Positions 1 to 64,000 of a stretch of 64,000 nucleotides of DNA are shown here, piece after piece (position 1 is the first letter of the stretch; the number at the start of each line of letters is the position of its first letter). The translations under genes were made by a program, and so were the position numbers. A model generated the notes under the pieces. The model did not search any database. It saw nothing but the letters and a program-made list of their open reading frames with translations, and had not been told where the DNA came from. Source of the stretch: Homoserinibacter sp. GY 40078 (GTDB lineage Bacteria > Actinomycetota > Actinomycetes > Actinomycetales > Microbacteriaceae); assembly GCF_008017545.1 (NCBI RefSeq), contig NZ_VRTZ01000001.1, forward strand, positions 957,741 through 1,021,740, read 5' to 3'.

Positions 1-351
1 ACGGCGCGCGAGTCGGGGGAGGAGCCGCCGACCGCGGATGTGGCGGCTGGTTTTCGCGAAGCGGTCGTCGACGTGCTGCTCACCAAGGCCCTCGCCGCAT
101 GCCGCGACCTCGGCATCCCGCGCCTGCTGCTCGGAGGCGGAGTCGTCGCCAACCGCCGCCTGCGGGAAGCCGCCGTGGAGCGGTGCGCCGACGCCGGGAT
201 CGCGCTGCGCATCCCGCCGCTCGAGCTCTGCACCGACAACGGGGCGATGATCGCCGCGCTCGCCGCCCAGCTCATCGAGGCGGGCCACGCCCCCTCCGGT
301 CTCGGATTCGGTGCCGACTCGACGCTTCCGGTCACCACCATCCAGGCCTGA
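1..351 (+). CDS. tsaD: tRNA N6-adenosine threonylcarbamoyltransferase TsaD, C-terminal part
   Basis: This is the C-terminal part (116 codons) of TsaD, the ASKHA-fold catalytic subunit that transfers the threonylcarbamoyl group onto A37 of tRNAs reading ANN codons. The frame is open from base 1, so the start lies outside the window; the family is usually about 340 residues. The fragment shows the late family motifs: a [12 protein letters not shown] segment matching the conserved G-G-V-x-x-N-x-x-L-R, and CTDNGAMIA, whose Asp is a metal ligand in the family. In mycobacteria tsaD neighbours groES, as it roughly does here. Confidence 0.93.
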
Positions 352-428
352 GTCGCACGGCCGCTCGTCGGCTTGCCACTGCTCCGTGCGGGCTGCCACG
401 ATGGCACGACCGACGAGAGAGAGTCACG

Positions 429-881
429 TTGTCCGACCCCACCGCATCCGCACCCGATGCTGCACCCGACGAGAACCCGCAGGTCGCGCCCGCGAACCCG
501 TACGCGGCGCAGCCGAACCCGTACGTCGCTCCCGCCTATCAGCCGGTGCCGACGGTCCCGGGGCCGGCAGCGCCCCCGCCCTACGTCGCGGGAGGCGTGG
601 CGTATGTCACGGCGCGTCGCACGAACCCCCTCGCGATCGTCTCGTTGGTTCTCTCGCTCAGCTCTTTGCTGTTCTCCATCACGGCGATCGGCGGGGTCAT
701 CACCGGACACATCGCGCTCGCGCAGATCAAGCGGACGGGCGACGATGGCCGGGGCCTCGCTATCGCGGGAGTGATCGTGGGGTACGCCATGATCGCCGTG
801 CTCGCGCTCTCTCTCGTGTTCTTCTTCGCGATGTTCGGGCTGCTCTTCGCCACCGTTGAGGGCTCGACCTCCTTCAGCTAG
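429..881 (+). CDS. DUF4190 domain membrane protein
   Basis: A 150-residue predicted membrane protein of unknown function. The first 60 residues are rich in proline and alanine and contain NPY repeats (NPYAAQPNPY), a common cytoplasmic tail in actinobacterial membrane proteins. Two hydrophobic segments follow, around residues 67-88 and 108-140, separated by a loop GHIALAQIKRTGDDGRG that is the DUF4190 signature. A TTG start at 429 is chosen because it follows a purine-rich GAGAGAGA stretch and gives the same MSDPTA opening as the next gene. The neighbour at 970 looks like a paralog, so the pair may come from duplication. No function is assigned. Confidence 0.8.
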   Translation: MSDPTASAPDAAPDENPQVAPANPYAAQPNPYVAPAYQPVPTVPGPAAPPPYVAGGVAYVTARRTNPLAIVSLVLSLSSLLFSITAIGGVITGHIALAQIKRTGDDGRGLAIAGVIVGYAMIAVLALSLVFFFAMFGLLFATVEGSTSFS

Positions 882-969
882 TTCGGAGTACTGAGGTCGG
901 ACCCGCGTTGACACCCGACGGGCCCGCTGGAAGCATGGGGCCGTCCACCACCCACGAAGGAGCACGGAC

Positions 970-1434
970 ATGAGCGACCCCACTGCCACCCCCTCGACGC
1001 CCGAGGAGCCGACACCGGCCTCGGTGCCCGCCGAGCCTGCCGCGGCACCGGCGGCCCCGTCCACGCCCCCGCCCCCGCCGGCTCCGCCCGCGGCTCCCGA
1101 GGCTGCCAACCCCTATGCCGCCCCCGCGGCCGCACCGGGGTACGTGCCGCCGGCTCCGGTCAAGCAGACCCTGAGCCTCGTCTCGTTCATCCTCGGCATC
1201 ATCTCGGTGCTGCTGTCGTTCGTGTACGGCTTCGGCCTCATCCCGGCGATCGTCGCCGTGGTGCTCGGATTCCAGGGCAAGAAGAAGGAGCCGGGTGCGC
1301 CGAAGTGGATGTGGCTGACCGGCATCATCACCGGATTCGTCGCGATCGGCTTCAGCGTCATCTTCGGTCTCATCGCGGTCGTCGCGCTGGTGGCCTACTT
1401 CGCCGTGCTCGGCTCGTACGGGTACGTCGGCTGA
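970..1434 (+). CDS. DUF4190-like membrane protein
   Basis: A 154-residue membrane protein with the same plan as the preceding gene: an MSDPTA start, a long Pro/Ala-rich tail (about residues 1-65, with an NPYAAP motif), and two hydrophobic segments at roughly residues 73-100 and 115-150. The central loop carries lysines (GKKKEPGAPKW). The start is supported by AAGGAG nine bases upstream. It ends just before a strong terminator shared with the convergent methyltransferase gene. Function unknown. Confidence 0.8.
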   Translation: MSDPTATPSTPEEPTPASVPAEPAAAPAAPSTPPPPPAPPAAPEAANPYAAPAAAPGYVPPAPVKQTLSLVSFILGIISVLLSFVYGFGLIPAIVAVVLGFQGKKKEPGAPKWMWLTGIITGFVAIGFSVIFGLIAVVALVAYFAVLGSYGYVG

Positions 1435-1445
1435 TACCAGGCACC

Positions 1446-1478
1446 GAGAGGGCGGGGCGCGTGGCGCCCCGCCCTCTC
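1446..1478. terminator. bidirectional terminator
   Basis: A perfect 15-bp inverted repeat (1446-1460 and 1464-1478) with a 3-base loop lies between two convergent genes, eleven bases after the stop at 1434 and five before the methyltransferase stop. There is no T-run, which is usual in high-GC actinobacteria. Confidence 0.85.
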
Positions 1479-1483
1479 GCGTC

Positions 1484-2662
1484 TCAGGGGATGCGGTCGG
1501 CGAGGACCGCCGTGCGGACCCCACCGACCCGTGTCAGTACGAGGGTCGCAGTCTCGTCGCCCCTCGGCGCGAGGCGGGTGCGGAGGGCGGCCGGATCGAC
1601 GTCGACTCCGCGCTTCTTGATCTCGAGCGTCCCGATGCGCCGCTCACGCAGCGCCGCCTTCAGCTTCCGTTCGTCGAACGGGAGGGTCTCGCGCACCCGG
1701 AACGACTGCCCGAATGGTGTCTGCGGTTCAATGTCGCCCGTGATCCAGGCGATCGACGGGTCGATCATCCGGCCGTTGACCCGGCGGGCGACCTCGCCGA
1801 TGAGACGCGCACGGATCACGGCGCCGTCGGGTTCGAGCAGATAATCCCCCAGCGCTCCGGTCTCGGCGTCGGGGCTCGGTTCGGGAGCCGTGATCTCGTG
1901 TGTGCCGCCCGCGCCGATCACGAGAGCGCTTCGCCCCACCTGGTCACGCGCAAGCCGGCCCGACCACACCACGAGTTCGACGACGTCGCGATCAGCCGAC
2001 ACCCACTGAGCCTCGACGCCGTCCGGGATGAGCGCATGATCGATTGCCGGGCCGAGCTTCACGCCGGTGGGTCTCTGCGCTGCGCGCGCGAACACCGCGT
2101 CGAGGGGCGGCGACCAGTCGGCCGGATCCATCGTGCGGCGTCCGCCGCTGCGTCGCGCGGGATCGAACCACAGGCCGTCGACGTCATCCGGCTCCTCATC
2201 GAGCGCGTCGCCGTGTACCACCCGGGCATCCGGGAACGGCGCGAGGTTGTAGGCGGCCAAGGCGGCCGTCACCTCGTCGCGCTCCACGGCCACGACCCGC
2301 AGTCCGAGGCCCGCGAACGCCATCGCATCCGCGCCGATCCCGCACCCGAGGTCGGCGACCGAGGTGAGCCCCGCGCGGGCGAACCTGCCCGCGTGATGAG
2401 CCGCGACCGGCAGTCGTGTGGCCTGCTCGAGACCGTCGGGGGTGAAGAGCATCCGGTCGGCGAAGTCACCGAATCGGGCACGCGCGCGGGTACGCAGTCG
2501 GGCCTGGGTGAGCACCGCTGCGACAAGCGCGGGAGGATGACCCGCCGCCCGCAGCCGCGAGACGGTGCGGACGACATCCGCCTCCGCTCCGAGGGCTCCC
2601 ACCTCGTCGAGCAGGCGCAGCCCGTCGGTCGAGAGCAGGGCGCGCAGCTCCTCGGGATCCAC
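1484..2662 (-). CDS. class I SAM-dependent methyltransferase with THUMP-like C-terminus
   Basis: A 392-residue predicted methyltransferase. Motif I of the Rossmann fold is DLGCGIGADA followed by the acidic strand end VVAVERDE; a LWFDPARR segment sits where motif IV lies in this family. The C-terminal part, ending around RGVDVDPAALRTRLAPRG, resembles the THUMP-like domain found at the end of such proteins, so an RNA substrate is plausible but unproven. The frame stays open further upstream, but the GTG at 2662 is preferred because TACGGT lies exactly six bases before it, as in other apparently leaderless genes here. It is divergent from groES. Confidence 0.82.
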   Translation of the reverse strand: MDPEELRALLSTDGLRLLDEVGALGAEADVVRTVSRLRAAGHPPALVAAVLTQARLRTRARARFGDFADRMLFTPDGLEQATRLPVAAHHAGRFARAGLTSVADLGCGIGADAMAFAGLGLRVVAVERDEVTAALAAYNLAPFPDARVVHGDALDEEPDDVDGLWFDPARRSGGRRTMDPADWSPPLDAVFARAAQRPTGVKLGPAIDHALIPDGVEAQWVSADRDVVELVVWSGRLARDQVGRSALVIGAGGTHEITAPEPSPDAETGALGDYLLEPDGAVIRARLIGEVARRVNGRMIDPSIAWITGDIEPQTPFGQSFRVRETLPFDERKLKAALRERRIGTLEIKKRGVDVDPAALRTRLAPRGDETATLVLTRVGGVRTAVLADRIP

Positions 2663-2685
2663 TCCGACACCGTATCCCGATGCGG

Positions 2686-2712
2686 TTGGCAGTCGGATTG
2701 AATGAGTGCTAA
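2686..2712. promoter_or_regulatory. CIRCE-like operator 1 of groES
   Basis: TTGGCAGTC, nine bases, then GAGTGCTAA. The right arm matches the CIRCE consensus (TTAGCACTC-N9-GAGTGCTAA) perfectly and the left arm at 7 of 9 positions. It overlaps the predicted -35 region of groES and should bind HrcA. Confidence 0.8.
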
Positions 2713-2727
2713 CCCAAGGCCTATAGT
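2698..2727 (+). promoter_or_regulatory. groES promoter
   Basis: TTGAAT (2698-2703) and TATAGT (2722-2727) are separated by 18 bases and lie between and across the two CIRCE-like operators. Confidence 0.6.
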
Positions 2728-2731
2728 TGTC

Positions 2732-2758
2732 CTGGCACTCTCGAAGGGAGTGTGCCAA
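2732..2758. promoter_or_regulatory. CIRCE-like operator 2 of groES
   Basis: CTGGCACTC, nine bases, then GTGTGCCAA: 7 of 9 matches to the CIRCE consensus in each arm. It lies downstream of the predicted -10, in the expected 5' leader, so HrcA would block at two places. Confidence 0.68.
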
Positions 2759-2786
2759 ACCCTGAGTCTTCAGAAAGAGGTCACAC

Positions 2787-3083
2787 GTGTCGGTCTCCAT
2801 CAAGCCGCTCGAGGATCGCATCGTCATCAAGCAGGTCGAAGCCGAGCAGGTCACCGCGTCGGGTCTGGTCATCCCGGACACCGCCAAGGAGAAGCCGCAG
2901 GAGGGCGAGGTCGTCGCCGTGGGCCCCGGCCGCATCGACGACAACGGCAACCGCGTGCCGCTCGACGTGGCCGTCGGCGACAAGGTCATCTACTCCAAGT
3001 ACGGCGGCACCGAGGTGAAGTTCGGCGGCGAGGACCTTCTGGTCCTCTCCGCGCGCGACGTGCTGGCGGTCGTCGTCCGCTGA
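2787..3083 (+). CDS. groES: co-chaperonin GroES
   Basis: A 98-residue 10-kDa chaperonin, the heptameric lid that closes the GroEL folding chamber. The opening [15 protein letters not shown], the mobile loop region around [12 protein letters not shown], and the ending ARDVLAVV are typical over the full length. The GTG start is set by AAAGAGG at 2774-2780. Two CIRCE-like operators and a sigma-70-type promoter precede it, predicting heat-shock control by HrcA. Unlike mycobacteria, where groEL1 follows groES, a terminator and rarD follow here, so its GroEL partner must be encoded elsewhere. Confidence 0.97.
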
Positions 3084-3108
3084 CATCCGGACGCCTGTGC
3101 GTCCACCC

Positions 3109-3142
3109 GGAAGGCCCCTGCGCGCTCGCGCGGGGGCCTTCC
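3109..3142 (+). terminator. groES terminator
   Basis: A 16-bp stem (3109-3124 with 3127-3142, one G-U pair) with a 2-base centre lies 25 bases after groES. It closes the groES transcript before groEL would be expected. Confidence 0.8.
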
Positions 3143-3186
3143 GCATGTCGGGCGTCGGGCGTCGGCGGCGCGCCCGGCTCCACCAC

Positions 3187-3192
3187 TAACCT
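3187..3192 (+). promoter_or_regulatory. -10 element of rarD, leaderless type
   Basis: TAACCT ends six bases before the GTG start at 3199, and no Shine-Dalgarno sequence is present. Transcription would begin at the start codon. Confidence 0.55.
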
Positions 3193-3198
3193 CATGAG

Positions 3199-4140
3199 GT
3201 GACGACTCCAGCACCCGCAACGCCGTCGGGGATCGGCGGAACGGGCGCAGGCCTCGCGTACGCGATCTCTGCCTACGGCCTCTGGGGTTTCCTGCCCGCG
3301 TACTTCCTTCTCCTCACGCCGTCGAGCCCGTGGGAGGTCGTCGCCTTCCGCATCCTCTTCGGGCTGGCCTTCTGCGTGGTCCTCATCACCGCGACCCGCG
3401 GCTGGGGCCGTCTCGTCTCGCTCGTCCGACAGCCTCGGGTCCTCTTCTCCATGGCGATCGCGGGCGTGCTGATCTACGTCAACTGGCAGGTCTTCGTGCT
3501 CGCGACACTCGGCGGGCACGTCGTCGAGGCGTCGCTCGGCTACTTCATCAACCCCCTCGTCACCGTCGCTCTCGGGGTCGTCGTGCTCCGGGAGAGGCTG
3601 CGCCCTCTGCAGTGGCTCGCCGTCGGCATCTCGGCGGTCGCGATCATCGTCATCGCCGTCGGCTACGGCGCATTCCCCTGGATCGCGGTGGCGCTCGCGC
3701 TCTCGTTCGGGTTCTACGGATTCATCAAGAAGCGTGTCGGCCCCCGGGTCGACGCCCTGAGCGGCCTCGCACTCGAAACCGCCTGGCTCACTCCCGTCGC
3801 CGTCGTGCAGTTGGTGGTGGTCGGCTCGACCGTCGGCATCGCGTTCGGCAACGCCGGCCCGGCGCACGCGGTGCTCATCGCGCTCGCGGGGATCGTGACC
3901 GCGACCCCGCTCCTGCTGTTCGCCTCCGCCGCCCGCCGCATCTCGCTCGTCGCTCTCGGGCTCACCCAATATCTCGCTCCCGTGCTGCAGTTCCTGATGG
4001 GGGTGCTGATCCTCCACGAGCCGATGCCCACCGGGAGGTGGATCGGATTCGCACTCGTCTGGCTCGCACTCGTCGTGCTCACCGCCGACATGATCCGCGC
4101 CTCGCGTCCCCGTCGTCGCGCCTTCGCGGCGAGCGTCTGA
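3199..4140 (+). CDS. rarD: EamA-family permease RarD
   Basis: A 313-residue inner-membrane protein of the drug/metabolite transporter superfamily with about ten predicted membrane helices in two EamA repeats. The N-terminal YAISAYGLWGFLPAYF and the NWQVFVLATLGGHVVEASLG and FINPLVTVALGV segments are typical of RarD (named for chloramphenicol sensitivity in Pseudomonas). Its substrate is not known. The GTG at 3199 fits a leaderless start. It is followed by an unrelated binding lipoprotein with its own promoter and ribosome binding site, so it is probably monocistronic. Confidence 0.9.
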   Translation: MTTPAPATPSGIGGTGAGLAYAISAYGLWGFLPAYFLLLTPSSPWEVVAFRILFGLAFCVVLITATRGWGRLVSLVRQPRVLFSMAIAGVLIYVNWQVFVLATLGGHVVEASLGYFINPLVTVALGVVVLRERLRPLQWLAVGISAVAIIVIAVGYGAFPWIAVALALSFGFYGFIKKRVGPRVDALSGLALETAWLTPVAVVQLVVVGSTVGIAFGNAGPAHAVLIALAGIVTATPLLLFASAARRISLVALGLTQYLAPVLQFLMGVLILHEPMPTGRWIGFALVWLALVVLTADMIRASRPRRRAFAASV

Positions 4141-4146
4141 CCGCGC

Positions 4147-4152
4147 GATAGG
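4147..4152 (+). promoter_or_regulatory. -10 element of the first binding-protein gene
   Basis: TAGGGT lies 34 bases before the start at 4187, leaving a short leader that contains GAGGAAGGA as ribosome binding site. Confidence 0.45.
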
Positions 4153-4186
4153 GTCACCGCGAACACCCGACGAGGAAGGATGCCGC

Positions 4187-5449
4187 ATGACGCGTGCGCT
4201 CCCCGCCCGCATCCGTCGCGCGTCGGCCGCCGCCCTCGTCGGCGGCGCGCTCGCAGCTCTCACCGCCTGCACCGCCGTGGCGCCCATGCCGACGCCCACG
4301 CCGACGCCGACCGAGACGGTCGCGCCGAGCGGCGACGGCGTGCTGCGGATCGGCACGCTCTTCCCCACGACCGGCGCAACCTCGTTCCTCGGTGCCGCTC
4401 AAGTGGCCGGCGTGAACGCCGCCGCACGCGAGATCAACGCGGCAGGCGGGGTGCTCGGCGAGCGCATCGAAATCGTGAACCGCAACTCCGGATCCGCGGG
4501 CAGCGACACGGCCAAGAAGTCGTTCGCGGCCCTCGTGGAGAAGGGCGTCGACGTGATCATCGGGCCGTCGTCCTCCGCGATCGCCGAAGAGCTGCTGCCT
4601 CTCGCCGCCGAGGCGGGCATCCCGCTCATCTCGCCCGCCGCGACCTACCCCCAGCTGACCTCCGTCGACGCGGACGGGATGCTGTTCCGCACGATCCCGA
4701 GCTACCCGCACCAGGGAACCGTCCTCGGTCCACTGCTCGGCGACGCTTCCGTGGCACTGATCACCGGCGGCGACGCGGTCACCTCGACGATCGAGAGCAC
4801 ACTCGCGGCATCCCTCGAGGAGGCGGGCGGCGAACTCGTCGTCACCGCCGAAGCCGGATCATCGTCCTCCGTCGCATCCGCTGTCTCGGCCGTGAAAGCC
4901 GCCGACCCGGATGTCGTCGTGCTGGCGACGATCGACAACGGCGACACCACCCAGTCGCTCATCACGAAGCTCACCGCGGCAGGCCTCGGCAAAGACAAGC
5001 TCTGGCTCACGAGTCAGAACCTCGCCGACTACTCCCAGGCACTCCCGGCGGGGACGCTCACCGGCGCCCACGGCGTGCTCGAGGGTGTTCGCGCCGACGA
5101 CGCGTTCCGCGCCCGTCTCGAAAAGGAGGACCCGGGCCTCTCCTCGACGCGGTATGCGCCCGAGGCGTACGACGCCGTCATCATCGCGGCCCTCGCAGCG
5201 ACGATGGCGGACGACGACGGAGGCCCCTCCATCCGGTCGCGAATCCTCGACGTCACGCGCGAAGGCATCCGCTGCTCGAGCTTCGGAGAATGCCTCGACG
5301 TGCTCACTACCGAGCCCGACATCGCCTACGAAGGGATCACCGGCCCGCTGCGTCTCGACGACGCCGGCGACCCCACCGTCGCGGTTTACGGAGTGTACGA
5401 ATACAGCAGCAAGAACCGCTATGCACGCGCGAAATCCGTCAGCGGATGA
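4187..5449 (+). CDS. branched-chain amino acid-type ABC substrate-binding lipoprotein
   Basis: A 420-residue exported lipoprotein of the LivJ/LivK (type I periplasmic-binding) family. A signal peptide ends at the lipobox LTAC (Cys about residue 28), followed by a Pro/Thr-rich linker. The mature part opens with RIGTLFPTTGATSFLG and contains the family's GVDVIIGPSSS segment; the length is normal. It is paralogous to the next gene, sharing an ending around YEGITGPLRLDDAGDPT. The matching transporter genes livFGMH lie downstream on the other strand. Ligand specificity cannot be read from the sequence; short-chain amides or peptides are alternatives to leucine/isoleucine/valine. Confidence 0.85.
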   Translation: MTRALPARIRRASAAALVGGALAALTACTAVAPMPTPTPTPTETVAPSGDGVLRIGTLFPTTGATSFLGAAQVAGVNAAAREINAAGGVLGERIEIVNRNSGSAGSDTAKKSFAALVEKGVDVIIGPSSSAIAEELLPLAAEAGIPLISPAATYPQLTSVDADGMLFRTIPSYPHQGTVLGPLLGDASVALITGGDAVTSTIESTLAASLEEAGGELVVTAEAGSSSSVASAVSAVKAADPDVVVLATIDNGDTTQSLITKLTAAGLGKDKLWLTSQNLADYSQALPAGTLTGAHGVLEGVRADDAFRARLEKEDPGLSSTRYAPEAYDAVIIAALAATMADDDGGPSIRSRILDVTREGIRCSSFGECLDVLTTEPDIAYEGITGPLRLDDAGDPTVAVYGVYEYSSKNRYARAKSVSG

Positions 5450-5472
5450 GCGGTTGGTAACGATTTAGTCGC

Positions 5473-5488
5473 GTTACACCCCCGTAAC
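5473..5488. promoter_or_regulatory. possible GlnR-like box upstream of the second binding-protein gene
   Basis: GTTAC-N6-GTAAC lies 92 bases before the start of the second binding-protein gene. It resembles one half-site pair of the actinobacterial GlnR consensus (gTnAC-n6-GaAAC), which would fit nitrogen control of amino acid uptake. A short inverted repeat like this can arise by chance. Confidence 0.3.
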
Positions 5489-5579
5489 ACCTTCGTATTG
5501 TGAACGCATCGGGTGGCCCGTACCGTGGCATCCACGCACGCGTGCCAGACGTGTGCGACCTGTTCACACAAGGAGCATC

Positions 5580-6863
5580 ATGGGTGCATTTTCCCGGGCC
5601 GCTCAGGCCCCGAGCTCTCGGAAGACGAAGGTCGTCGTCAGTGGCGTCGCGCTCATCAGCGCGGCCGCGATCGCACTGAGTGGCTGCGCGTCCTCTCCCG
5701 AGGCCGAGACCCCGACCCCCGGCGAGGAACTCGCTCTGAAGATCGGCACCGCCCTTCCTCAGACCGGTAACCTCGCCTTCCTCGGCCCGCCCGAGGAGGC
5801 AGGTGTCGCGTACGCCGCGTCGCAGGTCAACGACTACGCAGAGACCACCGGACTCGACCTGGACGTCGTCTACGGCGACTCCGGCGACACCGACAACAAG
5901 GCCTACGAGACCGAGATCCCGCGTCTGCTCGGCGAAGACGTCTCCGCCATCATCGGCGCCGCGTCCTCGGGCACGTCGCTCAAGTTCATCGACCAGGTCG
6001 TCGGTGCGGGCGTCATCCAGTTCTCGCCCGCCAACACCTCGGACGCCTTCACCACCTACGACGACAACGGCCTGTACTTCCGTACCGCGCCGTCCGACGT
6101 CCTGCAGGGCGAGGTGCTCGGCAACCTGATCGCCGAAGACGGCAACCAGACGCTCGGCATGATCGTGCTGAACGACTCGTACGGAACCGGACTCGCGAAG
6201 TACGTCTCCGAGGCCTTCACGGCCGCCGGCGGCACGGTCGTGGCGGAGCCCACCTACAACACGGGCGACACCAACTTCTCGGCACAGATCAGCGAGGTCC
6301 TCGCGGCGAAGCCCGACGCGATCGCACTGATCACGTTCGACGAGGTCTCCACGATCCTCCCGAACCTCGTCAGCCAGTTCCCCGCCGACAAGCTGTACTT
6401 CGTCGACGGCAACCTGAAGAACTTCGGCGACGCGTTCCCCGAGGGCACCCTCGCGGGCGCCAAGGGCACGCTGCCGGGCCTCTCGGTGGACTCGATCTCC
6501 GACTTCACCGGTGAGCTCGACGCGTTCCTCGAGAGCGAAGGCGACGAGCCGCTGGAGGACTACAGCTACGCGGCCGAGTCGTACGACGCGGTGATCCTCA
6601 TCGCGCTCGCATCGCTCGCGGCCCAGTCGACCGAAGGAACGGACATCGCGGCGAAGCTCGTCGAGGTCTCCGGCGGTTCGGGCGACGGCGAGAAGTGCAC
6701 CAGCTACGCCGACTGCGCCGACATCATCCTCTCGGGTGGCGTCGCGGACTACGACGGCATCTCGGGCCCGATCACCTTCGACGAGGTGGGCGACCCGACC
6801 GAGGCGTCGATCGGGATCTACCAGTACGGCGACGACAACAACTACACCGCCTACAACGGCTGA
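5580..6863 (+). CDS. branched-chain amino acid-type ABC substrate-binding lipoprotein (paralog)
   Basis: A 427-residue LivJ/LivK-type binding lipoprotein with lipobox LSGC (Cys about residue 39) and mature start LKIGTALPQTGNLAFLG. The ATG at 5580 is chosen because AAGGAG precedes it by five bases. It shares layout and C-terminal motifs with the preceding gene (YDGISGPITFDEVGDPT), so the two arose by duplication, though only moderate identity remains. It is followed by a terminator and a repeat-rich spacer, then the livFGMH genes head-on. It may be the main receptor for that transporter. Confidence 0.87.
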   Translation: MGAFSRAAQAPSSRKTKVVVSGVALISAAAIALSGCASSPEAETPTPGEELALKIGTALPQTGNLAFLGPPEEAGVAYAASQVNDYAETTGLDLDVVYGDSGDTDNKAYETEIPRLLGEDVSAIIGAASSGTSLKFIDQVVGAGVIQFSPANTSDAFTTYDDNGLYFRTAPSDVLQGEVLGNLIAEDGNQTLGMIVLNDSYGTGLAKYVSEAFTAAGGTVVAEPTYNTGDTNFSAQISEVLAAKPDAIALITFDEVSTILPNLVSQFPADKLYFVDGNLKNFGDAFPEGTLAGAKGTLPGLSVDSISDFTGELDAFLESEGDEPLEDYSYAAESYDAVILIALASLAAQSTEGTDIAAKLVEVSGGSGDGEKCTSYADCADIILSGGVADYDGISGPITFDEVGDPTEASIGIYQYGDDNNYTAYNG

Positions 6864-6878
6864 TCCATCCGGCTCGAG

Positions 6879-6906
6879 GGCCCCGGTCGCTTCGGCGGCC
6901 GGGGCC
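6879..6906 (+). terminator. terminator after the second binding-protein gene
   Basis: GGCCCCGG (6879-6886) pairs with CCGGGGCC (6899-6906) around a 12-base loop, 15 bases after the stop codon. Confidence 0.65.
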
Positions 6907-6949
6907 TTCGGCGTTCCCGGCTGGTGCTTGGTGGGGGCGCTGTGGGGGC

Positions 6950-7053
6950 GGTCGGTGGGGGCGCAGGGTGCGCGCCGCATCCCTCGCGGGTCGCTGCGCG
7001 ACGCGCTCACGCCAGGCCCGGCCAGCGGCGCGCACCCTGCGCCCCCACCGACC
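6950..7053. repeat. large inverted repeat (29-bp perfect arms)
   Basis: Bases 6950-6978 are the exact reverse complement of 7025-7053, with a 46-base loop. The loop carries a degraded, inverted version of the 45-bp unit found at 7111 and 7231. It lies in the 448-bp gene-free spacer (6864-7311) between convergent transport genes. It could act as a terminator but is far larger than one. Confidence 0.85.
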
Positions 7054-7110
7054 ACCCGTCGCTCGAGGCAGGGGCCCTGCTCGCGGCTTCGCCGCATTGC
7101 AGGGCTTTCT

Positions 7111-7155
7111 GGTCGGGTGGCGTGAGCGCGCGGCTACGCCGCACGCGAGGGAAGC
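7111..7155 (+). repeat. 45-bp dispersed unit, copy A
   Basis: The unit begins GGTCGGGTGGCGTGAGCGCG and ends with ACGCGAGGGAAGC. Apart from a 2-base indel and one substitution it equals copy B at 7231. The centre is itself palindromic (GCGGCT-N-CGCCGC). Confidence 0.8.
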
Positions 7156-7201
7156 GCCGCTGCCTTCTCCAAGTACCTGGGGAGGTTCGGTACTGGGTCG
7201 A

Positions 7202-7302
7202 GCGGGGGGCGTGTGGGTGCGGGGGTGCGTGGTCGGGTCTGGCGTGAGCGCGCGGCTCCGCCGCACGCGAGGGAAGCACCCCCGCACCCACACGCCCCCC
7301 GC
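7202..7302. repeat. large inverted repeat (27-bp perfect arms) enclosing unit copy B
   Basis: Bases 7202-7228 are the exact reverse complement of 7276-7302. The loop (7229-7275) consists almost entirely of copy B of the 45-bp unit (7231-7276). The structure ends nine bases before the livF stop codon. No coding potential is seen in this spacer apart from chance open frames. Confidence 0.85.
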
Positions 7303-7311
7303 GGCAGCGGA

Positions 7312-9009
<1,698 letters not shown>

Positions 9010-9020
<11 letters not shown>

Positions 9021-9990
9021 AGGTCAGCTCCTTCTTGTTGCCGAGGATGCCCTGGGGGCGGAAGATCACGAGCAGCATCAGTGCCACGCCGACGAGGATG
9101 TAGCGCAGGGTCGCCGCCTGGATGGCCGTCATGAACGGCAGGATGTCGGCCCGCACGAGTGCGGGCAGCAGGTTGCCGAGGAAGGTGAAGACGACCCAGT
9201 ACAGGACTGCGCCGAGCACCGGGCCGAAGATCGTCGCCGCACCGCCGAGCAGCAACCCCGTCCAGACGAAGAAGGTGAGGGAGGTCACGTAGTCGCCGGG
9301 GCTCACCGCGGAGGGGAGGGCGTAGACGATGCCGCCGGCGGCCGCGATCACGCCGCCGAGCACGAGGGCCTGCATCTTGTAGGAGAAGACGTTCTTGCCA
9401 AGCGAGCGCACCGCATCCTCGTCTTCGCGGATGCCCTTGATGACCCGGCCCCAGGGGCTCGACATGAGGCGCCAGACGAGCAGCACGGCGAACGCGATCG
9501 TGATGAGTCCCACGATGCGAACCCACCACTGGTTCTCGTTGTAGACCCAGGGTCCGAAGCCGTAGGTGCCGGGCGGGATGGGGTTGGAGTCGCGGAAGCT
9601 CGCGTGGTAGCCGTTGAGGCCGTCCGCCGATCCGGTCACGTCGTCGAACGCGGTGGTGAGGAAGAGCAGTCGGGCCACTTCGGCGGCGGCGATCGTGACG
9701 ATCGCGAGATAGTCGCCCCGCAGCCGCAGCGTCGGGATGCCGAGGATGAGCGCGAAGATCGCGGCAGCTCCGAGTCCGATGAGCACGCCGGCCCACCAGG
9801 GCAGCCCGAACGTGAGGATCGAGATCGCGTACCCGTAGGCGCCCATGGCCATGAAGCCGGCGACACCCATGTTGAGCAGCCCGGCGTATCCGAAGTGAAC
9901 GGACAGGCCGATCGCGGCGAGGGCGTACGCCATCGTCGTCGGCGCGAGGATCGACGATGCGGTGTTGGAGAGGATCTGCAGCCAGTCCAT
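9010..9990 (-). CDS. livM: branched-chain amino acid ABC transporter permease LivM
   Basis: A 326-residue polytopic membrane protein of the LivM type with about eight to ten helices. The segment YAGLLNMGVAGFMAMGAYGYA and the cytoplasmic coupling loop around SSPWGRVIKGIREDEDAVRS match the family; the C-terminal FRPQGILGNKKEL is typical. It follows livH after nine bases and overlaps livG. With LivH it forms the membrane channel of the importer. Confidence 0.92.
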
Positions 9991-9999
9991 CGGGGGTGC

Positions 10000-11325
10000 C
10001 TAACCTATTCTCTCGCGTCGACCGAGGATGCCCTGCGGTCGGAACAGCAGGATGACGATGAGCACGACGAGTGCTCCGACGTATTTGAGGTCTGCCGGGA
10101 TCCAGAGGCTCGAGACCTCGACCAGCACGCCGACGATGATCGAGCCGATGAGGGCGCCGAACGCGGTGCCGAGGCCACCGAGGGTGACGGCGGCGAACAT
10201 GAGCAGCAGGATCTGGGCGCCCATGTCCCACTTGATCCCGGGGCGGAAGTACGCCCAGAGGATTCCGGAGAGCGCCGCCATGCCGCCCGCGACGATCCAC
10301 ACGACCCGCACGACCGAGTCGACGTCGATTCCGGATGCCGCGGCGAGCGGGCTGTTGTCGGAGATCGCGCGGGTGGCTTTTCCGATGCGTGAGTACATGA
10401 GCCACAGCGCGAAGGCGATGATGATCACGATGCTGATGCCCATCGAGATCATGTCGATCACGCTGAGGGTCACGGCGCCGAAGATCGGCAGCTTGGGGGC
10501 GTTCGCGCCGGGGAGCTGGAGGGTTCCTCCGCCGATGAAGTACTGGAAGAGGTAGCGCAGGGCGAGCGAGAGGCCGATGCTCACGATCATGAGCTGCACG
10601 ATGCCGACGCGTCGGCGGCGCAGGGGGCGCCAGAGCGCGGCATCCATCGCGAGTCCGAATGCGGCTCCGGCGAGCACGGCCAGCGGGAGTGCCCCCCAGA
10701 GCGGCACGCCCAGTGAGCCGAGGAAGAGGGCGATGACGGGGCCGAAGGTCACCATCTCCGCGTGGGCGAAGTTGGAGATGCCGGTCGTGCCGTAGACGAG
10801 TGAGAGGCCGATCGCGGCGAGGGCCAGCATGAGGCCGAAGTTGATGCCGCCGATCAGTCGCTGCACGAGCTGGTCGAAGAAGCTGGTGGTGTTGCGCTCG
10901 CCTTCGCCGATGAAGAAGTTCGTGGAGACGCGACCTCCGGGGCCGACGGTGACTTCCTTGACGTTGGGGGAGTCGTTGCCCTCTTCGACGACGGCGATGC
11001 CCTCCGGGAGGGTGTCTTCGTTGAGGGTCACGGTGTAGTCGGCGTTGCGCTCGGGGACTCCGACCGCCCACTTGCCGTCGGCGTCGGTGGCGACATCCGT
11101 GTCGATGCCGTTGCCCGAGACATTCAGTTCGACGCCTTCGAGCGGTTCGCCGTCGAGTTGGACGTTGCCGCTCACCCGGTACGGGTACGTGTCGGTGTCG
11201 ACGTCGTCGGCGTACGCGGCGCCGGCGCTCAACTGGAAGAGAGCGACGGCAGCCGCCCCGATCAGCAGGGCGACGCCGAGTGTTCGCCGCAGCCGACGGG
11301 CGGGCGCTGCTCCAGCGTGGGCCAC
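10000..11325 (-). CDS. livH: LivH-type permease with an N-terminal secreted Ig-like domain
   Basis: A 441-residue LivH permease, about 150 residues longer than usual. The C-terminal 290 residues are ordinary LivH (LSLVYGTTGISNFAHAEMV, coupling loop SRIGKATRAISDN, ending FRPQGILGRRE). Before them lie a signal peptide (about residues 9-40, ending AYA) and a domain at about 45-125 resembling carboxypeptidase-regulatory-like beta-sandwiches (VSGNVQLDGEPLEGVELNVSG, TDADGKWAVGVP), which would sit outside the membrane. The GTG at 11325 follows GGAGGT; an earlier in-frame ATG at 11445 would add 40 residues without membrane or domain features. It heads the livHMGF operon. Confidence 0.86.
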   Translation of the reverse strand: MAHAGAAPARRLRRTLGVALLIGAAAVALFQLSAGAAYADDVDTDTYPYRVSGNVQLDGEPLEGVELNVSGNGIDTDVATDADGKWAVGVPERNADYTVTLNEDTLPEGIAVVEEGNDSPNVKEVTVGPGGRVSTNFFIGEGERNTTSFFDQLVQRLIGGINFGLMLALAAIGLSLVYGTTGISNFAHAEMVTFGPVIALFLGSLGVPLWGALPLAVLAGAAFGLAMDAALWRPLRRRRVGIVQLMIVSIGLSLALRYLFQYFIGGGTLQLPGANAPKLPIFGAVTLSVIDMISMGISIVIIIAFALWLMYSRIGKATRAISDNSPLAAASGIDVDSVVRVVWIVAGGMAALSGILWAYFRPGIKWDMGAQILLLMFAAVTLGGLGTAFGALIGSIIVGVLVEVSSLWIPADLKYVGALVVLIVILLFRPQGILGRRERIG

Positions 11326-11475
11326 GGGACCTCCAAGATCTCGGGTGCACGACGATGCTCGGGGCGCTTCGTCGCCTGTGACGTTACTTCCGCATTGTTG
11401 CCTTCGTGTTTCGAACTCAACAAGGCGTTCGAACAGTATGTTCACGCGACTCGCGTTCGTCTAGCTGTCGGATGA

Positions 11476-13071
<1,596 letters not shown>

Positions 13072-13084
13072 CCCTCTGGTTGCT

Positions 13085-13138
13085 GCCATAGACATGTCTA
13101 TGGCGCGATAGACACCGCCGCGCGGGTGTCTATCGCGC
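13085..13138. repeat. palindromic repeat, copy 1 (left flank of the AbiEi/nuclease gene)
   Basis: It consists of a short palindrome (CCATAGACATGTCTATGG) followed by a 14-bp stem-loop (GCGCGATAGACACC ... GGTGTCTATCGCGC). It lies directly after guaB. About 87% of the first 53 bases are identical to copy 2 at 14152, in the same orientation. Confidence 0.85.
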
Positions 13139-13235
13139 ACTAAGCCCGTCCTCCCCGGGGTACCAGCGGGCCGATCGGCTCCCAGGACGAGTGGTTGGAG
13201 CCACGCGTGGCGCCCGCACGCGGCAGCCTCCCGGG

Positions 13236-14210
13236 ATGGACACCTACATCCCGCCGCTCATCTTCACCTCCGATATCGTCGCGGCGGGTGAGGATGCGCG
13301 GGCGTTCCGCCGTGCCGCGCGGGCGGGTCACTACCTCCGTCTTCGTCGCGGGGTCTACTGCGCCCGACCGGACTGGGACCTCGCCGACGGACGCGGACGT
13401 CACATCGCACGTGTGCGAGCGGTCGTCTCACAGCTGCGCCCCGACTCGCGGGCACTGGTCGCGGGCTACTCCGCGGCGGCCATTCACGGGTTCGAAGTCC
13501 TACGGCGCTTCCCCGACGACGTCACGCTGCTCACCCCGTTCCGCGGGGGCGGGACCGCGGAGCCTGGCGTCATCCGGACCTCCGCTCGCTGGCGCGACGA
13601 CCACGGCGCGACCGTCGAAGATCTGCCGGTCACATCGGAGCCCCGAACACTCTTCGACATCGTGCTGCGAGATGGGTTCGTCGGAGGAGTCGCGAGTCTC
13701 GATTCGGCTCTCCGCCGGGGGACGACGGACTCGGCGGAGCTGGCCGAGTTCCTGGAGCGGTGGCGGCCTGCGACGGGGATGACGCGGTGCGTGGTGGCTC
13801 TGGCTCACGCCCGACCTGCGTCGGGATCCTTCGGGGAGTCCGCGTGCCGCGCGACGATCGTCACGCTCGGGTTCCCGGAGCCCGCGCTCCAAGCGGAGTT
13901 CGTCGACGCCGCCGGGCGGATGTACGCGGACTTCTTCTGGCCCGAGTACCGGATCGCGGGCGAGTTCGACGGGAAGATCAAGTACACGCGGGAGGAGTTC
14001 ACCCGCGGCGATCCGTCGGAGGTGGTGTGGCGCGAGAAGCTGCGCGAAGACCGCCTGCGTCGCAAGGTCCGCACGGTGGTGCGGTTCACGTGGGATGACG
14101 TCCGTGACCCCCGAGCGCTCGCGGCCCTCCTCGAATCCGCGGGTCTGCCCCGCCATAGACATGTCTCTGGCCGGGTAGACACCGCCCCGCGGGTGTCTTT
14201 CGGGGCATAG
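13236..14210 (+). CDS. AbiEi-type N-terminal domain with endonuclease-like C-terminus
   Basis: A 324-residue protein. The first 60 residues resemble the winged-helix start of AbiEi-type antitoxins (AARAGHYLRLRRGVYC). The C-terminal third has the layout of DUF559/PD-(D/E)XK nucleases, with YADFFWPEYRIAGEFDGKIK as the likely acidic-lysine catalytic motif and basic residues around REDRLRRKVRTVVRF. A role in DNA cleavage or phage defence is an inference. No Shine-Dalgarno is evident at the ATG. No partner toxin lies beside it. The last 20 codons and the stop are formed by repeat copy 2, and the gene separates guaB from guaB3, so it looks inserted. Confidence 0.75.
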   Translation: MDTYIPPLIFTSDIVAAGEDARAFRRAARAGHYLRLRRGVYCARPDWDLADGRGRHIARVRAVVSQLRPDSRALVAGYSAAAIHGFEVLRRFPDDVTLLTPFRGGGTAEPGVIRTSARWRDDHGATVEDLPVTSEPRTLFDIVLRDGFVGGVASLDSALRRGTTDSAELAEFLERWRPATGMTRCVVALAHARPASGSFGESACRATIVTLGFPEPALQAEFVDAAGRMYADFFWPEYRIAGEFDGKIKYTREEFTRGDPSEVVWREKLREDRLRRKVRTVVRFTWDDVRDPRALAALLESAGLPRHRHVSGRVDTAPRVSFGA

Positions 14211-14225
14211 CCATGTCTACGGCGC
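14152..14225. repeat. palindromic repeat, copy 2 plus partial third unit (right flank)
   Basis: Bases 14152-14204 repeat 13085-13137 in direct orientation with seven substitutions, and 14205-14225 begins a third unit (GCATAGCCATGTCTACGGCG). The copy overlaps the 3' end of the AbiEi/nuclease gene, and its stop codon TAG lies in the repeat junction. Confidence 0.82.
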
Positions 14226-14241
14226 CCACCAGACCCGCAGG

Positions 14242-14247
14242 TAGGGT
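14242..14247 (+). promoter_or_regulatory. -10 element of guaB3, leaderless type
   Basis: TAGGGT ends six bases before the GTG at 14254. The presence of a promoter here means guaB3 no longer depends on read-through from guaB. Confidence 0.55.
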
Positions 14248-14253
14248 GGGGGC

Positions 14254-15375
14254 GTGAGCGACATCGAGATCGGCCGCGCCAAGAGAGCCCGCCGCGCGTA
14301 CGCATTCGACGACATCGCGATCGTGCCGAGCCGTCGCACGCGCGACCCGCAGGACGTCAGCGTCAGCTGGACGATCGACGCGTTCACCTTCGACATCCCC
14401 GTGCTCGCCGCACCCATGGACTCCGTCGTGAGCCCCGCGACCGCGATCGAGATCGGCCGACTCGGCGGACTCGGCGTGCTCGACCTCGAAGGCGTGTGGA
14501 CGCGCTACGAGGATCCCGAGTCCGTGCTCGCCGAGATCCGGGCGCTGCCCGCCGAGAAGGCGACCGCCCGCATGCAGCAGCTCTACGCGGCGCCCATCCA
14601 GCCCGAGCTCGTGAAGGCACGCCTCGCCGAGATCCGTGCCGCGGGAGTGCCGGTGGCGGGCGCCCTCAGCCCGCAGCGCACCCAGGAGCACTACAAGACG
14701 GTCGTCGATGCGGGCGTCGACCTGTTCGTCATCCGCGGCACGACCGTGAGCGCCGAGCACGTCAGCAAGACCGTCGAGCCGCTCAACCTCAAGAAGTTCA
14801 TCTACGAGCTCGACGTGCCCGTCATCGTCGGCGGGGCTGCCACCTACACCGCGGCGCTGCACCTCATGCGCACCGGAGCGGCCGGCGTGCTGGTCGGATT
14901 CGGCGGAGGCGCCGCCTCGACCACCCGTACGAGCCTCGGCATCCACGCGCCGATGGCAACAGCGGTCGCGGATGTCGCGGGCGCGCGTCGCGACTACCTC
15001 GACGAGTCCGGCGGACGCTACGTGCACGTGATCGCGGACGGCGGCCTCGGTACGAGCGGCGACATCGTGAAGGCGATCTCGGTCGGCGCCGACGCCGTGA
15101 TGCTCGGATCCGCCCTCGCGCGCGCGGAGGAGGCCCCCGGCGGCGGATGGCATTGGGGCACGGAGGCGCACCACTCGGAGCTGCCGCGCGGCAACCGCGT
15201 GCAGGTCGGCACGATCGCGCCGCTCGAGCAGGTGCTCTTCGGCCCGTCGTCGCATCCGGACGGCCAGGTGAACCTCATGGGAGCCCTGCGACGCTCGATG
15301 GCCACGACCGGCTACTCCGACCTCAAGGAGTTCCAGCGCGTCGAGGTCGTCGTCGCGCCGTACCAGCAGAGCTGA
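14254..15375 (+). CDS. guaB3: GuaB3-family IMP dehydrogenase-related protein
   Basis: A 373-residue member of the IMPDH/GMP reductase superfamily without CBS domains. The opening EIGRAKRARRAYAFDDIAIVPSRRTRDP is characteristic of actinobacterial GuaB3. The barrel motifs GLGVLDLEGVWTRYEDPE and HVIADGGLGTSGDIVKA are present, but the catalytic loop is VLVGFGGGAASTTRTSLG, with no Cys where IMPDH has its nucleophile. It therefore probably does not act as a normal IMPDH; its role is unsettled in the literature I know. It keeps the usual position near guaB and guaA. Confidence 0.93.
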   Translation: MSDIEIGRAKRARRAYAFDDIAIVPSRRTRDPQDVSVSWTIDAFTFDIPVLAAPMDSVVSPATAIEIGRLGGLGVLDLEGVWTRYEDPESVLAEIRALPAEKATARMQQLYAAPIQPELVKARLAEIRAAGVPVAGALSPQRTQEHYKTVVDAGVDLFVIRGTTVSAEHVSKTVEPLNLKKFIYELDVPVIVGGAATYTAALHLMRTGAAGVLVGFGGGAASTTRTSLGIHAPMATAVADVAGARRDYLDESGGRYVHVIADGGLGTSGDIVKAISVGADAVMLGSALARAEEAPGGGWHWGTEAHHSELPRGNRVQVGTIAPLEQVLFGPSSHPDGQVNLMGALRRSMATTGYSDLKEFQRVEVVVAPYQQS

Positions 15376-15414
15376 CCCAGGCCCTCGTCAGGCGTCGCGC
15401 GTACGCTGGCATCC

Positions 15415-17103
15415 GTGGGAGCACTCGGACCGGACGGACGTACTCGCGCCCTCGAGGCGCTGCGCACGCACACGCTCGATGTGCTCGTGATCGGCGGCGG
15501 CGTCGTCGGCACGGGCGCCGCGCTTGACGCGGTCACCCGCGGGCTGTCGACCGGGATCGTCGAGGCCCGCGACTGGGCCTCCGGCACGAGTAGCCGCTCG
15601 TCGAAGCTCGTGCACGGCGGCATCCGCTACCTCGAGCAGCTCGACTTCGGCCTCGTCCGCGAGGCCCTCATCGAGCGCGGGCTGCTCCTGCAGAGGATCG
15701 CGCCGCACCTCGTGAAGCCGGTCAAGTTCCTCTACCCGGTCACCGTCCCGGTCGCCGAGCGCGCGTACATCGGGGCGGGCATGGCGCTCTACGACCTGTT
15801 CTCGTGGACCGGGGGCAGCGCGCCGGGAGTGCCGCACCACCGGCACCTCTCGAAGCGGCAGCTCGCCAAGGCGGCACCCGACCTCGCCCCGGATGCGTTC
15901 CGCGGCGGACTCGTCTACTACGACGCGCAGGTGGATGACGCGCGCCTCGTGGTCTCGCTCGCCCGCACCGCCGCAGAGTACGGTGCCCACGCGGCGAGCC
16001 GGGTGCGCGTCGAGGGCCTTCTCCGTGAAGGCGCGCGAGTCGTCGGCGTCACCGCGCTCGACCGCGAGACCGGCGAGACGTTCGAGATTCGCGCCCGCCA
16101 GGTGATCTCGGCGACCGGGGTCTGGACGGACGATGTGCAGGGTCTCGCGAACGTCCGCCCGTTCCGGGTGCGCGCGTCGAAGGGCGTGCACCTCGTGGTG
16201 CCGCGCGATCGCATCCGGGGGACCCTCGGCCTCCTGCTGCGCACCGAGAAGAGCGTGCTGTTCCTCATCCCGTGGGGCAGGCACTGGCTGATCGGCACGA
16301 CCGACACCGACTGGCACCTCGATCTCGCGCACCCCGCAGCGACCGCGGCCGACATCGACTACATCCTCGGCCACATCAACCGGGTGCTCGCGACACCGCT
16401 CACCCGCGACGACGTCGAGGGCGTCTACGCCGGGCTCCGTCCGCTGCTCGCGGGCGAGAGCGACGAGACCAGCAAGCTCAGCCGGGAGCACATCGTCGCA
16501 TCCCCGGTCCCGGGGCTCACGGTCGTGGCAGGCGGCAAGCTCACCACCTACCGGATCATGGCGCGCGACGCCGTAGATCAGGCGGCCCGCGGCCTCGACC
16601 GGCCGACCCCCGCGTCCGTCACGGAGAAGATCGGCCTGACGGGGGCCGAGGGGTACCCGGCCGCGTGGAATCGCCGCGGACGGATCGCGCGCCGCCACCG
16701 CCTGAGCCCGGGCGCCGTCGCGCATCTGCTCAACCGCTACGGGACGCACGCGCGCGAGGTGCTCGCGCTGATCGACGAGCGTCCGGAGCTCGGCGAGCTT
16801 CTGCCCGGGTCCGAGGACTACCTCGCCGCAGAGGTCGTGTACGCGGCAGGGCACGAGGGTGCGCTCCACCTCGACGACGTGCTCTCGCGGCGAACGCGTA
16901 TGTCGATCGAGGCATGGGATCGCGGCGTCTCGGCGGCGCCGGTCGCCGCGCAGTTGATGGCCGACGTGCTCGGGTGGGATGCGGAGCGCACGGCGCGCGA
17001 GACCGAGCTGTATCTCGAGCGGGTGGCGGCCGAGCGCGCGAGCCAGCTCGAACCGGACGACGCCTCCGCGGATCGGGTCCGGCTCGCGGCGCGCGAGGTC
17101 TGA
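15415..17103 (+). CDS. glpD: aerobic glycerol-3-phosphate dehydrogenase GlpD
   Basis: A 562-residue FAD-dependent glycerol-3-phosphate dehydrogenase that oxidises glycerol-3-phosphate to dihydroxyacetone phosphate at the membrane. The dinucleotide motif is VLVIGGGVVGTGAALDA near residue 23, followed by the FAD-binding SGTSSRSSKLVHGGIRYLE. The segment FLIPWGRHWLIGTTDTDW and a C-terminal DAO_C domain (from about residue 410) complete the family pattern. TACGCT ends seven bases before the GTG start, so it is probably leaderless or nearly so. A glycerophosphodiesterase that would supply its substrate lies in the window at 23326. Confidence 0.94.
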   Translation: MGALGPDGRTRALEALRTHTLDVLVIGGGVVGTGAALDAVTRGLSTGIVEARDWASGTSSRSSKLVHGGIRYLEQLDFGLVREALIERGLLLQRIAPHLVKPVKFLYPVTVPVAERAYIGAGMALYDLFSWTGGSAPGVPHHRHLSKRQLAKAAPDLAPDAFRGGLVYYDAQVDDARLVVSLARTAAEYGAHAASRVRVEGLLREGARVVGVTALDRETGETFEIRARQVISATGVWTDDVQGLANVRPFRVRASKGVHLVVPRDRIRGTLGLLLRTEKSVLFLIPWGRHWLIGTTDTDWHLDLAHPAATAADIDYILGHINRVLATPLTRDDVEGVYAGLRPLLAGESDETSKLSREHIVASPVPGLTVVAGGKLTTYRIMARDAVDQAARGLDRPTPASVTEKIGLTGAEGYPAAWNRRGRIARRHRLSPGAVAHLLNRYGTHAREVLALIDERPELGELLPGSEDYLAAEVVYAAGHEGALHLDDVLSRRTRMSIEAWDRGVSAAPVAAQLMADVLGWDAERTARETELYLERVAAERASQLEPDDASADRVRLAAREV

Positions 17104-17195
17104 GGCCGGTCCGCACCGCACACCCGCGCCCCCGCGCTCAGGCCGCGCCCTCGCGCCCCCGATAGGGTTGAGGGCAGCGCGAGTGAGGAGCGGGC

Positions 17196-17720
17196 ATGGT
17201 CGACGTGCGACGGGTCAAACTCCCCGGGGTGGGGGTGCTGCACACCTTCGTCACCGCCGACGGCGGGAAGGTGGGCGTCATCACTCACCGCTCGGGAGCA
17301 TCCGACCTCATCTCGTTCGCGGATGCGGAAGACGGCGACGGCCGCAAGGTCTCGCTCCGTCTCGACGAGGATGAGGCCCACACGCTCGCCGAGCTGCTCG
17401 GTGGCACCCGGATCACCGAGTCCCTCAGCGGCCTCGACCAGATCCCCGGCCTCTCGATCGACTGGTTCCACGTCGACTACGACCACCACATCGCCGGCCA
17501 GCCGCTCGGCTCGATGACCGACCGCGGGCTTCCCGGCATCACGGTCGTGGCCGTGGTGCGGGGCGACGCCGCGAACCCGGGCCCAGACTCCGACTTCAAG
17601 GTCTTCCCCGGCGACACGCTCGTCGTCGCGGGCGCGCCCGAGAAGGTCGCGAAGGCGTTCCAGTTCTATCGCACGGGCGACTTCAAGCCTCGCTCGGCCG
17701 AAGCTCCACCCGGGGGCTGA
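17196..17720 (+). CDS. cation:proton antiporter regulatory subunit (TrkA-C domain)
   Basis: A 174-residue soluble protein whose C-terminal half (about residues 90-165) is an RCK_C/TrkA-C domain (GITVVAVVRGD ... DFKVFPGDTLVVAGAPEKV). The family gates partner antiporters by binding a nucleotide or other ligand. It lies three bases before an antiporter gene, as in KhtT/KhtU-like pairs. The start is supported by GAGGAG at 17185, and a TAGGGT -10 element lies at 17163. Confidence 0.88.
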   Translation: MVDVRRVKLPGVGVLHTFVTADGGKVGVITHRSGASDLISFADAEDGDGRKVSLRLDEDEAHTLAELLGGTRITESLSGLDQIPGLSIDWFHVDYDHHIAGQPLGSMTDRGLPGITVVAVVRGDAANPGPDSDFKVFPGDTLVVAGAPEKVAKAFQFYRTGDFKPRSAEAPPGG

Positions 17721-17723
17721 GTC

Positions 17724-19157
17724 ATGGAGCACGGCGGAGATCTGCTCGTTCTGGGCGTCCTGTTCGTCATCGCGTACGTACTCGGCCGCCTCGGCAAGCT
17801 GATCGGCCTTCCGTCCATCCCGATCTACATGATCGTGGGCCTGCTCGCGAGCCCGCACGTGAGCTTCTTCCCCCTCGCCTTCGACTCCCTCGACGTCGAG
17901 CTGATCGCCATCTTCGGGCTGATCTTCCTGCTGTTCACGCTCGGACTCGAGTTCGATCAGGACGAATTCTTCGGCAACGCCCGCGCCCTGCTGCTTTCGG
18001 GCGGCACCCGCATCGCGATCAACTTCGGCGTCGGCTTCGCCTTCGGGATGATGGTCGGCTGGGGTGGTCGTGAGGCGCTCATCATCGCGGGCATGACGGC
18101 GACCTCGTCGAGCGCGATCGTCACGAAGCTGCTCATCGAGCTGCGGCGCCTCGCCAACCGCGAGACCCCGGTGATCCTCGGGATCGCCGTGGTGGAGGAC
18201 GTCTTCATCGCGATCTACCTCGCGATCGTCTCCGTCGTGATCGGCGGTGAGACGGATGTCGGGGCGATCGTCGTCGAGCTCGTGATCTCGTTCTCGTTCC
18301 TGATCGCGATGTTCGTGCTCGCCCGCTGGGGCGGTTCGCTCGTGTCGCGGCTCATCCAGACGCGCGACGACGAGCTCTTCACGATCCTCTTCTTCGGGCT
18401 GGCGGTCGCGTTCGGCGGTATCGGCGAGCTCTTGGGCGTCTCGGACGCGATCGGCGCGTTCCTGATCGGGCTCGTGCTCGGGGCGACGCGCTTCCGTGCG
18501 CGCATCGAGCAGTTCACCCTGCCCCTGCGCGACGTCTTCGGTGCCTTCTTCTTCCTGAGCTTCGGGCTCTCGCTCGATCCGGCCGACTTCGGCGCGGTCG
18601 TCGCGCCCGTCGCAGCCGCGGTCGGGCTGACCCTCGTGCTGAACACGGCGGGTGGCCAGCTGATCGCGTGGATCAGCCGCCTCACCCCGGCGGAGGGGCT
18701 GAACGTCAGCGCGATGCTGCAGAACCGCGGCGAGTTCGCGCTGATCCTCGCGACGTTGTCGACCGCGGCGGGACTGGATCCGAGGCTCGTTCCGTTCGCC
18801 GGCCTCTACGTGTTGAGCATGGCCGTCATCGGCCCGGTGCTCGCCGTCAACTCCGAGCGCGCGGGGGCGTGGATCTTCGGGCGGAAGGCGCGGAGCGTGC
18901 CCGCACCCGACGCCGAGCGCGATCGCGCGATCGCCCTCGCCGAGGCGGCCATGTCGGGCGAACCGGAGGCGCAGGAGGTCGCCGCGGGGGAGCATCCGAG
19001 CACCGCGCCCGTGCCGGTGATCGAGGAGACCGTGCCCGACGTCGCATCCGCCCTTGAGCGTGAGGAGACCCGGCGCGCCGAGCAGGCGCGGCTGCAGTCA
19101 GATGGCGCCCCGGACGCCGAGCATCCGCGCGAGCGTGAGATCGATCCGGAGTACTAG
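17724..19157 (+). CDS. KefB/KhtU-type cation:proton antiporter
   Basis: A 477-residue monovalent cation:proton antiporter-2 family protein with about 12-13 helices in the first 385 residues. Typical segments are FLLFTLGLEFDQDEF, TATSSSAIVTKLL and LLGVSDAIGAFLIGLVLGAT, the last two matching the ion-binding core. A hydrophilic tail of about 90 residues, rich in Glu, Ala and Pro, has no recognised domain. It probably exports K+ or Na+ in exchange for protons under control of the upstream TrkA-C subunit. Its stop overlaps the next start by one base. Confidence 0.9.
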   Translation: MEHGGDLLVLGVLFVIAYVLGRLGKLIGLPSIPIYMIVGLLASPHVSFFPLAFDSLDVELIAIFGLIFLLFTLGLEFDQDEFFGNARALLLSGGTRIAINFGVGFAFGMMVGWGGREALIIAGMTATSSSAIVTKLLIELRRLANRETPVILGIAVVEDVFIAIYLAIVSVVIGGETDVGAIVVELVISFSFLIAMFVLARWGGSLVSRLIQTRDDELFTILFFGLAVAFGGIGELLGVSDAIGAFLIGLVLGATRFRARIEQFTLPLRDVFGAFFFLSFGLSLDPADFGAVVAPVAAAVGLTLVLNTAGGQLIAWISRLTPAEGLNVSAMLQNRGEFALILATLSTAAGLDPRLVPFAGLYVLSMAVIGPVLAVNSERAGAWIFGRKARSVPAPDAERDRAIALAEAAMSGEPEAQEVAAGEHPSTAPVPVIEETVPDVASALEREETRRAEQARLQSDGAPDAEHPREREIDPEY

Positions 19158-19951
19158 TGCCCGACACATCCGTACGGCCCCCGCGGCCGACCCTCCGCCA
19201 GTTCGCCCAGGTGGCGCGCCGCCCTCGCTGGATCGGCGCGCTCGTGCTCGCGCTGGCGATCGCGGCGGCGTTCTCGGCCCTGGGGCAGTGGCAGCTGGAG
19301 CGCAGTGTCGAGAACGTCACGGTCGAGGAGCCCGAGACCGAGACTCCGGTGCCGCTCGCGCAGGTCGCCACGCCTCAGGCGCCGATGACGGATGCGTCGA
19401 TCGGGCAGCGCGTGACGCTCGCTGGCCGCTTCACCGACGAGTTCCTCGTGCTCACCGGACGCGACAACGACGGCACCGAGGGGGCGTGGCTGGTCGGGCA
19501 TCTCGTGACCGACGATGGCGCGTCGCTCGCCGTGGGGATCGGTTGGGCGCCGGATGCGGCGGCGGCCGCGGCGGCGGAGTCCGCGGTGCCGACCGACCAG
19601 ACCATCGACATCGCCGGGCGGTACCTGCCCTCGGAGTCTCCGGAGGTCGATGACGTCGAGGCGGGAGAGCAGCGAGCGCTCTCGATCGGCGCCCTCGTGA
19701 ACCTCTGGACGGATCCGGGCCCCACCTACGCCGGTTACTTGGTGCTCGAGGAGCCGACACCGGGCCTCGACGCGATCCACCAGCCGCCGCCGCTCCGCGA
19801 CACGAGCCTCAATTGGCTGAACCTCTTCTACGCGATCGAGTGGGTGATCTTCGCCGGCTTCGCCGTGTACCTCTGGTACCGCGTGGTGCGCGACGTGTGG
19901 GAGCGCGAGGAGGAGGAGCGTCGGGCGGCCGACGCTCCCGCGGGTCCGTAG
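19157..19951 (+). CDS. SURF1-family cytochrome oxidase assembly protein
   Basis: A 264-residue membrane protein of the SURF1 family, which helps assemble aa3-type cytochrome c oxidase. A first helix at about residues 26-45 is followed by the family GQWQLERSV segment; an extracytoplasmic domain with [18 protein letters not shown] follows, and a second helix lies near residues 215-240 ([20 protein letters not shown]), containing the conserved NLFYAIEW. The GTG start overlaps the stop of the antiporter gene (TAGTG). Confidence 0.9.
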
Positions 19952-19954
19952 ACT
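19949..19954 (+). promoter_or_regulatory. -10 element of the DUF3817 gene, leaderless type
   Basis: TAGACT ends six bases before the ATG at 19961, with no Shine-Dalgarno sequence. Confidence 0.55.
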
Positions 19955-19960
19955 GGACGC

Positions 19961-20401
19961 ATGCCTCAAGGCCCCCGCGCAGCCGACATCCCTCGCCTCC
20001 GGACGGCCCTGAAGGTCTACCGCGTCTCGGCCGCGATCACGGGAACGTTCCTCCTGCTGCTCGTGGTGATGATGGTCCTTCGATACGGCTTCGGTGTCGA
20101 CATCGAGTTCGGTGGTCCGTTCGGGTTCCTGGCGCTGACGCCGAAGGACCAGCTCACCGCCATCAACCTGTCGACGGTGATCCTGACCGTCCACGGCTGG
20201 CTGTACGTGCTGTACCTCGGCTGCGACTTCGTGATGTGGCGGCTGGCGCGGTACTCGTTCGGCCGCTTCCTCTTCATCGCGCTCGGCGGAGTCGTGCCGT
20301 TCCTGTCGTACTTCTTCGAGTTCCAGGTGCCGCCGTACATCGAGCGCCGCATCGCCCAGACCACGGATGCGGCGCCCGCCGCGGAGGAGGTGAGCGCGTG
20401 A
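19961..20401 (+). CDS. DUF3817 integral membrane protein
   Basis: A 146-residue protein with three or four predicted helices. The segments [29 protein letters not shown] and [14 protein letters not shown] are typical of DUF3817, an actinobacterial membrane family of unknown function. The stop overlaps the guaA start by four bases (GTGA), so guaA is translationally coupled to it and both share its leaderless-type promoter. Confidence 0.87.
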
Positions 20402-21978
20402 GCGAAACCGCTCAGCGCCCCGTGCTCGTCGTCGACTTCGGCGCCCAATACGCGCAGCTGATCGCGCGTCGCGTCCGTGAGGCGGGCGTCTACAGCGAGA
20501 TCGTGCCTCACACGATCGCTGCCGCCGACCTTGCGTCCATGAACCCCGTCGGCATCGTGCTCTCCGGCGGCCCGTCGAGCGTCTACGAGCCGGGCTCGCC
20601 CAGCCTCGACCCCGGCATCCTCGAGCTGGGCGTGCCAACCCTCGGCATCTGCTACGGATTCCAGGTGATGGCGCAGCAGCTCGGCGGCGAGGTCGCCAAG
20701 ACCGGCGCCCGCGAGTACGGCTCGACCGAGGTGCGGCTCGTGGGCGGCACGGACGGCGGCACCCTCCTCGCCGAGCAGCCGATCGAGCAGACCGCGTGGA
20801 TGAGCCACGGCGACTCGGTCGTCAAGGCGCCCGAGGGGTTCGAGGTGCTCGCCGCGAGCGGATCCACCCCGGTCGCGGCCTTCGCGAACGACGACCGCAA
20901 GCTGTACGGCGTGCAGTGGCACCCCGAGGTGAAGCACTCCGCCTACGGCCAGCGCGTCATCGAGAACTTCCTGCACCGGGCGGCGGGCATCCCCGCCGAC
21001 TGGAACGCGGGCAACGTGATCGCGGAGCAGGTCGAGCGCATCCGTGCCCAGGTCGGCGGCGGACGCGTGCTGTGCGCGCTCTCCGGAGGCGTCGATTCGG
21101 CCGTCGCCGCCGCGCTCGTGCACGAGGCGGTCGGCGACCAGCTCGTGTGCGTCTTCGTCGACCACGGCCTGCTGCGCGCGGGGGAGCGGGAGCAAGTCGA
21201 GACCGACTACGTCGCCTCCACCGGGGTGCGGCTCGTCACCGTCGACGCGCGCGAACGCTTCCTGACCGCGCTCGCCGGCGTCTCCGATCCGGAGCAGAAG
21301 CGCAAGATCATCGGGCGCGAATTCATCCGCACCTTCGAGCAGGCGCAGGCGGAGCTCGTGGCCGAGTTCGCGGCCGAGGGCGACCCGATCCGCTTCCTCG
21401 TGCAGGGCACGCTCTACCCGGATGTCGTGGAGTCGGGCGGCGGCACCGGCACGGCGAACATCAAGTCGCATCACAACGTGGGTGGACTCCCCGAAGATCT
21501 CCAGTTCGAGCTCGTTGAGCCGCTGCGCACCCTCTTCAAGGACGAGGTGCGCGCCATCGGTCGCGAGTTGGGGCTGCCGGAGGCGATCGTCTCGCGGCAC
21601 CCGTTCCCCGGGCCGGGCCTCGGCATCCGGATCGTCGGAGAGGTCACCGAGGAGCGTCTTGCGACGCTCCGCGCGGCCGACCTCATCGTCCGCGCCGAGA
21701 TCACGGCGGCGGGCCTCGACGCCGACATCTGGCAGTGCCCCGTCGTGCTGCTGGCCGATGTGCGCTCGGTCGGCGTGCAGGGCGACGGACGCACCTACGG
21801 CCATCCGATCGTGCTGCGTCCCGTGTCGTCCGAGGACGCGATGACGGCCGACTGGACCCGCCTGCCGTACGACCTGCTGGCGCGCATCTCGAACCGGATC
21901 ACGAACGAGGTCGCCGACGTCAACCGCGTCGTGCTCGACGTGACCTCGAAGCCCCCGGGCACCATCGAGTGGGAGTGA
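20398..21978 (+). CDS. guaA: GMP synthase (glutamine-hydrolysing) GuaA
   Basis: A 526-residue GMP synthase that aminates XMP to GMP using glutamine and ATP. The N-terminal class I glutamine amidotransferase domain (about 1-200) has its nucleophile in LGICYGFQ and its His in QWHPEV. The ATP-pyrophosphatase domain carries the P-loop [12 protein letters not shown] near residue 225, and the C-terminal dimerisation domain ends [14 protein letters not shown]. It completes the GMP branch begun by guaB at 11569. It starts with GTG inside the DUF3817 stop. Confidence 0.97.
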
Positions 21979-22007
21979 CGGGCCCCGCCCGCCACCACGA
22001 CGGGTGT

Positions 22008-22022
22008 CCCCCGGCGCGGGGG
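22008..22022 (+). terminator. weak stem-loop after guaA
   Basis: CCCCCG and CGGGGG pair around a 3-base loop 30 bases after the guaA stop. The stem is only 6 bp. Confidence 0.4.
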
Positions 22023-22063
22023 CGACCCGTTCAGGGGACTCCCGCGCGCTGACCGCGGGTGCG

Positions 22064-22069
22064 TACGCT
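22064..22069 (+). promoter_or_regulatory. -10 element, leaderless type
   Basis: TACGCT ends six bases before the ATG at 22076; no Shine-Dalgarno sequence. Confidence 0.5.
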
Positions 22070-22075
22070 CGGCGC

Positions 22076-22732
22076 ATGTCGACCGTGCTCCTCCTGCGCG
22101 CTCTGCGGACGGATGACCGCGGCCACGCTGCACCCACGCCGCTCTTCCTGGCCTTCCTCGGGGCTCTCGTGCTCGCCGCCGCATTCGCGTTCCGCACCGG
22201 CTTCGACGCCTCGACCGTGCGCGATTTCCTGCTTCTCGCCTCGATCGTCTCGGGCTGCGTGCTCCTCGCCTTCGTCGGGATCATGGTGTGGGCGACGCGC
22301 GCCGGCCACCGGGCGGCGGTGCTCTCGGCGTCCCGTCCGGGCGCGGTCGTGATCCGGGCGATGCGCTCGCGCGGGCTCGCATCCGCCGCGGCGGGCATGG
22401 CCTCGGGGCGTCGTGTGCTCCCGATCGGCATCACCCTCGTCGCCGACGACGGCGGCATCGAGGTATGGGGCGGGCCCGCCGAGGAGCCGGTGCGCATCGC
22501 GCGCGCTCCCTGGCAGTCCGTTCAGGCGATCCGCGTGGGCCGAGTGAATCGTGCCGGCCGCGCATCCGACGGGCTGCTCTTCACGGTGGGCATCGCCGCC
22601 GACGGAGGCGTGGAGCTTCCGGTCGCCGTCGTGGGGACCGGCCTCGGGGGGCTGTCGTCGCTCACCCCCGCTGCGCTGGAGCGTCTCGCCGGGGGTCTCG
22701 AGGCTCGCCGGGTCGCCGCGATGCGCGTCTGA
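22076..22732 (+). CDS. membrane protein of unknown function (PH-like soluble part)
   Basis: A 218-residue protein with two predicted helices (about residues 20-38 and 48-72) and a soluble C-terminal region of about 140 residues rich in beta-strand-like segments (GITLVADDGGIEVWGG, APWQSVQAIRVGRV). The strand pattern with a conserved-looking PWQSVQAIRV recalls bacterial PH-like domains, but this is only a resemblance. The ATG at 22076 is preferred over an earlier in-frame start because of the -10 spacing. It is convergent with the next gene, five bases away. Confidence 0.7.
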   Translation: MSTVLLLRALRTDDRGHAAPTPLFLAFLGALVLAAAFAFRTGFDASTVRDFLLLASIVSGCVLLAFVGIMVWATRAGHRAAVLSASRPGAVVIRAMRSRGLASAAAGMASGRRVLPIGITLVADDGGIEVWGGPAEEPVRIARAPWQSVQAIRVGRVNRAGRASDGLLFTVGIAADGGVELPVAVVGTGLGGLSSLTPAALERLAGGLEARRVAAMRV

Positions 22733-22737
22733 TCAGC

Positions 22738-23259
22738 TCACGCCGGCGTTCGGCGGATGGCCTGCTCGATCAGTCGCGCGAGGATGCTCGCCGCCGTCAT
22801 GGTCGCCAGCACGATCGCGAGCGCGGGCAGCATCCGCGAATAGTCGTCGCCCAGGAGGTCGCCGACCACCCATGCGACGACGGCGACGATGATGCCCGTC
22901 AGGGCGGTCACGGCCGGCCGGTGCCGCACGAGCAGCCAGCACAGATACGGCACGACGAGCACGATCAGAAAACGCGGGCCGGTCAGCAGCAGCCACATGG
23001 TGAGCAGCGATGGCGCGACCGCGAGCGTGCGGCGCCATCCGGCGCACGGGAGGATGCACCATCCGGCCACGTGGGCGGCGCTGCCCATCGGCAGGATCCA
23101 CAGGGCGAAGGTGTTCGCGCCGGCGATCGCGAGGCCACCCCCGATGATGAGCCAGATCCCCGCCCACCAGCGGGTGGGGGCGTCGCCCCAGCGCAGGGGG
23201 AGTGACGACAGGGGGATCCGCGGGAGCGCCGGGGGTGTACCCGGCTCGGGTGCGCTCAT
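22738..23259 (-). CDS. small integral membrane protein of unknown function
   Basis: A 173-residue hydrophobic protein with about four or five predicted helices (IWLIIGGGLAIAGANTFALW, then PSLLTMWLLLTGPRFLIVLV, TALTGIIVAVVAWVVGDLL and LPALAIVLATMTAASILA). The ATG at 23259 is chosen as the first Met giving a Pro-rich cytoplasmic start; the frame stays open upstream only across the neighbouring gene. No family recognised. It is divergent from the glycerophosphodiesterase gene. Confidence 0.7.
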   Translation of the reverse strand: MSAPEPGTPPALPRIPLSSLPLRWGDAPTRWWAGIWLIIGGGLAIAGANTFALWILPMGSAAHVAGWCILPCAGWRRTLAVAPSLLTMWLLLTGPRFLIVLVVPYLCWLLVRHRPAVTALTGIIVAVVAWVVGDLLGDDYSRMLPALAIVLATMTAASILARLIEQAIRRTPA

Positions 23260-23313
23260 GGTCCGATCAGCGTAACCCGCGCGCTCGCCCAGGCCAGCGC
23301 AAGGTGTGGCGGC

Positions 23314-23319
23314 TATCGT
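23314..23319 (+). promoter_or_regulatory. -10 element of the glycerophosphodiesterase gene, leaderless type
   Basis: TATCGT ends six bases before the GTG at 23326; no Shine-Dalgarno sequence. Confidence 0.5.
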
Positions 23320-23325
23320 GGCCCG

Positions 23326-24315
23326 GTGAGCGAGCAGCGGCGCCCGTGGGTGATCGGGCACCGCGGGGCGAGTGGTTACCGGCCCGAGCACACGCGTGGC
23401 GCGTACGAGTTGGCCTTCGCACTCGGGGCCGATGCGGTCGAGCCCGACATCGTCGCGACGCGTGACGGGGTGCTCGTGGTGCGCCACGAGAACGAGATCT
23501 CGGGCACGACCGACGTCGCCGCGCATCCGGAGTTCGCGGATCGCCGCGCGACGAAGCGGATCGACGGGCAGACACTCACCGGGTGGTTCACCGAGGACTT
23601 CACGTGGGACGAGCTCGCCACGCTTCGCGCCCGCGAGCGTCTACCGGAGGTGCGGCCCGCATCCGCGACGTTCGACGGACGCTTCCCGATCCTGCGACTC
23701 GCCGAACTCGTGCGGATGGTCGAGGAGGCGTCTGTGCGGCACGGGCGCCCGATCGGGCTTGTCGCCGAGATCAAGCACGCGACGCACTTCGAGTCCGTCG
23801 GGCTGCCGCTCGACGAGCTCGCCGCGCCGGTGCTGGCGGGCTTCGGCGGGCCCCTCGTGGTCGAGAGCTTCGAGGAGACCGTGCTCGGCCTGCTGCGGCA
23901 GCGCGGCCTCGACGCCCGCTACGTGTACCTGCTGGAGGCAGAGGGCGTGGCGGCCGACCTCGTGGCGCGCCTCGGCGCATCCGCCCCCGACTACGACGCG
24001 CAGCTCACCGACGACGGCCTCGCGGATCTCGCGTCGCGGGTCGACGGCATCAGCGTCGACAAGCGGCGGCTGCTGCGTCCGGATGTGCGCGCGGGTGCCG
24101 TGCTCGTGGACCGTGCGCATCGAGCGGGTCTCGAGGTGTTCACGTGGACGCTCCGGCCCGAGAACCGATTTCTCACGAAGCCGTTCCGCGTGGGAGCGGG
24201 CCCTCGAGAGTGGGGCGACTGGAGAGGCGAGTTCACCGAGGTCCTCGCGACGGGCGTCGACGGCGTCTTCGCCGATCACCCTGACCTCGCCCTCGCCGCC
24301 CGCGACGGAGACTGA
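23326..24315 (+). CDS. glycerophosphodiester phosphodiesterase
   Basis: A 329-residue GDPD-family enzyme of TIM-barrel fold that hydrolyses glycerophosphodiesters to glycerol-3-phosphate and an alcohol. The N-terminal IGHRGASGYRPEHTRGAY carries the catalytic His/Arg and Glu; GADAVEPDIVATRDGVLVVRHE supplies the metal-binding Glu/Asp and the second His. No signal peptide is visible, suggesting a cytoplasmic UgpQ-like enzyme. GlpD at 15415 could use its product. Confidence 0.92.
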   Translation: MSEQRRPWVIGHRGASGYRPEHTRGAYELAFALGADAVEPDIVATRDGVLVVRHENEISGTTDVAAHPEFADRRATKRIDGQTLTGWFTEDFTWDELATLRARERLPEVRPASATFDGRFPILRLAELVRMVEEASVRHGRPIGLVAEIKHATHFESVGLPLDELAAPVLAGFGGPLVVESFEETVLGLLRQRGLDARYVYLLEAEGVAADLVARLGASAPDYDAQLTDDGLADLASRVDGISVDKRRLLRPDVRAGAVLVDRAHRAGLEVFTWTLRPENRFLTKPFRVGAGPREWGDWRGEFTEVLATGVDGVFADHPDLALAARDGD

Positions 24316-24370
24316 CGGATGTGCGCACCCGCCCGCAGGGGTCGGGGGCGCGACCTAGACTGGGGCCGCC

Positions 24371-26752
24371 ATGACGTTCCTTCTCGACGGGTTCACGGAT
24401 CCGGGTGATCCGAGCGCGTCCGCGCCCGCCGTCGACGACGCCCTGCTCGACGGGCTCAACCCGCAGCAGCGCGAGGCGGTGCTCTACCGGGGTCCCGCGC
24501 TCCTGATCGTCGCCGGGGCAGGATCCGGCAAGACGAGCGTGCTCACCCGGCGCATCGCGAGCCTCATCCATTCCCGCGAGGCGTGGCCGAGCCAGATCCT
24601 CGCGATCACCTTCACCAACAAGGCCGCGAACGAGATGCGCGAGCGTGTCGAGCAGCTGGTGGGCGGCGGCGCGAGCGGCATGTGGATCTCGACGTTCCAC
24701 TCGGCGTGCGTCCGCATCCTGCGGCGCCAGGCGGAGGCGATGGGTCTCAAGCAGGCGTTCACGATCTACGACTCGGCCGACTCGCGGGCGCTCCTCAAGC
24801 GCATCATCAAGGAGCTCGAGGTCGACACCCTGGGCCTCACCGTCTCGAGCGTCGGCGGCAAGATCTCGAAGCTCAAGAACGAGCTGGCCGACGTCGACTC
24901 CTACGCCCGGCAGGTGAACGCCGACGACCCGGCCGATGTCGCCTTCCTCGAGGTCTTCCGCCGCTACAGCGAGGGGCTGCGGCGCGCGAACGCGCTCGAC
25001 TTCGACGACCTCATCTCCGAGACGGTGCACCTGTTCCGGGCCTTCCCGGAGGTCGCCGCGCTCTATCAGCGGCGCTTCCGGCACGTGCTCGTCGACGAGT
25101 ACCAGGACACGAACCATGCCCAGTACGCCCTTATCCGCGAGCTGACGCGCCCGATCCTCCCTGAGCACGTGCCTGCCGACACGCGGATGCGCGTGGACGC
25201 CTCCGGCGGCATCCCGGCCGCGTCGCTCACCGTCGTCGGCGACTCCGACCAGTCGATCTACGCATTCCGCGGGGCCGACATCCGCAACATCGTCGAGTTC
25301 GAGCGCGACTTCCCCGACGCGCGCGTCGTGCTCCTGGAGCAGAACTACCGCTCGACGCAGAACATCCTCGATGCGGCGAATGCCGTGATCGCGAACAACT
25401 TCGACCGGCAGGCCAAGAACCTCTTCACGACGGTCGGCGCGGGGGAGCGGATCGTCGGCTACACGGGCTATTCCGCCTACGACGAGGCGCAGTTCGTGGC
25501 CGACGAGATCCAGGCGCTGCATGAGGCCGGCGCCGCCTACAAAGACATCGCGGTGTTCTTCCGGGTCAATTCGCAGACCCGCGCGATGGAGGACATCCTG
25601 ATCCGTTCGGCGATCCCGTACCGGATCGCGGGCGGCACGAAGTTCTACGAGCGCGCCGAGATCAAGGACGCGATGGCGTACCTCATCCAGGTCGCGAACC
25701 CCGCGGACGATCTGGCCCTCCGGCGCATCATGAACGTGCCGAAGCGCGGCATCGGCCCCGCGACCGAGGCGGCACTGCAGGCCTACGCCGATCGGGTCGG
25801 TGTGCCGCTGCGCGAGTCCCTCCGGGATGCGGGCGAGATCGGGCTGGGTCCGAAGGTCACGAAGGCCATCGTCGACCTCGGCGCGATCCTCGACGAGGTG
25901 GAGGCGATGGTCGCCACCTCCCCTCCCGCCGATGTGCTCACCGAGCTGCTGACGCGCACGGGCTACGTCGACGCGCTGCGGGCGACCCGCGATCCGCAGG
26001 ACGAGGTGCGGGCTGAGAACGTCGAGGAGCTGCTCTCGTTCACGAAGGAGTTCGCGAAGCGCAACCCCGAAGGTCGCCTCATCGACTTCCTCACCGAAGT
26101 GGCTCTCGTGGCGGCCGCCGACGAGATCGACGACGAGTCGGGCACCGTCACCCTCATGACGCTGCACACGGCGAAGGGCCTCGAATACGACACCGTCTTC
26201 CTCACCGGGATCGAGGAGGACCTTCTGCCGCACCGGATCTCGGCGGGCGAGCCGGGAGGTGTGCAGGAGGAGCGGCGGCTGTTCTATGTCGGCATCACGC
26301 GCGCCCGCAAGCGCCTCTACCTGAGTCTCGCGATGACCCGCGCCCAGTTCGGCGACACCTCCGTCGCGCTGCCGAGCCGGTTCCTCCAGGAGGTGCCGGG
26401 GGAGCTCATCGACTGGCGACAGTCGCCCGGCATGGCGAACTCCCGCGGTGGCACGCGGTCGCGCGCGCTCAATGCGGGTGGCGCGTCGCGGCAGCGATTC
26501 AGCTACAGCGACTCGCTGCCCCCCGCGCCGAACCGCCAGAAGCGCGAGTGGACGAGCGCGGTCACCGGCGCCGTGCGCGACAACGGCGACCTGACGCTCG
26601 CCCCCGGCGATCGCATCCGGCACACGGACTTCGGCGAAGGTCGGGTCACGGATGTCACCGGGCAGGGTCCGAAGTCGGTCGCCGAGGTGCAGTTCGACAC
26701 CGCGGGCCGCAAGCGCCTCCTCATCAAGATCGCTCCGATCGAGAAGCTGTAG
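24371..26752 (+). CDS. pcrA: ATP-dependent DNA helicase UvrD/PcrA
   Basis: A 793-residue superfamily 1A 3'-5' helicase used in DNA repair and replication restart. The Q-motif LNPQQREAVLY, Walker A AGAGSGKTSVL, motif Ia TFTNKAANEMRERV, motif II VDEYQDTNHAQY, motif III VVGDSDQSIYAFRGAD, motif IV QNYRSTQ, motif V TLHTAKGLEYD and motif VI RRLFYVGITRARKRLY are all intact. The C-terminal stretch after 700 is basic and then ends in a small domain (PGDRIRHTDFGEGRVTDV) typical of PcrA, which binds RNA polymerase. In mycobacteria uvrD1 lies just before sucCD, as here apart from accessory genes. Confidence 0.95.
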   Translation: MTFLLDGFTDPGDPSASAPAVDDALLDGLNPQQREAVLYRGPALLIVAGAGSGKTSVLTRRIASLIHSREAWPSQILAITFTNKAANEMRERVEQLVGGGASGMWISTFHSACVRILRRQAEAMGLKQAFTIYDSADSRALLKRIIKELEVDTLGLTVSSVGGKISKLKNELADVDSYARQVNADDPADVAFLEVFRRYSEGLRRANALDFDDLISETVHLFRAFPEVAALYQRRFRHVLVDEYQDTNHAQYALIRELTRPILPEHVPADTRMRVDASGGIPAASLTVVGDSDQSIYAFRGADIRNIVEFERDFPDARVVLLEQNYRSTQNILDAANAVIANNFDRQAKNLFTTVGAGERIVGYTGYSAYDEAQFVADEIQALHEAGAAYKDIAVFFRVNSQTRAMEDILIRSAIPYRIAGGTKFYERAEIKDAMAYLIQVANPADDLALRRIMNVPKRGIGPATEAALQAYADRVGVPLRESLRDAGEIGLGPKVTKAIVDLGAILDEVEAMVATSPPADVLTELLTRTGYVDALRATRDPQDEVRAENVEELLSFTKEFAKRNPEGRLIDFLTEVALVAAADEIDDESGTVTLMTLHTAKGLEYDTVFLTGIEEDLLPHRISAGEPGGVQEERRLFYVGITRARKRLYLSLAMTRAQFGDTSVALPSRFLQEVPGELIDWRQSPGMANSRGGTRSRALNAGGASRQRFSYSDSLPPAPNRQKREWTSAVTGAVRDNGDLTLAPGDRIRHTDFGEGRVTDVTGQGPKSVAEVQFDTAGRKRLLIKIAPIEKL

Positions 26753-26859
26753 CCCCGGAGTTCTCGCCCCTCGAGCTGTGGTCCTCGGGGTGAATCGCGG
26801 CGGCAGATACGCCGCAACTCTTGCGCGCGCCCCCGCGGTCCGCCACGATAGCTCCAATC

Positions 26860-26875
26860 TTGGACGATCGTCCAA
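26860..26875. promoter_or_regulatory. TetR operator palindrome
   Basis: A perfect 16-bp palindrome, TTGGACGATCGTCCAA, lies 31 bases before the TetR gene. Size and position fit an autoregulatory operator for that regulator and its downstream transporter and glucosidase. Confidence 0.7.
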
Positions 26876-26906
26876 AAAGCGCTCCACCGACTGACAGAGG
26901 TGAGAT

Positions 26907-27509
26907 GTGTCACAACGAATGAGTCCCGACGATCGCCGAGCCGCGCTGGTGCGGGCCGCGATCCGGGTGATCGCCCGAGGCGGGGTGTCGGCGGCGACGA
27001 CGCGTGCGATCGTGTCCGAGGCCAAGATGCCCCTCGGCGCTTTCCACTACGTGTTCACCTCGCGCGACGAACTGCTCTCGCAGGTGATCCGCACCGTCAC
27101 CGACGACGAGCGGATGGCCGTCGAGCTCGCGCTCCCGGGGGAGGGGGCGACGTTCGAGCAGGTCGTCGTCGCGGCGCTCGACGCCTACCTCGACCTGCTC
27201 ATCGCGGATCCGGAACGTGAGCTGGCGCTCTTCGAGCTCGCCTTCTACGGCATGCGCTCCGAGCCCGACCTCGTGGGCCGGCAATACGGCGTGTACTACC
27301 GCGAGGGGGAGGCGATCCTCACCCAGCTCGCGACGATGTGCGGACTGACGTGGCGTGAGCCGATGCCCGTGATGGCGCGTCGGCTGGTGGTCGTCATCGA
27401 CGGCGTGACGACCACGTGGCTCGCCGACCGCGACACCCCCGCGGCGCGGGAGTTCGTGCGGAGCGTCGCCCCCTGGATCGCCGCATCCGCGGTTCCGGTG
27501 ACCGCATGA
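26907..27509 (+). CDS. TetR/AcrR-family transcriptional regulator
   Basis: A 200-residue repressor. The helix-turn-helix lies at about residues 28-50 (SAATTRAIVSEAKMPLGAFHYVF); the rest is a helical ligand-binding domain with a typical Trp-rich end (WLADRDTPAAREFVRSVAPW). The GTG at 26907 follows GAGGTGAGA; an ATG four codons later is possible. A perfect palindrome upstream is its likely operator. Its stop overlaps the MFS start (ATGA), so it probably controls that transporter and the beta-glucosidase; the ligand may be a glucoside or aglycone. Confidence 0.9.
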   Translation: MSQRMSPDDRRAALVRAAIRVIARGGVSAATTRAIVSEAKMPLGAFHYVFTSRDELLSQVIRTVTDDERMAVELALPGEGATFEQVVVAALDAYLDLLIADPERELALFELAFYGMRSEPDLVGRQYGVYYREGEAILTQLATMCGLTWREPMPVMARRLVVVIDGVTTTWLADRDTPAAREFVRSVAPWIAASAVPVTA

Positions 27510-28702
27510 TCCGCCGCAGCTGGCTGGTCGCGCTGCTGCTCGCGACCGGTGGCGTGTTCGTGGGCTGGTTCGGGCCGATCCAGATCCTTCTGCCGGCGCA
27601 GGCGGCGGCCCTCGGGGGCGAGGCGGGCAAAGAGAGCCTGCTCGCCCTCGTGACCGGGATCGGCGCGGTCGTCTCGCTCGTCGCGAATCCGGTCTGGGGG
27701 CTCATCTCCGACCGGATGTCGCTCGAGCGTCCGCGTCGGCGCCCGGTCATCGTCGCGGGCGCTCTCATCGGGATCGTCGGCCTCGTGGTGCTGTGGTCGG
27801 CATCCGATGCCACCTGGATGATCGTGGGCTGGGCGCTCGTGCAGTTGGGCCTCAACGGACCTTTTGCGGCACTGATCGCGATGATCGCCGATCGCGTCCC
27901 GCCCGAGCGCCGGGGTCTCGTCGGCTCGCTGTTCGGCATCGCCCAGATCGCGGGCATCGTGCTCGGCACGGCAGTGGCGGAGGCCCTCGACGAGAGCCCG
28001 ATCGGATACGTCGCGATCGCCGCCGCGATTCCGCTCCTCAGCATCGCCATCGTCGTGCTCCCGGAGGAGCGGATCGCAGAGTCGACGCTGCCGACGATCG
28101 GCCGCCGCGGAGTGGGCGAGGTCGTCCGGTCGTGGCGCCTGACCTCGGCGTTCGTGTGGGCGTGGACGATCCGCCTGCTGCTGAACCTCGTGAACGCGCT
28201 CATGCTCCTGTACCTCTACTACTACCTGGCCGACGGAGTGGGGCTCGATGATCCGGGTAGGTGGGTGCTCGTGCTCACCCTGCTGAACGTCGTCGTCACC
28301 GCGGTCGGCGCAGGCATCGGGGGCGCCTGGTCCGACAGGATCGCGCGGCGGAAGGTGTTCGTCGTGTGGACGACGCTCGTCCTGGCCGCCGCCGCGGTGC
28401 TGCTCGCGGTGCTGCCGGTGCTGCCCGTCGTGATCGTGGCGACGGTGCTCGTCGGTGTGGGCTGGGGGCTCTACATGAGCGTCGACGTGGCGATCATCAC
28501 GCAGGTGCTGCCGAGCGACCGCTCGACCGGCAGCATGCTCGGCATCGCCAACATCGCAACCTCGCTGCCGCAGGCGCTCGCGCCGGTCATCGCGGCGCCC
28601 ATTGTCACCTCCCTCGGCGGTTACCCGGCCCTGTACCTCGCGACCGCCGTCATCTCCCTCCTCGCGCTCGTCTGCCTGCCGCGCCTGCGGTCGGTTGCGT
28701 GA
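27506..28702 (+). CDS. MFS transporter
   Basis: A 398-residue major facilitator with 12 predicted helices. The loop after helix 2 reads NPVWGLISDRMSLERPRRRP, the MFS motif A position. The ATG at 27506 lies in the TetR stop. The order TetR, MFS, beta-glucosidase suggests uptake of a beta-glucoside followed by intracellular hydrolysis, or alternatively export of a toxic aglycone; the sequence does not decide. Confidence 0.88.
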   Translation: MIRRSWLVALLLATGGVFVGWFGPIQILLPAQAAALGGEAGKESLLALVTGIGAVVSLVANPVWGLISDRMSLERPRRRPVIVAGALIGIVGLVVLWSASDATWMIVGWALVQLGLNGPFAALIAMIADRVPPERRGLVGSLFGIAQIAGIVLGTAVAEALDESPIGYVAIAAAIPLLSIAIVVLPEERIAESTLPTIGRRGVGEVVRSWRLTSAFVWAWTIRLLLNLVNALMLLYLYYYLADGVGLDDPGRWVLVLTLLNVVVTAVGAGIGGAWSDRIARRKVFVVWTTLVLAAAAVLLAVLPVLPVVIVATVLVGVGWGLYMSVDVAIITQVLPSDRSTGSMLGIANIATSLPQALAPVIAAPIVTSLGGYPALYLATAVISLLALVCLPRLRSVA

Positions 28703-28722
28703 ACCTTCTGAAAGGAATCCCC

Positions 28723-30090
28723 ATGACCGACCTGCCCGTGTTCCCTCCTGGGTTCCGCTTCGGCATGTCCACCTCCGCCTACCAGATCGAGGGGGCGGTG
28801 GCCGAAGACGGTCGCGGGGTCTCGATCTGGGACACCTTCGTGGCACAACCGGGCCGCGTGATCGGGGGCGAGACGGCGGATGTCGCGATCGACCATTACC
28901 ACCTGTGGGAATCCGACCTCGCCCATCTCGCCGACGCCGGCATCCACGACTACCGCTTCTCGATCTCGTGGCCGCGCATCCTGCCGCTCGGCACCGGAGC
29001 GGTCGAGGAGCGCGGGGTCGCCTTCTACGACCGGCTGGTCGACGGGCTGCTCGAGCGCGGCATCCGCCCGGTGCCGACGCTCTACCACTGGGATCTTCCG
29101 CAGGCGCTCGAGGATCGCGGCGGCTGGATGTCGCGCGACACGGCGTACGCCTTCGCCGACTACGCGGCGATCCTCGGTGAGCGACTCGGCGACCGCGTGC
29201 GCGACTGGATCACGATCAACGAGATGAGCGTGCAGGTGCTCTACGGCTACGGCCTCACCGAGCACGCTCCCGGGCGGGGGCTCGGCTTCGGCGCACTCCC
29301 CGCGGCGCACCACCAGCTCCTCGCGCACGGGCTCGCCGTGCGGGCGCTGCGCGCGGCGGGCGCCGAGCGCGTGGGGATCGCGGCGCAGTCGTTCCCCGTG
29401 GAGCCGGCGTCGGAGGACGAGGCCGACCTCGTGGCGGCGGGTACCTTCCACGCGCTCACGAATCTGCTCTTCTCGGATCCGATCCTCGCGGGGCGGTACC
29501 CGAACGAGGAGCTGCGGCAGGGCATGCCGGTGGACGACGAGCAGCTCGCCGCCGACCTCGAGATCATCTCGACGCCGCTGGATTTCTACGGGGTCAACTA
29601 CTACGAGCCGATCCTCATCGAGGCGCCGAAGGAGGGGGTCGACTACCAGGGGACCCTCGAGGTCGACATCCCGGAGGGGATGCCGTTCGCGCCCGCCGTG
29701 TACCCGTCGGAGGAGCGCACCGACTTCGGCTGGGCGATCGTGCCGGAGGGGCTGACCGCGGTGCTCGTGGGGCTGCGCGAGCGCTATCCCGACATGCCGC
29801 CGATCGTCGTCACCGAGAACGGCGCCTCATTCCACGACACGGTCGACGCGGATGGCGGTGTGCACGACACGCGGCGGATCGCATTCCTCGACGCGCATGT
29901 ACGCGCGGTCGCGAACGCGATGGAGGCGGGTGTCGACATCCGCGGCTTCTATGTGTGGAGCGCGTTCGACAACTTCGAGTGGGCGGCGGGCTACGCGGAG
30001 CGCTTCGGCCTCGTGCATGTCGACTACGCCACCCAGACCCGCACCCGCAAGGACTCCTGGTTCTGGTACCAATCCCTCATCCGCCCCTGA
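28723..30090 (+). CDS. family 1 beta-glucosidase
   Basis: A 455-residue GH1 beta-glucosidase/beta-glycosidase of usual length. The opening PPGFRFGMSTSAYQIEGAVAEDGRG, the acid/base Glu in WITINEMS (most relatives have NEP), and the nucleophile Glu in VVTENGAS are present, as is the late aglycone/glucose-binding GFYVWSAFDNFEWAAGY. No signal peptide, so it acts on imported substrates. AAAGGAAT sets the ATG at 28723. Its stop codon abuts the 70-bp palindromic repeat at 30091 directly. Confidence 0.95.
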   Translation: MTDLPVFPPGFRFGMSTSAYQIEGAVAEDGRGVSIWDTFVAQPGRVIGGETADVAIDHYHLWESDLAHLADAGIHDYRFSISWPRILPLGTGAVEERGVAFYDRLVDGLLERGIRPVPTLYHWDLPQALEDRGGWMSRDTAYAFADYAAILGERLGDRVRDWITINEMSVQVLYGYGLTEHAPGRGLGFGALPAAHHQLLAHGLAVRALRAAGAERVGIAAQSFPVEPASEDEADLVAAGTFHALTNLLFSDPILAGRYPNEELRQGMPVDDEQLAADLEIISTPLDFYGVNYYEPILIEAPKEGVDYQGTLEVDIPEGMPFAPAVYPSEERTDFGWAIVPEGLTAVLVGLRERYPDMPPIVVTENGASFHDTVDADGGVHDTRRIAFLDAHVRAVANAMEAGVDIRGFYVWSAFDNFEWAAGYAERFGLVHVDYATQTRTRKDSWFWYQSLIRP

Positions 30091-30160
30091 CCCGCGAGAT
30101 GTCCATATCTGCACATCTCGTGGTCCGAAACGTGCACTTTTCGACATCTCGCGGGATGGG
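30091..30160. repeat. 70-bp palindromic repeat R1 (left flank of the MpaB-like gene)
   Basis: It runs exactly from the base after the beta-glucosidase stop to the base before the MpaB-like stop. Ends are inverted repeats (CCCGCGAGATGTC at 30091 and GACATCTCGCGGG from 30143). Its reverse complement equals R2 (30922-30991) at 67 of 70 positions. Confidence 0.92.
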
Positions 30161-30910
30161 TTAGCGGAGTGCGGGGAGTAGCAGACGGGAGGGGAGACGG
30201 CGGATGCGGCGCGGCGTGAGTCGGGCGAGGATCCGGATGAGGGTGCTCGCGGCGCGCTCACGGCGGGGCCGTCGGGGCAGGCCGTAGGCGTCCCGGATCA
30301 CGGACGGCAACAGCCCAGCGGTCACCAGCCGGCCGAGCGGCAGCGCGGCCCGAACCCACCACGGCGCGGTGCCGCGCACCGGATGCAGGATCGCCGCAGC
30401 GACCGCGCGCGCGTCGTCGCGAACGTCGAGCGTCGGCAGCATCCGCTCCCAATAGGCGTCGAAGTCGGCCCGGGTCGCGGGCCACAGCTCGGGCGGCACC
30501 TGCAGGCTCGTACCGAAGCGACCGGAGACGGCGTAGACCTCGTCGGCCACCGCATCGGGCAGGGGCGCGAAGAGCAGGTCGTGTACTTGCATCCCGACGC
30601 CGTGCAGCGTCGCCGCGACCCAGAGCTGCAGCTCCGCGTCGCGTGCGCCGGGGATCCCGTCGTGCATCCGGTCGACCGCACGCGCGGCGCCTGCCGCCGC
30701 TTCGGGAGTGCCGAGTCCGATCGCGTAGACGTACCCGAGCGTGTGCCGGAGCCGACGCATCGGGTCGCGCGGAAAGCGCGAGTGGCGGGCGACCGCCGAC
30801 CCGATCGCCGGATGCGCGAGCTGCAGCAGCAGCGCCGCTCCGCCTCCGAGCACGAGCGCCCCCTCAGCGAGGTAGTCGTCCGCCGTCTCCACGCCCCCAT
30901 CCTCCGCCAC
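30161..30910 (-). CDS. DUF2236 / MpaB-type oxygenase family protein
   Basis: A 249-residue protein of the MpaB/rubber-oxygenase-catalytic-domain family (DUF2236), a haem-associated group in its characterised members. Family features are [19 protein letters not shown] near residue 28, [16 protein letters not shown] near 52 and [15 protein letters not shown] near 92, with conserved His and Arg residues. The GTG at 30910 follows GGGAGGGG. It is flanked on both sides by nearly identical 70-bp palindromic repeats in inverted orientation and lies between a beta-glucosidase and sucC, so it appears to be an inserted cassette. Substrate unknown. Confidence 0.85.
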
Positions 30911-30921
30911 CCCCTCCCGCC

Positions 30922-30996
30922 CCCATCCCGCGAGATGTCGAAAAGTGCACGTTCCGACCCACGAGATGTGCAGATATGGACATCTCGCGGGATGGG
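30922..30996. repeat. 70-bp palindromic repeat R2 (right flank of the MpaB-like gene)
   Basis: Perfect 18-bp terminal arms (30922-30939 and 30979-30996, CCCATCCCGCGAGATGTC and its complement). The core 30922-30991 is the inverted copy of R1 with three substitutions clustered at the centre. Confidence 0.92.
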
Positions 30997-31037
30997 GGAG
31001 GGGGCGGCGGGCGTGTCAACGCCCCCGGGGGAGCGGG

Positions 31038-31043
31038 TAGAGT
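31038..31043 (+). promoter_or_regulatory. -10 element of sucCD
   Basis: TAGAGT lies 91 bases before sucC, giving a leader long enough to hold the two tandem operator-like sites at 31057-31088. Confidence 0.45.
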
Positions 31044-31056
31044 GGCACAGGCCGCA

Positions 31057-31088
31057 TATCTCGACATCGAACTATCTCGGCGTCGAGA
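31057..31088. promoter_or_regulatory. two adjacent 16-bp operator-like sites before sucC
   Basis: TATCTCGACATCGAAC (31057-31072) is followed without gap by TATCTCGGCGTCGAGA (31073-31088). Each is a near-palindrome and they agree at 12 of 16 positions. Their place just downstream of the -10 suggests repression of the citric acid cycle genes sucCD. The regulator is unknown. Confidence 0.55.
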
Positions 31089-31134
31089 AAGTTCGCCGCC
31101 ACATCCGATTCCGACGCATGGAAGAAGCGACAGC

Positions 31135-33229
<2,095 letters not shown>

Positions 33230-33243
33230 GGTCGAGCAACCAC

Positions 33244-34674
33244 ATGACGACAGACGACCTCCGGCACAGCACCCCGCACGACGCGGGCGTCGACGCCCGC
33301 GGGATCTCGGCGTTCCTCGACGCCCTCGACGCCGATCCCGACATCCGTCCGCACGGTCTCATCGTGCTGCGCGGGGGCGCGGTCATTGCGGAGGGGTGGT
33401 GGAGCCCCTACGACCCGGACGGCGTGCAGCTGCTCTACTCCCTGAGCAAGAGCTTCACCGCGACGGCCGCGGGCCTCGCCCGCGCCGAGGGGCTCCTCGA
33501 CCTCGATGCGACCGTCCTCTCGTACTTCCCCGAGCTCGAGGCCGAGATCACCGACCCCCGGACGCGGCGGATGACGGTGCGCAACATCGCGTCGATGGCG
33601 AGCGGGCATGCCGCCGAGACGGTTGACCGTGCCGCCGCGAACGACCCGACGAACCTGGTGCGGGGCTTCCTGATGATCCCGCCGGACGCCGAACCGGGCA
33701 CTCTCTTCGCCTACAACCAGCCCTGTACGTACACGCTCGCCGCGATCGTGCAGCGCCAGACCGGGCAGTCGCTCGTCGACTACCTGCGTCCGCGGCTGTT
33801 CGAGCCTCTCGGCATCGGCGAGGCGTTCTGGATGGAGGAGCCTGCGGGCCGGAACCTCGGCTTCAGCGGGCTGCACGCGACGACGGATGCCGTCGCACGG
33901 CTCGGTCAGCTCTATCTGCAGGGCGGTCGCTGGGGCGAGCAGCAGCTGCTCGACGCGGACTGGGTGGCCGAGGCGTCCCGCGTGCAGGTGCCGAACGCGG
34001 AAGAGGGCCCCGACTGGCGGCAGGGCTACGGCCTGCAGTTCTGGATGTCGCGCCACGGCTACCGCGGCGATGGCGCGTACGGGCAGTTCTGTCTGGTGCT
34101 GCCGGAGCACGATGCCGTCATCGCGCTGACCTCCGAGACCGTCCAGATGCAGCGCGTGCTCGACCTCGTCTGGCGTCACATCCTGCCCGCGATCGAGGCG
34201 GGTTCGTCGGATCCGTCAGCCGACGCCGAGCTCGCGGGGCGCCTGTCCTCGCTCGCGCTTCCGGTGGTGGCGGGCGCACCGGCGCCCGAGGACGCCGACC
34301 GGTGGGATGGCGCGGTCTTCGCGGTCGACCCCGTCGAGGACGTCGCGCCATTCGTCTCGGGCTCTGCAGACCGCGCGCCCTCCCAGGTGCGGGTGAGTCG
34401 TGAGGCGGATGGGTGGCGGCTCGCGGTCACCGACGAGCACGGCACGATCGAGACTCCGATCGGATTCGGCGACTGGGTCGCGGACCGAGAGGCTCCCGTC
34501 CCGGTCGCCGCGTCGGCTGGCTGGATGTCCGACGGCGGGCTCGAGGCCGAGATCCTGTTCCTGGACACGCCCCACTCGATGCGCGTCGTCTGCTCGGATT
34601 CCGGGACGGCCTCGGTGCGCTGGAACACGGTGCCGTTGCACAGCACCGACGTTCACGCGCAGCACCACCCCTGA
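33244..34674 (+). CDS. serine hydrolase of the beta-lactamase/esterase (class C) family
   Basis: A 476-residue penicillin-binding-protein-fold hydrolase. The active-site SxxK is in LYSLSKSF (about residue 67), and FAYNQPCTYTLAAI occupies the YxN position, with Tyr-Asn adjacent rather than Tyr-x-Asn. The beta-lactamase domain fills residues 1-315; the last 150 residues form an extra beta-rich domain without recognised family. No signal peptide is seen, so it is probably a cytoplasmic esterase or amidase rather than a beta-lactamase. It follows sucD by 14 bases and converges on a lipoprotein gene. Confidence 0.83.
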   Translation: MTTDDLRHSTPHDAGVDARGISAFLDALDADPDIRPHGLIVLRGGAVIAEGWWSPYDPDGVQLLYSLSKSFTATAAGLARAEGLLDLDATVLSYFPELEAEITDPRTRRMTVRNIASMASGHAAETVDRAAANDPTNLVRGFLMIPPDAEPGTLFAYNQPCTYTLAAIVQRQTGQSLVDYLRPRLFEPLGIGEAFWMEEPAGRNLGFSGLHATTDAVARLGQLYLQGGRWGEQQLLDADWVAEASRVQVPNAEEGPDWRQGYGLQFWMSRHGYRGDGAYGQFCLVLPEHDAVIALTSETVQMQRVLDLVWRHILPAIEAGSSDPSADAELAGRLSSLALPVVAGAPAPEDADRWDGAVFAVDPVEDVAPFVSGSADRAPSQVRVSREADGWRLAVTDEHGTIETPIGFGDWVADREAPVPVAASAGWMSDGGLEAEILFLDTPHSMRVVCSDSGTASVRWNTVPLHSTDVHAQHHP

Positions 34675-34708
34675 CGGCACAGGACGGCGACCGGGGCAGC
34701 GCTCGACC

Positions 34709-35380
34709 TCAGTCGATCCAGACGACGATCCCCGTGAGATCATGCAGTACCGCGGCGACGCCGGCACGGATCGCTCGCCCGCCACGCTCGGGGGTGAAGG
34801 TCGCCGCGTCGTAGTCCGATGCGGTCCCGAGCCCCTCGCCCCGGAACGACGCGCCGGTCCAGTCGACCGCGGTGACGTTCTCGGTCGGCTCGGCGATCTC
34901 CGCGCCGACGATGAGGAACTGCTGGTCGAGGTGGCTGGCGGTCACGAGGGCGAGCGGGTCGATGAGCTGGTCGCCGACGCTGACGATGAGGTCGGGGCCG
35001 AGGTCCATCGCCTCGACGATCCCGTCGATGTGGTCGGTGTCGGCCTGCACCTCCCGCAGATCGACGTGCGCATCCTCCGCCCAGTCGCGTACGGAGTCCG
35101 CGAGTGTGCGGGTGGTGGCATCGTCGCCCGAGGTGAGGAGCACCACGCGATAGCCCGGTGACGGGCGGACGTCGTCCCACGACCCGGCGGCCGGCTCGAT
35201 CGTCGCCTCGGGCGACGGGGGATCCGACGGCTCGAATCCGGCCCCGAGCTCGCCGATGGCGGCGGGCGGGTCGTGCGGCGACTCCCAGGGGTCGCCGGTG
35301 CAGGCGGTCAGAACGATGGCGGCGGCGACGGCGGTGGCCGCGGCGGTGACGAGCGCGGCGGACCGCGGACGGTGAGGCAA
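34709..35380 (-). CDS. lipoprotein resembling BMP-type binding proteins
   Basis: A 223-residue predicted lipoprotein with lipobox LTAC (Cys about residue 25) and a Pro/Ser-rich linker. The mature domain has alternating strands and helices (YRVVLLTSGDDATTRTLADS, GPDLIVSVGDQLIDPLALV, DQQFLIVGAEIAEPTENVTA) in the order seen in the first lobe of BMP/PnrA-type periplasmic binding proteins, but it is shorter than that family (about 330 residues). The TTG at 35380 is chosen because GGAGGA lies five bases upstream and a signal peptide follows at once; an ATG at 35449 is the alternative. No transporter genes adjoin it. Function unknown. Confidence 0.68.
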   Translation of the reverse strand: MPHRPRSAALVTAAATAVAAAIVLTACTGDPWESPHDPPAAIGELGAGFEPSDPPSPEATIEPAAGSWDDVRPSPGYRVVLLTSGDDATTRTLADSVRDWAEDAHVDLREVQADTDHIDGIVEAMDLGPDLIVSVGDQLIDPLALVTASHLDQQFLIVGAEIAEPTENVTAVDWTGASFRGEGLGTASDYDAATFTPERGGRAIRAGVAAVLHDLTGIVVWID

Positions 35381-35525
35381 GAACGTCCTCCGGGTGGGAG
35401 CGAGGGTGAGTGCCTTCCGACTCTGCGGCACGCGGGGCGTCCGCGCCATCGACCTGGGCGAGGGTTCGTGTTCCGTTCCGAGACCGTGCCCCCGCCGTTC
35501 ACCTGCGGTGACGACCGTGCCGATC

Positions 35526-36752
35526 ATGACCTTCTCCGCGCCGTCGTCGCGCGTTCGTCGTCTGCCGTGGGCCCTGGCGCTCGCGGCCCTCGCCGCCGCG
35601 CTCCTCGCCTCGTTCGCCGCCCCCGCATCCGCACATGGCTTCAGCTCTGTGGTCTATGCGGACGTCACCGAGGGCGAACCGGGCCACGTGCGCACCCAAC
35701 TCGAGCTCGAGTACGACCTCCTCGTGGTGTCGGTCGCCGACTACGAGGACGACGACCCCTTCTTCCGCGAGGCGACCCCCGCGTGGGAGGACCGCGACGA
35801 CGACGCGATGCTCATGGCGCTCGCCGACCATGCGGACTCCGTGCTCGCGTATCTCGACGACCGGTTCACGGTCACCGCCGACGGTCGTCCCTGCACCACC
35901 GACCTCGTGGGCGATGCGGCTCTCGGCGAGCGGGAGAGCGTGCCCTACGCGGTTCTCACCCTGGATCACGACTGCGGAGAGGCGTCCACGCACGAGTTCA
36001 CGAGCAAGCTCTTTCCCGATGCCGAGGGATACGTGACGGGCACCGCGACAATCGTCACCTACGAGCTCGACGGCACCTCGGGGAGCGCCGCGCTCGGTCC
36101 CGACCAGTCGTCGTTCTCGAGCGGGCAGAGCATCGCCGAGCGGTTCGGGGAGTTCTTCCTGCTGGGCGCGGAGCACCTGCTCACGGGGATCGATCACATC
36201 CTGTTCCTGCTCGCCCTGATCGCAGGATCCCGGCGCCTGCGGGAGGTCGTGCTCGCGGCTACGGCGTTCACGCTCGCCCACTCGGTCACGTTCATCCTCG
36301 CCGCGACGGGAGTCGTCTCCGCACCGGCGGCGATCGTGGAACCGATCATCGCGCTCTCGATCGCGGTGGTCGCCGCGTGGCACCTCTGGCAGCTGTGGCG
36401 CAAGGGCAAAGCAGCTGAAGATCTCGACGCCCGAAGCGGCCCTCTGGGGCTCGACCGCGCCGGATGGCTCCGGCTCGGCGTCGTGTTCCTGTTCGGGCTC
36501 GTCCATGGTGTCGGCTTCGCGGGCGCCCTCGGTATCGACGAGCCGTGGTCGTGGACCCTCCTGTGGTCGCTCCTCGTCTTCAACCTCGGCATCGAGGCGG
36601 TCCAGCTCGCGCTCATCGCCGTCGTGTTCCCGCTCATCGTGCTGCTGCGCCGCCGGTGGCCGGTCGTGGGGCTCTGGGCCACCGGCCTGCTCGCGGGCGG
36701 CGTCGCCCTCGTAGGTCTCGTCTGGTTCGTCGAGCGTCTCCTCGGAGCGTGA
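35526..36752 (+). CDS. HupE/UreJ-family membrane protein with extracytoplasmic domain
   Basis: A 408-residue protein. A signal peptide (about residues 10-36, ending ASA) precedes a roughly 165-residue acidic extracytoplasmic domain, then six or seven helices. The membrane part has the HupE/UreJ-type histidine motifs GAEHLLTGIDHILFLLALI, LAHSVTF and GLVHGVGFAG. Relatives HupE and UreJ are nickel permease-like, but this two-domain form is usually unassigned, so metal transport is only a suggestion. The start could also be GTG at 35517. A secreted phosphatase gene follows 128 bases later. Confidence 0.82.
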   Translation: MTFSAPSSRVRRLPWALALAALAAALLASFAAPASAHGFSSVVYADVTEGEPGHVRTQLELEYDLLVVSVADYEDDDPFFREATPAWEDRDDDAMLMALADHADSVLAYLDDRFTVTADGRPCTTDLVGDAALGERESVPYAVLTLDHDCGEASTHEFTSKLFPDAEGYVTGTATIVTYELDGTSGSAALGPDQSSFSSGQSIAERFGEFFLLGAEHLLTGIDHILFLLALIAGSRRLREVVLAATAFTLAHSVTFILAATGVVSAPAAIVEPIIALSIAVVAAWHLWQLWRKGKAAEDLDARSGPLGLDRAGWLRLGVVFLFGLVHGVGFAGALGIDEPWSWTLLWSLLVFNLGIEAVQLALIAVVFPLIVLLRRRWPVVGLWATGLLAGGVALVGLVWFVERLLGA

Positions 36753-36880
36753 ATCCAGAGTTCTTCCCACCGAGCACGGGTCACTGCCCGCCGTTCAAGC
36801 ACCGTTCACCGCGCGAGCGGAGCTTGGCAATCGCCAACCACCCACGCTCCCCATCAGGAGCTCAGAGAAACGGACGACAC

Positions 36881-38860
36881 ATGTCTTCCCCCAGCGAAAT
36901 CCGGCACCGTCACCGCCACCGCGCGGTGGCGACGCTCACGGCCGTCGCACTCAGCTGCGGCGCCTTCGTCGGACTGGCCGCCACCCCGGCAATGGCCGCC
37001 GACCCGGTCTCCCTCACCGGGATCATCCTCGGTGTCGGTGCCGACGAGTCGCAGCGCATCGTCACCTGGTACACGTCGGACGACGTGGCCGAGTCGGTGC
37101 AGCTCGCCCCGACCGCGGCGCTCACCGGCGGCGAGTTCCCCGCGGACGCGGCGACCTTCTCGGCGCTCGGCGGCGCGAACATCTCCACGAGCGGCGGCTA
37201 CAACCGCCACGCGACCCTCTCGGGTCTCGAGGAGGACACCCAGTACTCCTACCGCGTGGGATTCGACGGCAACTGGTCCGCGACCTACAGCTTCAGCACG
37301 AAGTCGTTCGAGGGTGACTTCGACTTCCTCTTCTACGGCGACCCGCAGATCGGCGCGTCGGGTGACGTCGCCAAGGACGGCGCGGGCTGGGCCGACACGC
37401 TCGACGTGTCGCTCGCGGCGACGCCGAACGCGGAGCTCCTGGTCTCCGGCGGCGACCAGGTCGAGACGGCCAACACCGAGTCGCAGTGGGACGCCTTCCT
37501 CGGCTCCGACCGTCTGCGCGAGGTGCCGTGGGTGGCCACGATCGGTAACCACGACGTCGGCGGCAAGGCGTACGAGCAGCACCTGTTCACGCCGAACACC
37601 GACCGCAGCGCGGCCTACTACGCGAACGGCACCCCGTCGTCGAACACCTCGGGTGGCGACTACTGGTTCATCTACAAGGATGTGCTGTTCATCGACCTCA
37701 ACAGCAACAGCTACAAGACCTCGACGGGCGGTGGCGGCGACGACGCGCACGTCGCGTACGTGACGGATGTCGTCAACCAGCACGGCGCCGACGCGAAGTA
37801 CACGGTCCTCGTGTACCACCACGCGATCTACTCGGCGGCGAGCCACGCGAAGGACAGCGACAACAAGGTCCGTCGTGTGGACTTCCCGACCACGTTCTCG
37901 GAGCTGGGCGTCGACCTCGTTCTCCAGGGTCACGACCACGTCTACACCCGCAGCTACGAGATCAAGAACGGCGAGAAGGCCAACCCCGACGAGCAGCCCG
38001 GTGAGAACGAGATCTTCCCCGGCCCCGGCGGCGTCATCTACGTGACGGCGAACTCGGCCTCCGGTTCGAAGTACTACGACATCACCGCGCCCGACTCGAG
38101 CGGCACGAGCGGAGCCGGAAACGGTGCCGACCCGCTGAACCCGTCGAGCTACTGGTACAACTCCTCGCAGAACCAGGAGCACGTGCGCACCTACGTGAAG
38201 GTCGCGGTCGAGTCCGACAAGCTCGTCGTCTCGAACGTGCGTGCCGGCACCTGCGCCGCGCCGAACGCCGCGGTGGAGCTTGCTCGCGTCTCGTGGTGTG
38301 GCCCGAACAACGGAGCCAGCGCCGCAGGTGCGGTCGGCTCGGTGACCGACGAGGTCGCGATCTACCAGAACCACGGTGACGACCAGGACATCCAGGTGGA
38401 CGTCCCGAACCCGGCTCCGGGCGAGTTCGGCTGGACGATCGACGGGTACAACGGCCTGGTCGACCTCGGCACCGCGGTGGACCACCAGGGCGAGTACTTC
38501 GAGGCCACCGGTGAGCTCAACCCGATCCTCGTGACCGACACCCGCCGCACGCAGGCGCCGTGGTCGATCTCGGCCTCGGTGAGCGACTTCCGCGACGGCG
38601 ACAAGTCGTTCTCGGGCAAGTACCTCGGCTGGACGCCGAAGGTGCTCGAGGAGGGCATCGGGGCGGTCGCCGGCGGCGCGATCGCGTCCGGTTTCGTCTC
38701 GGGTGACGGCCTCTCGGTCTCCCGCACCCTCGGCGAGGGCGCGCAGGGCCACGACCGCGGAACCGCCAAGCTCGGCGCCGACCTGGATCTGAAGATCCCG
38801 GGCAGCGCCGCGAAGGGCACGTACCGCAGCACCCTCACCATCACGGCTCTGGTCGGCTGA
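36881..38860 (+). CDS. secreted purple acid phosphatase-like metallophosphoesterase with WxL-like C-terminus
   Basis: A 659-residue exported protein. A signal peptide ends around AMA-ADP (residue 37). A fibronectin-like domain (about 45-145) leads into a calcineurin-type phosphoesterase with all metal motifs: FYGDPQIGA, SGGDQVETAN, TIGNHDVGG, VYHHAIYSAASH and LQGHDHVYTR. The last 160 residues (GEFGWTIDG, APWSISASVSDFRDGDKSF, ending GTYRSTLTITALVG) resemble a WxL-type cell-wall domain. The next gene encodes the kind of protein that binds WxL domains, so the phosphatase may be held at the cell surface by it. Confidence 0.85.
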   Translation: MSSPSEIRHRHRHRAVATLTAVALSCGAFVGLAATPAMAADPVSLTGIILGVGADESQRIVTWYTSDDVAESVQLAPTAALTGGEFPADAATFSALGGANISTSGGYNRHATLSGLEEDTQYSYRVGFDGNWSATYSFSTKSFEGDFDFLFYGDPQIGASGDVAKDGAGWADTLDVSLAATPNAELLVSGGDQVETANTESQWDAFLGSDRLREVPWVATIGNHDVGGKAYEQHLFTPNTDRSAAYYANGTPSSNTSGGDYWFIYKDVLFIDLNSNSYKTSTGGGGDDAHVAYVTDVVNQHGADAKYTVLVYHHAIYSAASHAKDSDNKVRRVDFPTTFSELGVDLVLQGHDHVYTRSYEIKNGEKANPDEQPGENEIFPGPGGVIYVTANSASGSKYYDITAPDSSGTSGAGNGADPLNPSSYWYNSSQNQEHVRTYVKVAVESDKLVVSNVRAGTCAAPNAAVELARVSWCGPNNGASAAGAVGSVTDEVAIYQNHGDDQDIQVDVPNPAPGEFGWTIDGYNGLVDLGTAVDHQGEYFEATGELNPILVTDTRRTQAPWSISASVSDFRDGDKSFSGKYLGWTPKVLEEGIGAVAGGAIASGFVSGDGLSVSRTLGEGAQGHDRGTAKLGADLDLKIPGSAAKGTYRSTLTITALVG

Positions 38861-38880
38861 CCATCCGCACACCGACCGGT

Positions 38881-38908
38881 GGGGCGGGCGCTCTCGGGCG
38901 CCCGTCCC
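38881..38908 (+). terminator. stem-loop between phosphatase and DUF916-type gene
   Basis: An 11-bp stem with one G-U pair (38881-38891 with 38898-38908) lies 20 bases after the phosphatase stop. It may end that transcript or reduce expression of the next gene. Confidence 0.65.
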
Positions 38909-38949
38909 ATCGGGCGTTCCCGACGACAGTCCCCCACGCAAGGATCACC

Positions 38950-40008
38950 ATGCACGCACTCCCCGCCCGGCGCCGCACGACCGCCCTGCTCCTGACCGCT
39001 GCGGTCGCGGGGCTCGTGCTGGTTCCCGTCGCGTCGGCATCGGCCGACGACGGCGACGTCACCTGGACCGTCCGCACTGCAGAGAACCGTTTCGGCGACG
39101 ACCGGGCGAGCTTCAGCTACACCCTCGACCCGGGATCCCGCGTCCATGACGCCATGATCGTCGCCAACAAGAGCGACACCGACCTCTCTCTCGGGGTGTA
39201 TGCCGCCGACGGCTACACGACCGAGAGCGGCCTCTTCGATCTCCTGGTGGCGGGCGAGGAGTCTCGGAACATCGGAGTCTGGGTGACCACCACGGACGAC
39301 CAGGTCGTCGTGCCCGCCGGTGAGACCGTCGAGGTACCGTTCACGGTCGAAGTTCCCGACGACGCGACGCCGGGAGACTACGCGGGCGGCATCGTCACCT
39401 CGCTCGTGCGCCCGGACGAGGGCGAGCAGATCGAGGTGGATCGCCGGCTCGGCATCCGGATCGGGCTGCGCGTCGGCGGCGACCTCGCCCCGTCGCTCGC
39501 GGTGGAGGGATTCCACATCGACTGGAACGGAAGCTTCGACCCCTTCGCAGGCGGCGACGCGACCATCGGCTACACCCTGCGCAACACCGGCAACGCGATC
39601 CTCACGGCCCGTCAGGCGGCGACCCTCACGGGACCGTTCGGCTGGTTCCCGCAGGAGGTCGGGGCACTCGATGACCCGCCCACCCTGCTGCCCGGCGAGG
39701 AATGGTTGGTGACCACGACGGTGCATGACGTTCCCGCGGTGCTGCTGCTCGCCGCCTCCGTGTCGGTCGTGCCGGTCGTGGTCGATGCGTCCGGCTCCAC
39801 CACGCCGCTCGATCCGGTCGAGGCGAGTGCCACCGGAGCTGCCGTGCCGTGGACGCTCATCGTCGTCATCCTGCTGCTCGCCGCGCTCGTCGTCGCGGGG
39901 CTCTGGTTCCGCTCGCGGCGCCGGATCCTCGCACAGCAGCGCGAGGACGCCCGCGTGCAGGAGGCCGTCGAACTCGCGCTCGCCGAGCGCTCCTCCACGG
40001 AGGGGTGA
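38950..40008 (+). CDS. WxL-interacting-type surface protein (DUF916-like)
   Basis: A 352-residue membrane-anchored surface protein. A signal peptide (to about residue 33, ASA) precedes two Ig-like beta domains: FSYTLDPGSRVHDAMIVANKS to VPDDATPGDYAGGIVTSL matches the DUF916/WxL-interacting peptidoglycan-binding layout, and a second domain follows from about residue 175. A single helix near residues 300-322 is followed by a basic, then charged cytoplasmic tail. AAGGATC precedes the ATG. It lies next to a phosphatase with a WxL-like end, the pairing seen in Gram-positive WxL loci. Confidence 0.8.
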   Translation: MHALPARRRTTALLLTAAVAGLVLVPVASASADDGDVTWTVRTAENRFGDDRASFSYTLDPGSRVHDAMIVANKSDTDLSLGVYAADGYTTESGLFDLLVAGEESRNIGVWVTTTDDQVVVPAGETVEVPFTVEVPDDATPGDYAGGIVTSLVRPDEGEQIEVDRRLGIRIGLRVGGDLAPSLAVEGFHIDWNGSFDPFAGGDATIGYTLRNTGNAILTARQAATLTGPFGWFPQEVGALDDPPTLLPGEEWLVTTTVHDVPAVLLLAASVSVVPVVVDASGSTTPLDPVEASATGAAVPWTLIVVILLLAALVVAGLWFRSRRRILAQQREDARVQEAVELALAERSSTEG

Positions 40009-40011
40009 TCC

Positions 40012-40051
40012 GTCCCGCGCCTCCTCCATGGATCTGGGGGAGGCGCGGGAC
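40012..40051 (+). terminator. terminator after the DUF916-type gene
   Basis: Perfect 13-bp arms (40012-40024 and 40039-40051) with a 14-base loop, starting four bases after the stop codon. Confidence 0.82.
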
Positions 40052-40095
40052 GCCCCGGCGCGGGATGATGTCTTCCAGCGGAAGAGGGAGACGCC

Positions 40096-41499
40096 ATGCC
40101 CCGAGAGACGCAAGCGCAACGGATCGCGCGCATCCAGGAGGAGAACGCTCGGCTGCAGGACGAGCTGGCCGTGGCCCGGGAGGAGCTCGGGGCTGCTCAG
40201 GAGCAGCTCGAGGCCAGAGCCGCCGAGCCGCCGATCGAGCCCGTCGGGGTCGACCGCCGCCGGAGACCCGGGCGGGCCATCGCCTCGGTCGCGCTCATCG
40301 CGACCGGGGCGATCCTCGCCCCGGTCGCCCTCGTCGCCAACACCGCCGACCGCCTGCTGACCGACACCGACTTCTTCGTGCAGACGCTGCAGCCCATCGT
40401 CGAGGACGACGCCGTGCAGCAGCTCATCATCTCCGAAGTCAGCGACGTGATCCGGACCCAGTCGGATGTCGATCGGATCGTCTCCGACCTCTTCGACGGC
40501 CTCGACCGGCTGGACCTCCCGCCGCGCGCGGTCGATGCGCTGCGGCTGCTCGAGGGGCCCGCGGTGCAGGGGGTGGACGCGCTCATCGAGCGGGTCGTGA
40601 CGAGCGTCGTGACCTCGGACGCGTTCGTCGACGTCATCTCGGAATCGCTCCGCATCAGCCACGCGCAGGCGATCGCCGCTCTCTCGGGGCAGGGTGAGGT
40701 GCTCGTCATCGGACCGTCGGGCGAGGTCGGCATCGCGCTCTCGCCCATCCTCGACCGCGTCCGCACCGCGTTGACGGATGCGGGTCTTCCGTTCGCGCAG
40801 GCGATCCCCGACACGGATCGCGTCATCGTCGTCGCGGAGTCGTCTCAGCTCGCCCAGCTGGTGTGGATGTACCAGCTCGCGGTCGGGGTAGGGCCGTGGC
40901 TGCAGTGGGTGGTGCTCGCGCTCTTCGCCGGGGGCGTGATCGCCGCGCGGCGCCGATCTCGGGCCCTCATCGGCGCCGGACTCGCCTTCGCGGCGGCATC
41001 CGGCGTGCTGGGCGCGGCCCTCGCGGTGGGTCGCGCATTCTCGCTCACGGCCACGTCGGGCCGTCCGATCGGCAGCGCGGTGGGTGTGATCTACGACACC
41101 GCGGTCGTCTCCCTCGCCACGGCCGCTGTCGTGGGGGTGCTCATCGGGCTCGGGGTCGCCCTCGTGGCCTACCTCGGCGGACCGACGCGCGGAGGGCGTG
41201 CCGTCCGGACGCTCGCCGATGCGGGCGCCGATTCCCTCCGCGAGGCGGGCGAGCACCGGGGGGTCACGACCGGGCGCTTCGGCGAGCTCGTCTTCCGCGC
41301 GCGACTCGGCATCCGGGTGGCGGTCGGCCTCATCGCGGCTGTGATCTTGATGTTCGTGCGCCCGCTGAGCCCCGCGATCGTCGTGTGGACTCTCGTGCTC
41401 GCGCTTCTCGTCGTGGCGGTGGCGCGGATCCTCGAGCGCCCACCGGTCGTCGTGTCGGACGCCGCGGAGGAGCCCGATCCGGCCGAAGTCACCACGTAG
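40096..41499 (+). CDS. membrane protein with N-terminal coiled coil, unknown function
   Basis: A 467-residue protein. Residues 5-45 form a likely coiled coil (IQEENARLQDELAVAREELG). A helix near 60-80 is followed by an extracytoplasmic region of about 180 residues with helix-rich, acidic sequence (LTDTDFFVQTLQPIVEDDAV), then four or five helices between about 265 and 450. GGAAGAGGGAG sets the ATG start. I recognise this as a common actinobacterial type but no named function. It ends ten bases before the next, separately promoted, gene. Confidence 0.75.
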   Translation: MPRETQAQRIARIQEENARLQDELAVAREELGAAQEQLEARAAEPPIEPVGVDRRRRPGRAIASVALIATGAILAPVALVANTADRLLTDTDFFVQTLQPIVEDDAVQQLIISEVSDVIRTQSDVDRIVSDLFDGLDRLDLPPRAVDALRLLEGPAVQGVDALIERVVTSVVTSDAFVDVISESLRISHAQAIAALSGQGEVLVIGPSGEVGIALSPILDRVRTALTDAGLPFAQAIPDTDRVIVVAESSQLAQLVWMYQLAVGVGPWLQWVVLALFAGGVIAARRRSRALIGAGLAFAAASGVLGAALAVGRAFSLTATSGRPIGSAVGVIYDTAVVSLATAAVVGVLIGLGVALVAYLGGPTRGGRAVRTLADAGADSLREAGEHRGVTTGRFGELVFRARLGIRVAVGLIAAVILMFVRPLSPAIVVWTLVLALLVVAVARILERPPVVVSDAAEEPDPAEVTT

Positions 41500-41502
41500 G
41501 CT
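41497..41502 (+). promoter_or_regulatory. -10 element of the TAP-type hydrolase gene, leaderless type
   Basis: TAGGCT, overlapping the stop codon of the preceding gene, ends six bases before the ATG at 41509; no Shine-Dalgarno sequence. Confidence 0.55.
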
Positions 41503-41508
41503 GACGGC

Positions 41509-43071
41509 ATGTCGTCCCGCGCTCGCCGACTCCGTGCCTCGGTCGCCGCCCTCGCCGCATCCGCACTGCTCCTCTCGGGGTGCACGATCCTGCCGTTCCT
41601 CGGAGGCAATGAGGCCGGGGGAGACCGTCCCGGGCCGACCGGCGAAGAGGTCGCCGAGGAGCTGAAGGTGTTCTACGAGCAGGAGCTCGACTGGACGTCC
41701 TGCGGTGACCGCGTCGATTGCACGAACGTGACCGTGCCGCTCGACTGGAGCGAGCCCGAGGGCGACACCATCGAGATCGCAGTGGCGCGCCACCGCGCGC
41801 AGGGCACGGCCCTCGGCTCTCTGCTCATGAACCCGGGCGGACCGGGCGGGTCCGGGTACGACTTCGTCTTGGATTCCGCGGAGTACGTGGTCACCCCCGA
41901 CGTTCTCGCCGCCTACGACGTGATCGGCTTCGACCCGCGGGGAGTGAACCACTCGTCGCCCGTGGTCTGTTACACCGACGCCGCCGATCAAGACGAGCAC
42001 CTCTACGGCACCTTCGACGCGGCCTACGGCACGGACGCGTGGCTCGCGGAGCTGACCGAGCGCCAGCTGCGGTGGGTCGACGCGTGCGAGGAGAACACCG
42101 GCGAGCTGCTCGGGCACCTCGACGCGGGCTCCGTCGCGCGCGACATGGACGTCATCCGCGCCGTGCTCGGCGACACGCAGATGCACTACCTCGGCTACTC
42201 CTACGGCACCTACCTCGGGACGGTGTACGCCGAGCTGTTCCCCGACAAGGTGGGGCGGATGGTGCTCGACGGCGCCGTGGACCCCGCGGTCGGAGACCTC
42301 GACTCGCTCGTGATGCAGATGGCGGGCTTCGACTCGGCGCTGCGCGCGTACATGCAGTGGTGTCTCACCCAGGGCGACTGCCCCTTCTCGGGGGGCGTCG
42401 ACGCCTCGCTCGCGAGCGTGCGGCAGATGCTCGACACCGTCGACGCGCGCGGCTTCACGGCGAGCGACGGGCGCGTGCTGGACTCGGCGACCGTCGCGAC
42501 GGGCATCATCTTCACCCTCTACTCCGAGAGCTACTGGCCGGAGCTGACGAACCTGTTCACGCAGCTGCGCCGGGGGGATGCCGACACGGTCTTCGCCTAT
42601 GCGGACGCCTACAACGGCCGCGACTATGACGGCGGCTACTCCGACAACAGCTCGGAGATCTATACCTCCGTGATCTGCGACGAGGGCGACCTCGCGAGCG
42701 ATGGCGTAGGAACCCTCGATGGCATCGCGATGATCGACGAGGCCGCCCCGATCCTCGGCCGCTACGGCGCATACGACGACTACGCGATGCTCGACGTCGC
42801 CTGCTCGAACTGGCCGTATCCGACGGCCGACCTGCCCACGACCTTCACGGCGGACGGGGCCGCGCCGATCATGGTCATCGGCACGACGAACGACCCGGCG
42901 ACCCCCTACGCGAACGCCGTCGCGCTGTCGGAGCAACTCTCGAGCGGGTTCCTCGTGACCTACGAGGGGGAGGGGCACACGATCTACGCGCAGGGCGTGG
43001 CGTGCGTCGATGACACCGTCGACGCCTACCTGCTCGACGGCACCGTGCCCGGATCAGACCCCAACTGCTGA
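41509..43071 (+). CDS. tripeptidyl-aminopeptidase-type alpha/beta hydrolase lipoprotein
   Basis: A 520-residue exported lipoprotein (lipobox LSGC, Cys about residue 25) of the Streptomyces/Mycobacterium TAP family of proline-iminopeptidase-like alpha/beta hydrolases. The oxyanion region MNPGGPGGSGYDF, the nucleophile elbow GYSYGTYLG (Ser about residue 230), and a C-terminal TAP-like domain with the catalytic His in YEGEGHTIYAQG are present. It probably trims peptides outside the cell. The next gene starts one base after its stop. Confidence 0.88.
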   Translation: MSSRARRLRASVAALAASALLLSGCTILPFLGGNEAGGDRPGPTGEEVAEELKVFYEQELDWTSCGDRVDCTNVTVPLDWSEPEGDTIEIAVARHRAQGTALGSLLMNPGGPGGSGYDFVLDSAEYVVTPDVLAAYDVIGFDPRGVNHSSPVVCYTDAADQDEHLYGTFDAAYGTDAWLAELTERQLRWVDACEENTGELLGHLDAGSVARDMDVIRAVLGDTQMHYLGYSYGTYLGTVYAELFPDKVGRMVLDGAVDPAVGDLDSLVMQMAGFDSALRAYMQWCLTQGDCPFSGGVDASLASVRQMLDTVDARGFTASDGRVLDSATVATGIIFTLYSESYWPELTNLFTQLRRGDADTVFAYADAYNGRDYDGGYSDNSSEIYTSVICDEGDLASDGVGTLDGIAMIDEAAPILGRYGAYDDYAMLDVACSNWPYPTADLPTTFTADGAAPIMVIGTTNDPATPYANAVALSEQLSSGFLVTYEGEGHTIYAQGVACVDDTVDAYLLDGTVPGSDPNC

Positions 43072-43072
43072 C

Positions 43073-44323
43073 GTGACGCGCCGCCTCACTCTGCTCTTCT
43101 CGGCGTTCGAGGCCCTCCTCGTCGCTGCCGTGGGCGTCGCCATCCCGCTCGTCGTGGCGACGGTGATGTGGGCGGCGCAGTTCGGATTCGGTCCGGACTG
43201 GGCAGGATTCTGGCGAGCCGCGGTGGACGTCTGGCTCATCGGGCACGGCGTGGACGTGACCTTCGTGCTCGATGCGGCGACCGCCTCCTCCATCGGCGCG
43301 CCCGCGGGGACGATCGTCGTCGTCACGATCGCCGCGCTCGGCTTCGCCCTGCTCACGCTCGCGCTCGGCGTGCGCGCCGGAGGTCGGGTCGCCGAGACCG
43401 GGCACCGCGCACTCGGCGAGTTCACCTGTCTCGTCGTCTTCGCCCTCGCCTCCTTCGGGCTGACCTTCTCGGCGCTCGACAGCGCCGCACGCCCGTCGCT
43501 CTGGCAGGGCACCCTGCTGCCGACCCTCGTCTTCGGTGTCGGCCTGCTGCTCGGGGTGCTGCGCGCGGGAGCGGAGCGCGGCCCGGGCGCCAACGGCAGC
43601 TCGCTGCGCGACTGGATCGCCGACTGGGATCCGCGGGTGCGCGGCGCGGTCGGCGCGGGGGTGCGTGCCGGGGCGGCATCCGTGGCGGTCACGCTCCTCG
43701 TCGCGGCGCTCGCGGTGACCGTGCTCGTCGTCATCAACTACGCGCAGGCCATCCGGTTGTACGAGACACTGCACACCGAGGTGCTGGGGGGCGTCGTGCT
43801 GACGGCCGGTCAGCTCGCGTTCGTACCGAACGTCGTGATCTGGGCGGCCTCGTGGTTCGCCGGCCCCGGATTCGCTCTCGGCGTGGGCTCGCAGGTCTCG
43901 CCGCTCGGCACCGCCGTCGGTCCCCTCCCCACGATCCCGCTGCTCGGCGCCGTGCCCGCGGGAGATCTCTCCTTCGGGTTCGCAGGGCTCATCGTTCCCG
44001 TCGTGGCGGCCTTCCTCGCGGCGACCGCGGTACGCCCGGCGCTCCTACGCGCGGTCGGAGACGGATCCCGCCTCGGCTGGATGGCGTTCACCGCGCTTCT
44101 GGGTGGTGCGGCCGGTGGCCTTCTCTTCGCTCTGTTGGCGGCGGCATCCGCGGGGGGCCTCGGGCCGGGACGCTTCAGCCGTATCGGTCCCGACCCGCTT
44201 GCCGTCGGACTGGCGTTCGCGCTCGAGTTCGCGATCGGGCTCGCGCTCGGTTTCGCTGCCGCGAGCGTCTTCGACCCGAGCAGACGGCACGGTGCACGGC
44301 CAGATCCTCGTCGAGGTTCTTGA
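43073..44323 (+). CDS. PerM-like membrane protein (DUF6350)
   Basis: A 416-residue polytopic protein with about nine or ten helices. The segment WFAGPGFALGVGSQVSPLGTAVGPLPTIPLLGAVP is the hallmark of DUF6350, whose mycobacterial member PerM (Rv0955) supports cell division under stress. In mycobacteria PerM is followed directly by purN and purH; here 14 kb of catabolic genes intervene. The GTG start lies one base after the preceding stop (TGACGTG), so it may be translationally coupled to the TAP-type hydrolase. Confidence 0.85.
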   Translation: MTRRLTLLFSAFEALLVAAVGVAIPLVVATVMWAAQFGFGPDWAGFWRAAVDVWLIGHGVDVTFVLDAATASSIGAPAGTIVVVTIAALGFALLTLALGVRAGGRVAETGHRALGEFTCLVVFALASFGLTFSALDSAARPSLWQGTLLPTLVFGVGLLLGVLRAGAERGPGANGSSLRDWIADWDPRVRGAVGAGVRAGAASVAVTLLVAALAVTVLVVINYAQAIRLYETLHTEVLGGVVLTAGQLAFVPNVVIWAASWFAGPGFALGVGSQVSPLGTAVGPLPTIPLLGAVPAGDLSFGFAGLIVPVVAAFLAATAVRPALLRAVGDGSRLGWMAFTALLGGAAGGLLFALLAAASAGGLGPGRFSRIGPDPLAVGLAFALEFAIGLALGFAAASVFDPSRRHGARPDPRRGS

Positions 44324-44329
44324 ACCGCG

Positions 44330-45490
44330 TTAGCGGAACGCGTCGATCCCCGTCAGGCGCCTCCCGATGATGAGGGTGTGCACCTCGTCGGTGCCCTCGT
44401 ACGTCCTCACGCTCTCGAGATTGCTCGCGTGTCGCAGGGGTGAGTACTCCGACGAGATGCCGTTGCCGCCGAGGATCGTCCGGGCGGTCCGGCAGATCCT
44501 GATCGCTTCGCGGGTGTTGTTGAGCTTGCCGATCGAGATCTGCTCGGGGGTGAGGCGACCCGACTCCTTGAGGCGCCCCAGCCTGAGGGCGAGCATCGTG
44601 CCCTTCTCCAGCTCGAGCGACATGTCGACGAGCTTGGCCTGCGTGAGCTGGAAGCCGGCGATCGCGCGCCCGAATTGGCGACGGTCAGAGGAGTACCTGA
44701 GTGCCGTCGTCAAGCTGTCGCGGGCAGCACCCATGACACCCCACGCGATGCCGTATCGCGCCTCGTTGAGGCAGCGGAACGGGGCTCCCAGGCCGCGGGC
44801 TTCCGGCAGTATCGAATCTCCGGGGACGCGCACATCGTCGAGTGCGATGTCGCATTGCACCGACGCGCGCATCGACAGCTTCCCGGCGATCGGCGTCGCC
44901 GCGAACCCAGGCGCCGTTGTGGGCACGATGAAGCCCCGGATCCCGTCGTCGGTCTTGGCCCAGATGACCGCGACGTCCGCGATGGACGCGAGGCCGATCC
45001 AGCGTTTGCGTCCGGAGATCACCCAGTCGCCGCCGTCGCGTCGCGCGTAGGTGGACATCCCGGACGGATCGGATCCCGCATCCGGTTCGGTGAGTCCGAA
45101 GCAGCCGATGACCTCTCCGCGCGCCATCTCGGGGAGCCACCTGTTCCGTTGATCCTCGCTGCCGAACATGCGGATCGCTCCCATCGCGAGCGAGCCCTGG
45201 ACGCTGAGGAACGTGCGGAGCCCTGAGTCGCCCGCTTCCAGCTCGAGCGCGGCGAGGCCGTACTCGACCGCGCCCCTTCCGGCGCATCCGTAGCCGTCGA
45301 GGTGCATCCCGAGCAATCCGAGTCGGGCGAGCTCCGGAACGAGCTCACGCGGGAAGTGCGCCGACTCGTACCACTCGGCGATGTTCGGTCGCACATGCTC
45401 GTCGACGAGGGCACGGACATCGCTCCGCAGCGAGCGTTCGTTCGCCGTCAGGTCCGCGTCGAGGTCGAGAAGGTCAAGAGGATCTTGCAT
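44330..45490 (-). CDS. glutaryl-CoA dehydrogenase-like acyl-CoA dehydrogenase
   Basis: A 386-residue FAD-dependent acyl-CoA dehydrogenase. Similarity to glutaryl-CoA dehydrogenase is strong: GYGCAGRGAVEYGLAALELE, the Arg in GLRTFLSVQGSL that binds the distal carboxylate in that enzyme, NEARYGIAWGVMGAARDSL, and the catalytic base Glu in VRTYEGTDEVHTL. A dicarboxylyl-CoA substrate, perhaps with decarboxylation, is therefore likely. It is the last gene of a three-gene unit with a CoA-transferase (17-bp overlap) and a cyclase-fold hydrolase. A longer open frame upstream overlaps the CoA-transferase and is not used. Confidence 0.9.
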   Translation of the reverse strand: MQDPLDLLDLDADLTANERSLRSDVRALVDEHVRPNIAEWYESAHFPRELVPELARLGLLGMHLDGYGCAGRGAVEYGLAALELEAGDSGLRTFLSVQGSLAMGAIRMFGSEDQRNRWLPEMARGEVIGCFGLTEPDAGSDPSGMSTYARRDGGDWVISGRKRWIGLASIADVAVIWAKTDDGIRGFIVPTTAPGFAATPIAGKLSMRASVQCDIALDDVRVPGDSILPEARGLGAPFRCLNEARYGIAWGVMGAARDSLTTALRYSSDRRQFGRAIAGFQLTQAKLVDMSLELEKGTMLALRLGRLKESGRLTPEQISIGKLNNTREAIRICRTARTILGGNGISSEYSPLRHASNLESVRTYEGTDEVHTLIIGRRLTGIDAFR

Positions 45491-46700
45491 CAGCACTCCA
45501 TGTCGTCGGGGGAGAGGGACGGGGGTCGCCAGCGTCGGCGAGCCACTCGCGCAGCTCGTCGTCGTGCTGTCCGAGGGTCGGCGGTGCGTGCCGTTGAGGT
45601 GGAAAAGCAGGCTTCCACGTGATCGGAGAACGCACTTGCCGCGTCGTGGCGCCCTCATCATCGACGACCTCGATGAGGGGTTCGAGGCCCAGTTCGTCGG
45701 CGAGAGCGAGCCCACTCGAGACGGTCCCTACACGCCCGACGGGAACCCCCGCGTCTGCGATGATCTGCTCCCACTCGTCCGCGCCCGCCGAGGCGAGCAA
45801 CCGCTCGAGCTCGCGTCGGAGGTCCTCCCGGTGCGCTACCCGGTTCTCGTTGCCGACATAGCGTGGGTCGCCGGCGAGCTCGGGCGCACCCAGCGAGCCG
45901 CACAATCTCGCGAACTGAGCGTCGGTGCCGCAGGCGACGACGATCTCGCCGTCGGCGCAATGCAGCAGCTCGTACGGGCTGATGGACGGGTGGGTGTTTC
46001 CGAGGGCACGAGGTTCTGTGCCGGCGCTCAGGAAGCCCTGCACCTGATTGACGAGGGCCGACTGGACACTCGAGAGGAGGTTGACTTCGATGTGTGCACC
46101 TTCACCAGTGCGCGTGCGTGCGTGCAGCGCGGCGAGCACGCCGATTGCCGCATCCTTTCCTGTGAGCACGTCGACCACCGCGACGCCTGACTTCGTGGGT
46201 TCGCCCGGCGGACCTGTGATGCTCATCAGGCCGCCGACGGCCTGTGCCAGCAAGTCGTATCCCGGGCGCAGTCGACCAGCTGGCGCGGATCCGAATCCGG
46301 AGATCGAGACGTAGATCACACCCCGCTTGTGGCTGCGCAGCTGCTCGAATCCGAGCCCGAACCGCTCCATCGTTCCGCTGCGGAAGTTCTCGACGACCAC
46401 GTCCGCACGAAGCGCGAGGGCCAGCGCGCGGTCGCGGTCGGCCGGCGAGTTCAGGTCGAGTCGAACGGACCGCTTTCCCCGATTGACGCTGTCGAAGTAG
46501 CTCGATCCCCTCGGCGTGAACGGCGGGCCCCAGCTGCGCGTGTCGTCTCCGCGGGTGGGGTGCTCGACCTTGATCACCTCGGCACCGAGGTCGGCGAGCA
46601 TCATCGTGCAGAGCGGTCCGGCGAGTACGCGCGAGAAGTCTGCGACCAGCACCCCCTGCAGCGGGGGCGCCCCGGCAGGGGCAGCCTCCGGAGCCGTCAC
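45474..46700 (-). CDS. CaiB/BaiF (class III) CoA-transferase
   Basis: A 408-residue class III CoA-transferase. The N-terminal LVADFSRVLAGPLCTMMLADLGAEVIKVE, RSWGPPFTP, NRGKRSVRLDL and the GYDLLAQAVGGLMSITG segments are diagnostic; the catalytic Asp is expected near residue 165-175 (VAVVDVLTGKDAAIG). Next to a glutaryl-CoA dehydrogenase-like gene it resembles the glutarate CoA-transferase (SUGCT)/GCDH pair and probably activates a free di-acid with CoA from a donor such as succinyl-CoA. It starts with GTG overlapping the cyclase stop by four bases. Confidence 0.9.
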   Translation of the reverse strand: MTAPEAAPAGAPPLQGVLVADFSRVLAGPLCTMMLADLGAEVIKVEHPTRGDDTRSWGPPFTPRGSSYFDSVNRGKRSVRLDLNSPADRDRALALALRADVVVENFRSGTMERFGLGFEQLRSHKRGVIYVSISGFGSAPAGRLRPGYDLLAQAVGGLMSITGPPGEPTKSGVAVVDVLTGKDAAIGVLAALHARTRTGEGAHIEVNLLSSVQSALVNQVQGFLSAGTEPRALGNTHPSISPYELLHCADGEIVVACGTDAQFARLCGSLGAPELAGDPRYVGNENRVAHREDLRRELERLLASAGADEWEQIIADAGVPVGRVGTVSSGLALADELGLEPLIEVVDDEGATTRQVRSPITWKPAFPPQRHAPPTLGQHDDELREWLADAGDPRPSPPTTWSADARSS

Positions 46701-47671
46701 CTGAGCGCGAGCGCGTTGCCGGGGGATCCCGAGCCTCCGCGCATCGTGAGGGGGGCTGCGGTCAGCAGCCCGTCGTACCTACGGTCGACGGCGCAGGCTT
46801 CGGCGAGCGGTCCCAGCACGAAGAACTCGCCGATCGTGAGGCCGAGGAGCGGGATAAGGCGGTAGTGAAGGAAGCCGTCCCAGTCGTCGAAGGTGAACGG
46901 GGAGGCCTCGAGGGCGGGCGTGTCCGATGCGACGGCGGCGAGCCCGTGATCCCAAATCCATTCCGCGCTGTCGCGACTCGACTCGAGGCCAGGAGTTCGC
47001 ATCCGCATGGCCCGCGAGTCGGCCGCCAAGGATGTCCGCGCCGCCGAGTCGAGGCCCTCGTACCATTCGATCCACCCGGTGCGCAGCAGCAGGATGTCGC
47101 CCTCTTCCAGCTTCGAGCCCTGCCACGCGAGCGCGGCGTCCAGCTCGGCGGGCGTGATGATGTCTCGTGCCGCATTGTCGACACGGCGGCCGATGCTCTC
47201 GCGGTACCGACCGATGTCGAGGAGCACGTAGCGCCCCGCGATCCCGGATGCAGCCGCATTGGCGATGCTGAGCATCAGCCGGGCCGGGTCGTGCACGTCT
47301 CGTTCGGTGCGCCCGTTGTAGAACTCTCCGTCGGGCGTGCCGACGTGCGACAGGGCGTCCCACTGCGTGGACGACTGGCTGTAGTAGCTCTCGTAGCGGT
47401 CATCCGTGCCGGCGTGCACGTCGCCGAGGTCGATCACCACGTGCTTCAGCGGCTTCCGCTCGAAGAACGTCGGATCGGGAAGGGTCATGTCCCAATTGAG
47501 TGAGTAGGTCGTGCCGTCGACCACCGCGTCCAGGCCCCGCCTGCGTGCGGCCGGGCTGAGCAGATTGAGCGTACCGAGTTCGTCATCGTCCCCGAACACG
47601 CCCCACGCGCTGCGTTCTTCGCTCCCGGGATGGAAGCGAAGTTCCCCGAATCTCGGGATGCGTCGCGTCAT
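46697..47671 (-). CDS. cyclase-family (kynurenine formamidase-fold) metal-dependent hydrolase
   Basis: A 324-residue member of the cyclase/kynurenine formamidase superfamily. The metal-binding motif appears as STQWDALSHVGTPDGEFYNG, a variant of HxGTHxDxPxH in which the first His is replaced, as in one branch of the family. Later strands ILLLRTGWIEW and the C-terminal VDRRYDG region fit. Members hydrolyse amides or lactone-like rings. It is the first gene of the minus-strand triple with CoA-transferase and acyl-CoA dehydrogenase, so it may release the acid that these activate. AGGAGGT precedes the ATG; a palindrome shared with the divergent operon lies 27 bases upstream. Confidence 0.85.
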   Translation of the reverse strand: MTRRIPRFGELRFHPGSEERSAWGVFGDDDELGTLNLLSPAARRRGLDAVVDGTTYSLNWDMTLPDPTFFERKPLKHVVIDLGDVHAGTDDRYESYYSQSSTQWDALSHVGTPDGEFYNGRTERDVHDPARLMLSIANAAASGIAGRYVLLDIGRYRESIGRRVDNAARDIITPAELDAALAWQGSKLEEGDILLLRTGWIEWYEGLDSAARTSLAADSRAMRMRTPGLESSRDSAEWIWDHGLAAVASDTPALEASPFTFDDWDGFLHYRLIPLLGLTIGEFFVLGPLAEACAVDRRYDGLLTAAPLTMRGGSGSPGNALALR

Positions 47672-47697
47672 GGGTACCTCCTGGCGTCATCGACAGT

Positions 47698-47711
47698 TGA
47701 GCGAATGCTCA
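47698..47711. promoter_or_regulatory. operator palindrome, cyclase promoter
   Basis: TGAGCGAATGCTCA, with 5-bp TGAGC/GCTCA arms, lies 27 bases upstream of the cyclase start. It differs at a single central base from the palindrome before the ABC operon (48794), so the same regulator probably acts at both. Confidence 0.7.
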
Positions 47712-47769
47712 TGCGGGATTTTGTCACATGACGGTTCGCTCCGCAAAGTGCACGAAGCGTCGACGACGT

Positions 47770-48705
47770 TCAGCGCAACAAGAGCTCTGCAGTCGCAGCA
47801 TCCGTGGCGAAGAAGGTCGCATATCCACCGGAGAGGGCCCCCTGGATCGCGCCGATCTTCTTCTCACCTACCGCGACGCACACCCTCGTCGGGATTCGCG
47901 CCAGCTCGTCGAGCGTGATCGAGATGCATCGAGCGGACAGCTCGAGCGTGCACGGTCGACCGTCGGCATCGTAGAACTGCCCGCAGATCTCGCCCACCGC
48001 CCCGTCTCGTCGTCCCGCATCGAGATCGCGATCGACGATGAGTCCGGCCTTGTACAGTCCGGAGTCGATCGACGGCGTGTCGAGGCTGAAGACGGCGACG
48101 TCGGCGCGGCGGGCGGCGTCGAGCACTCGCCTCATCCCGGTGTCTCCGGCCAGGATCTCCCTGATCTCCGGTGTGTCCACATAGAGGGGTGCTGAGAGGG
48201 TGAGCTGATCGCACGACCACGCCTCCGCCATCACGGTGGCCACGGATTCCGGCCTGCCCGAACCGGATGCGCCCAAAGCGCTTCCGTTCATCTGAACGAC
48301 GAGCATCTGGTTGTGCGCTGTACGGGGGAGCCCGTAGGCGAACTCCAGGATGGTGCGTCCCCACGCGACGGCGACTCGCTCCGACCCGTCCAGCCGACCG
48401 GCGATCATTCGGGCGGCCGCCCGGGCGGCCAGCCGGGTGCGCTCTGCGAGGCTCGACTCCTCGTCGGTCTCGACGACTCGTACCTCGGGGATGCGATAGC
48501 GGCGCGAGAGCTCGTCCTCGAGCCAGACGACGCTCTGAGCGGGAGGGCGCACCTCGATGTGCACGATCCCCTCCGTCATTGCCTGCCCCAGCAATCGCGA
48601 GACGCTCTGGCGTGACATGCCGACGCGCCGAGCGATCGCATCCTGGTTCAGCTGGTCGATGTAGTACATGCGAGCGATTCGAACGAGAAGCTCTACGTCG
48701 GCCAT
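47770..48705 (-). CDS. SorC-family sugar-binding transcriptional regulator
   Basis: A 311-residue regulator. An N-terminal helix-turn-helix (about residues 20-45, DAIARRVGMSRQSVSRLLGQA) precedes a SorC sugar-phosphate-binding domain with typical VAVAWGRTILEFAYGLP, LSAPLYVDTPE, GEICGQFYDADGRP and GEKKIGAIQGALSGG motifs. SorC members usually sense a phosphorylated sugar made by the pathway they control. The ATG at 48705 follows GGAGACC. It is divergent from the ABC/catabolic operon, and the palindrome TGAGCGnATGCTCA before both arms of the island is its likely target. Confidence 0.92.
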   Translation of the reverse strand: MADVELLVRIARMYYIDQLNQDAIARRVGMSRQSVSRLLGQAMTEGIVHIEVRPPAQSVVWLEDELSRRYRIPEVRVVETDEESSLAERTRLAARAAARMIAGRLDGSERVAVAWGRTILEFAYGLPRTAHNQMLVVQMNGSALGASGSGRPESVATVMAEAWSCDQLTLSAPLYVDTPEIREILAGDTGMRRVLDAARRADVAVFSLDTPSIDSGLYKAGLIVDRDLDAGRRDGAVGEICGQFYDADGRPCTLELSARCISITLDELARIPTRVCVAVGEKKIGAIQGALSGGYATFFATDAATAELLLR

Positions 48706-48774
48706 CGGTCTCCGTTCCTGGTGTGCACGTCGAATCCTAGCCGCGGAGGCCTGCTCATACGCGCCATCGCGCAC

Positions 48775-48805
48775 TTGCGAGCATCTACCCATATGAGCGT
48801 ATGCT
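48775..48805 (+). promoter_or_regulatory. promoter of the ABC/catabolic operon
   Basis: TTGCGA (48775-48780) and TATGCT (48800-48805), spacing 19. The -10 lies inside the operator palindrome, so bound regulator would block polymerase. Confidence 0.45.
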
Positions 48806-48807
48806 CA
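48794..48807. promoter_or_regulatory. operator palindrome, SorC/ABC operon intergenic region
   Basis: TGAGCGTATGCTCA, nearly identical to the site at 47698. A half-site GCTCA follows at 48820. It lies between the divergent regulator and binding-protein genes. Confidence 0.72.
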
Positions 48808-48879
48808 GGATGCGGTGACGCTCATTCGACATCGCACGACGTTCGAGAGTGAACTGACAGAACGCATTTCAAGGAGGAA

Positions 48880-49845
48880 ATGGTGAAGAAGTGGATGACA
48901 GCAGCGGCATCATTGGCCGTGGCGGCCCTGGCTCTCGCGGGATGCTCGTCCGGCGATGACCCGAACGGCGGTGATGACACGGTCGAGGTCGGGATCATCA
49001 CCTTCTCGGCGACAGACGTAGCCGTCAACAATCTGGTGCGTGGCGCCGAGGAGCAGGCGGAGGCGCTCGGGTACACGACCTCAGTCGTGGACTCGAACGG
49101 CAGCGTCGACCAGGCCAACACCGCGATGCAGAACCTCGCGCAGAAGGGCGTCGACGCGATCCTCGTGACGGTGTGGCCGTCGTCGGCCCTCGCCTCCGGT
49201 CTCGCGAGCGCCAGCGCCGCGGGCATCCCGGTGGTCACCCTCGGCGGAGGCCTTGCCGACGGGGTGAAGCTCTCGGTCGACGACTCCCTCAACGAGCCGG
49301 TCGCCGAATACGTCATGGGGAAGATCCAGCCCGGAGCCGACGTGCTGAAGCTGACATACCGCTCCGGACGCCCGTGCCAGCTTCGCGAGGACGCTTTCGA
49401 TGCCGCCGTCGCTGACCAGAATTACACGGTGACGCAGCAGGAGGTCACGATCCCCGGCCAGGTCGAGTCCTCGCAGGCCGCGACAGTCGCCTGGCTGGCC
49501 GCGAATCAGGTGGCCCCCGGGACCAGTGCCATCTGGACATGCTGGGACGACTCGGCCCTCGGCGCGATCGCCGGCCTCAAGCAGCAGGGACTCGAGCCCG
49601 GAGACGTCTTGGTGACCGGTACGAACGGCACGAAGGAGGCGCTCACCGCGATCCAGGAGGGGTGGCTCACGGTCACGCTCTGGATCGATCACTACGGGGC
49701 GGGCAAGCAGCTCGTCGACGGCATTCAGGAGATCCTCGCGGCTGGCGACGGCTGGGAGGACAAGGAGATCGAGGCGAACTACGAGATCGTCGATGCCTCG
49801 AACGTCGACCAGTTCATCGCCGATCACCCCGAGATCACGGGCTGA
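48880..49845 (+). CDS. sugar-type ABC substrate-binding lipoprotein
   Basis: A 321-residue lipoprotein of the RbsB/LsrB-type periplasmic binding family (Peripla_BP_4). A signal peptide ends at LAGC (Cys about residue 23). The mature domain starts VEVGIITFSATDVAVNNLVRGAEEQA and has the family segments NLAQKGVDAILVTVWPSS and WDDSALGAIAGLKQQGL. A perfect AAGGAGGA sets the ATG. It is the first gene of a nine-gene operon; a stem-loop before the next gene may keep its own message abundant. Ligand unknown, probably a sugar or polyol. Confidence 0.9.
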   Translation: MVKKWMTAAASLAVAALALAGCSSGDDPNGGDDTVEVGIITFSATDVAVNNLVRGAEEQAEALGYTTSVVDSNGSVDQANTAMQNLAQKGVDAILVTVWPSSALASGLASASAAGIPVVTLGGGLADGVKLSVDDSLNEPVAEYVMGKIQPGADVLKLTYRSGRPCQLREDAFDAAVADQNYTVTQQEVTIPGQVESSQAATVAWLAANQVAPGTSAIWTCWDDSALGAIAGLKQQGLEPGDVLVTGTNGTKEALTAIQEGWLTVTLWIDHYGAGKQLVDGIQEILAAGDGWEDKEIEANYEIVDASNVDQFIADHPEITG

Positions 49846-49857
49846 CACCGAACGCTG

Positions 49858-49887
49858 GGGCCGGCCTCTCGGAACGGGGGCCGGCCC
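49858..49887 (+). terminator. intra-operon stem-loop after the binding-protein gene
   Basis: A 9-bp stem (GGGCCGGCC at 49858 with its complement at 49879-49887) and 12-base loop lie in the 58-base gap. Such hairpins after binding-protein genes commonly attenuate read-through or protect the upstream message. Confidence 0.6.
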
Positions 49888-49903
49888 AGTGCAGGAGAGC
49901 ATC

Positions 49904-51448
49904 ATGACCATTGATGACGCCCCGGGTTCCGCGGGTTCGGAAGAGCTGATCCGCGTGAGGGGGCTCCACAAGCAGTACGGTGCCGTCCACGCGCTCCGCG
50001 GTGTCGATCTCGCGGTCCGCCCCGGAGAGGTTCACGGCCTCGTGGGTGCCAACGGCGCCGGGAAGTCGACGCTGATCAGGATCCTCGCCGGGCTGGAGCG
50101 CCCCGACGCGGGAACGATCCAGGTGCGCGGCGAGATTGTTCGAATCCGCACCACCGACGACGCCACCGATCACGGCTTCAGCTTCATCCACCAGGAGCTG
50201 AACCTCATCCCCGACTTCACCGTGCTCCAGAACCTCGTCCTCGGTCGCGAGCAGAACGTCGGTGGCTTCCTCAGGCGGAACGCGATGCGACGCAAGGCTC
50301 AGCGAGTGTCAGAGGAGCTCTCGTTCGGCTTCTCGCTCGACGTGAAGACACGAGATCTCAGCGTTCCGGACCAGTGGCTCGTCTCGATCGGGCGTGCTCT
50401 CGTCAACGATGCGCGGCTGATCGTGATGGACGAGCCGACGGCGTCGCTGTCGGCGGAGGAGACCTCTCGTCTCTACGCGATCATCGAGCAGCTCAGTGCC
50501 GCCGGTGTCGCCATCCTCTACGTGTCTCACCGACTCGACGAGGTGGTGCGCCTGTGCGACACCGTCACCGTCTTCAAGGACGGTTCCGTCGTCGCCGAAC
50601 TGGCGGGAGAGACGTTGACGAAAGACGAACTCGTGCGCCACATCGTCGGCCGCTCGCTCGAGGGCACCTCCGCGGTGTCCGCAGGGGGATCTGATGCGGG
50701 CGAGGTCGTGCTGGCGATCCAGGACCTGGTGCAGCTGCCTTCGGTGCGGGGCATGTCGCTCACCGTGCGACGCGGCGAAGTGGTCGGGATCGCGGGCCTC
50801 GTCGGGTCCGGGAGGACCGAACTCGCGAAGCTCATCTTCGGGGAGACCCGCCCGGACTCGGGAACCATGGAATACCGCGGGGCGCCCCACCAGCCGCGCT
50901 CGTGCGCGGAAAGCATCGCGCGAGGGATCGCGCTGGTGCCGGAGGAGCGCCGAGCCGAGGGTGTGCTCCTTGAGAAGAGCATCGCCTTCAACCTCACGCT
51001 CCCGGCTCTACGGCGATTCCAGATCTCTCCCTGGTTCCCGCTGCTTCGGATGGGCGCCGTTCAGGAGCGGGCTCGCGAGGTGGCACGACAGTTCACGGTG
51101 AAGCTGAACTCGGTCGCCGACCGTGTCGACACACTGAGCGGCGGCAACCAGCAGAAGGTCGTGATGGGCAAGTGGTTCACTGCCGGTCGCGTCGATCTGC
51201 TCATCCTCGACGAGCCCACCAAGGGCGTCGATGTCGGGGCTCGTGCGGAGATCTACCGAGCGATCAGACAGTTCGCGAGCGAGGGGATGGCGGTGCTCGT
51301 CATCTCCTCCGAATTCGATGAATTGACCATCTGCGATCGCGTGGTCGTGATGGTCGAAGGACACGATGTCGGCGATGTCGCCGGCGATCAGATCAGCGAG
51401 GAGTACCTCCTCGAGATGTGCTATGCGAAAGGCGTGCAGGACAAATGA
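49904..51448 (+). CDS. sugar ABC transporter ATP-binding protein (two ABC domains)
   Basis: A 514-residue RbsA/LsrA-like protein with two ATPase domains in tandem. The first has Walker A GANGAGKST and Walker B RLIVMDEPTASLS, but its signature region reads LSVPDQWLVSIGRAL instead of the usual LSVxxxQ. The second lacks a proper Walker A (GLVGSGRTE), as is usual in this family, and keeps LSGGNQQK and LLILDEPTKGVDVG. GCAGGAG sets the ATG at 49904. It overlaps the permease start (ATGA) and powers uptake with it. Confidence 0.92.
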   Translation: MTIDDAPGSAGSEELIRVRGLHKQYGAVHALRGVDLAVRPGEVHGLVGANGAGKSTLIRILAGLERPDAGTIQVRGEIVRIRTTDDATDHGFSFIHQELNLIPDFTVLQNLVLGREQNVGGFLRRNAMRRKAQRVSEELSFGFSLDVKTRDLSVPDQWLVSIGRALVNDARLIVMDEPTASLSAEETSRLYAIIEQLSAAGVAILYVSHRLDEVVRLCDTVTVFKDGSVVAELAGETLTKDELVRHIVGRSLEGTSAVSAGGSDAGEVVLAIQDLVQLPSVRGMSLTVRRGEVVGIAGLVGSGRTELAKLIFGETRPDSGTMEYRGAPHQPRSCAESIARGIALVPEERRAEGVLLEKSIAFNLTLPALRRFQISPWFPLLRMGAVQERAREVARQFTVKLNSVADRVDTLSGGNQQKVVMGKWFTAGRVDLLILDEPTKGVDVGARAEIYRAIRQFASEGMAVLVISSEFDELTICDRVVVMVEGHDVGDVAGDQISEEYLLEMCYAKGVQDK

Positions 51449-52434
51449 CCCTCACAGACACACAGCGCCGCAGCCCCGGTTCCCGGCTGCTGCCGTTCGT
51501 CGCGAAGTACGGCACCTTGGTCGTGCTCGTCTCGATGATCATCGGGCTGTCGATCGCGGCGCCGAGATCGTTCGCGACTCCGGACAACTTCCTGAACATC
51601 CTGAGCCAGATCTCGCTGACCGCGATCATCGCCGCGGGTCTCACCTTGCCGCTCGCCGTCGGTGAGTTCGACCTGAGCGTCGGATATCAGGCGAGCCTCG
51701 GTGGAGTGCTCGTCGTGGGACTGATCACGCGGCAAGGACTCCCGATCCCCGTCGCCATCGGCGTGGTCGTGCTCGTGGGTGCACTGATCGGCGTCGTCAA
51801 CGGTCTCGTCGTCACCAAGCTCGGAGTGAACGCACTCGTGGCGACACTCGGCACGGGAACGATCGTCGTCGGACTCAACTACGCGTACTCGGGCGGGATC
51901 CCAGTGGCCGGCCTCGATGCGTTCCCCGAGTTCACAGCGATCGCGCAGGGGAAGATCGGGGGGCTCTCCAACACGGTCCTCATCATGGCGGGGGTCCTCG
52001 CGATTCTCTGGATCGTCCTGAACCGGACCGTGCTCGGGCAGCACATCCAGGCGGTGGGCGGCAACCGCCATGCCGCCCGCCTCGCGGGGGTTCGCGTCGA
52101 TCGGGTGCGCATCGCCGCGTTCGCCATCGCGGGTGTCTGCGCTGTGATCGCCGGACTCCTTCTCGCGTCGCGCGTCGGCAGCGGTCAGATCACCGCGGGT
52201 GACGGCTATCTTCTGAACTCCTTCGCTGCGGTATTCCTCGGATCCGCCGCGCTTCGCGACGGCGAGTTCCACATCCTCGGAACCTTCATCGGTGTCCTCA
52301 CGGTCGGCGTCGGCTTCAACGGTCTCGCGATCCTCGGTGCGCCGACCTTCGTCCAGTTCCTCTTCTCGGGGGGTCTGCTCATCATGGCCGTCGCGCTCAG
52401 CACGGTCGCCCGGCGATACGCGGTCAAGCGATGA
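51445..52434 (+). CDS. sugar ABC transporter permease
   Basis: A 329-residue RbsC-type permease with about eight to ten helices. The segments AAGLTLPLAVGEFDLSVGYQ and VNGLVVTKLGVNALVATLGTG and the coupling loop TVLGQHIQAVGGNRHAARLAGV are diagnostic. Only one permease gene is present, so the channel should be a homodimer. Start and stop overlap the neighbours by ATGA junctions. Confidence 0.92.
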   Translation: MTLTDTQRRSPGSRLLPFVAKYGTLVVLVSMIIGLSIAAPRSFATPDNFLNILSQISLTAIIAAGLTLPLAVGEFDLSVGYQASLGGVLVVGLITRQGLPIPVAIGVVVLVGALIGVVNGLVVTKLGVNALVATLGTGTIVVGLNYAYSGGIPVAGLDAFPEFTAIAQGKIGGLSNTVLIMAGVLAILWIVLNRTVLGQHIQAVGGNRHAARLAGVRVDRVRIAAFAIAGVCAVIAGLLLASRVGSGQITAGDGYLLNSFAAVFLGSAALRDGEFHILGTFIGVLTVGVGFNGLAILGAPTFVQFLFSGGLLIMAVALSTVARRYAVKR

Positions 52435-53117
52435 GCGGGCTGCCGGCGGAGGTGGACGAGGCGCGTGCCGAGGTCGTCCACTTCGCTCGCCGTATGGTGA
52501 CGGATCGGCTGGTCCGAGGAACCTCGGGCAACATCTCCCGACGGGTCGGTCAGTTTGTGGCCATCACTCCCGGTGCCGTCGAGTACGACGTGCTGACCGA
52601 CGAGGACGTCGTCGTCATGACCGTCGGCGGCGATCGGGTCGCGGGTCGACGAAACCCCTCATCGGAGACGCCTCTGCATCTGGGAATCTATCGCCGGACG
52701 CCCGCATCGGCCGTGGTCCACACCCACTCGACCTTCGCGACCGTCGTCGGGGTGGTCGCCGAGGAACTGCCGAGCGTGCATTACATGACCGCGTCGATGG
52801 GGCCGGGCGCCGTGCCCGTCGTGCCGTACTCCCGCTACGGCTCCGAGGAGCTCGCTCGCTCGGTCGGGGAGGCGCTGGCAGATCGCTCGGCCGTCCTCAT
52901 GGGCAACCACGGGGCCGTCGCCCATGGAGCGAGCCTGCTCCAGGCCTACAACCGGGCACAGAACCTGGAGTGGATGTGTGAGGTCTTCGTGAACTCGATG
53001 TCGATCGGCGCCCCCCGGCTGCTCGGAGACGCCGAGATCGGGATGGTCGCCGAGCGCATGAGGACGCGCGGCTACCTGGGCTCGGTAGAACCGATCGGAG
53101 AGGGGGAAGCCCGGTGA
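52431..53117 (+). CDS. class II aldolase/adducin-family protein
   Basis: A 228-residue zinc-dependent class II aldolase related to L-fuculose-1-phosphate aldolase and AraD epimerase. The phosphate-binding GTSGNISR, the catalytic Glu in NPSSETPLHLG, the zinc His pair in VVHTHSTFA and the third His in LMGNHGAVAHG are all present. It could cleave a ketose phosphate into dihydroxyacetone phosphate plus an aldehyde, or decarboxylate a 3-oxo acid phosphate as OtnC does. The FGGY kinase two genes on would provide its phosphorylated substrate and the aldehyde dehydrogenase could take its product. Confidence 0.9.
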   Translation: MSGLPAEVDEARAEVVHFARRMVTDRLVRGTSGNISRRVGQFVAITPGAVEYDVLTDEDVVVMTVGGDRVAGRRNPSSETPLHLGIYRRTPASAVVHTHSTFATVVGVVAEELPSVHYMTASMGPGAVPVVPYSRYGSEELARSVGEALADRSAVLMGNHGAVAHGASLLQAYNRAQNLEWMCEVFVNSMSIGAPRLLGDAEIGMVAERMRTRGYLGSVEPIGEGEAR

Positions 53118-54091
53118 CGACCATCCTGATCACGGCGCCGTTCGATGGCGCCCAGCTCGACCGACTGCGCGAGATCGCGACCGTCGTATACCGTCCGTGG
53201 ACCCCACTCGGTCGTCCGCACTCCGAGGAAGAGCTCGGGGCGATGCTCGCCGAGACCGGGGCGAATGTGCTCGTGGTGGAGCTCGATCCCGTCGGCGCGC
53301 ACACGATCGCGAACGCGAGTCTGGAGATCATCGGCGGATGCCGCGCGCGGCTCGTCAACATCGACGTCGAGGCAGCGCAGGCGGCGGGCATCGTGGTGCT
53401 CCACACTCCGGGACGGAACGCTCATGCGGTCGCCGAGTATGTGGTGGCGATGATGGTCGTCCTGATGCGCAACATCGTTCCATCGACCGACTTCGTGCTC
53501 GGGGACGCCTGGCAGCAAGGCGATCGACCGTATCTGCGCTTCCGGGGCGACGAGCTCGGCGGCCGTACGGTCGTGTTCCACGGCTATGGGGCGGTCCCGC
53601 GCGTGGTCACCGAGCTGCTGCGTCCTTACCGGTGCCGGCTGATCGCCGTCGACCCGTTCGTCGATCCGAGTTCGCTGCCGGCCGGAGTGGAAGCGATGAC
53701 GGCCGAGGAGGCGTACCCCATCGCGGACGTCCTGTCCGTGCACCTGCCCGTGGCGAGGGCGACCGAGCGCCTCATCGATGCCCGCCTGTTGTCGCTCCTG
53801 CCGACATCGGCGCGGGTGATCAACAGTGCGCGGGCGGCGGTCATGGACTACGACGCCCTGGCCGACGCCCTCTCGACGGGAAGAATCGCGGGTGCGGCCC
53901 TCGACGTCCTGCGGGACGAACCGCTCGGAGAGCGTGATCGCGCGCTCGTATCACTCCCCAACGTCGTGGTGACACCGCACATCGCCGGCGCGAGCCATCA
54001 GGTCGAGCAGCACCACTCCCGGCTGATGGCGGACGCTCTGATCGCGGCCATCCGAGACGAGCCGCTCCCGGCAGGTGCGCGTGTCGAGTGA
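53114..54091 (+). CDS. D-isomer-specific 2-hydroxyacid dehydrogenase family protein
   Basis: A 325-residue NAD(P)-dependent oxidoreductase of the phosphoglycerate dehydrogenase-like family. The Rossmann motif is HGYGAVPRVV rather than the usual GLGxIG, keeping G-x-G but with Pro after the third turn residue. The catalytic Arg (VINSARAAVMDYDAL), Glu (LDVLRDEPLGE) and His (TPHIAGASH) regions are recognisable. It starts with GTG inside the aldolase stop. Substrate probably a 2-hydroxy or 2-oxo acid of the pathway. Confidence 0.87.
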   Translation: MTTILITAPFDGAQLDRLREIATVVYRPWTPLGRPHSEEELGAMLAETGANVLVVELDPVGAHTIANASLEIIGGCRARLVNIDVEAAQAAGIVVLHTPGRNAHAVAEYVVAMMVVLMRNIVPSTDFVLGDAWQQGDRPYLRFRGDELGGRTVVFHGYGAVPRVVTELLRPYRCRLIAVDPFVDPSSLPAGVEAMTAEEAYPIADVLSVHLPVARATERLIDARLLSLLPTSARVINSARAAVMDYDALADALSTGRIAGAALDVLRDEPLGERDRALVSLPNVVVTPHIAGASHQVEQHHSRLMADALIAAIRDEPLPAGARVE

Positions 54092-55526
54092 GACGAGCGC
54101 GACCGTCGTCATCGACGTCGGCTCCGGCTCCACTCGAGTCGGACTGGTGGATGGTTCGGGAACCCTCCTCAACGTATGGCGATTGCGCGTGCCGCTGCCG
54201 GTGCGGCCGAGCGCCCTCGGCCACGACGAGATCGGTCTCGAGGAGGTCCGAGATCGGGTGCGTGATCTGCTCGACGAGTGCGCGCGATTCTGCGCCGAGA
54301 CAGGTGTCACTCCCACGATGGTCACCTGCACGGGCATCCGCTACGCCTTCGTCGCGCTCGAGTCGGACGGCTCGCCGGTGCTGTCCTGGACGAACTCAGA
54401 TCGCTCCGCACACGAGATCGCCAAGGAGCTCGCACGCGCGACGGATGCGCAGACCGCGCTCGTGCTCGGGGGGAGGCCCACCGCTCTCAGCCTCGTCTCG
54501 CGCCTGTCCTCCCTGACATCGCGAGGGCACGTCCCGCATGGCTGGACGATCGTGACGCTGCATTCCTGGGTGCTCATGCAGCTGGGTGCCATCGCCCACT
54601 TCGACATCCTGAGCGCCGCCGACACCCGATCCCTCGACCTCGCCGACGCAACGTGGCGCGAGCCACTGGCCGGTGTCGGGGCGCCATTGGTCGCTCCCGG
54701 CGATGTGGTGGGCTCGATGGGAAGCGAGTGGCCGTGGCAGGGGGTTCCCCTGGCGGCGGCTCCAGGCGACACCTACGCGGCGGTCTTCGCATTCCCGGAT
54801 CTGCGTGAGGGGGACGTGGTGGTCGTCGCCGGAACGACGACCCCCGTCGTCGTGATCACAGACGCGATCCCGGAGCCCGAACCGGCTGCAGCCATCTGGA
54901 GCAGCATCGCGATCGGCGGGCGACGGCGGTGGCTCGGTGAGCGGAACGCCGGCCGAACCGGTCAGGGCATCGAGTGGGCTCGCCATCTCACCCGAACTGA
55001 CGCTGCGGACATCGATGCGGTGGCCTCGTCGGCGCACCCCGGTGCGGGAGGTGTGGCGGTCTATTTGGGGCAGTCCGTCGCTGCACCCACCGACTTCGGC
55101 AACTCGAGCGGCCCCCACGTCGTCTCGCTTCCTGGCCGCGAGATCGCCCAGGCTGACCGGGCCGCGTTGCTGCGGGCGTGTCTCGAGGCAAACGCCTGGG
55201 CCGCTGGGCATCACGCGAACAGCCTGCTCGCGCTCCAGGTGGCTGCCGACCAGCGTGTTCTGGTCTGCGGCGGCCAAGTGCACTCCGACGTGTTCCTGCG
55301 CAGCCTTGCGTTCGCCGTCGATGCGCCCCTGTTCGCGGGCGAACCGGACGCGAGCATCCTCGGATGCGCGCGGATCGCGAGCGGTGCCGGCTCGAGTGCC
55401 GGTGCGGTCGACACGCCGCTCCGCGGCGTCGAGCCCTATCCGCGCTCCGATGATCTCGCGAACGCTCGCGACGGTTGGCTGACGAAGCTGCTGCAAGAGC
55501 GGGAACCGCACGGGGTGGGTCGGTGA
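54081..55526 (+). CDS. FGGY-family carbohydrate kinase (divergent)
   Basis: A 481-residue sugar kinase. The N-terminal phosphate loop is VVIDVGSGSTRVGLVDGSG; the catalytic Asp is in AAPGDTYAAVFA (about residue 235); the C-terminal ATP site has VLVCGGQVHSDVFLRSLAF and GCARIASGAG. The region that usually reads WxDxR is SWTNSDRSAHE, so substrate recognition may differ from known xylulo-, fuculo- or erythritol kinases. GTG at 54081 follows GGCAGG; a GTG two codons earlier is possible. It overlaps the dehydrogenase by 11 bases. Confidence 0.87.
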   Translation: MSSETSATVVIDVGSGSTRVGLVDGSGTLLNVWRLRVPLPVRPSALGHDEIGLEEVRDRVRDLLDECARFCAETGVTPTMVTCTGIRYAFVALESDGSPVLSWTNSDRSAHEIAKELARATDAQTALVLGGRPTALSLVSRLSSLTSRGHVPHGWTIVTLHSWVLMQLGAIAHFDILSAADTRSLDLADATWREPLAGVGAPLVAPGDVVGSMGSEWPWQGVPLAAAPGDTYAAVFAFPDLREGDVVVVAGTTTPVVVITDAIPEPEPAAAIWSSIAIGGRRRWLGERNAGRTGQGIEWARHLTRTDAADIDAVASSAHPGAGGVAVYLGQSVAAPTDFGNSSGPHVVSLPGREIAQADRAALLRACLEANAWAAGHHANSLLALQVAADQRVLVCGGQVHSDVFLRSLAFAVDAPLFAGEPDASILGCARIASGAGSSAGAVDTPLRGVEPYPRSDDLANARDGWLTKLLQEREPHGVGR

Positions 55527-56386
55527 GCGCGCGACCACAACCCGGGCGAGCGGCGGCCGACGAGGTGCCGAGGATCCGTCTCGCGTCAGGCTCCGAGATG
55601 CCGCAGCTAGGGCTTGGGCTCTATGCGATGACCGACGACGAGGCGACGCGGACGATCGAGCGTGCGACGGAGCTCGGGTACCGCGCGTTCGACACCGCGT
55701 CGATCTATCGCAACGAGGCCGGCGTGGGCAGGGGCCTCGCTGGCAGCGGCCTTCCTCGGGATGATGTATTCGTTGCCACGAAGCTGTGGAACGACGATCA
55801 TCCGCGGGATCGTGTTCGCCCGGCCCTGGAGGCCAGCTTGGATCGTCTCGGTCTCGACTACCTCGACCTCTTCCTGATCCACTGGCCAGCCGCCCAGGGC
55901 GGTTCCCGACTCTACCTGGAGGCATGGGAGGAGCTCCTCGGGGCTCGTCGCGACGGGCTCGTCAGGAGCGTCGGCGTGTGCAACTTCGCGGCCGAGCACC
56001 TCGCCGAGATCGACTCGGCCGAACTCGAGGCACCGGAACTCAATCAGGTCGAACTGCATCCTCTCCACCAGCAGCGCGCGTTGCGCACCATGCACCTCGC
56101 GCGAGGGATCGTGACCCAGGCTTGGGCGCCGCTCGCGCGCGGAAAGGCGCTCGCATCTCCTGTGGTCGAGGCGGTCTCCCTCGAGACAGGACGGACGCCG
56201 GCTCAGGTGGTGCTCCGATGGCACCTGCAGTCAGGGTTCTCCGTGATCCCCAAGTCGTCCGATCCGGGACGGCTCGCCGAGAACATGGCGGTGTTCGACT
56301 TCGCGCTCACCCAGGAGCAGATGGATCGCATCGACTCGGCCGAGACGGGCGAGCTGACCGACGTGGCGTTGCTGCGTTTCCTATGA
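55523..56386 (+). CDS. aldo/keto reductase
   Basis: A 287-residue NADPH-type aldo/keto reductase, close to the 2,5-diketo-gluconate reductase group. The catalytic tetrad is visible: Asp and Tyr in FDTASIYRNE, Lys in FVATKLWNDDH and His in LFLIHWP; the coenzyme-binding FSVIPKSSDPGRLAEN follows. The GTG start overlaps the kinase stop (GTGA). It may reduce an aldehyde intermediate or oxidise a polyol. Confidence 0.92.
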   Translation: MSARPQPGRAAADEVPRIRLASGSEMPQLGLGLYAMTDDEATRTIERATELGYRAFDTASIYRNEAGVGRGLAGSGLPRDDVFVATKLWNDDHPRDRVRPALEASLDRLGLDYLDLFLIHWPAAQGGSRLYLEAWEELLGARRDGLVRSVGVCNFAAEHLAEIDSAELEAPELNQVELHPLHQQRALRTMHLARGIVTQAWAPLARGKALASPVVEAVSLETGRTPAQVVLRWHLQSGFSVIPKSSDPGRLAENMAVFDFALTQEQMDRIDSAETGELTDVALLRFL

Positions 56387-56404
56387 CGACATGGAGAGGA
56401 ACCC

Positions 56405-57169
56405 ATGACGATTGAGCAGAGGACGAGAAATTCGGTCGTCGGGCAGATCGCCCTGGTCACCGGCGGCGCCCAGGGGATCGGTCTCGCGACCGCGACCCTC
56501 CTCTCGCAGAACGGGGCGAGGGTGGTGATCGTCGATACGCAGCATTCCAGCGGAGCGGCGAGCGCCGCCGGCATCGGCGCGGGCTTTATCGCCGCGGACG
56601 TGACCGACACATCGGCCGTCGACGACGCCGTCGACGCCGTCTTGTCGGAGTACGGTTCGCTCGACATCGCGGTCAATTGCGCTGGCATCCGGCACTCCTC
56701 CCCGGGCATCTCGATTACCGACGACGACTGGGCGCATGTTCTCGACGTCAACGCGCACGGCGTGCTTCGCGCATGTCGTGCCGAGGGGCGCGTCATGCTC
56801 CAGCAGGGCGGGGGCTCGATCGTGAACATCGCATCGATGTCGGGAAGCATCGTCAACGTGCCGCAGGCGCAGGCGGTCTACAACGCCTCGAAGGCCGCCG
56901 TCATCCTGCTCACCAAGTCGCTCGCCGTCGAATGGGCTCCCTTCGGTGTCCGCGTGAACAGCGTGTCACCGGGCTACGTCGAAACCGCGCTGACCGCCCA
57001 GAGCCGTGCGAACCCGGAGCGCCTCTCCGAGTGGCTGCACCGGACGCCCATGGGTCGAATCGCTCAGCCGGAGGAGATCGCATCCTGTGTCGAGTTCCTC
57101 GCGAGCGATGCGGCTTCGTTCGTGACCGGACACGACCTGCTCGTCGACGGCGGATATACAGCCGCGTGA
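56405..57169 (+). CDS. SDR-family oxidoreductase
   Basis: A 254-residue classical short-chain dehydrogenase. The cofactor motif is TGGAQGIGLA (about residue 19), with an Asp at the end of the second strand (VVIVDTQ) that favours NAD+. The structural motif is NCAG, the catalytic Ser lies in NIASMSGS and Tyr/Lys in YNASKAAV. GGAGAGGAA sets the ATG. In this operon it is a good candidate for oxidising an incoming polyol or sugar. Confidence 0.93.
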   Translation: MTIEQRTRNSVVGQIALVTGGAQGIGLATATLLSQNGARVVIVDTQHSSGAASAAGIGAGFIAADVTDTSAVDDAVDAVLSEYGSLDIAVNCAGIRHSSPGISITDDDWAHVLDVNAHGVLRACRAEGRVMLQQGGGSIVNIASMSGSIVNVPQAQAVYNASKAAVILLTKSLAVEWAPFGVRVNSVSPGYVETALTAQSRANPERLSEWLHRTPMGRIAQPEEIASCVEFLASDAASFVTGHDLLVDGGYTAA

Positions 57170-57194
57170 ATCGGCACAGGGGAAGGGATAGCAG

Positions 57195-58631
57195 ATGAGA
57201 ACCTATGACCTGCTCATCGACGGGCGGTGGTCGGCCCCATCAGACGGTGAGTTCATCGAGGTCGTGAACCCTTCGACCGGCGAGGTCTGCGCGCGAACGG
57301 CGCGGGCGACTGCGGACGATCTGGATCGCGCGCTTGACTCGGCCGCCGGTGGATGGGAGCGCTGGCGGAGCAGATCGGGGTGGGAGCGATCGTCGGTGCT
57401 TCGAGCTGCGGCATCACTTCTTGCGGCGCGAGCGGACGCCGTCGCCGAGACGATCACGAGGGAGCAGGGCAAGCCGCTGCGCGAGGCGCGCCTCGAGGTC
57501 GCCCTCGCCATCGAGCAGCTCGACTGGTGCGCCGACGAAGCGCGCCGCATCTACGGGCGCACCATGGAGGCGCCGTCGCCGAGCATCCGATACCGGGTGG
57601 AGCGTGCTCCGGTCGGACCGGTGGCGGCATTCACGCCGTGGAACTTCCCCATTTCGCTCGCCGCGCGCAAGATAGGCCCGGCTCTGGCGGCAGGTTGCTC
57701 GATCATCGTGAAGCCCGCCGAAGAGGCCCCCGGTGCCGCGATCGCCCTGGCCGAGTGCCTCGTGGAGGCCGGCGTCGACGAAGGCGCGCTGGTGATCGTG
57801 ACCGGGGATCCCGTGCAGATCAGCGACCACCTCGTCTCGTCTCCGATCATCCGCAAAGTGAGTCTCACCGGATCCGTGCCGGTGGGGCGGCGCGTGATGG
57901 AACTGGCCGCCCGCAACATCTCCGCGGTTTCGATGGAACTGGGAGGCCACGCACCGGTCGTCGTCTTCGGCGACGTGGATCCCGTCGAAGTGGCCCGCGC
58001 CTGCGTCACCGGCAAGTTCCGCAATGCCGGACAGGTGTGCATCTCCCCCACCCGCTTCTACGTTCAGGATGAGATCGCGGCGGAGTTCAGCGCGGCGTTC
58101 GTCGAGGCGACCGCTGCGCTTCGCGTCGGAGATGGAATGGACGAGTCGACACATGTCGGCCCGCTCGCGAGCGGTCGTCGGCGCGACGCCGTCCACTCGG
58201 TCGTCGAACAGGCGGCCCGAGCGGGAGCCTCGCTCGTGCTGGGCGGGCGCCCCATTGACGGACCGGGGTTCTACTACGAGCCGACCGTCCTCACGGGGCT
58301 CGCCGACGACGCTGCTCTCATGCAGGAGGAGCCGTTCGGACCGGTCGTGCCGATCGCGAGCTTCTCCACCTTCGACGACGTCATCGCCAAGGCGAACTCG
58401 ACGCGATACGGTCTCGCGGCGTACGTCTTCACGCGCGACCTGGGCCTCGCGACTCGGGCGGCCGAGCAGATCGAGGCCGGGCTTGTCGGCATCAACACCT
58501 TCGCCGTCAGCGCGACGCCCGTTCCGTTCTCCGGGGTCAAACTCTCGGGCATCGGCGCCGAGAACGGCGCGGAGGCGATCGAGGGTTACCTGGTGACCAA
58601 GTCGATCGTCACGTCTGTCGGGGAGCCATGA
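57195..58631 (+). CDS. NAD(P)+-dependent aldehyde dehydrogenase
   Basis: A 478-residue aldehyde dehydrogenase similar to succinate-semialdehyde, lactaldehyde and glycolaldehyde dehydrogenases. PWNFPISLAARKIGPALAAG and KPAEEAPGAA form the cofactor site, the general base Glu is in SMELGGHAP (about residue 248) and the nucleophile Cys in AGQVCISPTRF (about residue 281). It is the last gene of the island operon, ending 71 bases before purN. It probably oxidises the aldehyde released by the aldolase. Confidence 0.93.
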   Translation: MRTYDLLIDGRWSAPSDGEFIEVVNPSTGEVCARTARATADDLDRALDSAAGGWERWRSRSGWERSSVLRAAASLLAARADAVAETITREQGKPLREARLEVALAIEQLDWCADEARRIYGRTMEAPSPSIRYRVERAPVGPVAAFTPWNFPISLAARKIGPALAAGCSIIVKPAEEAPGAAIALAECLVEAGVDEGALVIVTGDPVQISDHLVSSPIIRKVSLTGSVPVGRRVMELAARNISAVSMELGGHAPVVVFGDVDPVEVARACVTGKFRNAGQVCISPTRFYVQDEIAAEFSAAFVEATAALRVGDGMDESTHVGPLASGRRRDAVHSVVEQAARAGASLVLGGRPIDGPGFYYEPTVLTGLADDAALMQEEPFGPVVPIASFSTFDDVIAKANSTRYGLAAYVFTRDLGLATRAAEQIEAGLVGINTFAVSATPVPFSGVKLSGIGAENGAEAIEGYLVTKSIVTSVGEP

Positions 58632-58690
58632 TCCTCCGCTCCGGCGCCGCACCGGTCTCCTTGCCCGCGCTGGTGCGCGGACGGGGCCGG

Positions 58691-58696
58691 TAGGCT
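58691..58696 (+). promoter_or_regulatory. -10 element of purNH, leaderless type
   Basis: TAGGCT ends six bases before the GTG at 58703; no Shine-Dalgarno sequence. It gives purNH a promoter independent of the upstream island. Confidence 0.55.
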
Positions 58697-58702
58697 GGGT
58701 GG

Positions 58703-59293
58703 GTGCTGCGCCTCGTCGTCCTCATCTCGGGGGGCGGGTCCAACCTCCGTGCCCTGCTCGAGGCCGCGCAGAGCCCTGAATTCCCGGCGCGCGTCGTCGC
58801 TGTCGGTGCTGATCGGCAGGCCGATGGCCTCGGTCACGCCGAGGAGTTCGGCATCTCCTCGTTCGTCGTGCCGTTCACCTCGTACCCGTCGCGCGAAGAG
58901 TGGGGCGACGAGCTCCTCGCCCAGCTGCGCGAGTGGCAGCCCGACGTCGTGATCCTCTCGGGCCTCATGCGGCTGCTGCCGCATCAGGTGGTCGAGGCGT
59001 ACAGCCCCGCGATCGTCAACACGCATCCGGCCTACCTGCCGGAGTTCCCCGGAGCCCATGCCGTCCGCGACGCGATCGCGGCGGGCGCCTCCGAGACGGG
59101 CGCGAGCGTCATCGTCGTCGACGACGGCGTCGACACGGGCCCGATCCTGCACCAGCGCCGGGTGCCCGTCCTGCCGGACGACACCGAGGCGACGCTCCAC
59201 GAACGCATCAAGCCCGTGGAGCGGGCGCTGCTCATCCAGACCGTCCTCGACATCGCGGACGGCACCATCGATCTCGAGGAGTATTCCGCGTGA
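58703..59293 (+). CDS. purN: phosphoribosylglycinamide formyltransferase PurN
   Basis: A 196-residue 10-formyl-THF-dependent GAR transformylase, the third step of purine synthesis. The GAR-binding [15 protein letters not shown] and the catalytic region MRLLPHQ ... [20 protein letters not shown] (with the conserved Asn and His), plus the Asp in [11 protein letters not shown], are intact. Its stop overlaps purH by four bases. Confidence 0.96.
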
Positions 59294-60876
59294 GCACTGC
59301 GCGCATCGACCCGTCCCTCTACCGCGAGCGCGACCGCGTGCAGATCCGCCGGGCCCTCGTCGCGGTCTCCGACAAGACCGGCCTCGTCGAGCTCGCGTCG
59401 GCGCTCGCGGCGGCCGGGATCGAGATCGTGTCGACGGGCGGAACGTCGAAGGCCATCGCGGATGCGGGCCTCCCGGTCACGCAGATCGCCGACCTGACGG
59501 GATTCCCCGAGCACCTCGACGGACGCGTGCGGACCCTGCACCCGAAGGTGCACTCGGGGCTGCTGGCCGACCTGCGGCTCGAGAGCCACGAGGCCGAGCT
59601 CGAGCGCTTCGAGATCGAGCCGTTCGAGCTCGTCGTGGTGAACCTCTACCCCTTCGCCGAGACGGTCGCGCAGGGCGCAGAGCCGGATGCCGTGGTGGAG
59701 CAGATCGACATCGGCGGACCGGCCATGGTGCGCGCGTCGGCGAAGAACCACGCGAACGTCGCGGTCGTCGTCTCGCCCGAGCGCTACGGCGACATCGTCG
59801 ACGCGATCGCCGAGGGCGGCACGACGCTCGCGCAGCGACGCGCGCTCGCGGTGGAGGCGTTCCGCCACACGGCCAGCTACGACATCGGCGTGGCGAGCTG
59901 GATCGGCTCGGTCGTCGCCCCTGACGACGAGGGCTCGGGCTTCCCCGGCTGGGCGGGTGCCAGCTGGACGCGCGCCGAGGTGCTGCGCTACGGCGAGAAC
60001 TCGCACCAGCGCGCCGCTCTTTACCGCAGCCCGCACGGGCTCGGGATCGCGCAGGCGACGCAGCTGCAGGGCAAAGAGATGTCCTACAACAACTACGTCG
60101 ACGCGGATGCCGCGCTCCGCGCCGCCTACGACCACGAGACCCCCGCGGTCGCCATCATCAAGCACGCGAACCCGTGCGGCATCGCCACCGCCGACACGAT
60201 CGCCGCAGCCCATGCGCTCGCCCACGCGTGCGATCCGGTGTCGGCCTACGGCGGCGTGATCGCCGCGAATCGCCCGCTCACCCGCGAGGCGGCGGAGTCG
60301 ATCTCGCCGATCTTCACGGAGGTCGTGGTCGCCCCCGAGTTCGAACCGGGCGCTCTCGAGGTGCTCGCCGCGAAGAAGAACCTGCGCCTGCTTCGCCTGC
60401 CCGACGGCTACGGTCGCACCGAGACCGAGCTGCGGCAGATCTCGGGCGGGCTGCTGCTGCAGCAGGCCGACACCCACTTCGCTCCCGCGCTGCAGTGGAC
60501 GCTCGCGTCGGGCGAGCCGGCCGATGAGGCGACCCTCGCCGACCTCGAGTTCGCGTGGCGTGCCGTGCGCGCAGTGAAGTCGAACGCCATCCTGCTCGCC
60601 TCGGGCGGCGCCTCGGTCGGCGTCGGCATGGGGCAGGTGAACCGGGTCGACTCGTGCAAGCTCGCCGTCGAGCGGGCCGGGGAGCGCGCGGCGGGTTCCG
60701 TCGCCGCATCCGATGCGTTCTTCCCGTTCGACGACGGCCCCCGGATCCTGCTCGAGGCGGGCGTGAAGGCGATCGTCCAGCCGGGCGGCTCGATCCGCGA
60801 CGAGGATGTCATCGCGGCGTGCGCGGAGTTCGGCGTGACCCTCTACCTCACGGGCGAGCGGCACTTCTTCCACTGA
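59290..60876 (+). CDS. purH: bifunctional AICAR formyltransferase/IMP cyclohydrolase PurH
   Basis: A 528-residue enzyme for the last two steps of IMP synthesis. The N-terminal cyclohydrolase part (about 15-150) has [29 protein letters not shown] and [13 protein letters not shown]; the formyltransferase part has [33 protein letters not shown] and ends [12 protein letters not shown], including the catalytic Lys-His. The GTG start overlaps the purN stop. IMP from here feeds guaB and guaA in the same window. Confidence 0.97.
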
Positions 60877-60988
60877 GCGCCTCCACCCGGCAACGCCGAT
60901 CCGTGTTGCGATGTCGGATGCGGCGGGCATAGTCTGTAAGGCTGTCCGGTCATCCGCCGGGCGGTCAGCTCGCTCCCGAGGAGGAATC

Positions 60989-61060
60989 ATGACGAACACC
61001 GGCATCTCGCGTCTTGTCGCGGCGTATCCGGCTGTCTTCCTCCCGGCGCGACGCCGTTAG
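60989..61060 (+). CDS. candidate 23-residue leader peptide upstream of ABC exporter
   Basis: A short open frame, MTNTGISRLV then AAYPAVFLPARRR, in the 296-base gap between purH and the exporter genes. GAGGAGGA lies five bases before its ATG, the strongest ribosome binding site in this part of the window and stronger than that of the exporter itself. It ends with three Arg codons, one the rare CGA. An inner TTCCTCC stretch can pair with the frame's own ribosome binding site, and two further stem-loops follow before the exporter start. This arrangement resembles BmrB, the leader of the BmrCD exporter in Bacillus. Function is inferred from position only. Confidence 0.5.
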   Translation: MTNTGISRLVAAYPAVFLPARRR

Positions 61061-61084
61061 AGGCAGCACCGCTCGCCCGCACCG

Positions 61085-61106
61085 CCCACCGCGACGGACC
61101 TCCCGG
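61085..61106 (+). other. stem-loop in the exporter leader
   Basis: CGGACC and GGTCCG pair around a 5-base loop, about 30 bases after the short open frame. It is a possible attenuator or anti-attenuator element and has no T-run. Confidence 0.4.
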
Positions 61107-61140
61107 GTCCGCCTCCCTCCGCACCCCTTCCCACCACTCT

Positions 61141-61155
61141 GTGCGCATTGCGCAC
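61141..61155. promoter_or_regulatory. inverted repeat just before the exporter gene
   Basis: GTGCGC-ATT-GCGCAC lies 17 bases before the exporter start. It may be an mRNA hairpin limiting ribosome access or a DNA operator. Confidence 0.45.
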
Positions 61156-61172
61156 GCTCATCCGGATGACCC

Positions 61173-62993
61173 ATGTCTCAACTGACGCCTGACGTCCCCG
61201 CGCGCGGAACCGTCCGCACGCTCGCTCGCATCCTGCCCTTCGTGCGCCCGTTCCTCGGCCGCACGATCGTCAGTCTCTTCGTCTACGTCGCGCTGGTGCT
61301 CGTCGCCCTCGCGGTGCCCGTCGTGCTGCAGTGGATCATCGACGGTCCGCTCGCGTCGGGCGATGCCGCCGAGGTGTGGCCGGCCGCGGGCATCGTTCTC
61401 GCGCTCGGTCTCGCCGAGGGGCTGCTCATCATGCTCCGCCGCTGGCTCGTGCTCACGCCCTCGACCTACATCGAGGCCGACATGCGCGACACGCTCTACG
61501 CGAAGCTGCAGGACCTTCCGGTGGCCTTCCACGACCGGTGGCAGAGCGGCCAGCTGCTGTCGCGGTCGATGGGCGACCTCGGCCTCATCCGCCGTTGGCT
61601 CGCGTTCGGTGTGATCCTGCTCGTCGGCAACGTCGTGGTGATCCTCGTCGGCTTCGGCATCCTGTTCACCTGGTCGTGGCAGCTCGCGCTCGTGTTCCTG
61701 TTGAGCTCGCTGCCCATGTGGATCGTCGGGTTCCGCTTCGAGCGCCGGTACTCGGTGGTGTCGCGACGTGCCCAGGACCAGCAGGGCGACCTGGCGACGA
61801 CGGTCGAGGAGTCGGTGCACGGCATCCGCGTGCTGAAGGCGTTCGGGCGCGGCAGTCACAGCCTCGAGCGGTTCCTGCAGCAGGCCGAGGAGCTGCGGGG
61901 CACAGAGCTCGAGAAGGCTCGGTCGATCGCGGGACTGTGGCTCTGGCTGCTGCTGATCCCGGATGTCGCGTTCGCCCTGTCGCTGCTCGGCGGCGTGGTG
62001 CTCGCCGCGGGCGGGCAGCTGACCGTCGGAGGCCTCGTCGCGTTCTTCGCGGCGGCGGCCGTGTTGCGCTGGCCGATCGAGTCGATCGGCTGGCTGCTCT
62101 CGATGACCTACGAGACCCGCACCGCCGTCGAGCGCATCTTCGAGGTGCTCGACGAGCCCACGACGATCCGCGACCCCGAGGAGCCCCGGACGGTCACCGA
62201 GCCGCGCGGGCGTCTCGTCTTCGAGCACGTGCACTTCCGCTATCAGGATTCGCCCGCGGCGGTGCCCGACCTGCTCGACGACATCGTGCTCGAGGTCGAG
62301 CCGGGGGAGACGATGGCGCTCGTCGGCCTCACCGGATCCGGCAAGACGACCCTCACCGCCCTCACCACCCGCCTCTACGACGTGACCGGAGGCGCGGTCG
62401 TGCTCGACGGTGTCGACGTGCGCGACCTCACTCGTGCCGAGCTGCGCGCACGGATCGCGATGGCGTTCGAGGAGGCCACGCTGTTCTCGGCGTCGGTACG
62501 CGAGAACGTGCTGCTCGGTCGCCCTGAGCTCGAGGCCGACTCGCCGGAGGCGGAGGCCGTGATGCGCGAGGCGCTCGAGATCGCGCAGGCCGACTTCGTG
62601 GACCGCCTGCCGTTCGGCGCCGACACCACGATCGGCGAGGAAGGTCTGAGCCTCTCCGGCGGTCAGCGTCAGCGCATCGCGCTCGCCCGCGCGGTCGCGG
62701 CGCGGCCCTCGGTGCTCGTGCTCGACGACCCCCTCTCCGCGCTCGACGTCGACACCGAGGCGCGCGTCGAAGCGGGACTCCGGCGCGTGCTCGCCGACAC
62801 GACGGCGCTCGTCGTGGCGCACCGCCCGTCGACGGTCATGCTCGCCGACCGGGTGGCGCTCCTCGAGAACGGGCGCGTCACCGACGTCGGCCGGCACTCG
62901 GAGCTGCTCGACCGCAACGCCCACTACCGCCACGTCATCTCGTCTCTGGAGGAGAAGGACGGGCAACCGATCACGGGGGAGGTGCCCGCATGA
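61173..62993 (+). CDS. ABC exporter half-transporter (degenerate-site subunit)
   Basis: A 606-residue ABC exporter with six helices (about residues 25-305) fused to an ATPase. Walker A is GLTGSGKTT, the signature [14 protein letters not shown] and the H-loop VVAHRPS. The Q-loop Gln is replaced by Glu (AFEEATLFS) and the catalytic Glu after Walker B by Asp ([12 protein letters not shown]), the pattern of the degenerate half in heterodimeric exporters such as BmrCD or TM287/288. It overlaps the next exporter gene by ATGA. Drug, lipid or peptide export is possible. Only a weak GGATGA precedes the ATG. Confidence 0.9.
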
Positions 62994-64000
62994 CCATCAC
63001 GCTCGAAGGGGTCGAGGGCGAAGACCGCCAGGACTTCACGCGCGACGAGAGCCGCGCGATGCGCCAGCGCTCGCTGCGCCTGCTCGGATCGCTGCTGCGC
63101 CCGCTGCGCGGTCGGGTCATCATCGCGATGCTGATCGTCGCCGTGAGCACGGGGCTGCAGACCGCGGGTCCCGCGCTGATCGCGTACGGCATCGACACGG
63201 GCCTGCCCGCCATCATCGAGCAGCAGGATGCGATGCCGCTCGCACTCATCGTGCTGCTCTACCTTGCGGCCGCGATCGCAGGCGCCGTGCTCATGTGGCA
63301 GTACACGATGCTCTCCGCGCGCATCAGCCAGGCCTTCCTCTTCGACCTGCGCGGCCGCATCTACCGCCACGCGCAACTGCTGAGCCTCGAGTTCCACGAG
63401 AGCTACACCTCGGGGCGCATCATCGCGCGGCAGACGAACGACCTCGACTCGATCCGCGAGCTGCTCGACTCGGGTATCCAGGGGCTCATCCGCGGTGTGC
63501 TGTACATGGCATTCATCGGGATCGCGCTGCTGTTCCTCGACCCGATGTCGGCGCTCGTGATCGCGGCGTCGCTTCCGATCCTCGCGCTGCTGACGCGGTG
63601 GTTCCAGGTGACCTCGCAGCGCGCGTTCCGCGCCACGCGCATCTACTCGGCGCGCCTGATCGTCAAGTTCGTCGAGACGATGACGGGCATCCGCGCGGTG
63701 AAGGCGTTCCGGGCCGAGGAGCGCAACGCGCGCGAGTTCGGACAGCACGTGGAGGACTACCGCGCGGCCAACGCGAAGGCGATCGGTGTGTTCGGGGTGT
63801 TCGACCCGAGCCTCGTCGTGATCGGCAACGTGGTGGTCGCGGCTGTGCTGCTCGTCGGTGGGCTCCGGGTCGCGGACGGCACCCTCGCCGTGGGCGTGCT
63901 GCTCGCGGCGCTCATGTACACGCGGCGCTTCTTCGACCCCATGGAGGAGATGGCGCAGTTCTACAACTCGTACCAGTCGGCCGCCGCCGCTCTCGAGAAG
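62990..64000 (+). CDS. ABC exporter half-transporter, partner subunit (cut by window end)
   Basis: The first 337 codons of a second ABC exporter gene, open to the last base. Six helices are predicted between about residues 38 and 320, with typical intracellular segments ([44 protein letters not shown]). The ATPase domain lies beyond the window, so it cannot be checked whether it carries the consensus catalytic Glu expected for the active partner. It starts within the stop of the upstream half-transporter, supporting a heterodimer. Confidence 0.88.

Follow-up and report, generated by a model that had tools for sequence, protein, structure and literature searches.

Catabolism of L-fucose and L-rhamnose employs an isomerase, an FGGY kinase, a class II aldolase, and a lactaldehyde dehydrogenase. 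The locus described here, a 13-gene island within a 64-kb stretch of Homoserinibacter sp. GY 40078 DNA (the window, 64,000 nucleotides), resembles these pathways in its FGGY kinase, class II aldolase, and aldehyde dehydrogenase (ALDH), but is without the isomerase and adds a D-2-hydroxyacid dehydrogenase (2-HADH), an SDR, an aldo/keto reductase (AKR), a cyclase-family hydrolase, a CoA-transferase, and a glutaryl-CoA dehydrogenase (Table 1). The kinase and aldolase of a FucI/FucK/FucA-type pathway were thus found, but not its isomerase; as an earlier note made from the sequence alone had claimed, sugar isomerase families were unmatched among the 13 proteins (Pfam, NCBIfam). The 5-deoxyribose/DHAP shunt (Beaudoin et al. 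2018, PMC6079011) uses an MtnK-type kinase (or a phosphorylase) and an MtnA-type isomerase, and its last step is cleavage by a FucA-type class II aldolase to DHAP and an aldehyde. The island has the FucA-type aldolase in common with it, but no protein of the MtnK, MTA phosphorylase, or MtnA type was matched, and the island was not assigned to the shunt. An Enterococcus plasmid unites MtnK and MtnA with a 2-HADH/FGGY/aldolase set.

Partial counterparts were present in several other genomes. In a plasmid cluster of Halomarina sp. PSR21 (L055), class II aldolases likewise occur with FGGY kinases, a 2-HADH from the clade of the island enzyme, and an AKR sharing 38% identity with that of the island. 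This cluster is archaeal, however, with two aldolase domains in one ORF, two FGGY kinases, and a MalK-type importer, and yielded no detectable cyclase, CoA-transferase, or glutaryl-CoA dehydrogenase. The plasmid p3 cluster of Tritonibacter mobilis shares a SorC-type regulator, a ribose-type importer, an FGGY kinase, and an SDR (48.6% identical), but an acetoin-dehydrogenase-like complex replaces the aldolase, 2-HADH, and ALDH. Operons of Paracoccus and Sagittula unite a class III CoA-transferase, 2-HADH, class II aldolase, and FGGY kinase, but use another ABC importer and an IclR regulator and add ThDP and molybdopterin enzymes; neither a cyclase nor a glutaryl-CoA dehydrogenase was annotated in the stretches examined. 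LacI/importer/metallo-hydrolase operons, mostly from Rhizobiales, share the importer family (substrate-binding protein ~36-43%, permease 52-60%) and a lactonase-like hydrolase, but have LacI in place of SorC and a metallo-beta-lactamase fold in place of the cyclase fold, and kinase, aldolase, and 2-HADH are rarely adjacent. No second genome was found with the whole 13-gene set, and the open-access papers searched yielded no described pathway with this set of enzymes, in line with the earlier note.

Table 1. Features of the island and its flanks, in window coordinates.
Feature	Coordinates	Strand	Basis
perM (DUF6350), left flank	43010..44323	+	Pfam DUF6350 249 bits; 71-75% identity to 8 congeners
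Glutaryl-CoA dehydrogenase-type acyl-CoA dehydrogenase	44330..45493 (start taken as ATG at 45493)	-	PDB 3sf6
Class III CoA-transferase	45474..46700	-	Pfam CoA_transf_3 378 bits
Cyclase-family (PF04199) hydrolase	46697..47671	-	Pfam Cyclase 64.5 bits
Palindrome TGAGCGAATGCTCA, candidate SorC operator	47698..47711	.	upstream of cyclase gene
SorC-family regulator	47770..48792 (likely true start 48705)	-	Pfam Sugar-bind PF04198 203 bits
Palindrome TGAGCGTATGCTCA, candidate SorC operator	48794..48807	.	sorC/SBP divergent promoter region
Substrate-binding lipoprotein (SBP), ribose-type ABC importer	48880..49845	+	Pfam Peripla_BP_4 105 bits
Two-domain ABC ATPase	49904..51448 (start judged; ORF opens 49793)	+	Pfam ABC_tran, two stretches
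ABC permease	51445..52434 (ORF opens 51418)	+	Pfam BPD_transp_2 130 bits
Class II (FucA-type) aldolase	52431..53117	+	Pfam Aldolase_II 162 bits
2-HADH, FGGY-neighbouring clade	53114..54091	+	Pfam 2-Hacid_dh_C 138 bits; tree
Divergent FGGY carbohydrate kinase	54075..55526	+	Pfam FGGY_C 30.9 bits (cut-off 27)
AKR, DkgA-like	55523..56386 (ORF opens 55475)	+	Pfam Aldo_ket_red 178 bits
SDR, polyol-dehydrogenase-like	56405..57169	+	PDB sequence matches
ALDH (succinate/alpha-ketoglutarate semialdehyde type)	57195..58631	+	NCBIfam SSADH 450 bits, cut-off 646
purN, right flank	58703..59293	+	NCBIfam PurN 189.5 bits, exceeds cut-off
purH, right flank	59338..60876	+	NCBIfam PRK00881 701 bits, exceeds cut-off

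The earlier note had placed a 14-kb island of 12 catabolic and transport genes plus a SorC regulator at the perM-purN junction, and both coordinates and gene content held up, with 13 genes counted between the end of perM (44323) and the start of purN (58703). Comparison across Microbacteriaceae showed the block to be absent from all eight congeners, in which perM and purN matches lie 9-135 bp apart and a search with the island FGGY kinase gave nothing at E 0.001. This spacing was below 700 bp in 32 of the 37 family genomes tabulated, the island-bearing genome included, and exceeded 5 kb in three, namely the island-bearing genome (14,382 bp), G031 (10,177 bp), and G022 (5,093 bp). The G031 and G022 intervals differ from the island in gene content, which marks the junction as an entry point for unrelated metabolic cargo in this family. 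Across 398 family genomes the island kinase matched, besides itself, only FGGY proteins of 24-35% identity, in 15 genomes. The block is lineage-specific and was probably gained by acquisition. GC3 was 0.785-0.879 in island genes and 0.909-0.940 in purN, purH, and the next ABC gene, a contrast that is weak on the perM side since perM itself has 0.854. With no integrase among the 13 island proteins (Pfam profile search), no tRNA gene in the window, and no exact match of at least 10 bases between the stretches compared from the two boundaries, the island was not classed as an integrative mobile element.

Profile matches bore out the earlier gene calls for both arms: an importer and six enzymes in the forward arm (SBP, two-domain ATPase, permease, class II aldolase, 2-HADH, FGGY kinase, AKR, SDR, and ALDH, in that order), and SorC, the cyclase-family hydrolase, class III CoA-transferase, and glutaryl-CoA dehydrogenase in the reverse arm. 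The forward genes had been described as joined mostly by 4-base overlaps; on the gene starts judged here this applies to four of the eight junctions (ATPase/permease, permease/aldolase, aldolase/2-HADH, and kinase/AKR), the other four being a ~17-base overlap or gaps of 18-58 bases, and the cyclase/CoA-transferase junction is a 4-base overlap as well. The palindrome TGAGC-N4-GCTCA was first noticed and then tested. Exact sites number only two in the 64-kb window (0.12 expected), both in island promoter gaps; when these two gaps were shuffled 2000 times (first order), no shuffle produced a common palindrome of this type, and tolerating two mismatches added two further matches outside the island. 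Since the only exact palindromes lie one per arm's promoter, both arms are probably one SorC regulon.

Among the forward-arm enzymes, the aldolase had ribulose-1-phosphate aldolase as its top NCBIfam model (188 bits, cut-off 300), and its E79, H97, H99, and H160, which we take to be the zinc and catalytic residues, are invariant across six aligned proteins. The kinase had no FGGY_N match in Pfam, and its best weak NCBIfam model was autoinducer-2 kinase (LsrK; 31.6 bits, cut-off 528). Residues D14, G16, D109, D232, G253, and G399-G400, presumably FGGY motif positions, are invariant across seven aligned proteins; at just 20-23% identity, the island kinase need not be an orthologue of the six FGGY kinases aligned with it. 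The AKR scored 288 bits against NCBIfam DkgA (cut-off 425), the ALDH scored 451 bits against PDB 5x5t, and the best PDB sequences for the SDR were a putative polyol dehydrogenase (3awd, 223 bits) and galactitol dehydrogenase (2wdz, 193 bits).

The island 2-HADH, a long branch, falls within an FGGY-neighbouring clade of 28 rows (support 95/94), and its gene end is overlapped by the FGGY gene. An FGGY gene lay beside the 2-HADH in 19 of its 20 closest relatives (match gap 0-271 bp), in one of six weaker relatives, and in one of 17 control loci; the corresponding counts for a class II aldolase were 8/20, 1/6, and 1/17. No description of this pairing was found in the open-access papers searched. 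The island offers a compact system for testing a widespread, apparently undescribed pairing of one 2-HADH clade and FGGY kinases, which a class II aldolase often accompanies, and its substrate, once identified, would assign the pairing a function. The GntP (gluconate-type) cluster of the same genome (L255) also unites a 2-HADH, an FGGY kinase, and an SDR.

The island permease is 51-61% identical to its transporter family, which was sampled as 80 kept loci. A metallo-beta-lactamase-fold enzyme was present in 65 and a cyclase-family enzyme like that of the island in six, so that 71 of 80 carry a hydrolase of either fold. The island cyclase shares 50% and 48% identity with its counterparts in two of these importer operons (L109 and L164); in the other four cyclase-bearing loci the enzyme is ~32-35% identical and 6.6-6.7 kb off in a beta-oxidation-like setting. 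Hydrolysis by the island cyclase is not assured because a Gln replaces what we take to be the His of the formamidase motif. At E 1e-15, a 2-HADH occurred in two of the 80 importer relatives, FGGY in two, and a class II aldolase in one, so that the island unites modules usually apart. Knowing the island substrate could also show what this large importer family binds; most of its sampled members stand beside a lactonase-like enzyme.

In the reverse arm, the acyl-CoA dehydrogenase best matched glutaryl-CoA dehydrogenase 3sf6 (530 bits), and Arg and Tyr-Glu positions, presumably the signature of the decarboxylating enzyme, align with human 1siq. The CoA-transferase scored 323 bits against the NCBIfam succinate--glutarate CoA-transferase model, under its cut-off of 750, and matched PDB 4ed9 (275 bits) and SUGCT 9br7 (252 bits).

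Tentatively, and at a little under an even chance, SorC is read as controlling the whole island as a single regulon, whose substrate would be a carbohydrate derivative entering the cell as a lactone or a comparable hydrolysable sugar-acid or polyol form; reaction order, substrate, and SorC binding are predictions. The ribose-type importer would take up the compound and the cyclase-fold hydrolase would open it, after which the SDR, AKR, and 2-HADH may adjust its oxidation state. Phosphorylation would fall to the FGGY kinase, and the class II aldolase would probably split a ketose (or keto-acid) phosphate into DHAP and an aldehyde, to be oxidized by the ALDH. The CoA-transferase and glutaryl-CoA dehydrogenase may remove a short dicarboxylic acid by-product.

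A plain polyol or deoxy-polyol route is somewhat unlikely. Here the SDR would form a ketose, the kinase a ketose 1-phosphate, and the aldolase DHAP together with glycolaldehyde or lactaldehyde, from which the ALDH would form glycolate or lactate for oxidation by the 2-HADH; an isomerase would not be needed. The polyol and galactitol dehydrogenases heading the SDR matches are consistent with this, as are the closeness of the aldolase to ribulose-1-phosphate and fuculose-phosphate models and Deinococcus sp. QL22, in which an SDR (53% identical) adjoins a mannitol dehydrogenase with an FGGY kinase near. However, the three reverse-arm enzymes would go unused despite the apparent common operator, and a role of the 2-HADH on the final acid alone is unlikely because it accompanies the kinase without a detected class II aldolase in 12 of 19 FGGY-bearing loci, some of them cut by contig ends. 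Joint insertion of two unrelated sets, a sugar or polyol set forward and a glutarate set with a bystander cyclase in reverse, is unlikely. The retained glutaryl-CoA dehydrogenase signature agrees with it, as does the adjacency of class III CoA-transferase and glutaryl-CoA dehydrogenase in six of nine other loci, among which FGGY or SorC-like genes (E 1e-10) occur only in congener G001. The palindrome common to both arms argues against it, together with the occurrence of the cyclase beside the importer family in other genomes and the Paracoccus and Sagittula operons, whose CoA-transferases are 38-41% identical to that of the island.

Assimilation of keto-aldonates (2-keto-, 5-keto-, or 2,5-diketo-gluconate-like), with the AKR, 2-HADH, and SDR reducing keto-acids, the FGGY enzyme as gluconokinase, and the aldolase as a side activity, is quite improbable. 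The DkgA-like AKR would fit, and L255 combines its GntP permease, FGGY kinase, 2-HADH, and SDR with a 6-phosphogluconate dehydrogenase, but the island has neither the latter nor GntP, the L255 2-HADH lies outside the FGGY-neighbouring clade, and no NCBIfam gluconokinase model matched the island kinase at 1e-3. Salvage of autoinducer-2 (Lsr-like) or 5-deoxyribose is very improbable: the weak LsrK match and the tree-nearest 2-HADH, whose Enterococcus cluster also encodes MtnK and MtnA alongside a class II aldolase, point that way, but LsrF and LsrG, like MtnK and MtnA, were unmatched in the island (Pfam, NCBIfam), and the island was not assigned to the Lsr system.

The earlier note had suggested a polyol, deoxy-sugar, or sugar acid as the possible substrate. 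A polyol is supported by SDR similarity, and a sugar acid or lactone equally so, because the importer family accompanies lactonase-like hydrolases and a 2-HADH, FGGY kinase, and SDR occur together in L255; the evidence speaks neither for nor against a deoxy-sugar. There is a slim chance that one pathway employs all 13 genes on a lactone or ester that pairs a polyhydroxy end with a short-chain acid end. The cyclase-fold enzyme would open it after import, the kinase would phosphorylate the polyhydroxy end, and the aldolase would release DHAP and a semialdehyde, which the ALDH, CoA-transferase, and glutaryl-CoA dehydrogenase would convert in turn to crotonyl-CoA. The 2-HADH/FGGY pair would then be a general, undescribed entry step in Actinomycetota, Pseudomonadota, Bacillota, and haloarchaea.

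Thirteen genes were counted between perM and purN, in agreement with the gene list of the earlier note, which had also correctly reported that the island lacks a sugar isomerase. The parts belong to known families, while their combination is without recognised description in the covered portion of the open-access literature: no paper describing the enzyme set was recognised there (subscription journals lay outside the scope), and the terms 'FGGY' and 'hydroxyacid dehydrogenase' together returned no paper among 5.39 million open-access papers.

Flanks, arms and candidate operator sites of the island
Feature	Position	Strand	Content or location
perM (DUF6350)	ends 44323		left flank
Reverse arm		-	SorC regulator, cyclase-family hydrolase, class III CoA-transferase, glutaryl-CoA dehydrogenase
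Cyclase gene	46697-47671	-	member of reverse arm
Palindrome, candidate SorC operator	47698-47711		upstream of cyclase gene
Palindrome, candidate SorC operator	48794-48807		between sorC and binding-protein gene
Forward arm		+	substrate-binding lipoprotein, two-domain ATPase, permease, class II aldolase, D-2-hydroxyacid dehydrogenase (2-HADH), FGGY kinase, DkgA-like aldo/keto reductase (AKR), short-chain-type dehydrogenase (SDR), aldehyde dehydrogenase
purN	starts 58703		right flank

The best explanation of this gene content, held tentatively and at rather less than an even chance, is a route running from uptake to the disposal of an acid through glutaryl-CoA. A lactone, or a sugar acid or polyol in some similar form, would be imported and opened by the cyclase, after which the SDR, AKR, and 2-HADH would adjust its redox state. 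The FGGY kinase would phosphorylate the product, followed by aldol cleavage, and the active-site residues of both kinase and aldolase are retained. The aldehyde from cleavage would be oxidised, and a short dicarboxylate would be disposed of through glutaryl-CoA.

A shared palindrome is the best evidence that both arms belong together. The exact palindrome TGAGC-N4-GCTCA occurred twice in the 64-kb window versus 0.12 expected, a count reached in 0 of 100 shuffles, and the two sites differ from each other by one base. When the two gaps were shuffled 2000 times (first-order), a palindrome of this type common to both never arose; the test was not blind because the pattern in these gaps had been noticed beforehand. 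With two mismatches allowed there were 5 matches versus 1.67 expected, two of them outside the island (at 2029 and 38858). The exact pattern TGAGCGNATGCTCA was present in 3 of 284 fetched loci, all three overlapping the island. We infer that the SorC regulator binds these palindromes. Promoter and terminator scans gave output no better than chance.

A scan built from four aligned binding proteins yielded 94 confirmed relatives, and the best 80 of the 94 were retained. A metallo-beta-lactamase-fold 'AHL lactonase'-like gene lay within 4.5 kb in 65 of these best 80 importer loci, a cyclase-family gene was found in 6, and neither hydrolase type in 9, three of which are on contigs that stop less than 900 bp from the match. 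The cyclase is located inside the importer operon in L109 (50% identical to that of the island) and L164 (48% identical); in the other four cyclase-bearing loci it lies 6.6-6.7 kb off, is approximately 32-35% identical, and sits amid acyl-CoA genes. This recurrence of a cyclase with relatives of the importer, operon-linked in L109 and L164, suggests that the reverse-arm cyclase probably acts on the compound brought by the importer. Speaking against it, among the same best 80 loci (E 1e-15), 2-HADH was found in 2, FGGY kinase in 2, and class II aldolase in 1; since importer loci seldom hold these genes, the island joins modules that are normally apart. L109 additionally has an FGGY kinase along with a fucose-isomerase-like gene, an FGGY kinase adjoins the importer in L278, and a DhaK-type gene is present in L151 and L173, the latter with DhaL too. 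Loci L107-L186 (e.g. L034:11932-16284, L035:11947-16305) represent a widespread operon of LacI regulator, importer, and metallo-beta-lactamase-fold hydrolase, mostly from Rhizobiales, for which no paper was found in open-access literature.

Alignment of the cyclase showed Gln99, Gln103, Asp105, and His109 to be invariant in its subfamily. The formamidase motif has His where this subfamily has Gln99 and Gln103, and the metal site may therefore differ. At the pocket positions corresponding to those of E. coli RbsB, the binding protein seems to be without the Asp-Arg pair and to have three Gly instead, unchanged across the 4 aligned sequences, which provides a lead.

A search of 296 phylum genomes gave 26 2-HADH matches at E 1e-40 besides that of the island, a set picked on 2-HADH similarity alone and extended in full. 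Of the 20 loci extended first, 19 have an FGGY kinase gene, at a distance of 0-271 bp from the 2-HADH match; of the remaining 6, one does. As a control, 19 other 2-HADH matches from 6 genomes were taken (17 loci fetched, one match lying inside one of those and one omitted); FGGY was present in only 1/17, the gluconate-type cluster of the source genome. Class II aldolase was found in 8/20 first-extended, 1/6 other, and 1/17 control loci and was not detected in 12 of the 19 FGGY-bearing loci, some loci ending at a contig edge. In a tree of 51 2-HADH sequences the island enzyme fell within a clade of 28 rows (support 95/94), nearest to that of Enterococcus raffinosus (94/92, with long branches). 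An FGGY gene was found at the locus for 27 of these 28 rows (exception L099), six of which (L033, L037, L044, L054, L055, L059) were partly context-chosen; L221, another context-chosen 2-HADH, fell outside the clade.

The Enterococcus raffinosus plasmid (L037:7638-16670) carries MtnK, MtnA, and class II aldolase with 2-HADH and FGGY kinase, which suggests two entries feeding one aldolase. In a haloarchaeon, the core set of the island is found as the Halomarina plasmid cluster (L055:8170-19597), which comprises a two-domain class II aldolase ORF, 2-HADH, a MalK-type importer, a pair of FGGY kinases, and an AKR with 38% identity to that of the island. A CoA-transferase III 38-41% identical to the island's is likewise present in clusters of Paracoccus and Sagittula. 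Catabolic operons in these genera (L054:6174-17001, L056, L059) have three genes for CoA-transferases alongside 2-HADH, class II aldolase, FGGY kinase, a ThDP enzyme, and a molybdopterin oxidoreductase.

The acyl-CoA dehydrogenase of the reverse arm resembles glutaryl-CoA dehydrogenase, scoring 530 bits against 3sf6 with key residues retained, and the CoA-transferase is closest to CaiB/SUGCT-type enzymes; these two genes adjoin in 6/9 other loci. At a different place in the congener G001 (L202:7345-16114), a CoA-transferase III, a glutaryl-CoA dehydrogenase, and a SorC-like gene form a run close to acyl-CoA dehydrogenase, SDR, and FGGY genes, in frameshifted sequence matched in pieces only. 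A Tritonibacter mobilis plasmid (L220:1515-13162) holds a SorC-type regulator, a ribose-type importer, an acetoin-dehydrogenase-like complex, an FGGY kinase, and two SDRs.

Other explanations were weighed beside the lactone or sugar-acid route, and because some overlap, the probabilities assigned do not add up to one. A plain polyol route, to which the polyol-dehydrogenase-like SDR could belong, is doubtful. That the arms are two unrelated gene sets is unlikely; the palindrome common to both arms speaks for their belonging together. Keto-aldonate assimilation is rated as quite improbable, and salvage of autoinducer-2 (AI-2) or deoxyribose as very improbable. Membership of the AI-2, fucose, or DHAP-shunt systems was rejected, as their defining genes were not found in the island. 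Outside the window, the source genome has a second FGGY kinase - 2-HADH pair (L255, G000:C1:1341600-1360600) with a GntP permease, GntR regulator, SDR, 6-phosphogluconate dehydrogenase, and CoA-transferase III, a cluster probably serving gluconate/keto-gluconate use.

The earlier note had described a 14-kb catabolic island inserted at perM-purN, and gap lengths in related genomes bear out this insertion relative to kin. Both genes were mapped in 60 related genomes (perM found in 57), and gaps were tabulated for 37 family genomes including the source, leaving out 23 of other families. The gap between matches was 9-135 bp in 8/8 congeners and below 700 bp in 32/37 family genomes, the longer ones being 14,382 bp (source), 10,177 (G031), 5,093 (G022), 1,863 (G013), and 762 (G011). 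The G031 gap (L038, G031:C9:9000-21500) carries a LacI regulator, a GH92 mannosidase, and a HAD phosphatase, and that of G022 (L039, G022:C1:1245000-1252500) ABC-transporter genes. With different cargo at this junction in two further genera of the family, perM-purN is possibly an insertion hotspot. Integrase, tRNA, and repeat searches lent no support to a mobile-element origin: the 64-kb window has no tRNA genes, and the two boundary stretches compared share no word of at least 10 bases.

The island was most likely acquired from beyond its own lineage. GC3 of island genes was 0.785-0.879 versus 0.909-0.940 for purN, purH, and the next ABC gene, with perM at 0.854. The kinase had no match in 8/8 congeners; close relatives were likewise missing from 398 genomes of the family, from 396 of the order (where there was a single other match, 27%), and from plasmids; its pattern gave 37 matches in genome contigs with 0 confirmed relatives. 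Eight FGGY loci of the family and order (G073, G030, G195, G082, G198, G191, G498, G093) were extended and rejected as island relatives: at E 1e-8, 2-HADH was near FGGY only in G198 and class II aldolase in 0/8, and G093 has SorC-like and importer genes without 2-HADH. Relatives were then sought with the binding protein and 2-HADH instead of the kinase. The best identities found were 61% for the permease, 43% for 2-HADH, approximately 55% for the SDR, 50% for the cyclase, 59% for the CoA-transferase, and 69% for glutaryl-CoA dehydrogenase; for the binding protein the best was 51%, in a single Chloroflexota contig (L107), with all others at 35-43%.
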